NCBI GenBank assembly: GCA_963922205.1 | Contig: CAWUHX010000226.1 | Span: 1 to 64,000 of the forward strand | DNA length: 64,000 bases | Source of the DNA: Romanomermis culicivorax | Lineage: Eukaryota > Nematoda > Enoplea > Mermithida > Mermithidae | Direction of reading: 5' to 3' | Shown here: positions 1 to 64,000 of the stretch, piece by piece | Layout: each line of letters opens with the position of its first letter | Position numbering within the stretch: position 1 is the stretch's first letter | The notes under the pieces: generated by a model | The model's input: the letters and a program-made list of their open reading frames with translations, nothing else | Told to the model about the DNA's origin: nothing | Database searches by the model: none | Position numbers and translations under genes: made by a program

Positions 1-853
1 TTTTTGAAAAATCAGATTTGATCGTTTGATCGTTTTCATTCGCCGAGTTCTAAGATTAGAAATCTTCAATAAAATCCAGGAATTAGAGAATGAAATGCAG
101 AGAAATTAAAATAAATGTATATAAGATTTAATAGAAAACTTTCTATTTTTGCACATGGATCACAATTTTTTCTGTACAAAAATTAGAAATTGACGGCTTA
201 ACGAAGAGTTACTGTAGCTACGTGCGTTGCTGACGTCACGCTTAAAACATTATCCTCGCGAGTTGTACAGTAAAGATGTTGGAAAGCGGAAAATTTGAAT
301 TCACCCCAAATTCGTGCATTTGTATTGTTTTTCTTGAAATGCTTCTAAATAATAACAGTGGAAGGCAAGCACTATTTTATATTTTGACGTTTTTCTGATC
401 AACTATACATATGTCACATTGGACTGGAAATTAGAAAGTAACATTTAATAACTTTCTGAGAAAAAATTCGATTGTAAAAGCTTTGTGTAAACGATTCCAA
501 TGACAATGACTTTTTTGTCATTTTCCGATTTTCCTTTCAAGTCTTCATTTATGGTGAAATATTTACTACTTTCGGCATAGAACAAACATGGTAGATTTTT
601 CTAAACATCGTATCCCCAAACTTTGTCCATTAAAGACACGGTTTTGACGGAAGACAAAAAATTGATACTTAAAGCACTAAAGCCACTATTGATTAAGAAA
701 TCTTTTCTGTAGTAAGATGTTATAAAAAGTGGTCGGATTTTACAATTTCACTGAAAGCATGACGCAATAATTGGCATCAAGAAGATCTTGCTTAAAATTT
801 AAATACTGAATAGCACGAGAACTAAAATTCAACAAAAATTAATCACATTCCGT
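1..853. other. Presumed ten-1 intron running off the left edge
   Basis: No coding exon is recognised on either strand. The stretch holds one copy of the dispersed TAGTCTG/CAGACTA MITE (about 323-545); the rest is A+T-rich with no structure I can name. Confidence 0.6.
323..545. repeat. Dispersed MITE M1 (degenerate copy)
   Basis: It begins with GTTTTTCTTGAAATGCTTC and ends near TTTTCCTTTCAAGTC. It shares internal blocks with the better copies at 9305-9555, 31822-32075 and 33456-33696. It lies in an intron of ten-1. Confidence 0.6.
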
Positions 854-859
854 CCTCAC

Positions 860-1527
860 CAACTTATAAGGGGTCAAAGTTATGTCATCGACCAGCAAAA
901 TTTCGTTCCAGCCAATGGCGTACGTTTTAGTGACGGTCAAAAACGGCAGGCGCATAAATTGCAGGGTCACCGAGCCGCCGCCGTTGATCAACAAATCGAA
1001 CCATCCGCCCGTCCGGGTCAATGTGAAACCGTACAATGGGTTGGCCGAATCGGTGACCCGGACGCCCAACACAGGCACCAGGCCCATTTCGTTCAAAACT
1101 CGGCCTCGGATGACCGATGCGCGGCTGTCGGCGAAATAGAAAGTTGAATTAGATTTTTTAGACGACAAAAACTTGTCAACTTTGTCATCTGTAGGGCTAC
1201 TGTAGCCAAAAAATCAACTTCAAAAGTCGTATTGTAAGGAATAATGAATGATTACGAAATTATGTAAAAACTTGTCGGCTCTATAACCTCAGTTTTTACG
1301 AATGTTTCATTTTTACCTTTCATTGAACAAACTCGTATCAGCATAGTGCTGCAACGAATCGCTTTGTCGATCAAAAAGCGCACTTTTTTGGAAGAAGGAA
1401 GCGTGCGGTGGGACGGCCTGCTGCCTCAACAGGATTTGATGGGGTTCGGGAACCGCTTGGCAAAGTGTACTGTCGCGACAAGACGGGTGGTTGCAACATT
1501 CAGAGTCTTCGCAATCGGTCAAAAAGT
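860..1527 (-). CDS. ten-1: ten-1 exons 15-16: post-EGF cysteine segment and carboxypeptidase-like/FN-plug start
   Basis: Exon 15 (1527-1317) starts with TDCEDSECCNHPSC, the family's short cysteine-rich segment after EGF8, followed by a Q-rich stretch. Exon 16 (1124-860) encodes VIRGRVLNEMGLVPVLGVRV and later YGFTLTRTGGWFDLLINGG, the carboxypeptidase-regulatory-like beta fold that opens the teneurin FN-plug region. The exons join in frame (E-S-R-A-S-V-I-R-G). Exon 16 ends at a GTGAGG donor at 859-854. No further coding exon is recognised in 1-853, so the next one is probably beyond the window. Confidence 0.92.
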
Positions 1528-4500
1528 CTGAAAGAGTTTTTCTTACGCGGAAATCAGACTCAAATAAATGCTTTTCGAAATGTTTGATAAAGAATAGAGT
1601 ATTGCACATAAGTGATCATTCTGAGATTGAATACCGTATAGCCCAAAACCGAACCATGTTAATCGAAATGTGATCGAGCTACTTGAGAGCTCGTTGATAT
1701 ACAGATCGGAATTTTCAGAAGTTCAAAAATCAAGAATCAATTTTCGTAACTCTTCCTTAAATCAAGAGATATGGCATTTATACCTCCATCATTGTCGATT
1801 TTATCCGAACATTCTTGTTCCAATCGAGTTTCGCAAAACTGACCAAACGTATCCGATTGACATTCGCACTTCCACGAACTTCACCGAAAACGCATTTTCC
1901 TCGATTGCCGCAATCATTGCCGCATCCATCTATGTATACAGCAGCAAAGCTAATAGATTAGCATAAATAATTCCATCACGTAAAACTATACATATTTGAA
2001 AGAAAATTTTTTTAAAACGCTTGTAAAATAAAAAATGACACAAATAAGTATGAACTAACTTTATAATCGTTCATAAAAAGCTTTTAGAGTAGAATTTTCC
2101 GAAAACTTTCTGAGAATAATACTGTGTTTTTATAAGATGTTTTTTAAATTGAAAAATGACGAAAATTAGTCCTGTTAAAATTTTTTTACTTAAAATATAA
2201 TTGAAATATGTTTGATCATGCTTACAAATTTTTCGACCCTAATCTGACATGGATTGGAAGAAAAACCTTACACTATTATTATTTCTAATAGCATTGCAAG
2301 AAAAACAGACTATAATCTGTAGGTCTCACAAATTTTCACTTCTTTGTGATTTAGTGAACATATGGCATTGTTACATAAATGTATGTATATTTGCTTTCCG
2401 AAAAAAACGGTGTATTCCACAATACTACGCTCATGAAAATGTTCGAATTTCCTTTTTTTCACTAACCTAGCAAACAACGTTCGCCGTTCCAACCCGACTC
2501 GCAAAGGCATGTTCCGTCCGTTTGGCACGACCCGTGCTCGCCGCATCCGCATGTCTTCTGTCTACAAGCGGAGCCGGTCCAGTCGGCGTCACAGCGACAC
2601 TGGCCATTTTCACAACTTCCATGATTACCGCAATCTAGATCGCAGGCGGCCTGAAAATCAGAAGGAACCGAAAATTGTGAAAAATCTGCAGTTAATAAAG
2701 ACGTGATATTACCACAAAAAATTTCGAAAAAACCATACATGAAGGCGTTAATATACAATTTACATGCACGTTTTTCGTCTACAGTGTTACTGATGTGCAA
2801 AACGTTACGAGGTTTAACTGGATACAACTCGGTACCAGATGAAGGTGACTTCAGTATCAGATGACTCGCTTGCCAACAAAAAGTCAACTTTCACATTAGG
2901 ACTGATTTTATTGAATTGACTGTCAGGAAATAAGAGTAGTGATTCCTAATCCATAGTAAGTCTTTTAAAATAAGCATATATTATGTTGAAAGTGAGTAAG
3001 TATTGCTCTTAACTATTTAGCTTTATTATTAATTTATCGTGAAAATTTTGAAATAAAAATTATTAACGGTCTTTCGAGCTAGGCCGGAAGTTTGCAGCAT
3101 TATATGATTTGTGGTTTAGCAGAAAATTAACAAAATGAGACATCATTTTCTCTACTTCAAGAAAAACAGACTACGATGCTTCAAAAGAGAATTTAAATGC
3201 GCTTAGAAAATTTTGACTACATAATTCCAACTTTGACAATTGAATTATTTCAAGATCAATCTGATCTGGCAAAGGATTCTAGTTGTCAGGTCGGAATCGT
3301 TTGTATGAAGATGCAGCTTACTGTATTGGCACTTATCGCCGTTGTATCCAAATGTGCACTTGCAAACTTTGGCCGTCGGATCATACGGCACCTCTTCCGC
3401 TGCAGAGCTCGTCCCCAAGCACCCATACCCAAAGCCGAAGGGCAAAGTTGAGTACCAACGGGCGATTCGTTGTACTTCTTTTCGCAACTTTGGCCGTAAA
3501 AACCGTAACCACAAAAACATTTTCCTTTGGAGCAAACGCCCCTCCCCCGAACACGTGCTATCAGAGCAATCAACTGTAAGAATAAAAATGTTGTTACAGT
3601 ATGTTTCGATGCTCAAGCTCCACAAGTTAAGCTTTCGGTTTACTTTCTTCGCAAAATTTGCCCGAAAAACCAGCATCACAGGCGCATTCGCCGTCCGCGT
3701 TGCAAACTCCGCGTTTATTGCATCCGGGCACTTCACAAACATTCGAAGGCAAGTGACAATCGGCGCCTTTCCAGCCGCGATGACAGTGGCATTTGCCGTT
3801 GGTGAAAATGCCGTTTCCACTGCACAAAATCGGGCATACGGCTGGGAAGAAAGAAATTTTATTCATTTTTTGATACTAACTGTAACTCAGGGCAACCGAG
3901 GGATTTCCATTATACATCGGAGTGGGAGTTTGAGTTGACCTCACCTTGGAAGTATTTAGTTTCTGCTAGGCTTTCTACATACTTGTGTACGCAAAAAAGT
4001 TCAAATTGCTCAACTCATTCGGTCGAGCTTCAAAATTTTACGGGCTTCTATCTAGAGTAAATGTAAATTTTTGGGCTGAAAATACTCACTTTTGACCAAA
4101 CAGTGAGGGAATGTCGAATTTTCTGCGCTTCGCGCAACAAATTTTCACACTTCCTATAAAAATCCGTTTCATTCAATGCAATGTGCTGACCAAATTATTA
4201 CAATCATGACTCAAATAATAAGACTGCAGTGAAGCAAAAAGTTCACGATTTCATACAATGTTGCACTTTGTTTTGATAGCATAATCTTGAACTTTGTGAA
4301 TCGTCACTCACCGTGTTTCTGCTAAGAGGTTAGTTGCGAATTTCTGTAATTCTTGGAGCCTAATCTTCAGTTAGTTTTCTCATAGACGTACTCAATCATA
4401 ACTACAGTGAACTCAATATCTCACTCTCTTCGCAATAAGTCCCGGTATATCCTCGAGAGCACACGCATTGGCCATTTTCGCAAACGCCTTTTTCGTGACA

Positions 4501-7500
4501 GTTGTACTTGCACCCTTCGGGCGGTGTTTCGGACGCTGGAAAAGAGATGAGAGGTGACTTTTCATGAAAATCTCACAGATTTAAAGTAGCACTTACAAGA
4601 ATAGGCGGAAAATCTGACCGTAGTCACTTTTTCGTTATCGTTGAAAATGGATAAATACCATGTGCCTTCACGTAAATATTTGGTGAACGATGTCGACCTT
4701 TGAATCTGAATATGAAGAACTCTGATTTAAGAGTACAGTACCGGGAAGTCATTGATTCCAGGGCAATTATTCTCTAGTATAAACGCAAGGGCCCGGTTCT
4801 ACTGGCTTTGAAATTTATATACGTCGTGTGAAAATTCGAAAGGTAGAACTAAGCTTGAGCTTAGCTATCTTAATAGAGCAGGGTCCAGGAGTTTTGCAGC
4901 TCCAACTGCGTTTGATCTTTTAGAAACCCTGGGAGAAATCTCAAATTTTTTCAACAAAAATATTTAAACGGGTGAATTTTAAATTAGTTTAAGGGTAAAA
5001 TTTATCCAAAAACCACGAGAAACAGAGATAAAGCTATGAATTCTGCTATCTCAAACTTGGAAGCTACAGTCATCGAACTCGACCTAAAAATTTTAGACCT
5101 GATAAACAAAGCAGACTACATATCGATAGAAACCTCACAATAGAACTTCTGACGTGGAAAAACTTCAATCTGTAACGCTCAAGGAGGGACCAATCAATTC
5201 CCGACTTCAAGTAAGATCGATTTGCCCATCAAATTTTAAACAGATGCATCGATAGTAAACAGATACAGAAATGAAAATCGAGTTTATACTGTACAAGAAA
5301 TTATTTTCGAATTTTTAGTTTCTTCCATCTAGAGAATCAAATAGCCTTTCTACTCAATGGTTAAAAAATTCACATATTTCAGAATTTAATTTACAAGATC
5401 AAAGACACTGTGTAATTAATTCATAAATCACTATTGAGTATCAAATGGCAAGAATTTTTTTACAACAATTGATGTCGATTGATCTAAACAATTTTGATCT
5501 CTCATGCTTACCGATCGAAGCTTACTGCAGATGAACTACCTACTGTGACAGAGTTTCAAAATTTTCACTTCGATTCCTACAGTAAACCAGTTTACTTTTT
5601 TGTGATTGAAAACTAGCTTCAGTAGGAAAAGACATCTTTTCAGGAGTCAGGAGTGCAAAAAACATTTTAAATGCCTGACAAGCTTTTGAGAGAGCTCACT
5701 CGTCCATAAAGTTTTCTGCCATCGTACAAATCGTCGGTCGACCGTTTCCGCGGCGAGATCGTGGCGTGCAGCTTGGCGGCTATCAAAATTTCTACGAAAT
5801 CCGACTGCGTAGGCGTCGGCGGCAAAGTTTGTCGTCCGTAGACGGCCAAACGAGCCGATGGGTCTTCCATCGTCCAATTGAATTGCACGAACGAATCGCG
5901 TCGTACATAAAACGACGACGAACGAAAAACGTTGGGCGCCAAATCGGCCACGACTTGATCGCCGAACGGAAATTTTTCTGGCAAAGGGCGCAGGAAAACG
6001 TTAATTTTTGGATCGAATTGTTGAAGATCGTTTGATAGTCGACCGGACTTCGTAAAATCGTTTGTTCCATCGACTGTTGGTGGGTAAGTATTGTTGTAAG
6101 TGGGAAGTACGAAACCTCAAAAATAATGATTAAAAATGAATAACGAAGTTAAAAGGAAGCTTTTAATATCAAACAAATTGAACACTATATAAGGAAGGAT
6201 ACAAACCGAATAAAATTCAACAGATAGAAGAACAAAAATAAAATTGCAGAACAAAAAATAATAACGAAAAATCACACAAGAAAGTCAGAAATCAAAATAA
6301 AAGGAACCAAAGGAAAGGGGCGGAAAAAACGAACATTGAAAAGAAAGAGGCAGAAAAGGTTAATGAAGACATAAAGGAAGCAAATGGAAAAAGGCAAACA
6401 AAAAAGCTCAAAACAGAGAGGAACCAAACTAAGATATGAAATTGAAACTAAAGTACAAAGACTAATAGAAGGAAAAACAGCGAAAGTGTATAAAAATAAT
6501 CAACAATAAAATCAAATATGCATTCGAGAAAACTTATGCGCGTAAAATACAAAGAAAACAAAAGCAGTCAACACTGGAGTTGTCTTGATCCCTTGCAGCC
6601 TTATTTGAAAACAAAATGCTCAAAGCAAGTAGAGAAAATACGAAAACAAATACAAAAAACACGGACAAAAGTAATTTTATCGAAACGAAATACAGACATG
6701 AAAAATATAACATGTGCGAAAAACGTGAGAATGGAAGGATAAATAGAAACACTATGACAATACAGGCAGAGAATTTTAATTCGTAGAAAAAAGAAAATAA
6801 ACAAGTTGAATAGAATCCAGAAGCGGTAAAATGAAGACAAAGAAAATAATAGAGTAACTAGAAATGAAAAATAGGAAAAAGGGAGTGAAAGTGGGCGAAG
6901 AAACAAAGAAACTGAAAAAATTAGAGAATGAACAAACAAATAAATCAAACACAGAAGCAATAAAAAGGGGGAAAAAGCAGGCAATGCTGGTAAACGCATT
7001 AAAATAAAACTTAAAAATAAAAACAAGGAATAAATGGAAAAACAAACAAAAAATAAACAACCCATGAAACAACTTAAGTAAAATTGTCAAAAAGACAAAA
7101 ATTACGGGAAAAAACTGAAAACTGGATTCTCGGCTCATTCTAATTCATTCCACTCACTCAAAAAATAAAAGATCACAGCTAAGGAGAATAATAAACCGGC
7201 GGCTAAAACGTAGCTCAAAATTTTCCACGAACAATAAATCTGCCTCAATTTCCATTTCGTCGCCGAACAGTATTTCTTGTTACCGCTCACGACACAGCTG
7301 TTATAGTGAGGTTTGATAGGCGACATTGATACGGGCACCGTTGTACGAGCAGACGGCAATAGGGAGTAATTTTGTCTGAAAACAAGTATCCATGGATAAG
7401 GTGAAAATGCCACAGGTTTTATTTTTGAAAGAATGAAATCTCATTAAATGGGTATATACTTTTTTCATGACCATGCAGAGAAATTTCATCTGGAAAAACA

Positions 7501-10500
7501 CGCTTGCAATAAGCATTGAGAACCCGTTAGTACTATCTTCAGAATTATCGACAACAAACTCAAAGTAGTTGGTCAAATACACTTTATCAGACCAAAACCT
7601 AGAAAAAATGTCGAGTTTATATCTAAAAAATAAATTTTGCAAAGAATATCGACTTTTTAAAAGATTCCTTCTACTTTTAGGGATATATCTTGGCAACCGT
7701 TGATACAAAAATTTGCCTTTTCTGATCACTCTCGTACGTCATTTTCGTTACAATGTGAACTTGACGAAATATTCTAGTAAACTTAAGATTTCAAAAAATT
7801 ATGTCCCGAAAATCATTTGAACAAATCACAGTCACTCTGCCTGCAGTGGGCAAATCTGTTGAATGAAAATTTGAATTTGAGCAAATGATTTCGGTCTAAA
7901 ATCGTTCGATTTTATAGAATCGCCCTTTTAAGAAAATTACTTTTGATTTTTTCATAATTTCAGGAATACAGATTTGACATTTCCACTTTATTTGCAGTTC
8001 ATGTGTAGTATTTTTAAAAATGATGTCAATTCATCGTAAACACTCGATAAATAAGATATTTTTTTGCAAGGAGCAAGACATTCATCATAGCTACAGAAGG
8101 TCTTTCTGGCAGTTTTGGTATTATTGTGCTATTATCAGATGATCATAATCTTTATGTAACAGTATTCGCAAAAGTAGGATTCTCACTAAAACTAATTCTT
8201 AATGCCACATGCAAATGTGTTTTTTAATTTTAACGTATGTACGAGTAAAATTCATCACCACTTCACATATTGCGCTTTTTTGATTCATCTGACAAGATTC
8301 TACCAGTCAGTACAAAAATGACCGTTTTTCGCTCTGTACGTAAAATGCTTTCTCTTTCTACCGCAATGATTGCGTAACGGCCGGATATACTCTTGGGACT
8401 GTTGCATTTATACCCATCTCGCATACAGTATTATATTCTACAACAGAATCACCCGTCCGAACAAAAATGACACTTGGTAATTAAATTAAGTCGACCGTAC
8501 TTCGATCGAAAGGCCGTTCGACACCGGACGGACGGACAGACAGACGACGACCTATGTACTTTTTACGGTTCACAAAATTTGCATAATTACTGCATACACA
8601 AGGTTGGTGATTGTGTCACCAAAAGCTCGTATGCTAATTTTTACGAGCTGCTTCGAAAACAGACGCGAAATCCCCATTTCAAACCAATTAGCATGACTCC
8701 TTATTTCTCTATCTTCCAAATCCTACTCAAGAAAACGGAGAATAGAAATGTGCCCGCTGACAACTAATAAGTAAACAACTCACTTATTGGTCTGTTGTTT
8801 CTCCATATCGGATCTTCGGCAATTAGGGGACAATGTGGTACTGGTTCGTCCTGTAAAAAATGGAAATTCAGCAACAACTATCGTGTCAAATATGATATTA
8901 TATATAGGCAGCATCAAAAATCAATGGCAAAAATATCTAAAAAATTGTCTCCAGTAAGTTTCAGATGATTACATTATCCGACAGATCCCATTAGTATTTT
9001 CGACCAAATAAAACTTTCTGCAATGATGTCACGCATAGCAAGTTTTGAAAGAAATCAAAATAAAATATGTACCGAAAAGTTCGAGAACATCGAGTATATC
9101 AGCAAGATTTATAGTTACTTGTTTTGAGTAATCACAAAACTTTGAAAACTATCAAATACTCATATGTCGGATATACAGGGTGAGCCAAAAAAGGCGACCG
9201 GTGCTGACTTTCATAACTTTCGAATGGATGAAGCTTTTTTAATGCGGATTACAGCATTAGAATTCCTGTTTATTTTTGTTGTAACGAACAGAGTTTTATG
9301 CTCTTATAGTCTGTTTTTTATAAAATGCTTCCAAGTAGAAAAGTGACACAAATCAGTACTGTCGTCAAAATCGTTTTCATAGAGCTCTTACTGAAAAATT
9401 TTTCACTCGAAAAGTTGTTGAAGGTTAGATCAGCAAGCTCACAAATTTCCAATCCTATATGATACATTGTTTACCAGAAAATCGTCAAAATCTGAAATAC
9501 TACTTGCTTTCTACTTTCATTATTTAGAAGCATTCCAAGAAAAACAGAATATAGTCTTTATGGTTTCTACATAAACAAAAATTTCGTAAAAGCGATCATT
9601 TTTCAAAAAGTAAAAGTTGTGAAATCAAAGTAAACCTTTTCCTGTTGTGAGAAAAAGTTTTGTAAAGCTGTTTACACACAATAATACTTTTAAAATTATA
9701 CAGATTTGCAATTTCCACGTAATTAAAAGTCATTTCAATATGGGCAAAATTTCGCGAAAATCAATAGCTTTTGTCTTGAAATTGGAAAAAAGCGAAATCA
9801 AAGAAAAATTGTCATTAACCAGTTTGAAAAACGATTAAAATTCGCGGTGAAACAGAAAGGAGGACATATTGAAACGGTTCTCTTGCAGTTCTCAGCTAGT
9901 ATATTATGGTTCTTATGACTGAATCTATTTTACTTTTTTTCCGTTATAAAACATGTTAATTTATGTCTATTTTTCAATTTTTATTAGCAAAAATATCGAC
10001 CTTCAATATTTTTGATTCTAGTCGGTCAATATTTGAACAGTCTGGCTGAAGCATTGCAGTTTTTACGCCAGTTTGGCAACAATCCACATTGAAAAAGCTT
10101 CATCCATTCGAAAGCTGTGAAAGTCGGCATCGGTCGCCTTTTTTGGCTCACGCTGTATAAGGAAAATGTGTTCATACAATAATCAATACAGGACAATAAA
10201 ACGATCAAAAGCTAAACAGTCAATTTTTTGGATTCAAGTATGCGGATAAGCTAGTACAGTTTCAAACTGTTAGAGGATCGAGAAAAGTAGACATTTGTTA
10301 AACTGCTTGAAATTCAATTATAAAAAAAATTCAGATTAGACAGAAAAAACCTAATGGAAAACAAGTAAAAAAGTGAGAAGCAAAAAAATATTGACACAAA
10401 AAATGAAATGCGAAGGTGAAAAGCGGAATAAAAAGAGTCGGAAAAAGGACCAAATTGAAAAAAAATAGTTGACAACGAGGAGAAAAACGATCATTGTTCA

Positions 10501-13500
10501 AAGGTAGTAGAAAATAAAAGGAATACGTGAAAAAAGAAAAATTATAAGAAGTGAATAGAACAATAATGTCAAGTCCAAGCTTATAAATGAGCAAAGTATG
10601 AGTCGGCAATTCAAAAGGGAAGATAAATGCAGAAAAAAGAAATTAGTAGAATCACTAGCTAAGCAAGATGAAGAAATGGAGAGTTCAGAATAGATCGAAC
10701 ATTGAAACGCTTATGCAAAAGCGGATAATGAGCATAAAATTGATATGCCGACAAAGTCAAATGTGAGCAGAAATTTAAAAGTAGAATACTTAAATTCATG
10801 TGTAACTAAATGTAATATGTCATTAGTATTAATATTCTAATTTTCATTCTAGAATCTCTATTCCAAAACGAAATGTCTAGTTGCAAAAAGTCATATAATT
10901 ACAAAAATATCGATAATTATAGTAATTAGCTCATTTGCGACAGAAAAATATCGATCATCGGACCGTTTTAAGCTCAGAAGGAAATTTGAAAACGAAAGGA
11001 GCCATGCCGACATTTAATTATAATTATAGAAGTTTCCAACAACGACGAAAAGCGACGAGAATCACCTGGCACCTCTTCTATTCCACTAACTGCAAAAGTA
11101 GCATGTTCCTACCTCTATATAATGACTACTGCAGCTTCTATTTTTAATTATGCAAGATTGCCGGGAGGTGGTCGTGCGGGACCGCGAATGGACATCAATA
11201 ATTAGGGAATCACCCAAAATATATACATAATTGTTAGGTACTGTAGAGGATATTATATATTATTCAATCACTGAAGAAGCACTTAATGATTGGAGAAAAT
11301 ATGAAAAAGCAGACCTACCCACGTACGCGAAATATAATAATTACAAAACAACAAGCTATAGAATCTCCTACGGGGCTTAACTTTATAATTGAGGAAATTG
11401 ATTTGCATATTAGATTCTACGGAGAGGGGGAAAGATACTGTAGTATAGACTAGACGACCGGCGAACCGTTTATAGAATCTGACACCGGGGATAATTACCC
11501 GGTAAAAGCCGATGTCAGACGAGGAGAACGAACGCAAAATTGATATGTCTAAAAATAGTGAAAATGACGTTCAAGATTAGAATCAATATTGCTGATCAGT
11601 TTATCAGAATACTGCCACCTGGCGAAAAAGTTATACAACTACAGTGTCTGGGTCACTAATCAGATTTCGAAAATTTACTGAGAGAGCGATATTAAAATTC
11701 TTCAGATTTATCTCCTGATTTATGGAGTTAAATATTTACTTGAGTTCAAAAAGAAATCTGGAAAAGGAATTCTACTAGCATAAATGTAAAAAAATTGCCC
11801 CAGTCTGATTTCGTCATTACTGAATAAAATCTTGACTGTATTTTCTTACTTGTTCTCAATTAAACTTTCCACTTCTCACACATTATATTTCGTTTCAAAT
11901 CATCCAAAAAATTATAGAAAAACATAGTTTTGGTCCTATCCGAAATACTTTGTTCGAGACGACGATTCATAAGTTTCGTCAATTACATTCGTTGATAAAT
12001 TCTTTTAAGTGAAAAGATATCGGGGTGATCCAGCTATACCTCAACAAAGACTGATCTTAAGGGGCGCAGAATTTTACACAAAAATTCCATCCGAGCAGGA
12101 AATATCCTCTCAAAACCAACACGAACAAAAAATACGGTAACAGGTGAACGAAATTGGTTAATCCCTAATCCTATCCGGGACATGAACACGTACAAAAAAG
12201 TGAGAAGATCTTCATTTTTCAAGAAAGACCCACAAACGACAGCTGCGGTTTCCCTTTGTGTGTCGTCCTTTCCTACTCTCCTTCGTTCTTTTTTCGTCAC
12301 TCAAGCGGCATTTAATTAAGTAGATGAGAGTTCATTTCTGTAGTATATAGGGGGAAAATGTTCCTCTAATCGATCCATAAAAATTGGGACAGTTTCTTGG
12401 ACACGCCTGCCAATCATATCCATAAGAACAAAAAGTGAAACATGTCATCATCTGGCTGAATTGACCGCTGGTCAATGTCATTTCGGACATATTGTATAAA
12501 TACGTAGTGGTCAAAAATGGTGTTATGGGAAAATGTACAATTTTCGATTCAAAGAGGGAAATGTGGAATAATACAAAAGAAAATGCTACAAAATTTTGTC
12601 CAAAGATATAATGATAAAAGTGACACAATAAGGCAGGAAATTGCACGAATCTGTAAAAAGGACAAATGAGCGCGAACCGTAACCGAAATTGGGAGGAAAT
12701 ACAAAATGTAGAATCACAAGAAAAGTGGATTGGAGATTGAATTTTTTAGACAAAATCATTGAATTATCAATGAATCAGGATGCATCAGTTGAAAAACTTG
12801 ATAAATTTCCAAAATACTAGTTCCTGGTTTGTTTCGGAATCTTTTGAGCTTTAACCACAAAAAACAAGGTCCAGAAAGCACATAGTCCGATAAACTTGAA
12901 ATTTACACATGATCCGTTCGGCAGTTTTCATTTTGTTGAGATATATGAAAAAATGGGCCAAAAAGTCAAATATGTACTGACGAAAAATACCATTTTGAGA
13001 GTTGCTAAAAAGTAATACTATGTCAGAAAAATGTAATACTCCACATTAACAATGATGCCCGGTAGAAGAAGACCTTTGAAACACTTTCAGTCACTGAAAC
13101 ATGTTGGCTCCATATTTATTTTTCGGTGACCAAACGAAAAAATTATTGATCATTATGAGAAATTTTAAGCGTTACTTGCAATAAATCTGAAATATATCAG
13201 TCAAAGCGAATACTTTAGAAATTAGGATTAGAACGGAATTTTTGAAGAATGTCTTCTAACACTAGATTACGGCGCTTATAATATAAATTACTCGGGAGAA
13301 GTTAGATTTAGACAATTGAAAAGAAGAAACTGATCATGAGTGGTGCGATGCTATTCCATAAAATATAAGCAATATAAAAAACAAGTGGGTAAAAAATGAG
13401 CAACAATGGCGTCACATATGTCAAAAAATTCTGGTCAATAAAAAATAAAAAATATCGCTAATTAAGAAAGTAGGAAAGTTCGCGTTGCAGGTCAAAATAA

Positions 13501-16500
13501 TGTTCAAATAAGCAATAATTTTATAATTTGAAAAAAATCGAAATTCTGCTTCTACTCACCCGAAGAAGATGGCACATAGAAACTACCCGTTTCATTTTTT
13601 TCCAGAACCGACGTTTCGTAAGTATCGTAAATTTGACTGACCGGTCGGTGAACAGGGGCCGAAAAATCCGGCTGATGTTGAGGACTTTGAACCATCAACC
13701 TTTGTTCGATACGTCGCAATTCATTTTCGTCGTAATTTAGATCGTTGATAGCCGCGGCACCAACGACATTCGGGGGAAACGGTCGACAATCGACTAAAAA
13801 ATTTCAACGTGAAAACGGAAGACATGAATGTGGTGAAGTTAGAGGCAATCGAGAGAGTGAATATCAGTAACGCACAGAAAATATCAGGGCCACAATTGGC
13901 AACGTCGCTGTTGGCTTTGGTATGCACTCTTAACACAGTCGTATATGTATTTAGGGGAAGTACCATAGGAATATCCCGGTAATCGTCGACCAGAAGCTTA
14001 GGCGACCCTTGAACACTATACTCTTGTATCCAAGAACTATACGTCATGTAATAATGTGACTGGTGCTCTTCATTCAGGTAATATGCTGATGATTTGACAA
14101 TGCCATCAGACATACACAGCAAGAATTTTCCAGGGTGGAGGGTCCGCAGACTTTTTATCGAAAGGAGAGTGGGGGGGGGGGTGGGCGAGTAAAAAAACGA
14201 AAAAAAGTTCCTTAAGCATGTTCTTTATACAAAATATGCATAAAAATCATCAAAAATGCTGTCTTAGAAAAAGTTTTGGGGGTGTTTGACGATTTTCTCG
14301 GGTCAGGGGGTCCAGGATCCTAGGTAGGAAGGCTTATGCCCCTATCCCCTTATGTGCATGTATGAATGCCATAAGACCCACTTCGTCAGTCAACATTTCC
14401 CATCAAGAAAGTCGACTCAGCAGGCGAATGTTTCCAATTTGATAAGCTAAATATAGCCCATTTTTATTGAAATGCTTCTAAATTATAGAGGTAGAAAACA
14501 AATACTAAGTATTTCGTATTTTCAAGATTTAATACTAAACCTTGTCATGTAGGACCGAAAATTTATGACCATACTCAACTAACCTCAACGGTTTTTGATT
14601 GAAAATTATACAGTAAAAACTTTGAGTAAACAATTTTGACAACAGTAGTAGGCGTTGATGTTTGTCACTTTTCAATTTGGAAACATTTTGTAGTGAACCA
14701 AATATAGAACTTGATTACAGATGCAGTTAAGTCAATATATCCATATTCTACCTTTACTTGTGATCAATTTTGCACAGCGGCCAGAAACGCAACACTGTCA
14801 AACTCGTCGGTGGAACAGCCACAGAGGTGACAGAAATGATGCTTCACTTTCAACATTTGTAGGATATACAAAAATTAACTTTCAAATTACCCTTTTTGAA
14901 CTTATACTCACAATTCGTCGATCTTCTATTGCAACTACTTTGGGAGCAACGGCCATTTGTCGACGGCGCCTGCATCGTCCGCCGGCGGCAATGCCGCCCG
15001 AGGCTATCTTTGCCGACGGCGGTTTCTTCGTAAGCGGCACATCCTTGGTTGACCGGGGAGTACATTCGTCCGACGGCGGCGGAGACGGGGCACGACGTCT
15101 TGGGCAGCAGAGGTGGGTGTCGGTTAGGCGGTTCGGGGTACTTGGGCGCCAAGGAATTTTGAGCGAAAGGCGAAAGAGGCGAATCTGATAAAAATAGAAG
15201 GGAAGTTTGAGCATTGAGGTTAGAAGAATGTCAAGCAGAATAAGCTGAAATTTGAGAAGAGCTTATTAGAAGGTAACAAATTTGTACGAGTGAGACACAG
15301 GCCAGTGCCCAAGTTATGGAGCTCGAAAAATCAAAATTTGAACATGTTGCCAGATCCCATTGCTGTAATACTCATTGATTGATGTCTACTAGTCTGTTTC
15401 TTTGTAAAATACCAGTAAATTGAAAAATGACAAAATAAGTGCCGCTCCCGAAGTATGTTTATACGAATTTTTCTCGAAAATTTTGTAATGTTATGTTGAG
15501 CAGGCTTTAGAATTTTCACTTCTGTGTAAAATACGGCTTAGCGGTAAATCGTAAAAAATTAAATAGTACTTGCTTTCCACTTTTACTATTTGTAGGCATT
15601 TCAAGAAAAACAGACTTTTCACCAAAGGCAACCTTATTAAATACCAATCTATTGTCACTATTGGGGCGAAGTTAAAATGGATTAGCAGATTTCAGAACAA
15701 TGATCGTAGAATCGTTGAATTTATAATCGTTTAGTCCTCGGAAAACTTGAAACAATCCTCAGTTTCAGCATAAAGTACACCTTTCAACGCCTATTCTCCT
15801 TTTTTGTCAAGTTACAAGAAATCATACAAGCTCTGCATCACTTTGATATAACATGTTCGAAAAGCTGTAACAATCGTTCTACCACGTACTTCTGTTTGAC
15901 ATCAAACTCCAGCAGAACTCGTCAAACTAATGAACATTGGAACTACAACGATTTTGTAGACATAGCCGGACATTGCTCTCTATCTCTTTCCCTCGAAGTA
16001 ATTCCTCCAGTTGCCAAGTCGACTCCTCTAGTGACTAAATTGCCTTTGATTATAGGCACTTTGCATTTTGGGGCAAAATTTTTTAATCTAGCCGATAGTA
16101 CTACAAAGACTGAGCCGAAATGCCACCGATAATTTTAGAAGACAGCAGAAAAATAATCATTGTTTGCTCATGTACTTTCTTCGAAGATAGAATGAAAAGA
16201 CAATATTAGAGAATACAGCGTATTTCTGGAATAAAGTGCACATGATTAGAAAGATAGCTGATACGAAAACAGCGCAGAATTATATGATATGCCCCTAATT
16301 GCTATACGTTCATAAGAAATTTATAACGTGGCGTGTAGTTATGGTACAACACGGCTAATTGAGTTTCTATGAAGTTAATGCAGAAAAATGAGCGAAGTGA
16401 ACTTTTTCGGTAAATATACAAAAAAAATAAGAAATGCCTGAGAATGTGTGTTAATTTACATTCACTAAAATATGTGCCTGTTGATGACTGATTGACGAAA

Positions 16501-19500
16501 TCAGGCAAAATCGACATTTGGCGGTTTTATTCGCGTGCACCAGCGTCACGAAAACGCAAATTTAAAGTTTGGTAGCCTTATCAGATTTTGAGGAGGAGTG
16601 AGACAGGTAAGAGAAAATTCAAACAATACATAAACGTAGTATGGTTGTTTGAGGTCTATGGAACGCTGAATGTGGATGTTTTGTAACAGTCAATCGTCAG
16701 GGTCACACCGAATGTAATATGTGGAATAAACCGCTTTATAATATTAATGCAATCCTGAACTGTAAATGAAGGAAACACTGATTTGCACTTTTCATAGCTA
16801 AAATAACAATAGAGTATCGAGGTTTCCTCAAATTCAATCAACTTTTTACAGAAAACTTCATTTTCGATTCCGAGGCCAAAAATGTTTAATAACATACAAA
16901 AAACCAGTTCTTCTCAATGAAGAAAAATCGCACTTCGCCTCAATATTAGGCCCAAAGACCAATTTCGTTTTCGGTTTCTTGTAACAGACACATCAAGAAC
17001 ATTTGTTCTCAGAAAACGGCGAAGAAAATTTTCCGATTCATCCGTAAAATACAATAGGCATGCAAATTCGCATTTTCCATCCGTATAAAAGCCTATTCAA
17101 ATGTTATAATTGGGTTATAAATCGTCCTTTCGATGGAAAATTTCTGGGGAAAGTCGAAAAAATTGAACAAAATAAAAATCGCGTCCGAGAATCGACTAAT
17201 TGGATGAAAGAAAATGAGGGAAAGAAGACATTGTTGAAAGTAATAAGACGCGAAACAGAAGGGAGAAAAGCGACAAAAAATTTAATCACGAAATCCTCAA
17301 GTTAAGAATCTTTAGGGGAATTAATCTCGCATAAAAAGGAAGAATCCAGTCTATTCGACTATTAGTAACGTTATAGTATGCAACATACGGATTTTTTAAA
17401 TTTTAAGCAGTATGAAACTAGAATATGAGCACTAAGAGTTTCGAAAGTTTCAAACCATGATTATTTTGAGATTATAGGCTTCTTCGAATGGTGCACATCC
17501 CAAAAACTTGACTAATGAGAAATTTTTTTATCATGAGATAATAAAATGAGAAATCAATTTGAAATTATAGAATTAAGGTGGTTTTAGATTAAAAATGACG
17601 CAATATACCGTCAATTTTTCGAGGGGGTCAGTAGCATTAAAACGAGCTGTAGCAAACTAAAACATTCGAGACGAATATTTTTGTACATTGTACAAGTTTT
17701 TCTCACAGGTAAAATAGAAAATTTAAACGAAATTTTAATTTCTCCATAACTTTTTCAGGATTTACGGAGTGAAATTTTTTCCGACAAAATTTAGCAATGT
17801 TGCAGACGTCAGCAGTGTGACGATGCAAATTTTTTCTGCTAGCTATAATTTTCTACCAACACTGAAGTACAGAGAAGCATCAATTCGCCAAAATCTGAAC
17901 GAAATAGAACAATGCCAAAAATGTTACTCCAATTGCATGATTCAGAGTTACCGAAACGGAAAATGGAATTTCTGAAAGCCAAGTCATTGGATACGAAATA
18001 AATATAGATGGATGTTTTTATTATGACGCTTTTCTAACTTTCATTCAAGAATATTTTTCATTGAACTTGTTCGGAGTACATCAAATTTAAAATTGTATAC
18101 CTTTTTCGGTCACTAATTCAGTGTTATATTTTTATCGGATGAACGCAACTCTCAGTTAAAGCTGTATGAAGTAGAAAATCTGAAATATTAAATTGATCAG
18201 AACTCAGTACAAAAAGAAACAACGTGAAGTTCACGGTCAACGATGTTCCTTCAGCCTTTATTTATTTTTGGTGCAAAAAAACAAAGGTACCCAAAGGATA
18301 AATATTTGTCCAATTTTTTCCAAAGATTTGCTAGGATTGCGTTTTCGATTGAGGAAGGGATGAAATGTTTTTTGTTTGTTTACTATTTAGTACAGTTAGC
18401 CCTTTGGGGTGTCTTCGATGCTATACCATACGTTTTCTTGTTTTGTAGGATTATACAAATAAGGACCAGGTATATTATTGGCGGATAGGAAAATAAATAG
18501 CGAGCAAAGCAAACAAAATAAAGCTGGGTTTAATTGCCGGCCTGGGATGGGTCATTTTCGAGAAAGAAAGGGTCATATGACTTCACAACGTGGCCACGTA
18601 CAAAAGAGAAAGGAAAGGTTTCGGTTCGCGGACCACGTTTTACGAGTTTGATTACGATTTCACAAGGGTAATATTATAAGTTTTGAGTAAAAAATTCTAC
18701 AGTGAAAGTAAAAATAAAGTAAAAAGTAAAATATGGTAATTTTTGTCAAAATACTATTTGTACATAATAACAAGCACGACAGTGGAAAGGAAATAATGAC
18801 AGTGTGAATAAAATAACAGTTTCATGTTTTTACGATTTTTTTTCGCTAAAGCATATGTCACCACAGAAGACTGAGAAGTTTTGAGCATATTCAAGAAACC
18901 TTAAACAATTTTTTTCAACAAAATGCTTGTAGTAAAAGTAAATGCTTTGACGGCAGTGCTAATTTTTGTCATTTTTTGATTTACAAGCATTTCATAAAAA
19001 GACAGACTATATGTTTATCGTTTTTCAATCTAATTGCACTTTATAAAAAATAGGTTGTACATTATAAACAGTGGTTCGGTTTCCACAACTGTAAGCTCAA
19101 CAGACTATATAAATTCCCTCACCTACAGACTGAATTTGCGCATTCCTTTTCAAAGAATCCGTCTTATTACTCCCGCCATTTTCTTGAACATTCTTCAGTC
19201 TTTTCTTTTTCGTAGTTGATTTGTTGCTATTAGTATTCCTACTACCATTCTTCAAAGTTAGATTAATCGAACTCGATTCGTCGGAAAAATTATTGCTCTT
19301 GTTCTTGACTACGTTCGACGGCGAAATTTTCGGCATGTCGACGATAGTGGTGGCTAAAGATCCGCTTTGAATGGAAACTTGTAAATGTTTGCCGAAAGAA
19401 TCGTCCTGAAAAAATGAAGGCGGAAGTATGATAACTAGGGAATAATAGGATGAGAATTGAATAGAGCAGGCATGGAAGGAATGCAGAAAAAAGCTTACCA

Positions 19501-21067
19501 TGCTTACTAGTATCCTGCTGAGGTCAAATTTAACTCCTTTTCTTTTTGCGCAGAGAATATTCTCGAAAGATCGAAATATAAAAATTAAGGATTATTCAGA
19601 ATGAATCGCCAAGAAATTAGTAGCAATTTTTGTGAAAGTTCATGAAAAGGAAGAAAACGTGGTCCAAGAGGAAAATGTTACCCTGTCGACCCAAAAACCT
19701 ATTTTCAATTCCTCTGACTGGAAAACAGCGCACCAAAAAGTGTCTAAAAGTGAACAATAAATTACTACAGATGAGAAATCAACAAAATGGAAAAATAACA
19801 AAAAATAAGAAACCTTGTGGAACTAGACTTCAAAAAGCTAGAAAAGTGTTGCATTTAACGACAGAAGAACGATAATAAGAATATGCTACACGAATGGCAA
19901 ACTTTATCCCATATAATAAATTTAGGGACCTGAAAGAAGTCGAATGAAAAAGTGTTCGTCAAAGCTAACATTTTTAAGATCATAATTTGTAGTTGAAAAG
20001 TGTGGTTATAATTAGTCGTCTAATTAGGGGAGACTTTCTCAGAATTTATAGACTAAGAAGACAAAAAACTTGGTCAAGTAGAAACGGTGACTCATTTTTA
20101 CATAACTGAAATCAATAGAAAGCTTGTATGCATACAAACTTGTACTGCCACCGAAGAATGTTATGGTTCAACATGGCAGCGCAATAGTTTTTTGATCTAA
20201 AAGCAGTGTGCGGGCGGGTCTATAATCAAGACAGTTCCACAATGATCATCGAAATTCTGACGTTTACCTATCTACAGTAAGCCTTGCACAGTTCTTATGC
20301 TATCGTTAGTCGAGAAAAATCCGTTGATTATCATTGCGAAAAGTCAAGTTAAAATTACGAGAATCCAGGTTTCTATCAAATAATTTTTAAAAGCTTCAAC
20401 TCCTATTGATGTCCCACAAACTTCATGCATCAAATCTAGCGTTAAAAGGCTATGGCGACATTCACAATGAGCTAAATCAGAACTTCCAGTTGTACAGTGC
20501 AGAGTCAAACATAATTCCATGAATTTTCTGAATAAACACATATTGATCGATATTCACTGTTTTTTCATTCGAAACATTGCATTTGAAGTGGTTAGGATCA
20601 TAGCAGAAAAATCTCGAAAACGCTAAAAGATTGTAGGTTAGGTTCGCATGAACAACTTTGCCCACATGCGGACTAGTTGAAACCATAATACACATCCTAA
20701 AATTCAGGTTACCTACAAGAGTTACTTTGAAAACTACAAGGCAAGTTTCAAGTTTAAGTTGATCTGATTCACGACAATTTTCAATCAATGTTTGACTGAA
20801 ATTCGAATATGCTTTCTCACTTCTTGCTCATCTTCCGAAGTGGTTAAATATCCTTTTAAACGATTGATAGTTTGTTCGACGTCAGAATCGTCACCACCGC
20901 CGTATTTTGACGGTATTGCCGCATCAGCAGCTACAAAAGTAGAAAAATTTAAGCAAGGAAGATCTGCCTAGCTGTGAGAATTTTCACACGGACAAATGCC
21001 TACTTCGTTGCATAAACAATTTTTGTTGTTGTTGTTGCGTCGAAATAGACATCAAAGCCGCTGCCAT
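860..21067 (-). CDS. ten-1: Teneurin (ten-1/Ten-m family), 5' part; gene continues beyond the left edge
   Basis: Teneurins are type II single-pass adhesion receptors used in axon guidance, synaptic partner matching and basement-membrane organisation. Coding exons traced on the minus strand: 21067-21004, 20930-20821, 19405-19123, 15184-14912, 13793-13560, 8850-8784, 7375-7158, 6073-5700, 4705-4597, 4535-4425, 3841-3644, 3573-3322, 2650-2467, 1929-1784, 1527-1317, 1124-860. All junctions are GT-AG. Phase is consistent through exon 11 and again from exon 14 to 16. About 1033 residues are present, in the order cytoplasmic domain, TM (about 396-416), furin-like site, eight EGF repeats, then the start of the post-EGF domain. 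Teneurins are usually 2500-2800 residues, so the NHL, YD-repeat and C-terminal regions lie left of base 1. The ATG at 21067 was chosen because it opens the chained frame and follows an AG site. Four frame conflicts occur in exons 12-14. Confidence 0.95.
1784..4535 (-). CDS. ten-1: ten-1 exons 10-14: eight EGF-like repeats (four frame conflicts)
   Basis: Eight EGF repeats are visible: EGF1 in 4535-4425; EGF2 and EGF3 in 3841-3644; EGF4 and EGF5 in 3573-3322; EGF6 and EGF7 in 2650-2467; EGF8 in 1929-1784. EGF2 (VCPILCSGNGIFTNGKCHC) and EGF5 each lack one cysteine; in the family this unpaired cysteine forms the intermolecular disulfides of the dimer. Exon 12 needs one base removed in a G run near 3541-3548 to enter the EGF4 frame and one added near 3450-3475 to return to the EGF5 frame, so overall exon length stays in phase. 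The exon 12/13 junction is off by one base, and EGF8 needs one base added near 1872-1875. Cysteine spacing makes the intended frames clear. Either the assembly has indels here or this copy is damaged. Confidence 0.88.
2118..2315. repeat. Dispersed MITE M1 copy
   Basis: The copy ends with AGAAAAACAGACTATA, the inverted partner of the TATAGTCTGTTTTTCTT terminus. It lies in the ten-1 intron between exons 13 and 14. Confidence 0.6.
4597..7375 (-). CDS. ten-1: ten-1 exons 7-9: transmembrane helix, furin-like site and juxtamembrane ectodomain
   Basis: Exon 7 (7375-7158) encodes the sequence up to IYCSWK, then a hydrophobic helix (ILSYVLAAGLLFSLAVIFYF, about residues 396-415); no signal peptide precedes it, as expected for a type II protein. 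Exon 8 (6073-5700) aligns with the conserved stretch before the EGF repeats: an FVQFNW core, then a Leu-Pro-Pro motif (RQTLPPTPTQSDF) and SPRKRS. The RKR at about 525-527 sits where vertebrate teneurins have their furin-like cleavage site. Exon 9 (4705-4597) continues with GTWYLSIFNDNEKVT, matching the family's W-x-L-x-x-x-N-D block. All phases agree: exon 7 leaves one base, exon 8 ends in phase 0 and exon 9 leaves one base. Confidence 0.93.
6120..7130. repeat. About 1 kb polypurine (plus) / polypyrimidine (minus) tract inside ten-1
   Basis: The plus strand is almost entirely A and G with scattered C and T across most of this interval. The transcribed strand of the ten-1 intron between exons 7 and 8 is therefore pyrimidine-rich. 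Hydrophobic Phe/Leu/Ser-rich ORFs read from the minus strand here are composition artefacts. No exact tandem period is evident. Confidence 0.75.
7400..8780. other. ten-1 intron 6, no recognised element
   Basis: A+T-rich sequence between the TM exon and exon 6. It contains a short GACG/GACA-rich simple stretch around 8520-8550. Neither strand gives a plausible exon. Confidence 0.5.
8784..21067 (-). CDS. ten-1: ten-1 exons 1-6: cytoplasmic domain
   Basis: Six exons encode roughly residues 1-344. The start reads MAAALMSIST followed by a run of five Gln. Exon 3 is Ser/Asn/Lys-rich and has a basic patch, KKKR, at about residues 124-127. That is a plausible nuclear localisation signal; C. elegans and vertebrate teneurin intracellular domains are reported to reach the nucleus. 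Exon 4 is proline-rich, including PEPPNRHPPLLPK, which suits SH3-type binding. Exon 5 contains acidic/aromatic stretches. The assignment rests on phase chaining into the TM exon rather than on strong similarity, because this domain diverges quickly among phyla. Introns are long: 3.9 kb between exons 3 and 4, and 4.7 kb between exons 5 and 6. Alternative 5' exons cannot be excluded. Confidence 0.85.
9176..10155. mobile_element. Non-autonomous mariner-type element with ~70 bp terminal inverted repeats
   Basis: The left end reads CAGGGTGAGCCAAAAAAGGC and the right end, reverse-complemented, reads CAGCGTGAGCCAAAAAAGGC. The match continues for about 70 bases with few differences, through CTTTCGAATGGATGAAGCTT. 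Both ends abut a TA dinucleotide (9174-9175 and 10156-10157), the expected Tc1/mariner duplication. CAGGGTG-CCAAAA is a familiar mariner terminus. No transposase ORF remains. A MITE M1 copy is inserted at about 9305-9555. The element lies in the ten-1 intron between exons 5 and 6. Confidence 0.85.
9305..9555. repeat. MITE M1 nested in the mariner-type element
   Basis: The left terminus is TATAGTCTGTTTTTTATAAA and the right terminus ends CAAGAAAAACAGAATATAG. The interior shares long blocks (for example GTGACACAAATCAGTACTGT) with the copy at 31822-32075, so these two are recent relatives. Confidence 0.75.
10325..10700. repeat. Second purine-rich intronic tract
   Basis: A+G-rich plus strand (repeated AAAAAAG, GGAGAAAAA-type runs) in the same ten-1 intron as the mariner-type element. 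It resembles the tract at 6120-7130 in composition. Confidence 0.5.
13801..14122 (-). other. Isolated ORF of unknown status in ten-1 intron 4
   Basis: An open frame immediately upstream of ten-1 exon 5 reads through a balanced-composition segment and includes a hydrophobic stretch (FCALLIFTLSIASNFTTF). It looks more coding-like than the flanking intron, but it does not chain in phase with exon 4, whose junction to exon 5 is already consistent. It may be an alternative first exon, a captured fragment or chance. Confidence 0.25.
14463..14695. repeat. MITE M1, degenerate copy
   Basis: It contains TTATTGAAATGCTTCTAAAT and an internal GTAAAAACTTTGAGTAAACA block, both shared with the copy at 323-545. 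Confidence 0.5.
15390..15616. repeat. MITE M1 copy
   Basis: Termini are TAGTCTGTTTC on the left and CATTTCAAGAAAAACAGACT on the right. It lies in the ten-1 intron between exons 3 and 4. Confidence 0.65.
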
Positions 21068-21115
21068 ATATTAGGAAAAATCAGGTAAATGTGCAAATGA
21101 ACGAGCTAAAAATCC
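21068..21115 (-). promoter_or_regulatory. ten-1 leader with candidate trans-splice acceptor
   Basis: Reading leftward, GGATTTTTAG ends at 21106 and lies 39 bases before the ATG (21067-21065). No upstream exon is visible, so this AG may be a spliced-leader acceptor or the 3' end of an untranslated-exon intron. No TATA-like promoter was identified. Confidence 0.35.
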
Positions 21116-22892
21116 TAGAGACGTCCGGCCTGTTCTAGTGGTGGACATCTGTGTGTAAGCTCTAGTAGGTAATGCGACCTTATGTACATATGCACACAAA
21201 GAAAAAGGCTAACCATTTGGTGTGCAAAACGCTGTAGGTCTGCTCTCTACACATAGATGACCCTTTCTCCAATAGTATTAGTGGACAATATATAATTAAC
21301 ATGAGTGACCATAGAACCATGTTACAATTTGCATATTTGAGCAGCAACAGTTGTATAGTGTTCTTCTAAAACACAATATTGACCAAAAAATGGCCTTGCC
21401 CGTGTTCTGTCCAGCCACACCGAGAAATGACCCTTAAATTTACGACCCTATCCTTCGTCGCGTGTGGCGAAAAAATCAATTTTCCACACTTAATGACGGT
21501 CGTAAAAATATCGTTCCAAAGTTCAAAAGAAGCGGAAAATTATTGAACCAGGTGCTGTTCTTTCATCAATCTGATGAGGGAAGGAAAAAAATCCTAACGG
21601 CGTTTAATTAAAAAGTGAAAAAAAGATTCATTATTGAATGATGAAGTAAGATTCTAAATTATAATTGGTAATAAATCTTTTTTACGGTCGAGCATTGCCA
21701 TCGTTACCAACAAGCCATGTCTGGTTCCGAACAAACACTGTACAAAGTATGAAGGTGTATATCATATGAAAAGTAACAGTTATAAGGTGATATGTGATTC
21801 CAAAAGATTGAGACGACGAAAGCACCATTCTTTATGGAACAAAGTTGTTCAAATTGAGATTTTAACGTATAGCAAAATAAGTCTGATAAAGCTCGAATCC
21901 GAACGTAAGCAAAAAATTCTTGAAACATGTTAATTCTCTGCAAGGAAATGCAAACTCGAAACTACGGCCTGTTTTTCTTGAAATGCTTTCAAATAATAGT
22001 ACAAGAAAGATATTTTCATATTTTTTTCGATTTTCTGTTTACTAAACTGCCTCAAAAAAGTCTACTGTAAAAGCTTTTTATAACAATTTTAACGACACTA
22101 TTCCCTTTTGTCATTTTTCAATTTACAAGTCTTTTTTACAGCAACAGTCTACATAGCATTTTTTCAAATTTTGACGAACAGTTTAGCGTTTTCAAGGTCA
22201 AAAGACAAAATAATGCAACACTTAACAAAAAATGCACGAGGAAATCAATGAAATAAACAAAAGGCAGCGAAAAAATTAGATGAGCTGATGAAGCATAGTA
22301 AAAAAGTTTTCATGAAGAGTCATCATCAAATCAAATTAGCTCAACTAATCAGGTCTTATGACCTGCCATTTTTTAATTTTTAACCCTTTAAGATTGAACA
22401 TATTGAAACGACGTATACACTAAAAATTCTTTTTTCCTGATTGCCTATTCATTTCCAAATGAGTCTCGGAAAGCAAAATAATCTGTAGAAATCGGAGCAG
22501 ACAATAAACCTGAATCATGTAGGCCTACATCTTTTTTCTCAGTTTGTTCACCTAAAGACCCATCTATACTTTTTTAGAAAAAACAGACGCAAGTGATTTT
22601 CTCTTGAAGTTTTGGAGCAATTTTAGTATACAATATATCGCAAGGTAGAGATCAAAATTTCCGATCGAAAGATACCCAACATTTTCAACAAGCTTCTATT
22701 GTGCGCTTTAAATCCAGCTTTGACGCAAGAAACGCAAGAAAAGCAAGAAGCTCAGAAAATAGTTAGTATCGGTGATATGCAAATTTTGCTTGCAAAATAA
22801 ACTTCGCCGGATAAAACTCGTTGAGATCTTTCTTGCTCACAGCGAAAATAAAAAATTCGCTTCATCTTGATTGTTGCAATCACTATAAAAAA
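21116..22892. other. Upstream region of ten-1; contains one M1 MITE
   Basis: No gene is recognised. A MITE M1 copy spans about 21966-22160 (CTGTTTTTCTTGAAATGCTT on the left). The remainder is A+T-rich and may contain the ten-1 promoter. Confidence 0.5.
21966..22160. repeat. MITE M1 copy
   Basis: It starts with CTGTTTTTCTTGAAATGCTT and ends with a diverged TTTTTACAGCAACAGTCTAC terminus. Confidence 0.6.
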
Positions 22893-24104
22893 GTATAGAT
22901 GGGTACAGTCCTACTTTGGCGTCCGTCTTAACTTGGCGCCCTTCTTACTTTGGCGTCCATCTTAACTTGGCGCCCGTTTTAACTTGGCGCCCAATGTTAT
23001 AGGCGCCAACATGAGATATTTGTCTAAACTTGGCGCCCGTCTTACCTTGGCGCCTATCTTAACTTGGCGCCCATTGATTTGCCTAATCCTTTTCAACATG
23101 TATTAACTTGGCGTCCATCTTAACTTGGCGCCCGTCTTAATTTGGCGCCCGTTCATGGCGTCTGGTTTTGTTTGTTGGTTTTTTAACCTCCTAGAAGATG
23201 CTCTTCAAAGTCAATCCACTAGACAATTTTTTCCTGTTTATTTATCAATCATCATTATAATGAACCCACCAATTTGGTTGGTTACTGACCTAAGAGGTAC
23301 CTAACGTGGCGCATATATGGCTCAATTTCTAACAACAATACAGCAAAATTTTCGGCATTTCCTGCAGCAGCCCTGCGTTGAATAAAATTAACTTTTGCAC
23401 GGGACATATTTGCATCAACCTGGACGTATCGGGCTTCTCGTTGTCTTGGCCTTTCACCCTGTTGCAGTTGCCTTATTCGTACTTGATTAACGTGATTAGT
23501 TTGCTGCAGCCAATCGAGAAAAGTATTCAGACGGGGGCGTGGGTGGCCAAAGTCGTGGTTAAGACGATTGTGCCATCCTTCGGCATGATTGGTTGGGCTA
23601 TCAGGGTGGCCGCTCTACTCATTGAGCTATTTATAGTTTTTCGAAATTATTTAAATGAAGGTTGGCTTTCTTTGGTACGTATAAATGCGTTTTTATTTTT
23701 TTTCTTTCAAATTTTTCCACGCAACAAAACTTCGACACGGAAATCATATTACTCGTATATTACGGAGTGATGTACGAGAATGTTACTCAAAAAAGGCAGT
23801 CTTGTTAAAGAAAAATGTAAAAAAAGAATGAAAGAAAAAGAATATAAGAGCAAAACAAAAGATAAAGAAAAATCAGGAAAAATAGTGAGATGGGCGCAAG
23901 GTCAACATACGGACGCCAAAGTAAGCCGGGCGCCAAGGTAAGACGGGCGCCAAGGTAAGACGGGCGCCAAGTTAAGACACTGCTTGGGCGCCAAAGTAAG
24001 ACAAGGCGCCAAGGTAATACGGACGCCAAGTTGAGACGGACGCCAAGTTAAGATGGGCGCCAAGTTGAGACGGGCGCTAAAGTGCGTCACAATCGTATAG
24101 ATGG
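22893..24104. mobile_element. Word-array foldback element, family A (word CTTGGCGCC), with 10 bp TSD
   Basis: The left arm (about 22912-23165) has about eleven TTGGCG words in units such as TCTTAACTTGGCGCCCG. The right arm (about 23890-24078) has the same word inverted (GGCGCCAAGTTAAGA), again roughly ten times. The whole is bracketed by a perfect 10 bp direct repeat, GTATAGATGG, at 22893-22902 and 24095-24104. A 9-11 bp duplication and long variable inverted ends fit Mutator-like or Foldback-like elements. The interior (23166-23889) has a coding-like segment. Spacing between words varies, so this is not a simple satellite. Confidence 0.8.
23378..23770 (+). CDS. Hypothetical ORF inside family A element (possible captured gene fragment)
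   Basis: The ORF encodes 130 residues with hydrophobic stretches (for example IVPSFGMIGWAIRVAALLIE). The DNA from about 23400 to 23640 is visibly more G+C-rich than its surroundings. Just upstream is TTTCCTGCAG, a good acceptor shape, and the open frame extends back to it. This looks like an exon carried inside the element, as in Pack-MULEs. I do not recognise the product. The C-terminal Phe-rich tail reads through A+T-rich DNA and is probably not coding. Confidence 0.35.
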   Translation: MNKINFCTGHICINLDVSGFSLSWPFTLLQLPYSYLINVISLLQPIEKSIQTGAWVAKVVVKTIVPSFGMIGWAIRVAALLIELFIVFRNYLNEGWLSLVRINAFLFFFFQIFPRNKTSTRKSYYSYITE

Positions 24105-27100
24105 TCCCTAACTGCTACAACCAACTAGAGAAGAAAAGTATCCGTAAACGCAGGTGGTATATTATTTCGTGAACATCTTTCTGCGCGTGGAGGCTCGTTT
24201 GGAAGAAGTCTATAAGGAAGAAATACAAGAAATAGGAAGTACAGCCGTCAAAGCCGATTATGCGAAGCTTTTTCTGTATAATTTTTTAATCCAAAAATGG
24301 TATATGAGGGTTAGTTGAGTAGGCTCACAAATTTTCAGTTCTATGCGACATATGGTTTAGCAGGAAATGGCAAAAATATCAAATAGTACTTTCTTTCCAC
24401 TCTTGATTTTTACAAGCATTTCAAGAAAAACAGACAATATGTCTGCTATATTCATAGCGTTTTCTGCCAAACCACACGCCACGCCATGGAACTGAAAATT
24501 TCCGACGTTATTCAACTAACCCTCAGAAATTTTTCAGGTACGATATTCTGCAGTAAAATCTTTCTATAGGCGATTTTCAACTGAATGCATGTTTTTGTTA
24601 TTTTTCATTATAGAAGCACTTTTTTAAACCACAGTATCGGAATCTTCCCATCAAGAATCAAAATGATTGAAAATCTGATAGGTTTTTCAACAAAAATGTT
24701 TCTTGCAACCATTCAAATTTGTTCGGCCGAACGATCATTACTTTTCGTCGAAAAATACAAAGAAGCCTCAAATAGCGAATCGAAAAGTTTGAGAGCAGTC
24801 AAAACGAATTTGCATAGGGACAAAATAGTAGATCATTTCATATAGATGTCAACACAAAGAAGAAAACGATCAAGCGAGAATTTCGAATAACTATCTGAAT
24901 TTATTTTATACAGGAAAATAGGCGATAATGATCAACCATATAAAAAAGCAGAGCGATCAACTGAGAACAAATGCAGGCAACTTTTTTGGGTCGTAGAACG
25001 CTAGAATGAGACTATTGCTGAAACAGAAAATCAACGCTTGAAAAATGATTGTAAAGAATAGAAAATGAAGCGCATTATTCCCCATTTGATTTTTTTGTCA
25101 CTATGTGGTTATAAAGTGTGACGAAAATACTTTCAAAGCTTTACCATACGTGCACGTTGAGGGTTGGGAATATTGAACCCCAGCGGATATTGATTGACCC
25201 TCAGCAGATCCTTGCTGACCCCAGCAAATTCGACCTACAGCAATGATCCAGAAGATGATGAAGGAAAATGAGCAAGAGATACGAATAGAAAGTCGTCATA
25301 AGGACGAAAATGATCCTTTACTTTCACGAATTTTCTAAACGAAGACTTGATTTCAAAGTGTTAATAACATTAACACTTGAAAAAATGCTGACCAAGCAGA
25401 GTTTCACATATTAGAATATAGATTGAAAAATGTGATGCTAAAACACCTTTCTTTTCGTTATCAAGAAACCTACTCCCTGTGCTGGCTGACAGCCGGCAGA
25501 AATTCTGTGCTGGCGCATGAGCTTTACTAGAGTATTTTTCTAAAAAAATATGAGATTTACCACTATAATCTCAACCAGTGTACGATTTTAACCTTTGTAT
25601 TAATTTAATCACAATTACTGTCCGGTGGCTAATTTTAAAACTGATCCAATAACTTGGACGCACCAGTAGCACTTGGAAAGTATTCTTGAGTTGATTCGCT
25701 TACAAATTTTTGTAATCAACGTCTCCTCGTTTTTGTGGTTCTCGATTGATCCAAAAAGTGAACGCGTTCCCATCAAGACAATGATTCCTTTATGCAGAAT
25801 ATTGGCTCTTAAACAACTGTTTCATTTCACCCACTGAATCGACTCAGCTATTACCCACAATTCTGAATAGGCCCACCGATAAGAGTTGGTGTTTTAGATT
25901 AACGATTTTCTGTGAAAATATTCACGAGTACAATTTTCTACAAGCAAGTCATTTTGTTGAAGAGAAACCTATGGCTTGATACTCGATGAATAGAAGCTGA
26001 ATTGAGTAAATCGTGAAAAAGTTCGAGTGCCTAAATCGGTACTGCATATAAAAACCGATGGTCATATCAACACTATTGGCTGAAATGATACAATGGCTGG
26101 AAATGAAAATTGAATGAATCACAACTGACTAACTAAAAAAGGGTGGTGATAAGTGATAACTAGAATAGCACAGTTTGCTCGTTAGCAACGATACCGTATC
26201 GACGATCAAATTTGATTTGCAGCGATCATCCAAGGAAACTTCAGCAAATTAATTTAATCTGAATGACATTTTACAATAGAAAACTGTCGGGAAATATGAA
26301 TCCGGTGAACGAGTAAAATTAAACTACATAACAACAGGCGCATGGAAGTTTCATGTAAAAAAGTAGCAGCTGAAAGGATCCGTATGTGTAGAAAGAATAT
26401 TTCGGACAAAAATTTTTATATCATCGAGTCCGCGCTTCAAAAAAGCCTGTCCAACTTTTTTTCGAATGGATAGACGCGACACACTTTCCTCTCATCAATA
26501 AAAAGTTAATAACTAAACCATCGGAGTCAAGCTATCTCTACAAGATACAAAAAAATTTGCATAATTCTGAGACGTTAAGAAACACGAGTCATGTCTTTAG
26601 AGCCGTTTAAAAGCTTTTCCGTAAATTGAGGGCGAGAAAGAGGGATGAAGCTTTTAGCTAAAACAAACATTTCGGAGATGGGACTGCGCAACTGGTTCAT
26701 CCCACTAAACTTTCAAGCGCGAAACAAAACAGAGAAAATTAGCTTAATTTTTATGCAAATAGACATATGTGTAACTTGGTCCAAAGTAAATTTTGCTTTG
26801 CGCAGAATTTGCAACTTGGTGACTCTCAATGTTTACCACACTCTACAGCACAACAATTTCTTTTGTAGTCCAAGCGCTATAAATTTGAGAACTACTTTCT
26901 ATCCAAGAAATGGCTTCGTGAAAAACTGAAGATATTTTTTGACTCAATAGATTCAATTGAGTTCGAAATGATTTTGTTGCTAAATACCATTGAAAATAGC
27001 GTCAAAAAGTTCAGTGATTCAACTCTACAAAATTGGATAAGCACTAAGCAGGCTGCTGATTACGAACGACTTTGAAAAAAATTTGCGGTAATGGTTCTTT

Positions 27101-27865
27101 CTCCCACACTTACCTGTCGACAAAAATTTTTTTCTATCATCTTTGGTATTATATTTGCTGTTCGTTCTTTTCAGGTTATTATTTATTTTTCGCCGTTGTT
27201 CTTCATTTGCATAAAAAATATCCTCAGAATTTCCCATCGCAGTCGAAATTTTCGCGTCGTCATTGTCGTTCAAAAGCGAAGCCATGATATGCAAATTAGG
27301 CTACCCCGGTGATAAAAAAAGAGAATCAATTTCTTTTTTTCAAGTAATAATAATAATGTATCTGGACGATCTTTCCTATACGGCTATTAACAGAACCGTG
27401 TGAAAATTGATACCAATAAAAAGTGGCGGAAAGTAACACATTCGCGCAAACACCTACAAAAGGAACATTGATAAATGGACTATTAAAAATTCTATACAAA
27501 GACAACTTGAAAATTTTTTCACTGGAGAAGAAACAGGCTGTCCCCGAGGAGAACTTTGGTAAAAACGGTTCCGAGACTTGTCATTACAGAACTGTTATTC
27601 ATTCACCTGTTACCAGCGCACATTTTTCTCGTTTCAGCCACCCGTATTTTATGCAGATCCACTACATTTCTTTCGATGCTGGGTCATTTCTCCAACCTAC
27701 ACAAAACTACTAAAAATAGAATGGTCGTTTTGTTGCGTTTCACCGACTTTTTTTGATCGTTCGACTGCCGTAAAAGTACTATTTCCTGGACTGATTGGCC
27801 GACCATTTGAGCATCAGCAACTTAACACAGGTTTTTCCTACCGTGCTGCAGATTTTTTTGCAATA
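24105..27865. other. Intergenic DNA with repeat fragments
   Basis: It contains part of a MITE M1 (about 24300-24445, ending AAGCATTTCAAGAAAAACAG) and a family I element at about 25145-25525. No convincing exon was found; the ORFs at 24585-24845, 26645-26929 and 27423-27880 have no recognisable domain. Confidence 0.5.
25145..25525 (+). repeat. Family I element (word CCCCAGCAGA), copy 1
   Basis: The left arm has repeated CCCAGCGGATA/CCTCAGCAGATC/CCCCAGCAAATT words interleaved with CTTGCTGACC. The interior has GAAGATGATGAAGGAAAATG. The right end has the inverted GCCGGCAGAAATTCTGTGC. The same sequence order recurs at 41423-41850 and, inverted, at 32175-32575. Confidence 0.7.
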
Positions 27866-27869
27866 ATTT

Positions 27870-28140
27870 TTGAAATTTGATGATGATCAGAATTCCCCAA
27901 AAAACCAATTATTTGTTAGCATAATCAAAATTTTTAAAAAAGTTGATCTTGATCAAAATTCTCAAAACAGTCGAAATTTCTGATTATCAAAGATTCTAAT
28001 TTTTTAAAGATCACAATTTTTATTCTCTTCTGAAATTTCGATCATGATCAAAATTGGCAGAAAATAAAAATTTCGGATCATGATTAAAATTTCTAAAAAA
28101 TGAGAAATTTCGATCCTGATCAAAATTTTTTTGACATTTG
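27870..28140. repeat. Degenerate array of the word GATCATGATCAAAATT
   Basis: About eight imperfect units of the form AAATTTCGATCATGATCAAAATT with substitutions in the central palindrome (GATCTTGATCA, GATCCTGATCA, GATCATGATTA). It lies immediately left of the family B element. Confidence 0.6.
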
Positions 28141-28217
28141 ATGAGTTCTTTTTACCTTCCATATCTTTTTTAAAAGTTTCCAAACTTTTGAGATCAAATT
28201 AGAAAAAAACAATAGGT

Positions 28218-29034
28218 ACATATAAGGGTAGGAATCATTAGCGCAGTCGGTTCAAAAGCGCAGCCAAATGTTCAAAAGCGCAGTCAATGCAAATGGGTTC
28301 AAAAGCGCAGTCAGTGATAAACTATTCCACAATAGTTTAAAGGGTCAAAAGCGCAGGCAACAGTCAGCTACAGACAAAATTTCACCTAAAAATAGATATA
28401 AATTTTTCGAAAACTGAGTGGGCATGCTACACGAGAATAATACTTAAGAAATGCATCTCATTAAGAAAAAGCGTCATTTTTTGGCCTCTTTTTGAGTGCT
28501 TCCAAAAATAGGCAACTTGTACATGGTGCTAAGTTCACTAGAGCGTTTTCGACTGTTGTTCCATCGTTTGTAAAATCGTTCTTCTCAATTTGCTCCAAAT
28601 TGTACCATCCCAATGAATTTCGGTGAAGCGAGCTACATGTTAAATCATTTTCTGAAAACCAAGATTCTTTCGTATGCAAATCCTTTAAATTCGAATCAAC
28701 TTTACCAATTTCGTAAAAAATCGCAACAAGTTTTGAGAACCACCGGTGAACTCAACGAATATTGGCTTTGTTTGGAATGCGAAAAAATTTTGAAAACTCG
28801 TGGAAAAGAAGATAATGAATTATATTCAACAATTATCGTTTGCAATGATACAATTTTGAAAAATCCAATGATTGGGCATCACAGTGATTGCGATTACAGA
28901 AATTTTGGCGCCGTGACGAAACATTTGACTGCGCTTTTGAAACTTTTGGCTGCGTTTTTGATGCTCCTGCGCTATTGAAACAACTGGCTGCGCTTTTGAA
29001 GCAACTGCGCTTTTGACCCCCCAATCACATATAA
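28218..29034. mobile_element. Word-array foldback element, family B (word TTCAAAAGCGCAG)
   Basis: The left arm (28238-28355) has about five copies of TTCAAAAGCGCAG(C/T)C; the right arm (28927-29016) has about five inverted copies (CTGCGCTTTTGAA). The direct repeat ACATATAA occurs at both edges (28218-28225 and 29027-29034) and may extend with one mismatch. The interior carries an ORF with a transposase-type zinc finger, so this is probably a deletion derivative of a Mutator-like transposon. Confidence 0.72.
28613..28978 (+). CDS. FLYWCH/GCM-like zinc-finger fragment of a MULE transposase (putative)
   Basis: The ORF has a Tyr-Trp-x-Cys-x2-Cys core (YWLCLEC, residues 50-56), basic residues KTRG just after it, Cys77, and a His-His-x2-Cys end (residues 89-93). 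This order resembles FLYWCH and WRKY-GCM1-class zinc fingers, which in animals often precede MULE transposase cores. The C-terminal 20 or so residues translate the right-arm array and are not expected to be functional. There is no DDE core, so it could at most bind DNA. The ATG is simply the first in the frame; the original start may lie upstream. Confidence 0.4.
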   Translation: MNFGEASYMLNHFLKTKILSYANPLNSNQLYQFRKKSQQVLRTTGELNEYWLCLECEKILKTRGKEDNELYSTIIVCNDTILKNPMIGHHSDCDYRNFGAVTKHLTALLKLLAAFLMLLRY

Positions 29035-31364
29035 TGGTCGGACATTCAAAGAACAGAAAATTATCGAACGCAGAAAAAAAGAGTTGAAGTCGAAAAAAGA
29101 TAACAGACGGCCAGAAAGTCGAGATCATTTGGTTAATCGAGTTGGTCACAGAACGGCAACAATCGAAGAATGAACGCAGTCGGAGAATCGAAGCGCTCGG
29201 AGAAGGTAAAGACAACGGACACAACGAGCTCTCAGCGCAACTTCTATTCAAAATTACGGAAGACTCATTGATCCTATTCAATATAATTTTTCTTCATGAT
29301 GATGCATACTCTTTGATCATCCTTTTCAACCATAAAAAGACTATCATAATTCATTTCGTGAACTCTAGTAGACTGCGTTTGGCGAAACTTCGACTGTTGC
29401 TTTTTAATTTGAGAGTTAAAGTAATATTCAAAAATCGGCGTCGGTAACACAAACGATCCACAACGATCATAAACTACAGAAATTCCAAATGATTAAACTT
29501 TTTCGAGACGAATGGAAGCAGGTTGTTCCTAAAAAACCGTATAATGCATCACAAACACTTCTACAGACAAACTTATGCGAAAAGGGTAATGGGACACCGA
29601 ACATCGGAAACTCGCGAGAAGTCAAACATTGAGTCAGCAAGTAGACATTTTCATGAATATTCAAAAACTATCCTATTTCGCCTCAATATGTAGGAGTTTT
29701 TCTCCAGTTAATGGAACGTCTACGCGGAAGAGTACAACTAAATGCGATGTAGTTTTGTACACATTATAATATGCAAATCAACCATCTATGAATCGTCGAC
29801 TGCGCATGGCTCTCTTTTTTCAAAAATTTGAGAGGTTAATATACCCGTCTTTCTCTCCTATTGATAAAAATGAGTATCGTTTTTTTAAATTTTACTGGAA
29901 AGTGTCGATGGCGAATAATAAATGTCGGGAAATCGAGACTGAAAAAAAGAAGACTTGCAAAAAACGATGGCAAGGATTGGCCTCTTTTACATTTGACGGT
30001 CAGTGAATTGTAGTGAAATTGACAGCCTCTAGTGTTAAGGATCCTCCTTGGCTACTCGCATAGTAAAAGATGTTTTCTAGTAAAATTTGACAATCATCTA
30101 GGGCATCAACATGAAACGCAAGTGCGAGAAATGTGCCAAAAAACGACGTTGAAGTGTAGCACACCATGATTTCCTATGAAAGAAGTAATTTTCATTAAAT
30201 AAATCTACGGTTGTCAGTTTATGAATACTGAATTTTGTAATGCATAGTTGAGTTTCAAATGAGCTCGAGGAGATTCAAAGATTGCTGTTGATAGATAGAT
30301 TTCCGGTCGAAAATAATAAAAAATACATAATTCTGTGCTGCGATTTAGCAACATGAATAGGTAACAAGCCTGAAAAGCCAAGCTAATTTGATTCCGTAAT
30401 GACAAAAAATTGTCCCCCTGAAAAAAAACCATATTTCGACGGGCAAACCATACACAATCCCCAAAAATTTAGAAAGCGAAATAGCAACAATAGACTATAC
30501 AAACAATGTAAATGCCAGAATATGTCATAATGCGAATTAGGGCTTCTCTTCGAACGGAAACAAGTTAGAAACTATCTTTTGGAAGAAGACATGTTCATTC
30601 TCAGATGGTTTTTCTGATTTTTGATAGAAAAAAACGACGAATTTGCAGACAGAAATCCAATTTTTGCTTAATTAACTTCTCGAAAAACCACAAGTTTCGC
30701 ACCAAGAAGCTCTATTAAAAACGGACAAATAAGACATTTCGTCACAATACTGCTCACGTCAATGTGCAAGAGCGCATCATTAGCACATGCAAAATGGATA
30801 TGTGACACCCCACCCGGTAAAAAAACCCGTGAAGATGAAAAATGTTGTTTGGTCATTCGACGCACACAGGCATACAACATTGTAGGATCGAAAACTAAAC
30901 AAAATGGCGGTCATAGGGGCCACACCAGAAAAGATGCTAGCTGCTAGCTAGAACTATTTTTAGCTAAAAGAATCGAGCTCCGACCTACCACCGAAAGCGA
31001 AGACGAGTATGTATATAAAGAACACATGGGTTTTTTTTGTCAAAAATGCTAAACACAATTTACTATTGACAAAAAGAAATAAAAGTAAGCATGAAAATGC
31101 TGCTCAGAACGTTAGAAATGGGATATTTGAGAAATTGGAGACCGGAGAATGTTTTGTCTTGACAAATGAGGCTTCTTTCTTCTCCTTGACTTGGAAAACG
31201 AGTTTTTGTTTGATTGATAGCTAATAATTTGAGCAAGCTTTTTTGTTTTTTCTGTTTGTTCTGATAACCAAGATAATGTGGTCTATCTGTTTGAAAAATA
31301 AATCCTTGAACGCGTCTTTGTCCATAAAAATTTGATGCAAGACACCCCGTTTATTGAAGGTTAG
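29035..31364. other. Intergenic DNA, no recognised gene
   Basis: Neither strand has a credible exon or a recognisable element; the short ORFs are low-complexity or lack any domain signature. Confidence 0.45.
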
Positions 31365-31442
31365 GAGTCAAAAGCGCAGCCGGTTTCAAAAGCGCAGCCG
31401 AAAATTTCAAAAGCGCAGCAGCTGTTTCAAAAGCGCAGCAAG
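31365..31442. repeat. Solo terminal array of family B
   Basis: Four copies of TCAAAAGCGCAGC sit in one orientation with no inverted partner within 2 kb. This is consistent with a truncated or recombined family B element. Confidence 0.65.
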
Positions 31443-31821
31443 TGTCTTTTTGTCTTCTGTTCGATTTAAACTGATTCGTTCCTGAAACAGGGCCGTTCAA
31501 AGACTTATGGACGTCGTAGAAGCTTATGAAATTCCGATTTTTGTACATCTCTATACTGAACTGTAAGGGATGTCCCGGGGCCGCCTTTTTTGAAATGATA
31601 TTTTTTAATTACTTTTTTACAGGCTTTAAAAACATATTTTTTACATAGAATTCCACAAACCTTTAACCAAATCAATGTCTGCATTTGCCCAGAAAAACAT
31701 GGAAAGTAATAAGACACAAAAAAACAAAAACAACCTAGCATAACACGAACTTTTAATTCTTAAAACGTTCCATGCATGGATTTCAGACCATGCGATTTTA
31801 GAATTCAGTTACGAACGGGCT

Positions 31822-32075
31822 TTGAACTGTTTTATATAAAATGCTTCCAAATAGAAAAGTGACACAAATCAGTACTGTCGTCAAAATCATTTACATACAG
31901 CTCTTACTGTAAAATTTTTCACTCGAAAAATTGTTAAAGGCTAGGTCAGTTTGCTCACGAATTTTCAGTCCTATATGGTATATTGTTTATCAGAAAATCC
32001 TGAAAATCTCAAATACTACTTGCTTTCCACTTTCATTATTAAGAAGCATTTCAAGAAAAACAGGCTATAGGTGAA
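31822..32075. repeat. MITE M1 copy, close relative of 9305-9555
   Basis: It shares GTGACACAAATCAGTACTGT, CTCTTACTGTAAAATTTTTC and the terminal CATTTCAAGAAAAACAGGCT with other copies. The left terminus GAACTGTTTTATATAAAATG is diverged. Confidence 0.7.
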
Positions 32076-32174
32076 CACAAGTGTCCGTATCCACATTCTT
32101 AATCCCTTACTGTCTGAAAAACGGATACGGACAAAGAGAGGAATAGGAGCTGAAGTGACCACAGTGTTGACCAT

Positions 32175-32575
32175 ACAAGTGCAGCATGAAAATTCTGCTG
32201 GTGATCAGCCAGAACATAGGGTGGGATAGAATTTTTTTCTTTCCTGATAACCAAACGAAAGATTTTCTAACATACAAGCAGCAAATTTTTCGATATATAT
32301 TAGTCAATTATGTGAAACATTTTACTTCGTCAGCACTTTTGAAATTTTTGGAATCAAGTATGATTTGTTCAGAAAAATCTTTGAACTACAGCATAATTAT
32401 GACGCTCTTGTCTTCCTTATTACTCATTTTCTTTCATCATCTTCTTGATCAATGCTAGGTGGTCGAATATGCTGAGGGTCAGCAAGAATCTGCTGAGGTT
32501 CAATTAAAATTTGTTGGAGGTCGAAATCTCCCAAACCCCCTCGATGTGCATGTGTTGATTGTCTTAGCACCTATT
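32175..32575 (-). repeat. Family I element, copy 2 (inverted)
   Basis: Reverse-complemented, it contains GATGATGAAAGAAAATGAG-type sequence and the words CCTCAGCAGATTCTTGCTGA, matching 25145-25525 and 41423-41850. It ends in ATGTGCATGTG, near the family's CATGCAC terminus. Confidence 0.65.
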
Positions 32576-32788
32576 CTTCCATTCATGATCGACAAACATG
32601 GACATTTCTGAAATTACTCATTTTTCTACGCCTGGGACCAGGCCTCCTTTTTCTGATTAGTCTGCGCGGACAGCACGGAAACTCCTATATTATCTGTGCC
32701 TGCACTGGTGCCCATGCCTGCATTTCGAGCCTCCCCGTGAATTAGAGGCACCCATTTGGAGAATGCACAAAAGATAATTTTCCTGTTG

Positions 32789-33859
32789 CCGGTTGCATCA
32801 AAGCAGTTGAACTCGAGCTCGAGCTAAACCCGAGCTCGAGTTAAACCCGAGCTCGGGTTTAACTCGAGCTCAGTCTGTCGGATTGCATGAAAATTTTTGC
32901 CAATTTTTAAATCCGAGCTCGAGTTTAGCGCAATTGAGAAGTTAAACTTGGTCGTTAACAGGTTTAAGTCTGAGAGTGTTACTTCAATTTGCGTGTTGTT
33001 GTTTTTCCCATTTGTTATGCAACAGTTATACAATAGTTGGTTTCTTTTTCGTTGTTTATGCCTCATGAGTAATAAGAATGGACTTTCTGCGGCTGCGATT
33101 ACTTAATCGAAATGTGGAGTGAGATAGGGTTTTTCGAGACAGAAATAATGCCTTCGTCCGCTATACTTTTCTATTGTAATTCCTTCTTCCTGTGGTTTCT
33201 GGATTGCGGAGCACAGAATCAAGAATGTTGCGATGCTCCAAACTGAGTTCACGCAATCACAAATCTTCGTTTGCAGTCCAATTTGGCTAAGATTTTTTTT
33301 TCACTCGTATTTTAAAAAGTGGAATAAAAAAACATAGGGTTTCTTTCTTCGGCAAAAAAATGGACACAACAAATTGACTTTATGGCTATATGACACATAC
33401 AATGCAGAAAGTATGTACTGTGGCACATTTTTATTTCTAAAAAGTGTTATTTACTTATAGTCTGTTTTTCTTGAAATGCTTCTAATTGATGAAAATGGAA
33501 AGCAAGTAGTATTTCAGATTTTCTGATAAACCATATATCATATAGTAATGGAAATTTGTGAGCGTACTGACCTAACTTTTAACAATTTTTCGAGTGAAAA
33601 ATTTTACAGTAAGCGCTCTATGTAAACGATTTTGACAACGATACTGATTTGTGTCTCTTTTCTGCTTTGAAAGCATTTTATAAAAAACAGACTACAGTTG
33701 TGCCCGAGCTCGAGTTGAACCTCAGGTTTAGCTAAACTTGAGCTCGATATGTTTGATGCAACGCCTAAAAGTTAAACCTGACGTCGAGTTTAGCTAAACC
33801 TGAAGTTTAACAGTTCAAACCGAGCTCGAGTTCAGCCTCAGGTTTAGTTAATGCAACCG
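32789..33859. mobile_element. Word-array element, family F (word CCGAGCTCGAGTTTA)
   Basis: The termini are inverted: CCGGTTGCATCAA on the left and CGGTTGCATTAA (reverse-complemented) on the right. The left arm (32809-32935) and right arm (33705-33850) carry repeated GAGCTCGAG and AGGTTTAGCTAAAC words that are themselves partly palindromic. The interior contains a complete MITE M1 (33456-33696). No ORF of interest lies inside, and a target duplication is not clear. Confidence 0.7.
33456..33696. repeat. MITE M1, best-preserved termini
   Basis: The left end is TATAGTCTGTTTTTCTTGAA and the right end is TTTATAAAAAACAGACTACA, an inverted pair. TA flanks suggest a Tc1/mariner-type origin. It is nested in the family F element. 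Confidence 0.75.
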
Positions 33860-34393
33860 ACCTCTGTTCTATACTCACAACAGCACGTATACATTGAAGT
33901 TTTTCATACTCATTAGTTGAATAAACAGAATTACTGCCCAGCGATTTTGTTGACGTTAGGATCTTCCAGGAAATAAAATTATCCTTGTTTGACCTAATGT
34001 ACAGTCGAATTTAGACTAAAGTTTATTGGACTAATGACTTGATTACAAATCGAGAAAAGGACAAACTCATGGAAGAGTAGAGAGACGTCTCTAATAATGA
34101 GCTTGGAATATATTAAAAGTCCAAACGACTTTGAATGCAAGAAATGTCATAACTTTGCAACAATTTAGCATGGAGCACCAAAAACTGTGATATTTTCGGT
34201 CTCTCAAATGCAAGAAAATGCACTTGTTCAGTACTCGGCAGTCAAATTTTCGTTTGTACAATACAAAACAGGACAATATCTCTATTTGTACCGCAGTATT
34301 TTTCACACGTGAAGTACAAGAAAAATGTAAAACGGTTCAGTGATGCAGATTTTAGTAAAAAGAACACCAGTGCACAGGCAAAAGTAAATATGA
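33860..34393. other. Spacer between family F element and the repeat-protein gene
   Basis: A+T-rich DNA with no gene or repeat that I can identify on either strand. Confidence 0.4.
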
Positions 34394-34399
34394 TTTATT
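34394..34399 (-). terminator. Polyadenylation signal of the repeat-protein gene
   Basis: AATAAA on the minus strand, about 95 bases beyond the stop codon at 34494-34496, at a suitable distance for 3' end formation. Confidence 0.6.
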
Positions 34400-34493
34400 A
34401 AATAGGATGATTAACAGAATTAAAATCATTTGTTGATGATAGGCAAACCCGCCATATATTGTGTGGTATTGGAAATCAGCGTTTCGCAGTTGT

Positions 34494-37400
34494 TTAGGCT
34501 GATACAGCAGGCGCAGAAGTAGTTGCTTTTCGTGTTGTGGTCTTTTTAACTGGGGATAACTTCTGTGCAGTTGCCTTCGTAGTTTTAACCAGTTTTGCTG
34601 TTATGGGAGCTGCCACAGAGCTTTTCGCAATGCTTTGATTACCAACGATACCGGCTTTTACATTCTTTTGTGCGATTACTTTTCCAACAACGGTCTTCTT
34701 GACTGATGAGGCATTTTTTGCTGCGACAGTTTTTGTCACTCCAGTAGCAATCTTCATAGCACCAGTTGTATTTTGACTCTTGATAGCTTTTTGTATAACT
34801 GCTTTCTTGCTGACAGTTTTTTTTGTTGCAGTTGAATTTTGTATTATTGTTTCTGGGGTTGATGTTAGCCCTATGCTCGCATCAGCTCCCTCCGACACTG
34901 CCATTGAGTTATTGCTCATCGACGGGTTCGATGTATCTGTGCTGGCTAATGTTTTTTTCCCAATTACCATTCCAGCAGTAGTTTTTTTGATTCCTGCAAC
35001 TTTTTTTGATGCAGCTATTTTAGTCACTCCAGAAGCAATCTTCATAGCACCAGTCGTATTTTGACTCTTGACAGCTTTTTGTGAAACAGCTTTCTTGCTG
35101 ACAACTTTTTTGGATGCAGTTGATTTTTGTATTGTTGTTTTTAGAGTAGATGTTAGCCCCACATTTGTATCATTTCCTTCCGACAGTGTTACTGAAGTGT
35201 TGCCCATCGGTGAGTTTGTTGTATCTATGCTAGCTAAGGTTTTTTTTGCAACTACCATTCCAGCAGTAATTTTTTTGATCCCTGTAGCTTTTTTTGATGC
35301 AGCTATTTTTGTCACTCCAGAAGCCATCTTCATAGCACCAGTTGTATTTTGACTCTTGACAGCTTTTCCAGTAATTGTTTTTTTGGTCACAACTTTCTTA
35401 GATGTAGTTGATTTTTGTGCTATTGCTCCTGGATTAGATGTTATCCCCAAGCTTGCATCAGCTCCTTCCGATACTGGGTTCGATGTATCTGCACTGGCTA
35501 ATGTTTTTTTCGCGATTACCATTCCAGCAGTAGACTTTTTGACTCCTGTAACTTTTTTAGAAACTCCCATTTTTGTCACTCCAGATGCAATTTTCATAGC
35601 ACCAGTCGTATTTTGACTCTTGACAGCTTTTCCAGCAATTGCTTTTTTGGTCACAACTTTCTTGGATGTAGTTGATTTTTGTACTATTGCATCTGGATTA
35701 GATGTTATTCCCAAGCTTGCATCAGCTCCTTCAGATACTGGATTCAATGTATCTGTGCTGGCTAATGTTTTTTTCGCGATTACCATTCCAGCAGTAGTTT
35801 TTTTGACTCCTGTAACTTTTTTAGAAACTCCCATTTTTGTCACTCCAGATGCAATTTTCATAGCACCAGTTGTATTTTGACTCTTGACAGCTTTTCCTGC
35901 AATTGTTTTTTTTGTGACAACTTTCTTGGATGTAGTTGATTTTTGTACTATTGCTTCTGGACTAGATGTTATTCCCAAGCTTGCATCAGCTCCTTCAGAC
36001 ACTGGGTTCGATGTATCTGTGCTGGCTAAAGTTTTTTTCGCGATTACCATTCCAACAGTTGTTTTTTTTACTCCTGTAACTTTTTTGGAAACTCCCATTT
36101 TTGTCACTCCAGAAGCAATCTTCACAGCACCAGTTGTATTTTGACTCTTGACAGCTTTTCCTGCAATTGTTTTTTTTGTGACAACTTTCTTGGATGTAGT
36201 TGATTTTTGTACTATTGCTTCTGGACTAGATGTTATTCCCAAGCTTGCATCAGCTCCTTCCGACACTGGGTTCGATGTATCTGTGCTGGCTAATGTTTTT
36301 TTCGCTATTATCATTCCAACAGTCGTTTTCTTGACTCCTGCAACTTTTTTGGATGCTGCAATTTTTGTAACTCCGGTAGCAATTTTAATTGCACCAGTTG
36401 TTTGGCTCTTGACAGCTTTTCCAGCGATTGTTTTTTTGGTCACAACTTTCTTGGATGTGGTTGATTTTTGTATTATTTCTTCTGGATTAGATGTTATTCC
36501 CAAGCTTGCATCAGCTCCTTCCGACACTGGGTTCGATGTATCTGTGCTGGCTAATGTTTTTTTCGCTATTATCATTCCAACAGTCGTTTTCTTGACTCCT
36601 GCAACTTTTTTGGATGCTGCAATTTTTGTAACTCCGGTAGCAATTTTAATTGCACCAGTTGTTTGGCTCTTGACAGCTTTTCCAGCGATTGTTTTTTTGG
36701 TCACAACTTTCTTGGATGTGGTTGATTTTTGTATTATTTCTTCTGGATTAGATGTTATTCCCAAGCTTGCATCAGCTCCTTCCGACACTAGGTTCGTCGT
36801 ATCTGTGCTGGCTAATGTTTTTTTCGCTATTATCATTCCGACAGTAGTTTTTTTGGCTCCTGCAACTTTCTTGGATGCTCCCATTTTTGTAACTCCAGTA
36901 GCAATTTTAATTGCACCAGTTGTTTGGCTCTTGACAGCTTTTCCAGCAACTGTTTTTTTGGTCACAACTTTCTTGGATGTAGTTGATTTTTGTATTATTT
37001 CTTCTGGATTAGATGTTATTCCCAAGCCTGCGTCAGCTCCTTCCGACACTGGGTTCAATGTATCTGTGCTGGCTAATGTTTTTTTCGCGATTATCATTCC
37101 AACAGTCGTTTTTTTTACTCCTGCAACTTTTTTGGATGCTGCAATTTTTGTCACTCCAGTGGCAATCTTCATAGCACCAATACCTTGACCTGCAGTGAAT
37201 GGTTCAGTCGTTTGGCTTTCTGTGGTTTTTTCTGCAGTTGATTTTTGTGAGATAACTTTTTTGATCGACTTTTTTGTTGGTAGTTGTCCAATTCCAATTA
37301 TTTCCTGGCCTGTGACAGTTATTTCTGGTATTGTTTCTTGAGTGGAGGTATTTTCAGTCATACCAGATGTCTTCAAAGTCTTTTCTTGGGTAGAAACCGT

Positions 37401-38117
37401 TTCCTGACTTGAAGTAGTCGCTATAGGTATTGTTTCGGGAAAAGAAATTATGATCTGATTTGCAGAACTCGTTCGCATAGTTACCTCGGTTTGAGTTACT
37501 GCTTTTTCAGCTGTTACAATCCCTTGGGTGATGGACGGCAAAAGTTGAGTGGTCGTTATTACTTGACTTGTGGCAATGGTAGTTCCTGGAGTTGCAGTTG
37601 TTTTCTGCTTAAGAATTTTTTTAGCAACGACGACGTTAATGGTTTCACGTTGCGTTGGCACTCCCGTCGACATTGTTGTTTCGCCAACTCGACCACTAGT
37701 GGAAGTTTCTGCTATTGCAGTTGCTGGTGAGCCTGTTTTGATAGCTGACACATCTCCAGGTGCACCCGGAGCTCCTCCGACATCTTCACCTAGCACTGAC
37801 TGTTTTGTCAGATCTCCAGCGGCATCGTTACCGGACACTGACTGCTTTGTCGTTCTCTGTTCAGAATTAAATGATTCGTCTTGTCCACGCTTTGCTGTGC
37901 TTGTTTTCGGGACGGTCTTTGTAGATGTCAATGAAGTAGATTCTAGTCTTGTAAGAGGTTCCTCGATCTTGCCCTCCCCAATACGGTTCCCTATCTCAAG
38001 TGAACCCTTAGTCACGATGCGTGGTGGCTGTCGTTGGGAAGGCGATAATGTTTCAAAGGTGTATTCTACATCTGGTAGTGGCTGAACAGGTTTTTGATCC
38101 TCTAATCCATATTCCAT
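34494..38117 (-). CDS. Lys/Thr/Ser/Ala-rich tandem-repeat protein, unknown function
   Basis: One open frame with no introns or stops encodes 1207 residues from the ATG at 38117. About 300 N-terminal residues are Thr/Ser/Gln-rich and non-repetitive. They are followed by nine clear repeats plus a diverged tenth, each 87-96 residues, with a core such as KKVVTKKTIAGKAVKSQ, then IAKKTLASTDT, then SEGADASLGIT. The tail is basic and ends APAVSA. No TM segment or catalytic motif was seen. The frame stays open upstream to about 38303 and includes a short cysteine-containing stretch (CDFDGNWWEY), so an upstream exon is likely and the real start may differ. Low-complexity structural, mucin-like or histone-H1-like roles are all possible; I recognise no family. 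A polyA signal follows at 34394-34399. Confidence 0.8.
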   Translation of the reverse strand: MEYGLEDQKPVQPLPDVEYTFETLSPSQRQPPRIVTKGSLEIGNRIGEGKIEEPLTRLESTSLTSTKTVPKTSTAKRGQDESFNSEQRTTKQSVSGNDAAGDLTKQSVLGEDVGGAPGAPGDVSAIKTGSPATAIAETSTSGRVGETTMSTGVPTQRETINVVVAKKILKQKTTATPGTTIATSQVITTTQLLPSITQGIVTAEKAVTQTEVTMRTSSANQIIISFPETIPIATTSSQETVSTQEKTLKTSGMTENTSTQETIPEITVTGQEIIGIGQLPTKKSIKKVISQKSTAEKTTESQTTEPFTAGQGIGAMKIATGVTKIAASKKVAGVKKTTVGMIIAKKTLASTDTLNPVSEGADAGLGITSNPEEIIQKSTTSKKVVTKKTVAGKAVKSQTTGAIKIATGVTKMGASKKVAGAKKTTVGMIIAKKTLASTDTTNLVSEGADASLGITSNPEEIIQKSTTSKKVVTKKTIAGKAVKSQTTGAIKIATGVTKIAASKKVAGVKKTTVGMIIAKKTLASTDTSNPVSEGADASLGITSNPEEIIQKSTTSKKVVTKKTIAGKAVKSQTTGAIKIATGVTKIAASKKVAGVKKTTVGMIIAKKTLASTDTSNPVSEGADASLGITSSPEAIVQKSTTSKKVVTKKTIAGKAVKSQNTTGAVKIASGVTKMGVSKKVTGVKKTTVGMVIAKKTLASTDTSNPVSEGADASLGITSSPEAIVQKSTTSKKVVTKKTIAGKAVKSQNTTGAMKIASGVTKMGVSKKVTGVKKTTAGMVIAKKTLASTDTLNPVSEGADASLGITSNPDAIVQKSTTSKKVVTKKAIAGKAVKSQNTTGAMKIASGVTKMGVSKKVTGVKKSTAGMVIAKKTLASADTSNPVSEGADASLGITSNPGAIAQKSTTSKKVVTKKTITGKAVKSQNTTGAMKMASGVTKIAASKKATGIKKITAGMVVAKKTLASIDTTNSPMGNTSVTLSEGNDTNVGLTSTLKTTIQKSTASKKVVSKKAVSQKAVKSQNTTGAMKIASGVTKIAASKKVAGIKKTTAGMVIGKKTLASTDTSNPSMSNNSMAVSEGADASIGLTSTPETIIQNSTATKKTVSKKAVIQKAIKSQNTTGAMKIATGVTKTVAAKNASSVKKTVVGKVIAQKNVKAGIVGNQSIAKSSVAAPITAKLVKTTKATAQKLSPVKKTTTRKATTSAPAVSA
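34780..37190 (-). repeat. Coding tandem array, periods 288, 264 and 261 bp
   Basis: Period boundaries fall at about 34780, 35068 and 35356 (288 bp), then 35620, 35884 and 36148 (264 bp), then about 36409, 36670 and 36931 (261 bp). All are multiples of three, so repeat expansion preserves the frame. Neighbouring units are near-identical while distant ones diverge, which suggests recent local duplication. The complementary strand is also open across most units. Confidence 0.9.
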
Positions 38118-38344
38118 ATCCAGTAAATATGTCAAACTTTCACACTCGAAGCATGTGATGTCGTTATCTGCTTGTAGGCAGGAATTTTTCTGATAACTAT
38201 ATTCCCACCAGTTGCCGTCAAAATCGCACAGATGTTCGATTGACTGACCCTTAAACGGAGAATATCTAATGAGGAAATCATAAATTCAAATGACGTACAT
38301 TTTATAAATGCTGCTTCCTCTACTGACTGTTTTCTTTGGTTTGC

Positions 38345-39175
38345 AGCCATATGCGCCAATGTCAATTGCGTTTTCCTATTTGGGCCCTCGGCCATTGCGC
38401 CGATTTTCAAGTGCGCCATTTTTTTATGCGCCCTATGCATTTGCGCCATGTGTATAATGCGCCAACTGCAATTGCGACAACGGTAATAAAAAACGTGAAA
38501 AAGATGACTATTGTTCCCAAAAATTGTTTAGGAAGCAATTTTTGTACAGAATTTTTCCAATCCAAAATTTTTGCAATATGTTTATTTTTCTCGGACTTAT
38601 GTAGTTAATCTATATCAGAGTTTATCTACTACAAATAATTCTATGATCTGATCAGGATTCTATGATAAGATAATCCTGTGATCAGTACTTTCATAATTCG
38701 AATTTTTTCAGAAGCAGCAACAGTAAACATTTACTTCAGATCTTACCACTTGAGTTCGAAAGTCAAAATAAGCAGGACACAAATGTATAGTTACAGTATT
38801 TAATACGCCAATGGATCAGCCAAATTATGAACTTTGCCGGTCATAAAATCAATAGCATTAATTTCACCCTGATCATAATGTAGCTTGAGTGTAAAAAATT
38901 GTAGAGTTCCAAATGCGACATAATTTCTTTTTGATAATTTACAACTCTGTGGCTATGTGACTAGATGTGTGGTCCTGTATGACTGCACGATAATTTACAA
39001 TGCTGTTTTTTGCCTAGTTTGTGTGGTCTTCAATAATGATACATTTCTCATTTGATACTATGTTTTCAGTGTCAAATTAGAATTATGGCGCAAATGAACA
39101 ATGCGCATTTGCAAATGGCGCATTTAACACACGGCACATTTGCTAATAGCCCATATGACATGTGGCGCATTTGGA
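38345..39175. mobile_element. Word-array element, family C (word AAATGCGCCA)
   Basis: The left arm (38348-38480) has about seven TGCGCCA words in varying context. The right arm (39085-39175) has inverted TGGCGCAT/GCGCATTT words. The outer ends read ATGCGCCAATGTCA and, reverse-complemented, ATGCGCCACATGTCA. The interior has no recognised ORF. I found no convincing target duplication. It sits directly upstream of the repeat-protein open frame and may lie in its 5' intron. Confidence 0.65.
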
Positions 39176-39213
39176 TCGGATAAGCATCATTTTTTAGACG
39201 TTTAAATTCCCAA

Positions 39214-39513
39214 TTGGTTGACTGCCTCAGTAAGTCGACCGTCCGGGCAAGTCAACTGTCCCACGAAGTCGATTATACTGATAAAACCAATTAGAACCAG
39301 ACTATCCTAAATCCCTCGACAATTTAATTATTCAAATTTGCTAGACCAGATTGCTTTCATGGCTTAGGTTTAGACTCAAGCTTAGACTTAGTTTCAAGCT
39401 TAGGTGTAGGTTCAGTCCTTGCCTTATGTGAAAAAGACATGCTAAACTGCACTTCTGGAACAGTCGACCTACTGGAATAGTCGACTTACTGTGATCGTCG
39501 AATTATTAGGACA
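39214..39513. mobile_element. Word-array element, family D (word AAGTCGACTGTCC)
   Basis: The ends are inverted: TTGGTTGACTGCC and, reverse-complemented, TTGGTCGACTGTCC. There are three or four GTCGAC-type words per arm. The interior contains a separate short tandem, GGCTTAGGTTTAGACTCAAG and variants (39358-39420). No target duplication was recognised. Confidence 0.6.
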
Positions 39514-41290
39514 GTCGACCAAGTACCGTTAACATATTGTTTCATACTTACCAAAATGACCAGGCTGCACAATGCCAATAGGATTATCAACGACCGTTTC
39601 ATTTTCTATGTAAATGATAAAAAATTGACGGAATTAGTCTTCCTAAGAAACGAAAGGGAAATTCTTGAATGCAATGTAGCGAATCCAAAAGTTGAAATGA
39701 CATTTAAAAAACAGCCCATACGTCCCACTGTCCAGACGGTGTTCCCATTACCCTCAACTATGATTGTCATTCTTAATCATTTTAGTGTGTCATTGTCTAT
39801 GAAGTAAGCATATCAAAGCAGGTGTTAGGTAAACCAAGGAGTACTTTTGCTTCATCAGCTCGGAACGATGTGCAACTTTTTGCATGCAACTCATTCTTGA
39901 AATACTTCATATAACTACCTCTTTGAAGACAAGAGCAATTTACTGTTAATTTTTCTATTTGACATAGATACAGTGAAATCTAACTTAAACAAAATCACAG
40001 AAGATTGGGATTATTGACAATTATGAAGAATGACAGTATGTAAAAAAAAACTTCTCCATAGACCAAAATCAATTTATTTTGAAACGACCCGATGAAAGTA
40101 TGCTCAACCCAGAAGAATTAGTAAGAATATTACTGTAATGAAAGGAAGAAATATCTTGTTAATCACCGGAAAACAAGCAAAATTATCATTTTTTTCAGTA
40201 ATCCGGTAAAATCGTCAAAATTTTCGAAGTGAATGAGATATATGTATAGTATTACACGATAGGGCAAAAGCCAAGTTACGAAAAAAATATCCAATATCTC
40301 TAGAAAAGGAATAAGTACAGAGTTACAGAGTGATGTTCTTCACCAATTTGTCGATATTTAGTTAAGCTTCCAAACCTTAGCAGCAATCAGGCCCATTCTC
40401 GTGCAATTGACATGGTCAACTATCAATATCCCGCCAATAGCGAGTAGGCTTCAATCCATTAACCCTCTGCTCAGACGTCTCAATATATGAAATGTTTACC
40501 TTATCATTCAAGAATGAACAAAAGTAACACGTCTCCCACTAGCTGCAGGACTTATTCTAAGTGACTAAGCAGCCCTGTTCCCAGCCTGAGTTATGCAACT
40601 TCATTTTATCATTGTTGGTCGACTGTGTCTACCTTTTTTCAATAAGGTGCTTCCAAATAACGAGAATAAGTATTGCCCTCAAATTTGTTAATTTTTTAAT
40701 GCAAAATTATTTGAGGTAACTCGCAAATTTGCAGCTCATTATGGAAAGTGGTTTGGTAGCAAATTATAAAAGTATAAAATGTAAATGGCGTCCAGTTTAC
40801 TTTTTAAAGAGTATTTTTAAAAAGCATACTACACTATATCGCGCTAGGAATCACAATTTACAAACGCTGGATGAAGGAGTCGAAGGCAGACATTACATAC
40901 TTACCAATTATATGCAAGGAATAACTCGAATCTACAATGAAGTCGCCGAATGAACTGAAATATGCCCTTAGAAAATGTCTTTTTTGGTTTTAGAGAAACA
41001 TAAATAGACCTTAAATTAAATAAGTCAGCTGAAACATGCTACACACAATTTAAATTGTCAGTTTGAATAAATAAAATGCAACTAAGGCACAATGTGCAGA
41101 TGTTTATTGCAGGTGTGTCGTTATTCGATGCGTATTGAATGGGGTCCCCGCTGAAAATAAAACCCTTTCACTAAATTTTGGTTATCTACTGCAAACTGAT
41201 CAAACAATAAAAGCATGGAACATTTTAATGTATTGTGTAGCAATGTATAAAAAAAACATAATATGATAAAAGTATGCTTGTCCTATGTTG
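39514..41290. other. Spacer with a weak Ig-like ORF and a degenerate MITE
   Basis: A plus-strand ORF at 39556-39807 has a short Ig-like pattern but no consistent partner exon. A degenerate M1 copy lies at about 40620-40790. An AATAAATAAAA polyA-like motif occurs at about 41066. No gene model holds together. Confidence 0.35.
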
Positions 41291-41361
41291 CCGTAGGCCA
41301 GGTTTCATGCAAGGGACTTAAGCTCTAGATGAGCTTCAGCTCAAGCTGTAGCCTAACTTAC

Positions 41362-42004
41362 CGTTGGCAAAAATCCGACTACGGATTACTAGACTATTCC
41401 AAAGACTATAGTCTTTAACATACATGCACGTGGGCGGGGGTTTGGGGGGTTTTGACACCCAGCAGATTTTTATTTATCCCCAGCAGATTCTTGCTGACCC
41501 CCAGCGGATTTGACTCCCCTAGCAATGATTGTGAAGTTGACGAAGGAAAATGATCAAAAGAGAAGAGAAAGTCGTCATGAAAATGGAAATGATGCTGTAG
41601 TTTAACAATTTTTCTAAACAAAGCATACTTGATTCCAAAAGAGTAACATTAAAACTGTAAAAAGTGCTGTCTAAGCAAATTATTTAACATATCTGACTAA
41701 TATAGTTGTAAGAACATGCTGTTTGGAAGTTAGAAAATCTTTCTAAGACCTTTCATTTCATTATCAAGAATGAAAAAAATTTTGTATTCCACCCCCCCCC
41801 CTCCTGGCTGACCCCCAGCAGAATTTCTATGCTGTGCATGTATGGTCTTTAATCTTTGGACTATAGTCCCAGTATCTTTTTCAGGCCGTGATCCTTGAAA
41901 AGCCTATAGTATTTTTTAAAAGATAGTGCGCACCATAGTTCGGTAGTCTCCTCAAGAGGTATTATGTAGTCCCAGACTACAGTCCGGACCTTCGCCAACG
42001 CTAT
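41362..42004. mobile_element. Word-array element, family H (word GACTATAGTC), inside family G
   Basis: The termini are inverted: CGTTGGCAAAAATCCGACTA on the left and CGTTGGCGAAGGTCCGGACT (reverse-complemented) on the right. Repeated ACTATAGTC and GACTAC words follow on each side. The flanks CTAACTTA (left) and CTAACTTTA (right, after CTAT) resemble an 8-9 bp target duplication. Family I is nested inside. Confidence 0.65.
41423..41850 (+). repeat. Family I element (word CCCCAGCAGA), copy 3, inside family H
   Basis: It begins CATGCACGTGGGCGG and ends with CCCCCAGCAGAATTTCTATG followed by GTGCATG, giving short inverted CATGCAC ends. The interior matches copies at 25145-25525 and 32175-32575. 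Confidence 0.7.
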
Positions 42005-42120
42005 CTAACTTTATATATTATACATTTGCAGTTAATAGGCAGCTCAGCTGCAGCTTAACTTATACACAAAACACATCGAGAAACTTAAGCTGAAACTTAA
42101 GCTAGATTAACTTTTTGCTA

Positions 42121-44050
42121 AGGAAAATGTTTTTGCTTTTTTCACATGACGTGTTGTTTATATTTATTTCTTAGGAAGTGACCAAACATCAACATTGAAA
42201 ACAATAGTCCGTTTATTATGAAATGCTTGACAATTGAAAAATGGCAAAAATTAAGTGCAGAAAGAGACAAGCTTTGTAACTTATATATCATTTGTCAATT
42301 ACTCATTTGGCTACTGATGACTAAAGTTAATTTGCTCTCATAGTATTCAAGGAGCAGCAGATCCTATCTTTGATTTCATTTTTCCTCTCAACGTCCCTCT
42401 ATTCAATATAGAATTTAAAAACACTTGATGGTTTTGTTCTTTTGTAGGTATATTGAACTTTTCTGTCAAATGACCTTCTTTTTGTATGTTTATCGTTCAT
42501 ATATCTACACTGGCGCAGTTTGATAATTCTCGGAACTTTCAAGACGGCTTCAATCCTCCAAACACTTGATCAGCTGTAAAATTCAAAATATTCATTTTCT
42601 TCTCCGCTATTAGGATGTGCCTATCTTGTTGGGATATCTGCGCAGCCCTATATGTTATGCTAGAGAAATAATGAAAATTCTAGACCAGCTACTAAACTGT
42701 GAAGTTCTGATGTGCCGAAACCTAAGTACAATGTTTGGCAAGCTCCCGGTGGAGTTAAACACCTGTTGATAGGATAACATGCAGAATATTAGTGAAATCA
42801 CGGGCAGTAGAATACAAAAATTTATAAGATAAGTTACTACTCCAAGGATGATGAAATGACAATTTTAATTCAAAAATTGAGATGGAAATATCCAAGATAT
42901 TTCTCGGGCCTCAGAATAAATGTGCTTCCAGAAATATACTCTAGATTTAAGAATGAAAAAAAAAATAAAAAACTTCGCGATAAGTTGAGACAAAATTTTC
43001 AATTTATACGGATTATAAAGAATGCATTTGGACTTAAGAATGAAAAAATCTGTATTATCGTTAACATCGTTTGTATACAACTTTTAATGTAGGATTTTCT
43101 AATTATAAACTTGTTATTATGCTGAAAAGTTTCTTGTCCTTACAAGAAAAACATGGCTTGGCGGAAAAAATAGTGAAATTTAGTACCTTCTCTCCCCGCC
43201 ATTTAGAAACATTTCAAGAAAGGCAGGCTGGGATAGATTTTATGTTTGGCTCAAGACACCCTCATTTTTGAAACACATATTACATACCTGCACCACAGTT
43301 GAACCGACCGTATCAATATATGGCTAGAATGAGGTAGCAAGTTAAAACACCGGCACTTAAATTTAAGAATACCGTACAAGAAACAAAACTAAAGCGCCAT
43401 GGGTTGTTCTGGATAAACACACCTGCTGACTTATTCTTCGAAACTTTTTTGATAGGAGAAAGATTTCCAGCATGAATACATATTTAGAATACACCTGCTC
43501 ATTACCAAGTGCAGTTGCATTCACAGGTGCGTGCATCACGATGTCATTTTTGAATCAAATAAATCACCAACTTTCTGCATAACAAGGGAAATTCTTTATG
43601 TAAAAAATAATATCTACAAGAATGCATTTCTTCACAGTTGGCTAAAAATGCGTCCCCGTGAATTCGGAAGATGAAAAAGGGATAACGAATCAAACAGACA
43701 CGAATGTTTCAGTGCAACATGCAACGACCTTTTCTGCATACTTTGAACCCATATAACTCCGTGCAAGGTCAATTTTTCTCAGAGCCTTGAGTAAAAGACA
43801 TTGAGGGCGTTCTTAACTTTTTCCTCATTTTTCAATTTACAAGCATTTCATAAAAAAAAGACTATCATTTTGAATCTTTTCCACTGAAAAAGGAGTGAAG
43901 CAAAAAAAATCAAAATTACGAATAATTACACAAAGTCATTATCATTAATTTTCTGCGTTTCTAGTTGTGTCTGAAGATATTTTGGCAAGTTATAAAGCTT
44001 GCATTATTTAACGTATAGTTGATAAAGTGTACTGTTTAATCGCCAACAAA
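42121..44050. other. Intergenic DNA with M1 fragments
   Basis: M1-like halves occur at about 42208-42260 (TTATTATGAAATGCTTG) and 43790-43865 (CAAGCATTTCATAAAAAAAA). The ORF pair at 42856-43092 reads Lys/Ile-rich A+T DNA and has no domain. Confidence 0.45.
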
Positions 44051-44079
44051 AGTTTCAATTTTATTCCAGAGTCCAGACC

Positions 44080-44260
44080 ACCGTTTTTTTTTCCTCAAAT
44101 GGGGTCTTTTGAGGAAAAAAAATTCGAAATGAGGAAAAAAATTTTGGGTATGGTTCTCATTGAGGAAAAAATTTTGGGGAATTCCAAACCGAAAAGATGC
44201 GTTTTGGTGGACTTGAAAGGGTCAAAATCTCAAAATTTTCCGGCGCTTCGCGCCGGTCAC
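44080..44260. repeat. Hairpin-tailed word-array element, word TTGAGGAAAA
   Basis: Alternating TTTCCTC and GAGGAAA words are separated by runs of A/T and TTTTGGG. They are followed by the shared tail module (GCGTTTTGGTGGACTTGAAA, TCAAAATCTCAAAATTTTC) and the GC hairpin at 44240-44256. Confidence 0.65.
44240..44256. repeat. GC-rich hairpin CCGGCGCTTCGCGCCGG
   Basis: A 6-7 bp stem with a short loop, preceded by AAAATTTT. It is one of about a dozen such hairpins in the window. Confidence 0.8.
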
Positions 44261-44604
44261 GGGTACAATCTTGATTATTTTCTATCAGGCGCGGCCATTA
44301 GCATATCTACTTCGACTTACTAATTAATGCTCAACAGTTTCTATCTATCAAGTTAGCTCGTTTCATTTTCTAATCGTTAGCAGTCAATTATGTCGCCCAA
44401 TATTGAGATTTTTCATCAATTTTCTCAATTTTTTCTCTCGATGTTTGGAATTTTTTAAACGTCTGCAACCTGAACTTTTGCGTTTATTGAAGATAGAAAT
44501 TGAAGGCATCATTCTAGACTGCGATTTTAGAACTTCTGTTTATGAATATCTGTTGGAGAGATTTATTTTCCAGCGTTTTAGAATATAAAAACTGAAAAAT
44601 TTTC

Positions 44605-44621
44605 CTGGCGCTTCGCGCCAG
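44605..44621. repeat. GC-rich hairpin with compensatory change
   Basis: CTGGCGCTTCGCGCCAG has a T/A pair in place of the C/G pair of the usual stem. The change is matched on both sides, so the stem is kept. Confidence 0.75.
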
Positions 44622-44725
44622 AATGGGAAACAAATTATACTTCATAAGTCGGATTTTAATTTATTTCCCAACGTTGTGGAGGTTCAATTTACAGCGTTGT
44701 AGAAAGTGAAAATCCAAAAAATTTT

Positions 44726-44742
44726 CCGGCGCTCCGCGCCGG
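44726..44742. repeat. GC-rich hairpin, loop variant
   Basis: CCGGCGCTCCGCGCCGG differs from the common form only in the loop. Confidence 0.75.
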
Positions 44743-44999
44743 ACCAAGAACTAAATAAAATTAGATGATTCTGATGAGAGCCATAGAAATGTTGATAGCG
44801 GATAAATTCCTGTGAGAACTCTATCGTTATTCGTTAACATGCTTCACCCGCTCCTGTAGAACACCAATATATTCTTCATGAGCTCATTTTGGCTAATATA
44901 ACTAGAAATTTCTCAATTTTTTTTCTAATTTTTGCAGGTTTCTGACTTCAAATACAACAAAATGCATGGGTATGCTCCTAAAATGCATTAAAAAGCATC

Positions 45000-45295
45000 C
45001 GTAGCCACATTATAAGCGTTTTTAAAAATGTGGAAAATTTTTGGAAAATGAGGAAAAAAATTTTGGGTCCGGTTCTCATGTGGAAAAAATCTTCGAGGAA
45101 AAAAAAAAACGGTGGTCCAGACCACTGTTTTTTTCCACATTTGCACTATAATGTGGGAAAAAAATCTGGAATGTGGAAAAAATTTCTGAGGTCTTTCCAC
45201 AAATGTGGAAGAAAAATTTGGGATTTTCATATTGAAAAGTGGTGCATTTTAGGAGGTTCAAATCTCAAAATATTCCGGCGCTTCGCGCCGGCCAC
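45000..45295. repeat. Hairpin-tailed word-array element, word ATGTGGAAAA
   Basis: At least six TTTCCACA/TGTGGAAA words alternate in orientation, with TTTGGG-type spacers. They are followed by GTGGTGCATTTTAGGAGGTT, TCAAATCTCAAAATATTC and the GC hairpin at 45275-45291. The layout matches 44080-44260, but the word differs consistently at every position. Confidence 0.7.
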
Positions 45296-45297
45296 TG

Positions 45298-47165
45298 TTT
45301 TTTTTCCACGAACTTTTTTCCACAAATGTGGAAATGGGTCAAATTTTTTTTCCACATGTGGAAAGATTTTTTTTCGTCTTAAAATCCGTTTTTTGGCTTA
45401 AAAATGCTCACAGACGCTTTATCGCACTGTTTTTGAGCTTTTTCAAGCCTTCCGGTGTTTTTTTTTAGAGAAGTTAATTCATTAAAATTGGAGAAAAAAA
45501 TTGAAATGTTCGACTTAAAAGCCTAATCTACAAGTGTTGTTGAACAAATTTTCTAGCAAACTATCCAAGAGCATAATTGACTTGAATGACACAAGAAATC
45601 AATGGTCAAGTCCTCTATGATGACAAGTGAAAGCCCAAAAAAGATGGTACTTTCAGGCGCAAAGCGCAGGAAAATTTTTTGGGTATATTGACACTCTGGG
45701 ATGATGCTGGAAAATCATTTTTTCGAACATTTATTTCAAGAATTAGATTCCAATTTAGTGTTCAAGAGTCGTAATTTCTAGAATTTTACTTGAAAAATTT
45801 TAAAATGTATAATTTATTTGTAAACTCTCATGAACTTGGTCGAAAATATATGAGTAAGAAGAGTATAAATTTCGGAAAGATATTTTCATGAAGCTTGAAT
45901 TGATTTTACGTCAGAAAAGAAATAATTGCATCAAAAGGCATAGAGACTTGACGTATTGATCTTTCTCAAAAGGAAAAAATGCGAATCTTCATCAACTATT
46001 ATGATAATATATTGAAGATTACCAATTAAAACATGAGATAATACGTTTAAGATGATGAAAACTATTAAAGATTAAATGGTTAGTGAAGGTAGACATGATA
46101 AAAGCCGCGCCTGAGCTACTTAATGAATAATGATGATTATTGAAGTTATAACCGGCGCGAAGCGCCGGAAAATTTTGAAATTTGGACCTCCTGAAATGCA
46201 CCAAAATGCATCTTTTCAATATGAAAACCCCAAATTTTTCTTCCACATTTGTGGAAAGACCTCAAAAATTTTTTCCACATTCCAGATTTTTTTTCCACAT
46301 TATAGTGCAAATGTGGAAAAAAAACAGTGGCGCCGGCTATAACTTTAATAATCATCATTATTTATTAAGTAGCTCAGGCGCGGCTTTTATCATGTCTATC
46401 TTCATTTATCACTCAATCTATAATATATTTTTCATCATCTTAAACGTAGTATCTCATGTTTTAATTGGTAATCTTCAATGTTTTATCATATTTAATGAAG
46501 ATTCGTATTTTTTTCCTTTTGAGAAAGATCAATACGTCAAGTCTCTATGCTTTATAACGCGATTATTTCTTTGCTAACGTAAAATCAATTTAAAAGCTTC
46601 ATGGAAATATCTTTCGGAAATTTATACTCTTCTTAAATCTTACTCATATATTTTCCACCAAGTTCATGAGAGTTTACAAATAAATTACAGATTTTAAAAT
46701 TTTTTTAGTAAAATTCTAGAAATTACGACTCTTGAACACAAAATTGGAATCTAATTCTTGAAATAAATGTTCGGAAAATTGATTTTCCAGCATCCCAGAA
46801 TGTCAATATACCCAATCTTTTTTGGGCTTTCACGTGTCATCATAGAGGACTTGACCATTGATTTCTTGTGTAATTCAAGTCAATTATGCTCTTGGATAGT
46901 TTGCTAGAAAATTTGTTCAACAATGCTTGTAGATTAGGCTTTTAAGTCGAACATTTCAATTTTTTCTTCAATTTTAATGAATTAACTTCCCTAAAAACAC
47001 CGGAAGGCTTGAAAAAGCTCAAAAATAGTGCGATAAAGCGTCTGTAAGCATTTTTAAGCGAAAAAACGAGGATTTTAAGAGGAAAAAAATTTTTTCCACA
47101 TGTGGAAAAAAAATTTGACCTCTTTACACATTTGTGGAAAGATGTTCGTGGAAAAAAAGTGTTCC
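45298..47165. repeat. Large palindrome, about 1.87 kb, arms about 0.84 kb
   Basis: The left arm from about 45298 to 46150 is repeated as its reverse complement from about 46330 to 47165. Paired landmarks include AAGCCTTCCGGTGTTTTT at about 45450 with AAAAACACCGGAAGGCTT at about 46995, and AAAGCCGCGCCTGAGCTACT at about 46100 with its complement at about 46365. The centre (46152-46340) is a hairpin-tailed GTGGAAA word array. The arms differ by scattered substitutions and small indels, so this is not a simple assembly mirror. Confidence 0.85.
46152..46340 (-). repeat. Hairpin-tailed GTGGAAA element at the palindrome centre
   Basis: Starts with the GC hairpin CCGGCGCGAAGCGCCGG (46152-46168), then the tail module inverted (CCTCCTGAAATGCACCAAAA), then TTTCCACA/TGTGGAAA words, ending GTGGAAAAAAAACAGTGG. 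It is the inverted counterpart of 45120-45295. Confidence 0.7.
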
Positions 47166-47250
47166 AGACAGTTTTTTTGCACACAGCAACCAAATTTCGG
47201 GCTGTGCAACCAAATTTTTCTGCCAAGTTGCACAATGCAACTTGACGCCT
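47165..47250. repeat. Word array, word TGCAACCAAATTT
   Basis: Contains GCAACCAAATTTCGGGCTGT, GTGCAACCAAATTTTTCTGC and inverted AAGTTGCACAATGCAACTTG. The spacing and A/T context match the GTGGAAA arrays, but the word is TGCAAC. It is followed by a GC hairpin at 47337-47353. Confidence 0.55.
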
Positions 47251-47336
47251 GACTGCTCTTTCGATTAGGTATTAGGGTTTTCTGTCCTGAGATGCATTTT
47301 TATACGTTCTCTAAAACAGGAAAAAGTGAAAATTTT

Positions 47337-47353
47337 CCGGCGCTTCGCGCCGG
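47337..47353. repeat. GC-rich hairpin CCGGCGCTTCGCGCCGG
   Basis: Identical in stem and loop to 44240-44256, and again preceded by AAAATTTT. Confidence 0.8.
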
Positions 47354-47934
47354 GTTTCAATTCATTTATAATTTTCAATAATATTCTAGTGCGCGGTTAG
47401 AAAAGGTCTTCGAGTTAGTGCTTACAGGTTCTAATTATCAACGTATTATGGATAAATGTTTGATTCTGTATTGTTTGTTGACGAATTTGATGAAAACTAA
47501 CATTTTTATCGGTCATTTTCTCAAAAATTTTTTGCGATCCTCATAAAAATTTGGACTTTCATGCCTATAACCTTTTGAGTTTAGAAATTTCTGCCGATTG
47601 AAAGATCCAAATTCTTAGTGGCTTGCCCAGTTTTTGAATTTTAGTTTTTCCGACTGAAAATTCGTTAAATTCACTGAGAAATCAAACCTTCTGTCTGGGA
47701 AATAAAAGGTAAAAAGATTCATTTTCCAGCGTTCTTGAATATTGAAATGCATAAAAAATTTTCTTCGCTACGCGCCGAACACAGTCTAGTCATATTAATC
47801 TTTTAATTTTCTCTCCAAAACTCAGAAAATTGAGTTTTGAATATCTAAAACTGACGCGGATCGAATGAAATACTAGGAAATTAGTTTGCAATAGTTTTTC
47901 CGATAAATTTAAGCAAATTTGTCCATTTCAGAGT

Positions 47935-48010
47935 GAGCAACCAAAAATATATCTGTGCAACCAAAATTTTTCCCCAAGTTGCACATTGCAACCTGGCCTG
48001 TGCAAAAAAC
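47935..48010. repeat. Word array, word TGCAACCAAA, second copy
   Basis: Contains GAGCAACCAAAAATATATCT, GTGCAACCAAAATTTTTCCC and inverted AAGTTGCACATTGCAACCTG. It parallels 47165-47250. Confidence 0.5.
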
Positions 48011-48044
48011 CTGATTCCAGATCCCACCTCCTCACCTAACCAAC

Positions 48045-48205
48045 TCACTGTTTTTTTCCACATTTGCTTGCACTATTTATGTGGAAAAAAATTGGAATGT
48101 GGAGAAAATTTTTGAGGTCTTTTCACAAGAAAATTGGAAAAATTTGGGGTTTTTATATTGAAAAGATAATTTTGGCGCAGTTTAGGTAGGAGGTCCGAAA
48201 GCTGT
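48045..48205. repeat. Hairpin-tailed word-array element, word GTGGAAA, copy without hairpin
   Basis: CACTGTTTTTTTCCACATTT opens the copy, ATGTGGAAAAAAATTGGAAT follows, and the tail module (ATATTGAAAAGATAATTTTG, GGAGGTCCGAAAG) closes it. The GC hairpin is missing. Confidence 0.6.
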
Positions 48206-48290
48206 GTTTTTTTTGTGCACGGACATTTGTGCCAATTGGCAGAATGAGCCAAAAAAATTTCTGCCAATGGCACAAAAAAATTTGTCAGCC
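48205..48290. repeat. Word array, word TTGGCAGAA / TGTGCCAA
   Basis: TTTGTGCCAATTGGCAGAAT, then GAGCCAAAAAAATTTCTGCC and AATGGCACAAAAAAATTTGT. The A/T spacer pattern matches neighbouring arrays with yet another word. Confidence 0.5.
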
Positions 48291-50050
48291 TTAAAACATA
48301 CTGAAAACCTTTAAAAGGTTTTATGCCAATAGTTTGATAAAAACATACATACTAAGGTTAAGTGGGGTGACATTGATCAGGGGCGAGGTTGGTCAGAGTA
48401 TGGCATTTGATAACTATGAGATCAGCAGGTCATTTTTGCTGTGTAGACAAAAAACAGGCTTGTAGAACTTTTTTTGTTTTTTTGCTCACCCACCCCCTAC
48501 CCCCTGGAAAAAAAGTCCATGGACCCTTCCCCCTGGAAAATTCTTGTCGTGCATGTCTGGTACCCACCCTCCCCCAAATTCAGAAAAATTGGAAGTTTAC
48601 ACCCCTCCCCACCCAACTGGTCGGACCTCTTACACGTATGAATCCAGGTCTTTTTCGGTTTTGGCAACCAGAAGCCAAATGGTTCCCAGGCCTAAATTTG
48701 TAGGGACCAAAAGACCAAGCCAAAAATGTTTAATTGGAGAATATCGAAAATGGGCTTGTAGCACGCTGTGGAACGTGTATAATTAAATTATTTGAAAATC
48801 AGTTGATCCGTGTTCAAAAAAATTACTGTTCAAAATTTTATTCCGAAGCAGCGTTTTTCGTTTACAGTCTTCTTTCTACATGTTCAAAGATCGGCCAAGA
48901 AATCCTTGTGCAAAGAAAATTTTTTTAATGCAAAAAATACGATTCTGTTCTTATTTTTCAGCTTCTGTTCTTACTCTTCTGTTGTTTCCTATATCTTTCC
49001 TGCGCTACGCAACGAAAATTATTTTACATTCTGACACTAAACGAAAATCAATTTAACGATAACTAAGCCAATAAAGATTAGGTTCGAAAACAATCATTTT
49101 ACAAATTGAGAAATATATTGATAGCTTCACGAGTTTGAAAAAATTTATGAAAATCACCTCCATTATGATTATAAATTCAAACTCGGCTCCATATTCAAAA
49201 TAATAGTTACAAAAAAGTTAGAAAAATTGATATTTTAACCTTCTAAATGCACCAAAATTCATCTTATCCTCGGCGAACACCCACGTTTTTCCCTTTTTCG
49301 AAAATTATTTTCCCCAGAAAGTTTGATTTGTAGAATAAAAGTGGAAAGACCAATCCGAAAAATTATAGAATGAAATCCGGCGCAAAGCGCCAAAAATTTT
49401 TCGGTATTTTATGATTTTAGAGCCTGTAAAACACTTACTCTAAATCTAAAACTGAATAACTGAATAAAAATAACTATAATTCACTAAAATATAAATAAAA
49501 GAGTCAGAATATTAGGAGCAAAAATGGCTCCTAATATTTTGATAAAATTTTAGGAGCCATTTCCAGATTTTTAGGGGTCCAGGCCCCTCAAATAACTAAA
49601 AAAGCCTGTATGAATCATACGTGTAGTTGGAGGTATTGTAAAGAAGGGTCTCCAATTTCTGAAATCCCCTAAATTGTGGTATCCCTCATTGCTCGGAAAA
49701 TTTGGCAGAAAGGGCCTTTTCGACACCCAACCAACTGGTCGGACCTCTTACTGGTATGGCCGGAATGAAAATGAAATTACAATCTATTAATGTAATTTGA
49801 ATTTCTTTCTTATTATCGTGAAAATTTATTTCCCAGGTTAGTTTTTTGTTTTTCCCCTCTCTAGGTAATTGATGTGCGTACGTCTAATTTTTTCTCCAAT
49901 TTGTGCATTTTTTGGACAAAAAATTGGATGAGAAAAAAATTGTTTTGGGCTTTTCCTCCATTTAAAGGGAAAATTTGTGTTTCGATATAAAAAAATACGC
50001 CGGCATGGCTGTAGGCGCCCAGGCGTGGCCAGAATTTCTTATTATGAAGC
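48291..50050. other. Intergenic repeat-rich DNA upstream of fli-1
   Basis: Contains a C-rich stretch at 48485-48620, a GGCTCCTAATATTTT inverted pair at 49525-49560, a truncated GC hairpin (CCGGCGCAAAGCGCC, 49378-49392) and CAACTGGTCGGACCTCTTAC present twice (about 48614 and 49732). No gene is recognised. Confidence 0.45.
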
Positions 50051-50059
50051 GCAATCTGT

Positions 50060-50220
50060 AGTATTTATTTTGTGCCAATACATGTTTTTGGCAAAAAAAG
50101 ATTGGAATGGCACAAAAAATTTGAGTGTTTGTTCCAAGTGACACAAATAAAAAAACTAAATTTTCTTAATTTTCAGTCATTTTAGACTGAAAACGTAAAT
50201 TTTTTCCGCGCTTCACGCGC
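50060..50220. repeat. Word array TGGCACAAA with degenerate hairpin tail
   Basis: TTTTGTGCCAATACATG, TTTTTGGCAAAAAAAG and AATGGCACAAAAAATTTGAG are followed by TTTTTTCCGCGCTTCACGCG, a decayed form of the GC hairpin. Confidence 0.5.
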
Positions 50221-50674
50221 CTTAGTTGGTAATTATGCAGAAAATTTGAGAATCTTTAATGTTCATCATTTTTGTTGCGTTTGAGTTCTAAAACATCGAA
50301 ATTTCGACTTTTGACTTGCAGTTTTTCAAATTTATCAAAATATAAAGTACATTTTTGAATTTGTAAAATCGTGCTTTTTTGGAAAAAAATTCGGAAACGG
50401 GATGAAAATAGAGGCTGTTTAGATAAAGCTTTGGGGGCAGACATGCACGGCAAGTACATAGTTTCCAGGAGAGTCCTTTGACTTTTCATCGGGTATGGGG
50501 TGTTGTGGGTCAGTGAGCGAAAAAATGTCCTAGAGAGTATCTGAAAATTTTTTCATGCCAGGAGAGGTTTCCATGGTCTAACTCTATTAACGGTCTCTTA
50601 CTGAGGATCCGGTTACCCTACAAATTTTGGAGCCGTTGCGTATCTTTACTTCACAAATACTTCATCGCGTGATT

Positions 50675-50694
50675 TTTCATTATTATTTTCGCAG
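50675..50694 (+). promoter_or_regulatory. Candidate spliced-leader acceptor of fli-1
   Basis: TTCATTATTATTTTCGCAG ends at 50694, 35 bases before the ATG. It has the pyrimidine-AG form of the gene's internal acceptors, and no upstream exon is evident, as expected for SL trans-splicing. A cis-spliced 5' untranslated exon is the alternative. Confidence 0.45.
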
Positions 50695-50729
50695 ATCCAT
50701 GCTTTAAAGATAAATATTAATTATCACAA

Positions 50730-51543
50730 ATGGCAGCGACTGGCGTGTTGCCGTTTATACGTGGCATTGACTTTTCCCATTATGATTTTTCGGTAAGTGC
50801 TAGAATGTAGGTCAGTTTTCAAACACAGGTTGATTCTGAGTTCTAGAGATTTTATAATACTGATAATGCTAGCATTATTTCGTACTTTTTTTGTAGAGCG
50901 ATTCGTTCCCTAACGCCGTGGAACAGATGAGCGGTCTTCGTTGGATGAAATTGTGTCGCACGAACTTAGATCGCGTACCTAACGAACTATCACAATTGAA
51001 AAATTTGGAGCATTTGCAAATGAATCGCAATAATTTAACCAGTCTACATGGCGAATTATCCGATTTACCCTGCCTCCGATCTGTTATCGCCCGACATAAT
51101 CAGGTTGATTCTGTATCGTACCCAGGATTTGTCCAAGGAGGGGGCGGATTTTCCAAAACGTTAAAAAGTATCATTTTACGTAGCGTACTAAAATGAGTAT
51201 TAAAAACAAATCATTTTCGTCAAAAGATTCATTCAAAAATATCAGACAAAATACCAAATTCAAATCAGAAAATTAATTTGAAGTCCTGAAATTTAACTAA
51301 ATGAAGAATTTTATACAGATGCATATATATATCTATCAGCAAATAATGTGTAAGAATTTTTGGCAATCAGTATGTATATATATATACAATGCCGTGCACA
51401 AGGTGGTGGCGGGGGCGGGACGGCCGTCCCCCCCCCCCTTTGAGGCAGCATGCACACAGTGTATCGCGTAAAATCAACATTTTCTGAGGCTATTCAGTAA
51501 AAAAACTTAGTCCGCCCCCCATGAAAAAGTCCTGCGCACGGCC

Positions 51544-51583
<40 letters not shown>

Positions 51584-53698
51584 AGTAAGTATTCAGTAAA
51601 TAAATTTTCATTTCCCTTGGGTACGGCCAGTGGCGGATCCAGAAATTTTTTTCAGGGGGGGGGGGAGGTGCTCAAAATTGAGTATTTTTCAAAAAAAAAA
51701 ATTCAAAAATTTTTCAAATCTGCCTATAGGTATACATAAAAAAATCGTATTTCAAAATTTTCGGGGGGCGGCCGTCCCCCCCCCCCGCCCCCACCCTAAA
51801 TCCGTACTTGGGTACGGCCATGGGTTGATTAACCGAGTTTATAGTTTTGTATATTAAATGAGAAAAGTTTTTTCCGAAAGATTCACGAATGTGACGTGAC
51901 TTAATTTATGATTGCTCGTCAACGATTACAAACGACAAACCTTTTTACCATAATTATTTTTGCAGATCAAGACCTCTGGTATCCCAACCGACATTTTTAA
52001 CATGCAAGATCTGACCATTGTCGATTTTAGTCACAATTCGTTAAAAGACGTGCCGCCTAATCTCGATAGAGCCCGATGCGCTGTAGTGTTAAATTTGAGT
52101 CATAATAATATTGAAATGATACCGAATCAAGTATAATTAGTTAGTTGAGTCTAACTTGATGATGATAATTTTACTTTCAGCTCTTTGTAAACATGGACGA
52201 TTTATTGTATCTAGATTTGAGTCATAATAAGCTTGAAATGTTACCGCCACAGATTCGACGTTTAGTGGAATTGAAAGTAATTTTAATTGAAAGTCAATTT
52301 TTTGTTATGATGTTTAAATCTAGATAATCGGCTCTAACCGTGGATGACGGATCAGCTTGCTTTTATGATAACGAATGACTAAAAATCTAATTCATATGTA
52401 GTAATAGTGAAATATCAAGTTCCGTTTACTCCTGTGCAGGAACAAAAGATACCTAAGCTTTTGCATTGGTTTTATTTTTTTCCTTTTGATTAATTTTGTG
52501 GAAAACTTCTAAAATGAATCTGTTCTCACTTGTAGTTCTTTTGAAACATAAAAATTTGATCCGTACAATTGACAAATATTTTTTCAAAGGCTTTGTTATA
52601 GTGGTTCTAGAAGAACTGAAGCAGTGGCTGAAGTTCTTGGCGGTTGAAAAGTCTAAATTTTTGATTGGTAGCCTGATTTTCGTGGATACCCATTTTCAAT
52701 TCGGAACTATGAGTTGCTGTTTTGTCCGAATTTATGAAAAATTGTTGATTTATAGCTAATCTTTCTGTTTCCTATAGCTGACGATACTCGGTAAAACATT
52801 AGTACATTTTCCAGATTTGTTCGATGTTCAGACTAGATTCTTGACCCTTAAGCGAGTTGCTAGAAATAATATTGAATGAATTTCACTTTGTTGAAACTTC
52901 AGCATATATCATTTTTCTTACAGCAGACTTTCGTTTATATATAGGTTCTCGTTTTGAACGACAATCCTCTTCAACATTTTCAATTGAAACAATTGCCTAG
53001 CATGACCCAATTACGCGTGTTGCACATGCGCAATTCTCAACGTAATACAACGAATATACCGTCCACTTTCGACAATTTGATCAATTTGGAGGATGTTGAT
53101 TTTTCGCAAAACGATCTCAAAGACGTCCCAGAAGCATTATTCAAATTGAAAAATTTACGAAAATTGAATCTATCGGACAATTTGATAGAGAAATTACCAA
53201 ATATTCAGTCGTCGGATTATTTATACTCCGGTTGGCCTCAATTGGAAATTTTGAATTTATCCAGAAATAATTTAAAACAGTTGCCAAATGATTTATTGCA
53301 GAAATGGTCGAAATTGAGGAAACTGTTTTTAAATAATAATTTATTAACTTTCGACGGTATTCCGGCTAATTGTGGTAAATTAATTAATTTAGAAATCTTC
53401 CACGCCGCTTACAACAACTTAGAATTGATACCTGAAGGATTGGCTCGATGCCCGAAATTGAAAAAAGTTAAATTGAATAACAACCGGTTGATCACCGTAC
53501 CCGACACTTTGTATTTATTGAGCGACTTACAAGAATTAGATTTACGTAACAACCCTGATTTGGTAATGCCGCCGAAACCTAGCGAATTGAGGAAAGCGCG
53601 ATTAGCATTTTACAATATTGATTTTAGTTTGGAAAATCAGATGCGATTAGCCGGTAATGCGCAGGCGGCGGCTTTGGCAGGATCTACATCATCATTAG
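50730..53698 (+). CDS. fli-1: fli-1 exons 1-5: leucine-rich repeat module
   Basis: About 429 residues. Successive LRRs appear as L-x-x-L-x-L/M-x-x-N units, for example [50 protein letters not shown] and [18 protein letters not shown]. The module ends with the conserved [12 protein letters not shown] followed by [16 protein letters not shown]. This module mediates protein-protein contacts (Ras-like and LRRFIP-type partners in other animals). Exon 5 is the longest coding exon (754 bases). Intron 2 holds two hAT-type MITEs and a (TA)n run. Confidence 0.95.
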
Positions 53699-56600
53699 GT
53701 ATGACAGAGCCGAGATTAAAGTTCTCAGGAATTGAAAATTCTATTTGCAATAAAAACGTGGTGGGTGACAAATCCTAGAAATCTTGAAGATTTGTAAAAT
53801 TTCCATCGACATTTTTTGTGCATTAATATGATGTTCATAACATACACACGGGCGTAGATTTTAACGTGTATAATCAGATTAAAACTGACCATATAGAATT
53901 TTTTTCCGAAAAACTGGCAGATAATATTTGTTCAACTTTTTAACACAAGGTCATTTCTATCGGTGAAAAATTGGCGCATACAGCATTTCAGTAGCCAAAA
54001 ATCCATGTGCAGCAAACCTTAAACCTAGCAAAATTTGTTATAAATCTTACAGATCAGTATTTTTTGTGTAAAGAACTTAAATGATCAAAAATTAACCTAT
54101 GACAAACTTTTTGGTAAAAATTGCACTCATGAGTAAAATTTTTAGGGTGTATTAAATATATACAAGTATATACACTCCATGTATACATTGTGTGCATATA
54201 TGATAATGCTTGTTTAATGTTATTTATTCGGACTGACTATAGAATTCTAGATAGTAATTCTATTGTATGTACTAATATCATTATGAATCAGTACAAAAAT
54301 GGTCAAACTTTATATAAATACCTATATTTTACGTGTACTGTTTTAAGTCCAATTGGTCGTTGATTCATGTCTCCGTACTGATCCTTCAGATGTGAATAGA
54401 GTAACCTTTCTTCCGGAATGTCCGGCAATTGCTGGCCTAAAGCTCGGCCCGGATGTAATCCCGGACTCTCAACCTCTATGAGCTTGTGCGGTCATAAACT
54501 GAAGGATTATAATTTCTGCAAAACTAACGGTCCAGTAGAAAACCACCCAAATTCTTCTGTAGGTAAACTTTTTCGTCAATTTTTTTCATTTAAATGTCGA
54601 ATTTCTCCGAAGATATATATTTGTTTATTTTACGGTTGGAAAATTTTTACCAGATTCAGTAAAATTTTGTACTCGTAATAGAAAACAAAAGTTCCGTTTA
54701 GGACTAGAGAAATCTAATTTTAAATATATTTAAAATCGAAAATTTTAAGATCAAGGATTTTTCTGCAGACGGTTCATTAAAGCGCCACTCTTTTGTCCTT
54801 AACTAGAGTTTTGCCGCCGAGCTTGTTCAAAATTTTTAAATTTTGTCAAAAATATAAAACTCAGTTTTTTCATATTCCAGGTTCATCCAGTCCATTACCC
54901 AACGCCGGTAAAGAAAACGACCCCGTTGCGCGTAAAATTCGCATGCTTCGCACTCGTAAGGGCCAAGCGGCAGCAGCGGCGGCGGCCGCTGGTGGCGCTC
55001 ACGAAGCCGACAACGACCAACAAAAGATTTTGACCGGTTTAACGGAAGTGGCCAAAGAGCGGACGCGCGCCGAACAGGCACTGGAAGAAAGTCGCCGACA
55101 TAGCCGTCTTGCATCGAAGCGGTGGGACGAAGTGTTGGAAAAACCGCCGGTCGACTATAGCGATTTATTCGATCCCGATGTCGGCCAGATTCCCGGTTAG
55201 AAAATTGATGCATTCACGTTTTGTTGTTATTGATATTACGTCATAAAAATTTTTTTAACAATGCAGCCATAGTAGCTGCTATTTTCTTTTTTTAGAAATC
55301 TGCAGTATTGAGGTATTTTCTGTGTATTTTTTATCTTATTTCAGGAATTACCGTTTGGGAAATCGAAAACTTTTTGCCTAATTTGTTAGACGAAGTTTTT
55401 CATGGAAAGTTTTATGAAGGCGATTGCTATATAGTTCTGAAGACATATTTGGATCAGGCTAATAATTTAAATTGGCAAATTTATTATTGGATCGGTGAGC
55501 GGGCCACTTTGGACAAGAAAGCTTGTTCGGCTATACACGCAGTGAATTTGAGGTAAAATTTCAATTTTCGATCGGCGTCGTAGAATATGATGTTCATTTT
55601 CGGTAAGATTGCACTTCCCTTCAACATTCTAGCTAAAAAGTCGGGTGTCGATACTCTGTTTTTTCCGTACCAGACGGATTTATTTCGGTTGATACGGAAA
55701 AGTTTTACAGAGTTTTCCGTACGGTACGGGATTTTTAATGTGATTTTATTATGAAAACTGGTGCAAAACGTAAATTTCTTTATAGAATTCCGTGAAGTCC
55801 GTACGGTACGGATCAACCGGTGTACGAAAAAGCACTGTGTCGATTTTTTGTTTTTTAGCATCGCAAAACATGGCAGGTTGTGTTTAATAATCATAAAATA
55901 CTATAAGTAATCAGCACATAATCGCAATCATCTAGGGGTGAATTCATTTTACGTTTCTTTTGTACTAAAGTTTATTTAACCGTAAACACCCAAAGTTACG
56001 TTCATTATCAATCTTGTCGCAAACTCCTCCAATAAGTTATTATAAGTTTTTCTCGACAGTCAACTAAAATCAACATATGTATAATTTTTTGATCGGTTAG
56101 AAGCTGAATTATCTGAAGTGAACAAGAGAATTCATATTTATTTGCATTTAAATGTAGTTGCTAAATACTCAAAAGCTCTCCTGAGCATACAATTTCGAAA
56201 ACGATGACCTGAAATACCTTAATTTTAGAAATTCGATTGGAATGTAAATATCTTTGTAATAGCTGTTTATAAGCTAAGCGTTGAGTTCTGTCCGTATTCT
56301 GAAACTTTTCCAATCCATAGTCTACAAACTTTGCCTTGCTTTCCATTTCAGAAACTTCTTGGGTGCCTCCTGTCGTACAATTCGCGAAGAAATGAACGAA
56401 GAATCGGATGAATTTTTAGATCTTTTCAACGGCGAATTAGTTTACGTTTCCGGTGGCCGAACGTGTAGCGGTTTTTATAATTTGGAAGAATTGAATTATC
56501 CCGCTCGACTCTATAGAGTGACGACGGAAGGTCCCGGTCTTCATTTGGAGGCGGTCAGCGTCAATGTCGAATCCTTAGATCCTAGATTCGTCTTTTTCAT

Positions 56601-59600
56601 GGATGCTGGTATAAAACGTCAGGGGCATACATGTACAGTATAGAAATTTGAGGGGCATCAGAGCTAGGTTTTCTTCAAAAATGCTCAAAACAATCAAAAT
56701 TGATGAAAATGCTTTGAAACATCGTTTTCTGATGTTTCTCAGTTTGCCCTTTCAGTTCTAACATAAAATATTAGACTTTTTTCTGTTGATTTTCAATATT
56801 TTCATATGAAATTTCCTAGTCTTTATATTACCATGTCTTCAAAGAGCACTAAGCCATTTTAAAATCATATTTATTTTATGTTTTGTAACATTTATTAGAG
56901 AAAATCTACATCTACATTCATGGTATAAAAATCTCGAAAAAATGAAAATTTTAACCCCCCTCAGACTGTATTAAGCAGTGGGCCTGTATTCTGGTTTGCG
57001 TCTTAATGTTAATCCCTCTATACTTTGCTAAATTTGAGTACAGATTTGAATTTTTTAGAGTAGTCAGTGGGAGTTAAAAATTATAATTCAACTTTATTTG
57101 AACCTGTCCAGTCTGTATAATATAAAAAAATAACGCAAAAAGTGTTGCCTGACATAAGTTGACAACCTGAATTATGATTTTTGAACGTGTGTTTGTTTAA
57201 TGAAGTTAAACTTTGAACTTTTCTTTAGGCAAAAAGTTGTTGGTATGGTTCGGGAAAAAGGCAGGCGGCGTCGTCAAAACTAAGACTCGTTTATTTGCTG
57301 AAAAAGTGAATAAGACAGAACGTAAAGGCGAAGCGGAGATTATAGTGCTAAGTCAAGATAAGGAAAGCCAAGAATTTTGGGAATTGATTGGTTTATCACA
57401 CGGAGGTAATAAAATTTGGAGGTTCTGTTGGAGAAAGTGAGATTCAACTTTCCACAATTTCTAGAGACATGTTTTTGATTGATGATTAGGTCTCACGCAT
57501 TAATATGCACTAGGAATATTTTTCATAGATGATTCGGACGTCTGCAAACCCGAAGATCCCATAGTCGAACACGTGCCTTCCGACTTCAAACCTCGTAGAT
57601 CTGCTCTCTTCAATGTCAAATTGGGTATGGGTTTTCTAGAATTGCCGCAAATTGATTCAAAACGGGGTCAATTAAAGCAAAAGATGCTCGATTCTAGATG
57701 CGTTTATATTTTGGATTGCTATTCGGATATTTTCATCTGGATTGGCGAAAAATCGACACGACTGGTAAGCCTTATTCGTGTAATGTTTCAGGTTAAAAAT
57801 TTGATTATTTTGTGATTAGTAGTTACACTCCTGTAAAATGAAAGTGTCTGTGCGGTTAGATCGAAAAATTCGTTTCGTAAAATTTCGTACCGAAGCTTTT
57901 CTCTGGAAAATTCATTCATTTTTCTCCGATAAACAAATTGTGATACAAGGTGTTTGAATTCACGGAATGTACACAACAGGATTGCCACTGCATAACAATG
58001 ATTTCCGGTCAGGGTCGTAAAAATGATCCAAAAGCGGAGTTTCTGTTACATAGTTTCTAATGTTGGTCATCAGCTTGCCCCTGACGTTTCTGAATAATCC
58101 TAGAAGTTGTAACTTGTAAACTTTCAGCTATTGTATGTGCGAAACTTTTTCGGCTGATTATTTTACATGCTGATTTAGTAAATCATATTCGATAGTTCAG
58201 TTGCATTAGAATGATATTTCTCTCTAATCAAGTTGGAGCACGTGTGACTCAGATCTGACGATCGGTTGATGCAAATCATTTTCAGGTCAAAGCTGCCGGT
58301 ATAAAGTGTGCCGCCGAACTACAAGTCATGATCGATAGACCCGAATTCACGGCCGTTAATAAGATATTCGAAGGTAAGATCGTAATCGTAAGTTTTTCAA
58401 ATCATTCTGTTTGAGCGTCAATTTATAGCCGTTCTGATCTAATGATAAAAATTGTATAATTCCGGATTTTTTCACCGTTCATTTTTGATGGAAAGCAGTT
58501 TCAGTTGTCAAAAAGCTTGTCCATTGTATAAAAATCACCACATTTAACCTGAAAAATTCAGGGAGCTTTCACCGCGGAAAATATATAGCCCTCCAAGACA
58601 AGAGAATTTTCGCAGACTCACGATTCCAGTTATCAATTATGATAATTGTATCTCAAGAATTCGTCAGAATAAATGGTGTCGTAATTTTCCTTACATATAC
58701 ATATAAATATAAATATTAGAAATAACTAATCTCCTTTAGGAATAACTAAAAGATTTAGAAATAACTAATCTCCTTTAGGCTCGGAAACTATGATTTTTAA
58801 ATCAAAATTCGTCGGTTGGGACGACGTGATGGCCGTTGATTTTACCCGCACGGCCGAATCAGTTCAACGCCGTGGCGCCGATATCAAGGTCATTCTGGAA
58901 AGGGACAAAATGAAAACGGAATTGGCCGCATTATTCGTCGAAAGGCAGCCGATCATACCCGAAGAGGAAGCCGATCAAATGATAATGGGTAAGACCATGA
59001 GAATGGAAATACGTAAAACGTGAAATCATGATTGTGAAAGAGCTAAATGTCCAAAGTTTTCTGTGGTGGTCATAATTTTTCATTTTCTAGAATGCAACGA
59101 AGATCTAGAATTTATGGAACCGTTTGTTTTGGAAGGCAAAAAATTTGTCCGATTACCGGATGACGAGTTCGGAATTTTCTACACTCAAGATTGCTACGTA
59201 TTTTTGTGTCGTTATTGGGTGCCTACCGAAGATTTTGACGATCAAGACGCAGAGAAAGGTAATGTTCATTTTACCTCTATCAGGTGATGTCAACACTTCC
59301 ATTAGTGTTTCTTATTTCGAAATATCATGCACGTATAGAAAAAGTTTTAATTCAGCTAGTAAAGCTTTTTTAACTTTTGTTTTCACTGCATCTGCTAACC
59401 ATGTATGTATTGAGCAAGCGTTCAATCAAACCAAGTTCAGCCTCGTTGTAAAATTTCCCTATAAAGTGCCCAAATTAAGACGGCCATTGATTACGGTTAG
59501 TTATAAGTTTTTTAGGATGTGATTCATTTTTATTTTATAGATTCAAAAGAAGTGAACGGAAAATATGCGACGTCTCCACCTAAAGTGTTGTCCATTGTTT

Positions 59601-62600
59601 TTTTGTAGGAAAATCCAATGAAACGTTAGATTCTATGGAAAGTGCCGGCGAAAATGGTAAACCTACTGCGTTGAACTCTGATTCGAATTTATCTGCCGAC
59701 GCTAATAATCAACAAAACGACGATTTCCAATGCGTCGTGTATTTCTGGCAGGGTCGCGACGCCGGCAACATGGGCTGGTTGACGTTCACATTTTCTTTGC
59801 AAAAAAAATTCGAAGCCCTATTCAAAGATAAATTAGAAGTCGTCCGCATGTATCAGCAGCAGGAGAATCAAAAATTTCTATCGCATTTCAAAAAACGTTG
59901 CGTCATAAAGCGCGGTCGCCGCAATTTGACGCTTTTGCCTGGCGCAGTGGCCTACCCAGCAATGTTCCAAATGCGCGCCAACGGGTCAGCCGTTTGTACG
60001 AGGACAATCCAAATAGATAATAAAGCGGAAAATTTGAATTCGGAATTTTGCTACATCGTCAAGTACCCGTTAAGGTTTGTTGCTACAGAAATCATGTGAC
60101 CTTGGGCTCTTTTACGCGCGGGTATATTTGCATAGTTGAGCACTTATGAATGTGAAGGAAAAACAACGTTTCGTGCTGTTAATCCAGATGGTCAGAAAAC
60201 GCATTTTTGTCGATTACGTCTCCAGAAGCACCCACAAATTTAGGACTCCATCATAAGTTCCTTTTATGTACCTAAAATCTTTTTCGCGCGGCCTAAGTAA
60301 TCCGAACTGTGCGGAAAAGTCATTGCTACAATAGCCAAATATCTGCTCCTTGTGCATGATCTTTTATAAATATCTATTAAATTATTAGAAAGGTTGATGT
60401 AAAAAATTTTTTTCATAACCATTACTTTTCATTTCAAATGTTGTACAATTTTCCTAAACAGATTTGTATCTTCAGTATTTCGAGTTCTTTTCTTTGTGGT
60501 GTTCTCCGGTTTTTCCCCACCGTACGTTATTCTGTCGCCTTCGGAAAATGTCGAGACTATTAAATTCCTTGACGACAATTTTTCGTTTGAAATTCGCATC
60601 GTGAATTTTTCTTTTAGAATTCGCGATGAACATGGAAACGACGGTTATTTATACGTTTGGATCGGCTCCAGATCGAAAACTTGCGAGCAGACGTTGATCG
60701 AACAACTGGCTCGCGAAAATTTGAATGTCGAATCGTTTCCGGTTCTTTTGGTTAAAGAAAACGATGAACCAGATCAATTTTGGGATGCTTTGACGAGCGG
60801 AAAAAGTCGAAATTACGATAGTCAAGCTGATTTTATGCGCCACACGAGATTATTTCGTTGTACAAACGAAAAAGGCTATTTCGTCGTTGCCGAAAAAACT
60901 ATCGATTTTTGTCAGGTAATCAAATTTGTAGAACTATATTTGAGATACACGTTTCCTTGAAGTCGAAGTCGAATTACAGGAGACAAGGGGATTCGTAAAG
61001 ACGACCTCCAAGAACCGAAGAATATCTGGGGTACTACAGTAGTTTGAAAAATACTGTGGCATCATGTGTCAAGGTTTCATGCATGTTCGAAATTCTATAA
61101 TCAGTTGGTATGTTCAGCCAGTTGAAGAGAATGTGTTTTTCGACCAAAAATGCAATAAACACGCTCGCGATCAATGAATTTTTGCTCCAAAAGTAATACT
61201 GTTGATTATTTCGGCGCGATGGGCCGAAAATTTTTCGCTTTTTGACCGATTTTTTCTCTCAAAGGTTATTTTCGACCAAAATATTGATTTTTCCGAGGCC
61301 AGCTGGGAGAATAGCTGTCGATAACTGAAGTTGGTGTAGACTCTTACCTGTGCATGAACAGTCTGCCCGAGAGGGTAAACTGGGATTTTCTCAGGGTAGT
61401 AAATATATAGTAACTGATTTTGTCTAAGAAAACCCAATCAGTGAAAGTTTCAGCGGACAGAATTTTTCGGTGCTAAATGGAGTCCTGTCAAGAAAAGTGC
61501 AAGTAGAGCAGCTTCTGAGTTAAAACGACTAGTAGCAACTCACGGTTACTCAGGCAGTAAACGCTTATCTGCCCAAAATCCATGGGTGCTAAATGAGCAT
61601 CTGTCACGCCTGGTAGCGCACAACTGCCTTACCTCTCCCCGGTGCACAGGTATGGGTAGACCTGTCGACAGCTGTCGATATAACTGAATTTTTCGGGTGT
61701 TCTTCGAAAAATTTTTCTTTCTTTTCATGTTAAAATTATACAGGAAATGTATAAAATGAACAAAAATTGTAGATTCCTAAGAAAATCTTCAGTTGAATCT
61801 GTTCTTACGACTCTACCTTATTTAGAATCATTGAGTTGAAAAATAATTGCTTCCCGCATTTCTTTGATCAAAGGTAAAGCTTTAAAGGTTCAGATTGACG
61901 TCTCGCCGAAAAAATTTCAATATTTGTAAATTCTGAAACTCTGGAAAATGAATCTTCTCGACACTTATCCTCAAGTGAAAGCTTCACATTTTCAGTCTAG
62001 GATGGTCTTGATCGTTTCCCTATAGAAAAGTTCATGTTCGCAAAGTTCGGGAAACTTCAAGCTGAAGGAAAAAAGGTGAAGAATTATGGACTGCCTTCGC
62101 ATGTCACGCTGATGGAGTTTTAATCATTTTTCAAATGCAAAAAAATTCATGTTAAGAAAATATTAAAATTTTCGCAGTCAGGAAAAAGATTCCGTGAAAA
62201 TTCGTTGCCATTATCTTAATTTTCGTCGAATATTCGAACAATAAAATATCAAAGATCACTTCTTCAGAAGTGCGATGAGACATTTTAGACGAAGAAAACT
62301 AGTTAACTGATCGGTAAAAACACATGCTTATGACCGCGCTAGAGCTGGATTATAGCGAATATGATTACTGTAATCATTGTCGACGTGAAGCGCCAAAAAT
62401 TTTTTAAGATTTGACCTTCTAAAATGCGCTAATATGCTTTTTTCGATCGAGACACCCCAAAATTTTTTCGTAGTTTGGCGAAAGAGCCCAATTTTTTTAG
62501 TGTTTTTAAAATTTTTTTTTGCCAAAAACACCGATTTGACAGAAAAGACAATGTCAAGAATGTACTATGTACTTGAATTATGTAACAATCTGCAGCACTG

Positions 62601-63368
62601 CTACTCAATAGTAGGATACATATCTCAAAACTTTATTCAACTGTGCATGAGCCACGTTTGTTTAATAACATAGCGGTTGGGCAGTGAGCACATAGGATGA
62701 ATACCAAACTTGATATTCACATAATATGATGATATTTTCAAAAGAACGAATACTTATATATTCATAATTCGTATAACGCCGCGAAAGGTCGAAATATTTT
62801 GAATAAATCGCTTAAAGATTTACGTTTAGTCTGACTAATTTACGAAATTAAGGTTTTTTCCCGGTTCCGTAAAAAATCTCGGTTATTTTTCTTTCTCCCC
62901 CTATTGGTGGCCGCCCTGACTATAGATCTTTATTTAGACACTTCCCAATTGCAAGCGAAACGCTCTTTTATGATTCATTTTATTAAAGAGTCGACAAGTT
63001 TAATTATATTACTCTGTTTCGTTAGGATGATTTGGATGACGACGACGTCATGATTTTGGACAACGGCGACCAAATTTTCTTGTGGTGTGGCGTCCGAGCC
63101 AGTGAAGTGGAAGTGAAATTGGCCTACAAAGCAGCTCAGGTAAGATGGGCACATTTACTTTTAAATTATTGTTTTTCCTCAATTTTGACTTTCTGACGGT
63201 TTTTCGCCACTCGCCCTTTCTTTTTACCAGGTATATATCCAAAATCTGCGGCTCAAGCAACCGGATCGACCGCGAAAATTATGCGTTACTCTAAAGGGCA
63301 AAGAATCGAAGAGATTCACGAAATGCTTTCACGCTTGGAGTAAACACAAAGTGCCGGCTGGCGATTGA
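50730..63368 (+). CDS. fli-1: Flightless-1 homologue (LRR-gelsolin actin regulator), complete
   Basis: FLI-1 is an actin-binding, gelsolin-superfamily protein with an N-terminal LRR module, acting in cytoskeletal remodelling and as a nuclear coactivator. Coding exons: 50730-50792, 50897-51103, 51966-52130, 52181-52276, 52945-53698, 54881-55195, 55345-55552, 56352-56608, 57229-57405, 57529-57764, 58286-58373, 58779-58988, 59091-59258, 59609-60074, 60618-60915, 63026-63139, 63231-63368. They sum to 3960 bases, 1319 residues, without frame conflict; every junction is GT-AG and in phase. Landmarks are [15 protein letters not shown] at the start, MPPKPS then FYNIDFSL at the LRR end, [16 protein letters not shown] in gelsolin repeat 1, and [10 protein letters not shown] at the end. 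It is slightly longer than typical (about 1260-1270). No AATAAA was seen downstream. Confidence 0.96.
51387..51546. mobile_element. hAT-type MITE in fli-1 intron 2
   Basis: Left end CAATGCCGTGCACAAGG; right end, reverse-complemented, CAGGGCCGTGCGCAGGAC. The inverted CGTGC-CA-GG pattern is typical of small hAT elements. It is flanked by 8 bp TATATATA on both sides, although the right flank is inside a (TA)n run, so the duplication is less decisive. Confidence 0.65.
51547..51577. repeat. (TA)n microsatellite
   Basis: About fifteen TA units immediately right of the hAT-type MITE. Confidence 0.95.
51628..51810. mobile_element. hAT-type MITE with perfect 8 bp TSD in fli-1 intron 2
   Basis: The left end is CAGTGGCGGATCCAG and the right end, reverse-complemented, is CAAGTACGGATTTAGG. 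The perfect 8 bp direct repeat GGTACGGC flanks it at 51620-51627 and 51811-51818. Long G and C runs are mirrored inside the ends. CAGTGGCGGATCC termini are common among hAT elements. Confidence 0.85.
54881..58988 (+). CDS. fli-1: fli-1 exons 6-12: linker and gelsolin-like repeats 1-3
   Basis: Exon 6 is a linker with an eight-alanine run and a charged helical stretch, then [18 protein letters not shown], matching the family's RRWDQGLEKP. Exons 7-8 form gelsolin repeat 1, with [17 protein letters not shown] (the G1 core) and [11 protein letters not shown] leading into repeat 2. Exon 9 has [10 protein letters not shown] and [18 protein letters not shown]. Exons 10-12 have [11 protein letters not shown] and [20 protein letters not shown] (repeat 3), ending at EEEADQMIM. 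Phases chain without error across all six introns. Confidence 0.95.
55645..55844. mobile_element. Short word-array element with 8 bp TSD in fli-1 intron 7 (word TCCGTACGGTACGGA)
   Basis: The perfect 8 bp direct repeat GTGTCGAT lies at 55645-55652 and 55837-55844. Between them are GTTTTTTCCGTACCAGACGG, TTTTCCGTACGGTACGGGAT and GTCCGTACGGTACGGATCAA. The ends are roughly inverted (CTGTTTTTTCCGTAC against GTGCTTTTTCGTAC). The palindromic word gives it the same flavour as families A to I. hAT-like by TSD length. Confidence 0.7.
59091..63368 (+). CDS. fli-1: fli-1 exons 13-17: gelsolin-like repeats 4-6 and C-terminus
   Basis: Exon 13 has [20 protein letters not shown] followed by [14 protein letters not shown], the start of repeat 4. 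Exon 14 begins with a poorly conserved acidic/Asn-rich insert, then has the hallmark [20 protein letters not shown] and [11 protein letters not shown]. Exon 15 has [13 protein letters not shown] and [14 protein letters not shown]. Exon 16 encodes [20 protein letters not shown] (repeat 6 calcium-type acidic core). Exon 17 ends [17 protein letters not shown], a headpiece-less end as in other FLI proteins. The intron before exon 16 is about 2.1 kb and carries repeat material. Confidence 0.95.
61311..61689. repeat. Possible inverted-repeat element in fli-1 intron 15
   Basis: GCTGTCGATAACTGAA at 61313 and GCTGTCGATATAACTGAA at 61672 form direct flanks. Inside, GTAGACTCTTACCTGTGCA and GTCTACCCATACCTGTGCA (reverse-complemented) are inverted. 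The assignment is tentative. Confidence 0.4.
62345..62530 (-). repeat. Hairpin-tailed word-array element, word TTTGGCG / TTGCCAAA, in fli-1 intron 15
   Basis: It has the same order as 46152-46340: a decayed GC hairpin (GACGTGAAGCGCC), the tail module (GATTTGACCTTCTAAAATGC), then AATTTTTTCGTAGTTTGGCG and TTTTTTTTGCCAAAAACACC. The family therefore reaches into fli-1. Confidence 0.55.
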
Positions 63369-64000
63369 AATCCTTTTGTAAAATTTAAAATTTTCGCCTA
63401 TATGCAGAGCCTTACGTTTTTTTATAAAAAAAATCTCCGTCCTGATCAGCTTATTTTGGAGGGATGTTTGAAACTTTATTCTTTACCATGCATGCATATA
63501 CTCTATTTTTCCAAATGAGACTCGTAGAGAAAAAATGCGCATGTGAAAAACAACCTGCGTACGCGACCGCCTTTTTCCTCAGATTGACTGTAGCAATTGA
63601 GAGAATAATTCGAGAAAAAATATATCCGCTTAAATTGCAGATTTGTTATCTATTCATGAATTTCTAAGGATTGTTTTGCATTCCGAAGCTCATTTAAGCC
63701 TTGACCTGCTTCTAATAATGAGACATGGTAAGGAAATCATTTTATATTTTTGCCTGCAAAATTGTACGTATTTTGTATATGGCTGCAAATTTTCAGACAA
63801 ATTATAAGACACAGATCAATTTTTATCCTTACATTTTCAATTTTTCGACAGCATGCCCACTATCAGTGAAGTTTACTGGACTAAAATCATCATCAAGTGT
63901 TGACAGCTCCACGGGTATTCATGTCAGTTATTCTAAAATGATTAGAAGTGAAATTACGAAGGTTTGACGATTTTCTATGGAAAGCTGTCTCGAATGTGCG
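63369..64000. other. Region downstream of fli-1
   Basis: No canonical AATAAA or ATTAAA, no exon and no recognised element. The start of the next gene, if any, is not visible. Confidence 0.45.

Follow-up and report, generated by a model that had tools for sequence, protein, structure and literature searches.

The inverted arrays of short repeated words in this DNA are real, and they are the ends of DNA transposons. The explanation we favor, at a probability of roughly 80%, is that these ends consist of two modules, a tip shared within a group of families and an array of a family-specific word presumably bound by a zinc finger, and that the elements form a group of MULEs and a probable hAT group. 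Such elements would move by cut and paste, and the copies in the window (the whole 64,000 nucleotides analysed, from contig CAWUHX010000226.1 of the 359 Mb host assembly) would mostly be non-autonomous. The catalytic domain presumably cuts at the short tip common to the families of one group. The word behind the tip would be recognized by the zinc finger at the N-terminus of the family's own transposase, with many weak sites adding up to specific recognition, and the families presumably do not cross-react.

The window, with the tandem gene at 34400-38200 masked, was scanned for 9-mers with at most 1 mismatch, requiring at least 3 per arm and a distance of 60-2500 b between the arms. This yielded 15 merged inverted rows, compared with 1 in total over 20 block-wise dinucleotide shuffles of the window, and 12 same-strand partner rows, compared with 5 in the 20 shuffles. 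Several of the same-strand rows are sub-blocks within a single array. The inverted rows include those of elements A (22910-24083), B (28239-29019), C (32809-33846) and D (38349-39172). These are four of the nine elements for which the original prediction claimed inverted word arrays, but the other five are weaker and do not pass the strict scan. Exact matches in the window number zero for AAGTCGACTGTCC and AGCTTAAGCTGAA and two each for GACTATAGTC, CCCCAGCAGA and CCGTACGGTACGG; the label "inverted" carries little meaning for the words GAGCTCGAG and GACTATAGTC, which are nearly or fully palindromic. Inverted-row clusters at 44.1-48.1 kb and 48226-50147 had not been listed before. The elements also do not make up a single set of one design, as had been supposed, but two groups, one with MULE-associated tips and the other with hAT-like tips and duplication length.

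Element A (22901..24094; coordinates are those of the window, and elements are given without strand) carries the word CTTGGCGCC in 17-b units in arms at 22910-23164 and 23888-24083, each of which also has 4 wrong-way word units. Its tips are GGGTACAG and, as reverse complement, GATTGTG, and it is flanked by an exact 8-bp target duplication, GTATAGAT, at 22893-22900 and 24095-24102. The element occurs in multiple copies, whose rows reach 96-100% identity; rows of the left part mostly begin at query base 6-10 and those of the right part mostly finish at 1201-1206, matching the ends given by the target duplication (query bases 9 and 1202). On the reverse strand inside A lies what remains of the C-terminal region of a MULE transposase (23282..23614), recognized by BLASTP/tblastn similarity to the MULE loci L050 (E 5e-6) and L059 (E 1.7e-12). 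The remnant has no Pfam match of its own and no zinc finger was seen in A; a 4.4 kb copy of the element (C72) encloses a match to the MULE domain PF10551 (28.7 bits, cut-off 27.6).

Element B (28226..29026; word TTCAAAAGCGCAG, tips GGGTAGG and GATTGGG) is flanked by the exact 8-bp duplication ACATATAA at 28218-28225 and 29027-29034. It contains, on the forward strand, a RYYR-CCHC-like zinc-finger remnant (28610..28906; PF23674, E 2.8e-5, 24.4 bits, under the curated cut-off of 27), which is 42% identical over 98 aa to that of MULE locus L060. Among 40 scored loci of the B family, 20 copies had both ends as defined by motif; exact 8-bp duplications flank 12 of these 20, compared with 2 of 380 cross-pairings, and at up to 1 mismatch the number rises to 15. 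A second element with B's word is represented by a single end (31357..31722, array 31367-31441) that is homologous past the array to L059 (71% over 363 b). In L059 a MULE gene adjoins B's word, and B is tied to MULEs only through this shared word. In a database that includes nematode proteins, a search with the coding pieces of A and B gave no match at E <=0.1 among 159 and 24 candidates, respectively, and scans of viral contigs with a fragment of A and with one pattern each for A and B gave no relatives.

The design extends beyond the window. In a genome survey, 7 inverted rows turned up in 6 of 20 stretches, compared with none when the whole set was shuffled 5 times. The same survey gave 13 same-strand rows. 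Out of 122 MULE matches, 12 loci were fetched; word arrays lie on both sides in six of them (L049, L050, L058, L060, L052, L057) and on one side only in three (L051, L056, L059), and none was seen in the stretch fetched for L053, L054 and L055, the first of which has long inverted repeats without a word array. MULE transposases whose fingers differ are found between different words: coding DNA for FLYWCH+MULE is enclosed by GACAATTGGGTGAA arrays (L050), and that for RYYR-CCHC-like+MULE by CATAACCGCGAA arrays (L060; finger match 20.8 bits, under the Pfam curated cut-off of 27). The catalytic domain PF10551 exceeds its cut-off in L050, L059 and L060, and a FLYWCH domain is present in L050 and L055. 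Target duplications are exact over 10 b at L050, of 9 b with a one-base offset at L049 and of 10 b with one mismatch at L058; one end of L060 falls outside the stretch. The duplications of A, B, L050, L049 and L058 are within the 8-11 bp used to define MULEs. The favored explanation counts A, B and the GACAATTGGGTGAA and CATAACCGCGAA families as likely MULEs whose fingers are of the FLYWCH or the RYYR-CCHC-like type.

A, B and the FLYWCH family have common tips, GGGT at one end and GAT at the other, and unrelated words. They have the composite inverted ends with short tandem repeats in variable number that characterize the Foldback type, and in each of them both arms share word and spacer, as they would if the word evolved in concert within the element. 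One could argue that the arrays are minisatellites, grown by slippage or unequal repair in transposon ends and without a role in binding, whose words differ by chance growth. Unit number indeed varies between copies and arms (about 4-9 on the left and 4-8 on the right among B copies, some of which have a duplicated block of ~100 b), and the 13 same-strand rows of the survey imply that tandem growth happens in this genome anyway. However, chance growth at one end would not copy a word to the other end, and arms of opposite orientation with the same word and spacer occur in B (5/5 units per arm), the FLYWCH family (11/9), L035 (19/8), L040 (7/4) and L043 (9/9), with 0 units in the wrong orientation. 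Arrays are also kept on both sides of coding DNA in L049, L050 and L058. Thus we consider minisatellite growth improbable as an explanation of the arrays.

The second group, at 44-50 kb and 55.6 kb, was mostly missing from the earlier list; its tips are CACTGTTTTTTT-like and its duplications 8 bp long. Element J1 (44079..45114; word GAGGAAAA in mixed orientation), which has the tip CACCGTTTTTTT on either side, is flanked by GTCCAGAC at 44071-44078 and 45115-45122. J2 (45293..46329; word GTGGAAAA) has the tip CACTGTTTTTTT on either side and the duplication GCGCCGGC, and lies within a palindromic block at 45123-47161. K (47169..48013; TGTGCAACC and other words, tips CAGTTTTTTTGC and CAGGTTTTTTGC) is multicopy, with the duplication TTCCAGA at one mismatch in 8; 23 of 40 scored matches, the window included, begin no more than 8 b from one end and stop no more than 4 b from the other, which gives no test of K's ends since the query stopped there. 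L (48202..50160; word TTTGTGCCA, left tip CTGTGTTTTTTTT) has an uncertain right end and no established duplication. Element I (55653..55836, 184 b; word CCGTACGG) sits inside the span of the flightless-1 gene between exact 8-bp copies of GTGTCGAT (55645-55652 and 55837-55844). Contrary to the shared-arm pattern, J1 and K carry their words without clean inverted orientation, with 0 inverted and 5 same-strand units in the right arm of J1 and 1 inverted and 4 same-strand units in that of K.

hAT elements are marked by CA tips and the target-duplication consensus nTnnnnAn. Tips beginning with CA are found in the second group, but for I this holds only if the tip is read in another register. Duplications of 8 bp at up to 1 mismatch flank 7 of 44 second-group end pairs (5 exactly; 3 of the 7 lie outside the window), compared with 0 of 176 shifted controls, and have T at position 2 in 5/7 and A at position 7 in 4/7. 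A six-frame Pfam scan of 44079-50162, with stops as X, revealed no hAT domain and no convincing match of any kind. Matches to PF05699 number at least 150 in the genome (150 scored of 1837 candidates), none of which was placed between second-group ends; for this reason we call the group only hAT-like. In the favored explanation, hAT is the probable superfamily of I, J1, J2, K and L. The inverted arms of all these elements, in both groups, could be thought to act through DNA structure, by fold-back of the element with the word sequence irrelevant, as the arms are complementary, a 1.9 kb palindrome of 84% lies at 45299-47158 and Foldback elements are named for such folding, but pairing requires complementarity and not one repeated word, and unit counts and spacing are unequal between the arms of one element, which would make them pair poorly, so this is very unlikely.

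The two-module ends have close relatives. Tm1, a Mutator/Foldback element of root-knot nematodes, has inverted ends built from a ~14-bp motif in 1-9 units, with short asymmetric terminal motifs beyond the arrays, 8-10 bp duplications, a FLYWCH+MULE transposase and mostly non-autonomous copies (PMC3169594). The present elements share with it the nematode host, the unit-built inverted ends, the terminal motifs, duplications in the 8-10 bp range, FLYWCH+MULE coding and the predominance of non-autonomous copies. They differ from Tm1 as described there, with its one word family and FLYWCH, in having several word families and tips of GGGT/GAT, in duplications that are mostly 8 bp long, and in RYYR-CCHC-like fingers next to the FLYWCH ones. 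In a by-eye comparison with that description, the Tm1 motifs A1, A2 and C were not seen in the tips or words of A, B, L050 and L060. These elements work like Tm1 but are not members of it.

A word-array set of such diversity had been thought to lack precedent, which is not so: in Aedes aegypti 10 of 12 long-TIR MULE families have subterminal tandem repeats of 9-15 bp, 13 of 14 Muta families have FLYWCH and duplications are 8-9 bp, and Muta1 transposes in yeast (PMC5225508). The likeness lies in many MULE families in one genome, subterminal repeats and FLYWCH; tip sharing among families and the comparison of repeats with fingers are reported here and have no counterpart in the available passages of that paper. 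The basic design is therefore already known, and what is new is the many word families in one genome, the tips common across families and the links between words and transposases. Binding of several end sites by a zinc finger is described for Galileo (P superfamily), whose THAP domain binds several repeats in its ends (PMC3688188), and for Hermes (hAT), whose BED domains bind several short subterminal repeats (PMC10368747). These superfamilies are not MULE, and the mechanism is proposed here by analogy; for the CACTGTTTTTTT-tipped group, tip and duplication length make hAT membership with Hermes likely. Rehavkus and Phantom MULEs, with minisatellites near the transposase gene and 8-10 bp duplications (PMC6446971), are likened to ours by description only, the finger of Rehavkus being a PHD finger. 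Coral CMITE was rejected as a parallel, as these are piggyBac elements in the account consulted. In the literature library searched, the term RYYR-CCHC gave no paper.

A bolder proposal, which we put forward tentatively and rate at somewhat below even odds, is that a conserved cutting tip is combined with an exchangeable array, that finger and word changed together, and that MULE and hAT-like families became mutually private systems. Rapidly changing recognition domains, as the original prediction assumed, agree with the lower conservation of the finger, relative to the catalytic part, in each of the two transposase pairs examined, but the difference is significant in one only (identical residues 41/98 vs 132/225, p 0.007; 28/80 vs 109/233, p 0.07). 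Among 16 units (120 pairs) no word similarity was detectable between B and L060 (p 0.13) or between the FLYWCH family and L035 (p 0.12), and the few other pairs at p <=0.01 are as many as expected among 120. As the words of B and L060 are dissimilar though their fingers are 42% identical, gradual co-change of word and finger has no support here. If the proposal is true, the genome offers a natural set of zinc fingers paired with their DNA words, and the recognition rules of FLYWCH and RYYR-CCHC fingers could be read from it. It would also bear on how a transposase gains independence from its relatives and from the non-autonomous copies that use it, and the many families with common tips and different words and fingers allow the co-change to be examined.

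The other elements of the window are less uniform. Element C (32791..33858; word GAGCTCGAG, inverted edges GGTTGCAT) has a MITE inserted at 33450-33694; an inverted pair of ~245 b (31827-32075/33450-33690) was rejected as its arms, being a separate MITE that occurs at 8 or more positions in the window. Element D (38345..39175; word ATGCGCCA) comes from the array scan, and E (39214..39521) has degenerate GTCGACTGTCC in both arms. Six-frame Pfam scans of 32793-33862 and 42120-43902, with stops as X, gave no convincing match. The view of the elements as transposons with 8-10 bp target duplications holds for several, with many copies and exact 8-bp duplications at A, B, I and two copies of element H (word CCCCAGCAGA), but no duplication was found at C, D, E and F, and G has only the 7-b repeat CTAACTT outside both ends, which is weak given the search space. 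The first copy of H (25145..25519) is flanked by AGCTTTAC at 25137-25144 and 25520-25527, and the second (32171..32551), in opposite orientation, by the 7-b duplication GTGTTGA. At 41300-42108 three families are nested in one another: the outermost is F (41300..42108), degenerate and AGCTTAAGCTGAA-like, with word and edges resembling those of survey locus L032; it holds G (41362..42004; word GACTATAGTC), and G in turn holds the third copy of H (41419..41844), flanked by exact 8-bp copies of GTCTTTAA at 41411-41418 and 41845-41852.

Our unbiased scan for inverted clusters found 15 merged inverted word rows in the real window versus one in 20 shuffles, and 12 same-strand rows versus 5 in the shuffles. 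The original prediction had described elements with a row of a short family-specific word at one end and the inverted row at the other; its word positions were counted in the window separately from the scan. Elements A, B, C and D of that set pass the scan; two clusters at 44-50 kb were missing from the predicted list. The assembly searched comprises 359 Mb in 595 contigs, the window being C226:1-64000 (contig CAWUHX010000226.1). For the survey, 11 contigs were sampled at set positions, giving 20 stretches of 10 kb. Seven inverted rows were observed in six of these stretches (two in L032 and one each in L035, L038, L039, L040 and L043), compared to none in five shuffles of all 20. Therefore, the array design extends beyond the window. 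The survey also gave 13 same-strand rows, several of them sub-blocks of a single array, and palindromic words in L032 and L038.

Elements A and B are transposons. The genome search with B gave 237 candidates; the 40 that were scored each align over at least about 475 of the 817 b. Of these, 20 copies picked from the better rows were fetched with flanks, their ends being set by motif alone. With the window copy counted, both ends are present in 20 of 21 copies (L027 misses the right end). Exact 8-bp target duplications flank 12 of the 20 two-ended copies, and 15 at up to one mismatch, compared to 2 of 380 control cross-pairings, which are both pairings of copies L012 and L023 by their letters. 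Together with the multicopy state of A, this supports the earlier proposal in that several word-array elements are transposons with target duplications. A has at least 160 matches in the genome (40 of 773 candidates scored): the left-part rows, with identity up to 96-100%, start mostly at query base 6-10 and the right-part rows end mostly at base 1201-1206, the duplication predicting ends at bases 9 and 1202 of a query that reached only 8-10 b past them. On contigs C72, C17, C209 and C7 the left and right parts of A lie ~3.2 kb apart, thus the copy in the window is internally deleted. The copy on C72 (112916-117286) encloses a MULE transposase match (C72:114290-114496; 28.7 bits, cut-off 27.6), and the interior of A is homologous to the C-terminus of two MULE loci, L050 and L059. 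K, an element not named in the original prediction, is multicopy as well (40 of 5324 candidates scored).

The genome holds at least 122 MULE matches at E <=0.001 (150 of 248 candidates scored). Among 12 loci fetched, chosen mainly for long open frames, six have two-armed word arrays, three have one arm and in three none was seen. L049, L050 and L058 form a single family with GACAATTGGGTGAA arrays spaced mainly by 15/17 b, in which one arm has 11 units and the other has 14, 9 and 15, respectively; L051 and L056 are its relatives with one arm each. In L050 the FLYWCH and the MULE domain are coded in different frames; L055 has both domains and no array in the 3.4 kb of the locus seen. RYYR-CCHC-like and MULE domains are coded between CATAACCGCGAA arrays in L060, and L059, homologous to the window fragment 31368-31722, has a MULE domain flanked on one side by B's word in eight same-strand copies. 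L052, L053, L054 and L057 belong to a different MULE type, for which Pfam analysis of L052 and L053 found a ZSWIM-like catalytic domain, and SWIM in L053. TTGTGTACA clusters lie within long inverted repeats in L052 and L057; L053 has such repeats with no cluster of this type found, and neither feature was found in L054.

The tips outside the arrays are shared between families, their positions being fixed by target duplications in A (GGGTACAG and GATTGTG), B (GGGTAGG and GATTGGG) and L050 (GGGTCTAC and GATCCC); L060 has a single visible edge, GGGTATAG, at a position without a duplication to fix the end. The words behind these four sets of tips are unrelated by the word-similarity test. For the arrays, copies, duplications, tips and words accompanying transposase genes that our data establish, the most probable explanation (roughly 80%) is that they are cut-and-paste transposon ends which combine a shared cutting tip with a family-specific array read by a zinc finger. 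The zinc finger of the transposase would bind the family word, and the catalytic domain would act at the tip. Galileo (THAP; PMC3688188) and Hermes (BED; PMC10368747) offer analogues for such a finger. In both transposase pairs compared, conservation is lower in the finger than in the catalytic part, significantly in one; the finger taken from B and the catalytic part taken from L059 belong to different copies. B retains a RYYR-CCHC-like piece with 42% identity to that of L060, and the word-similarity test detected no similarity between their words, which counts against a simple co-change of word and finger. The same design is described for Tm1 (PMC3169594) and the Muta families (PMC5225508). 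With the basic design already known, the value of the families found here is that of a comparative set; our searches of the openly licensed literature, as far as its text was available, yielded no description of a single genome in which many word families have their tips in common.

CACTGTTTTTTT-like tips define a second, hAT-like group, made up of J1, J2, K, I and L within the window and of L037, L039 and L043 from the survey. With tip patterns drawn up after the window had been seen, 8-bp duplications occur in 7 of 44 end pairs at up to one mismatch, five of them exact, versus 0 of 176 shifted controls. Judging from their edges, C, F, L032 and one L043 edge may form a further group (GGTTKCATYAAAG-like), and L039, which has the 9-b repeat CTTAGTCTC, possibly another with L052 (GGCAGTGTCTATT-like). 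hAT dimerisation domains are very common in the assembly, with at least 150 matches: of 1837 candidates, the 150 that were scored and listed all exceed the cut-off.

Insertions are nested at 41300-42108, where H lies inside G and G inside F. The interval 44071-48021 holds J1, a palindromic J block and K one after another, with GTCCAGAC, GTCCAGAC, TTCCAGAC and ATTCCAGA at the boundaries, which suggests that almost the same target was hit by elements more than once. A hairpin-like motif resembling CCGGCGCTTCGCGCCGG recurs in the J and K elements (~44241, ~44721, ~45275, ~46152 and ~47337), and the J2 target duplication GCGCCGGC falls within one copy of it. Element I lies within the span of the host gene flightless-1 (52954-60960, + strand), presumably in an intron. 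Leucine-rich repeats are coded in the frame 52954-53778 of the gene, and 60496-60960 contains a weak gelsolin-like match; among the best 120 of 681 matches its N-terminal part is closest to Trichuris muris (65%) and Plectus sambesii (64%), followed by Trichinella and arthropods, which makes a nematode host probable. A MITE family of ~245 b with TATAGTCTGTTTTT-like edges occupies 9307-9557, 31823-32075, 33450-33694 and at least five more places, one copy being located inside element C. An open frame of 1213 codons on the minus strand (34494-38135), reading from TTG, consists mostly of ~88-residue Lys/Thr/Ser-rich repeats (264-b units).
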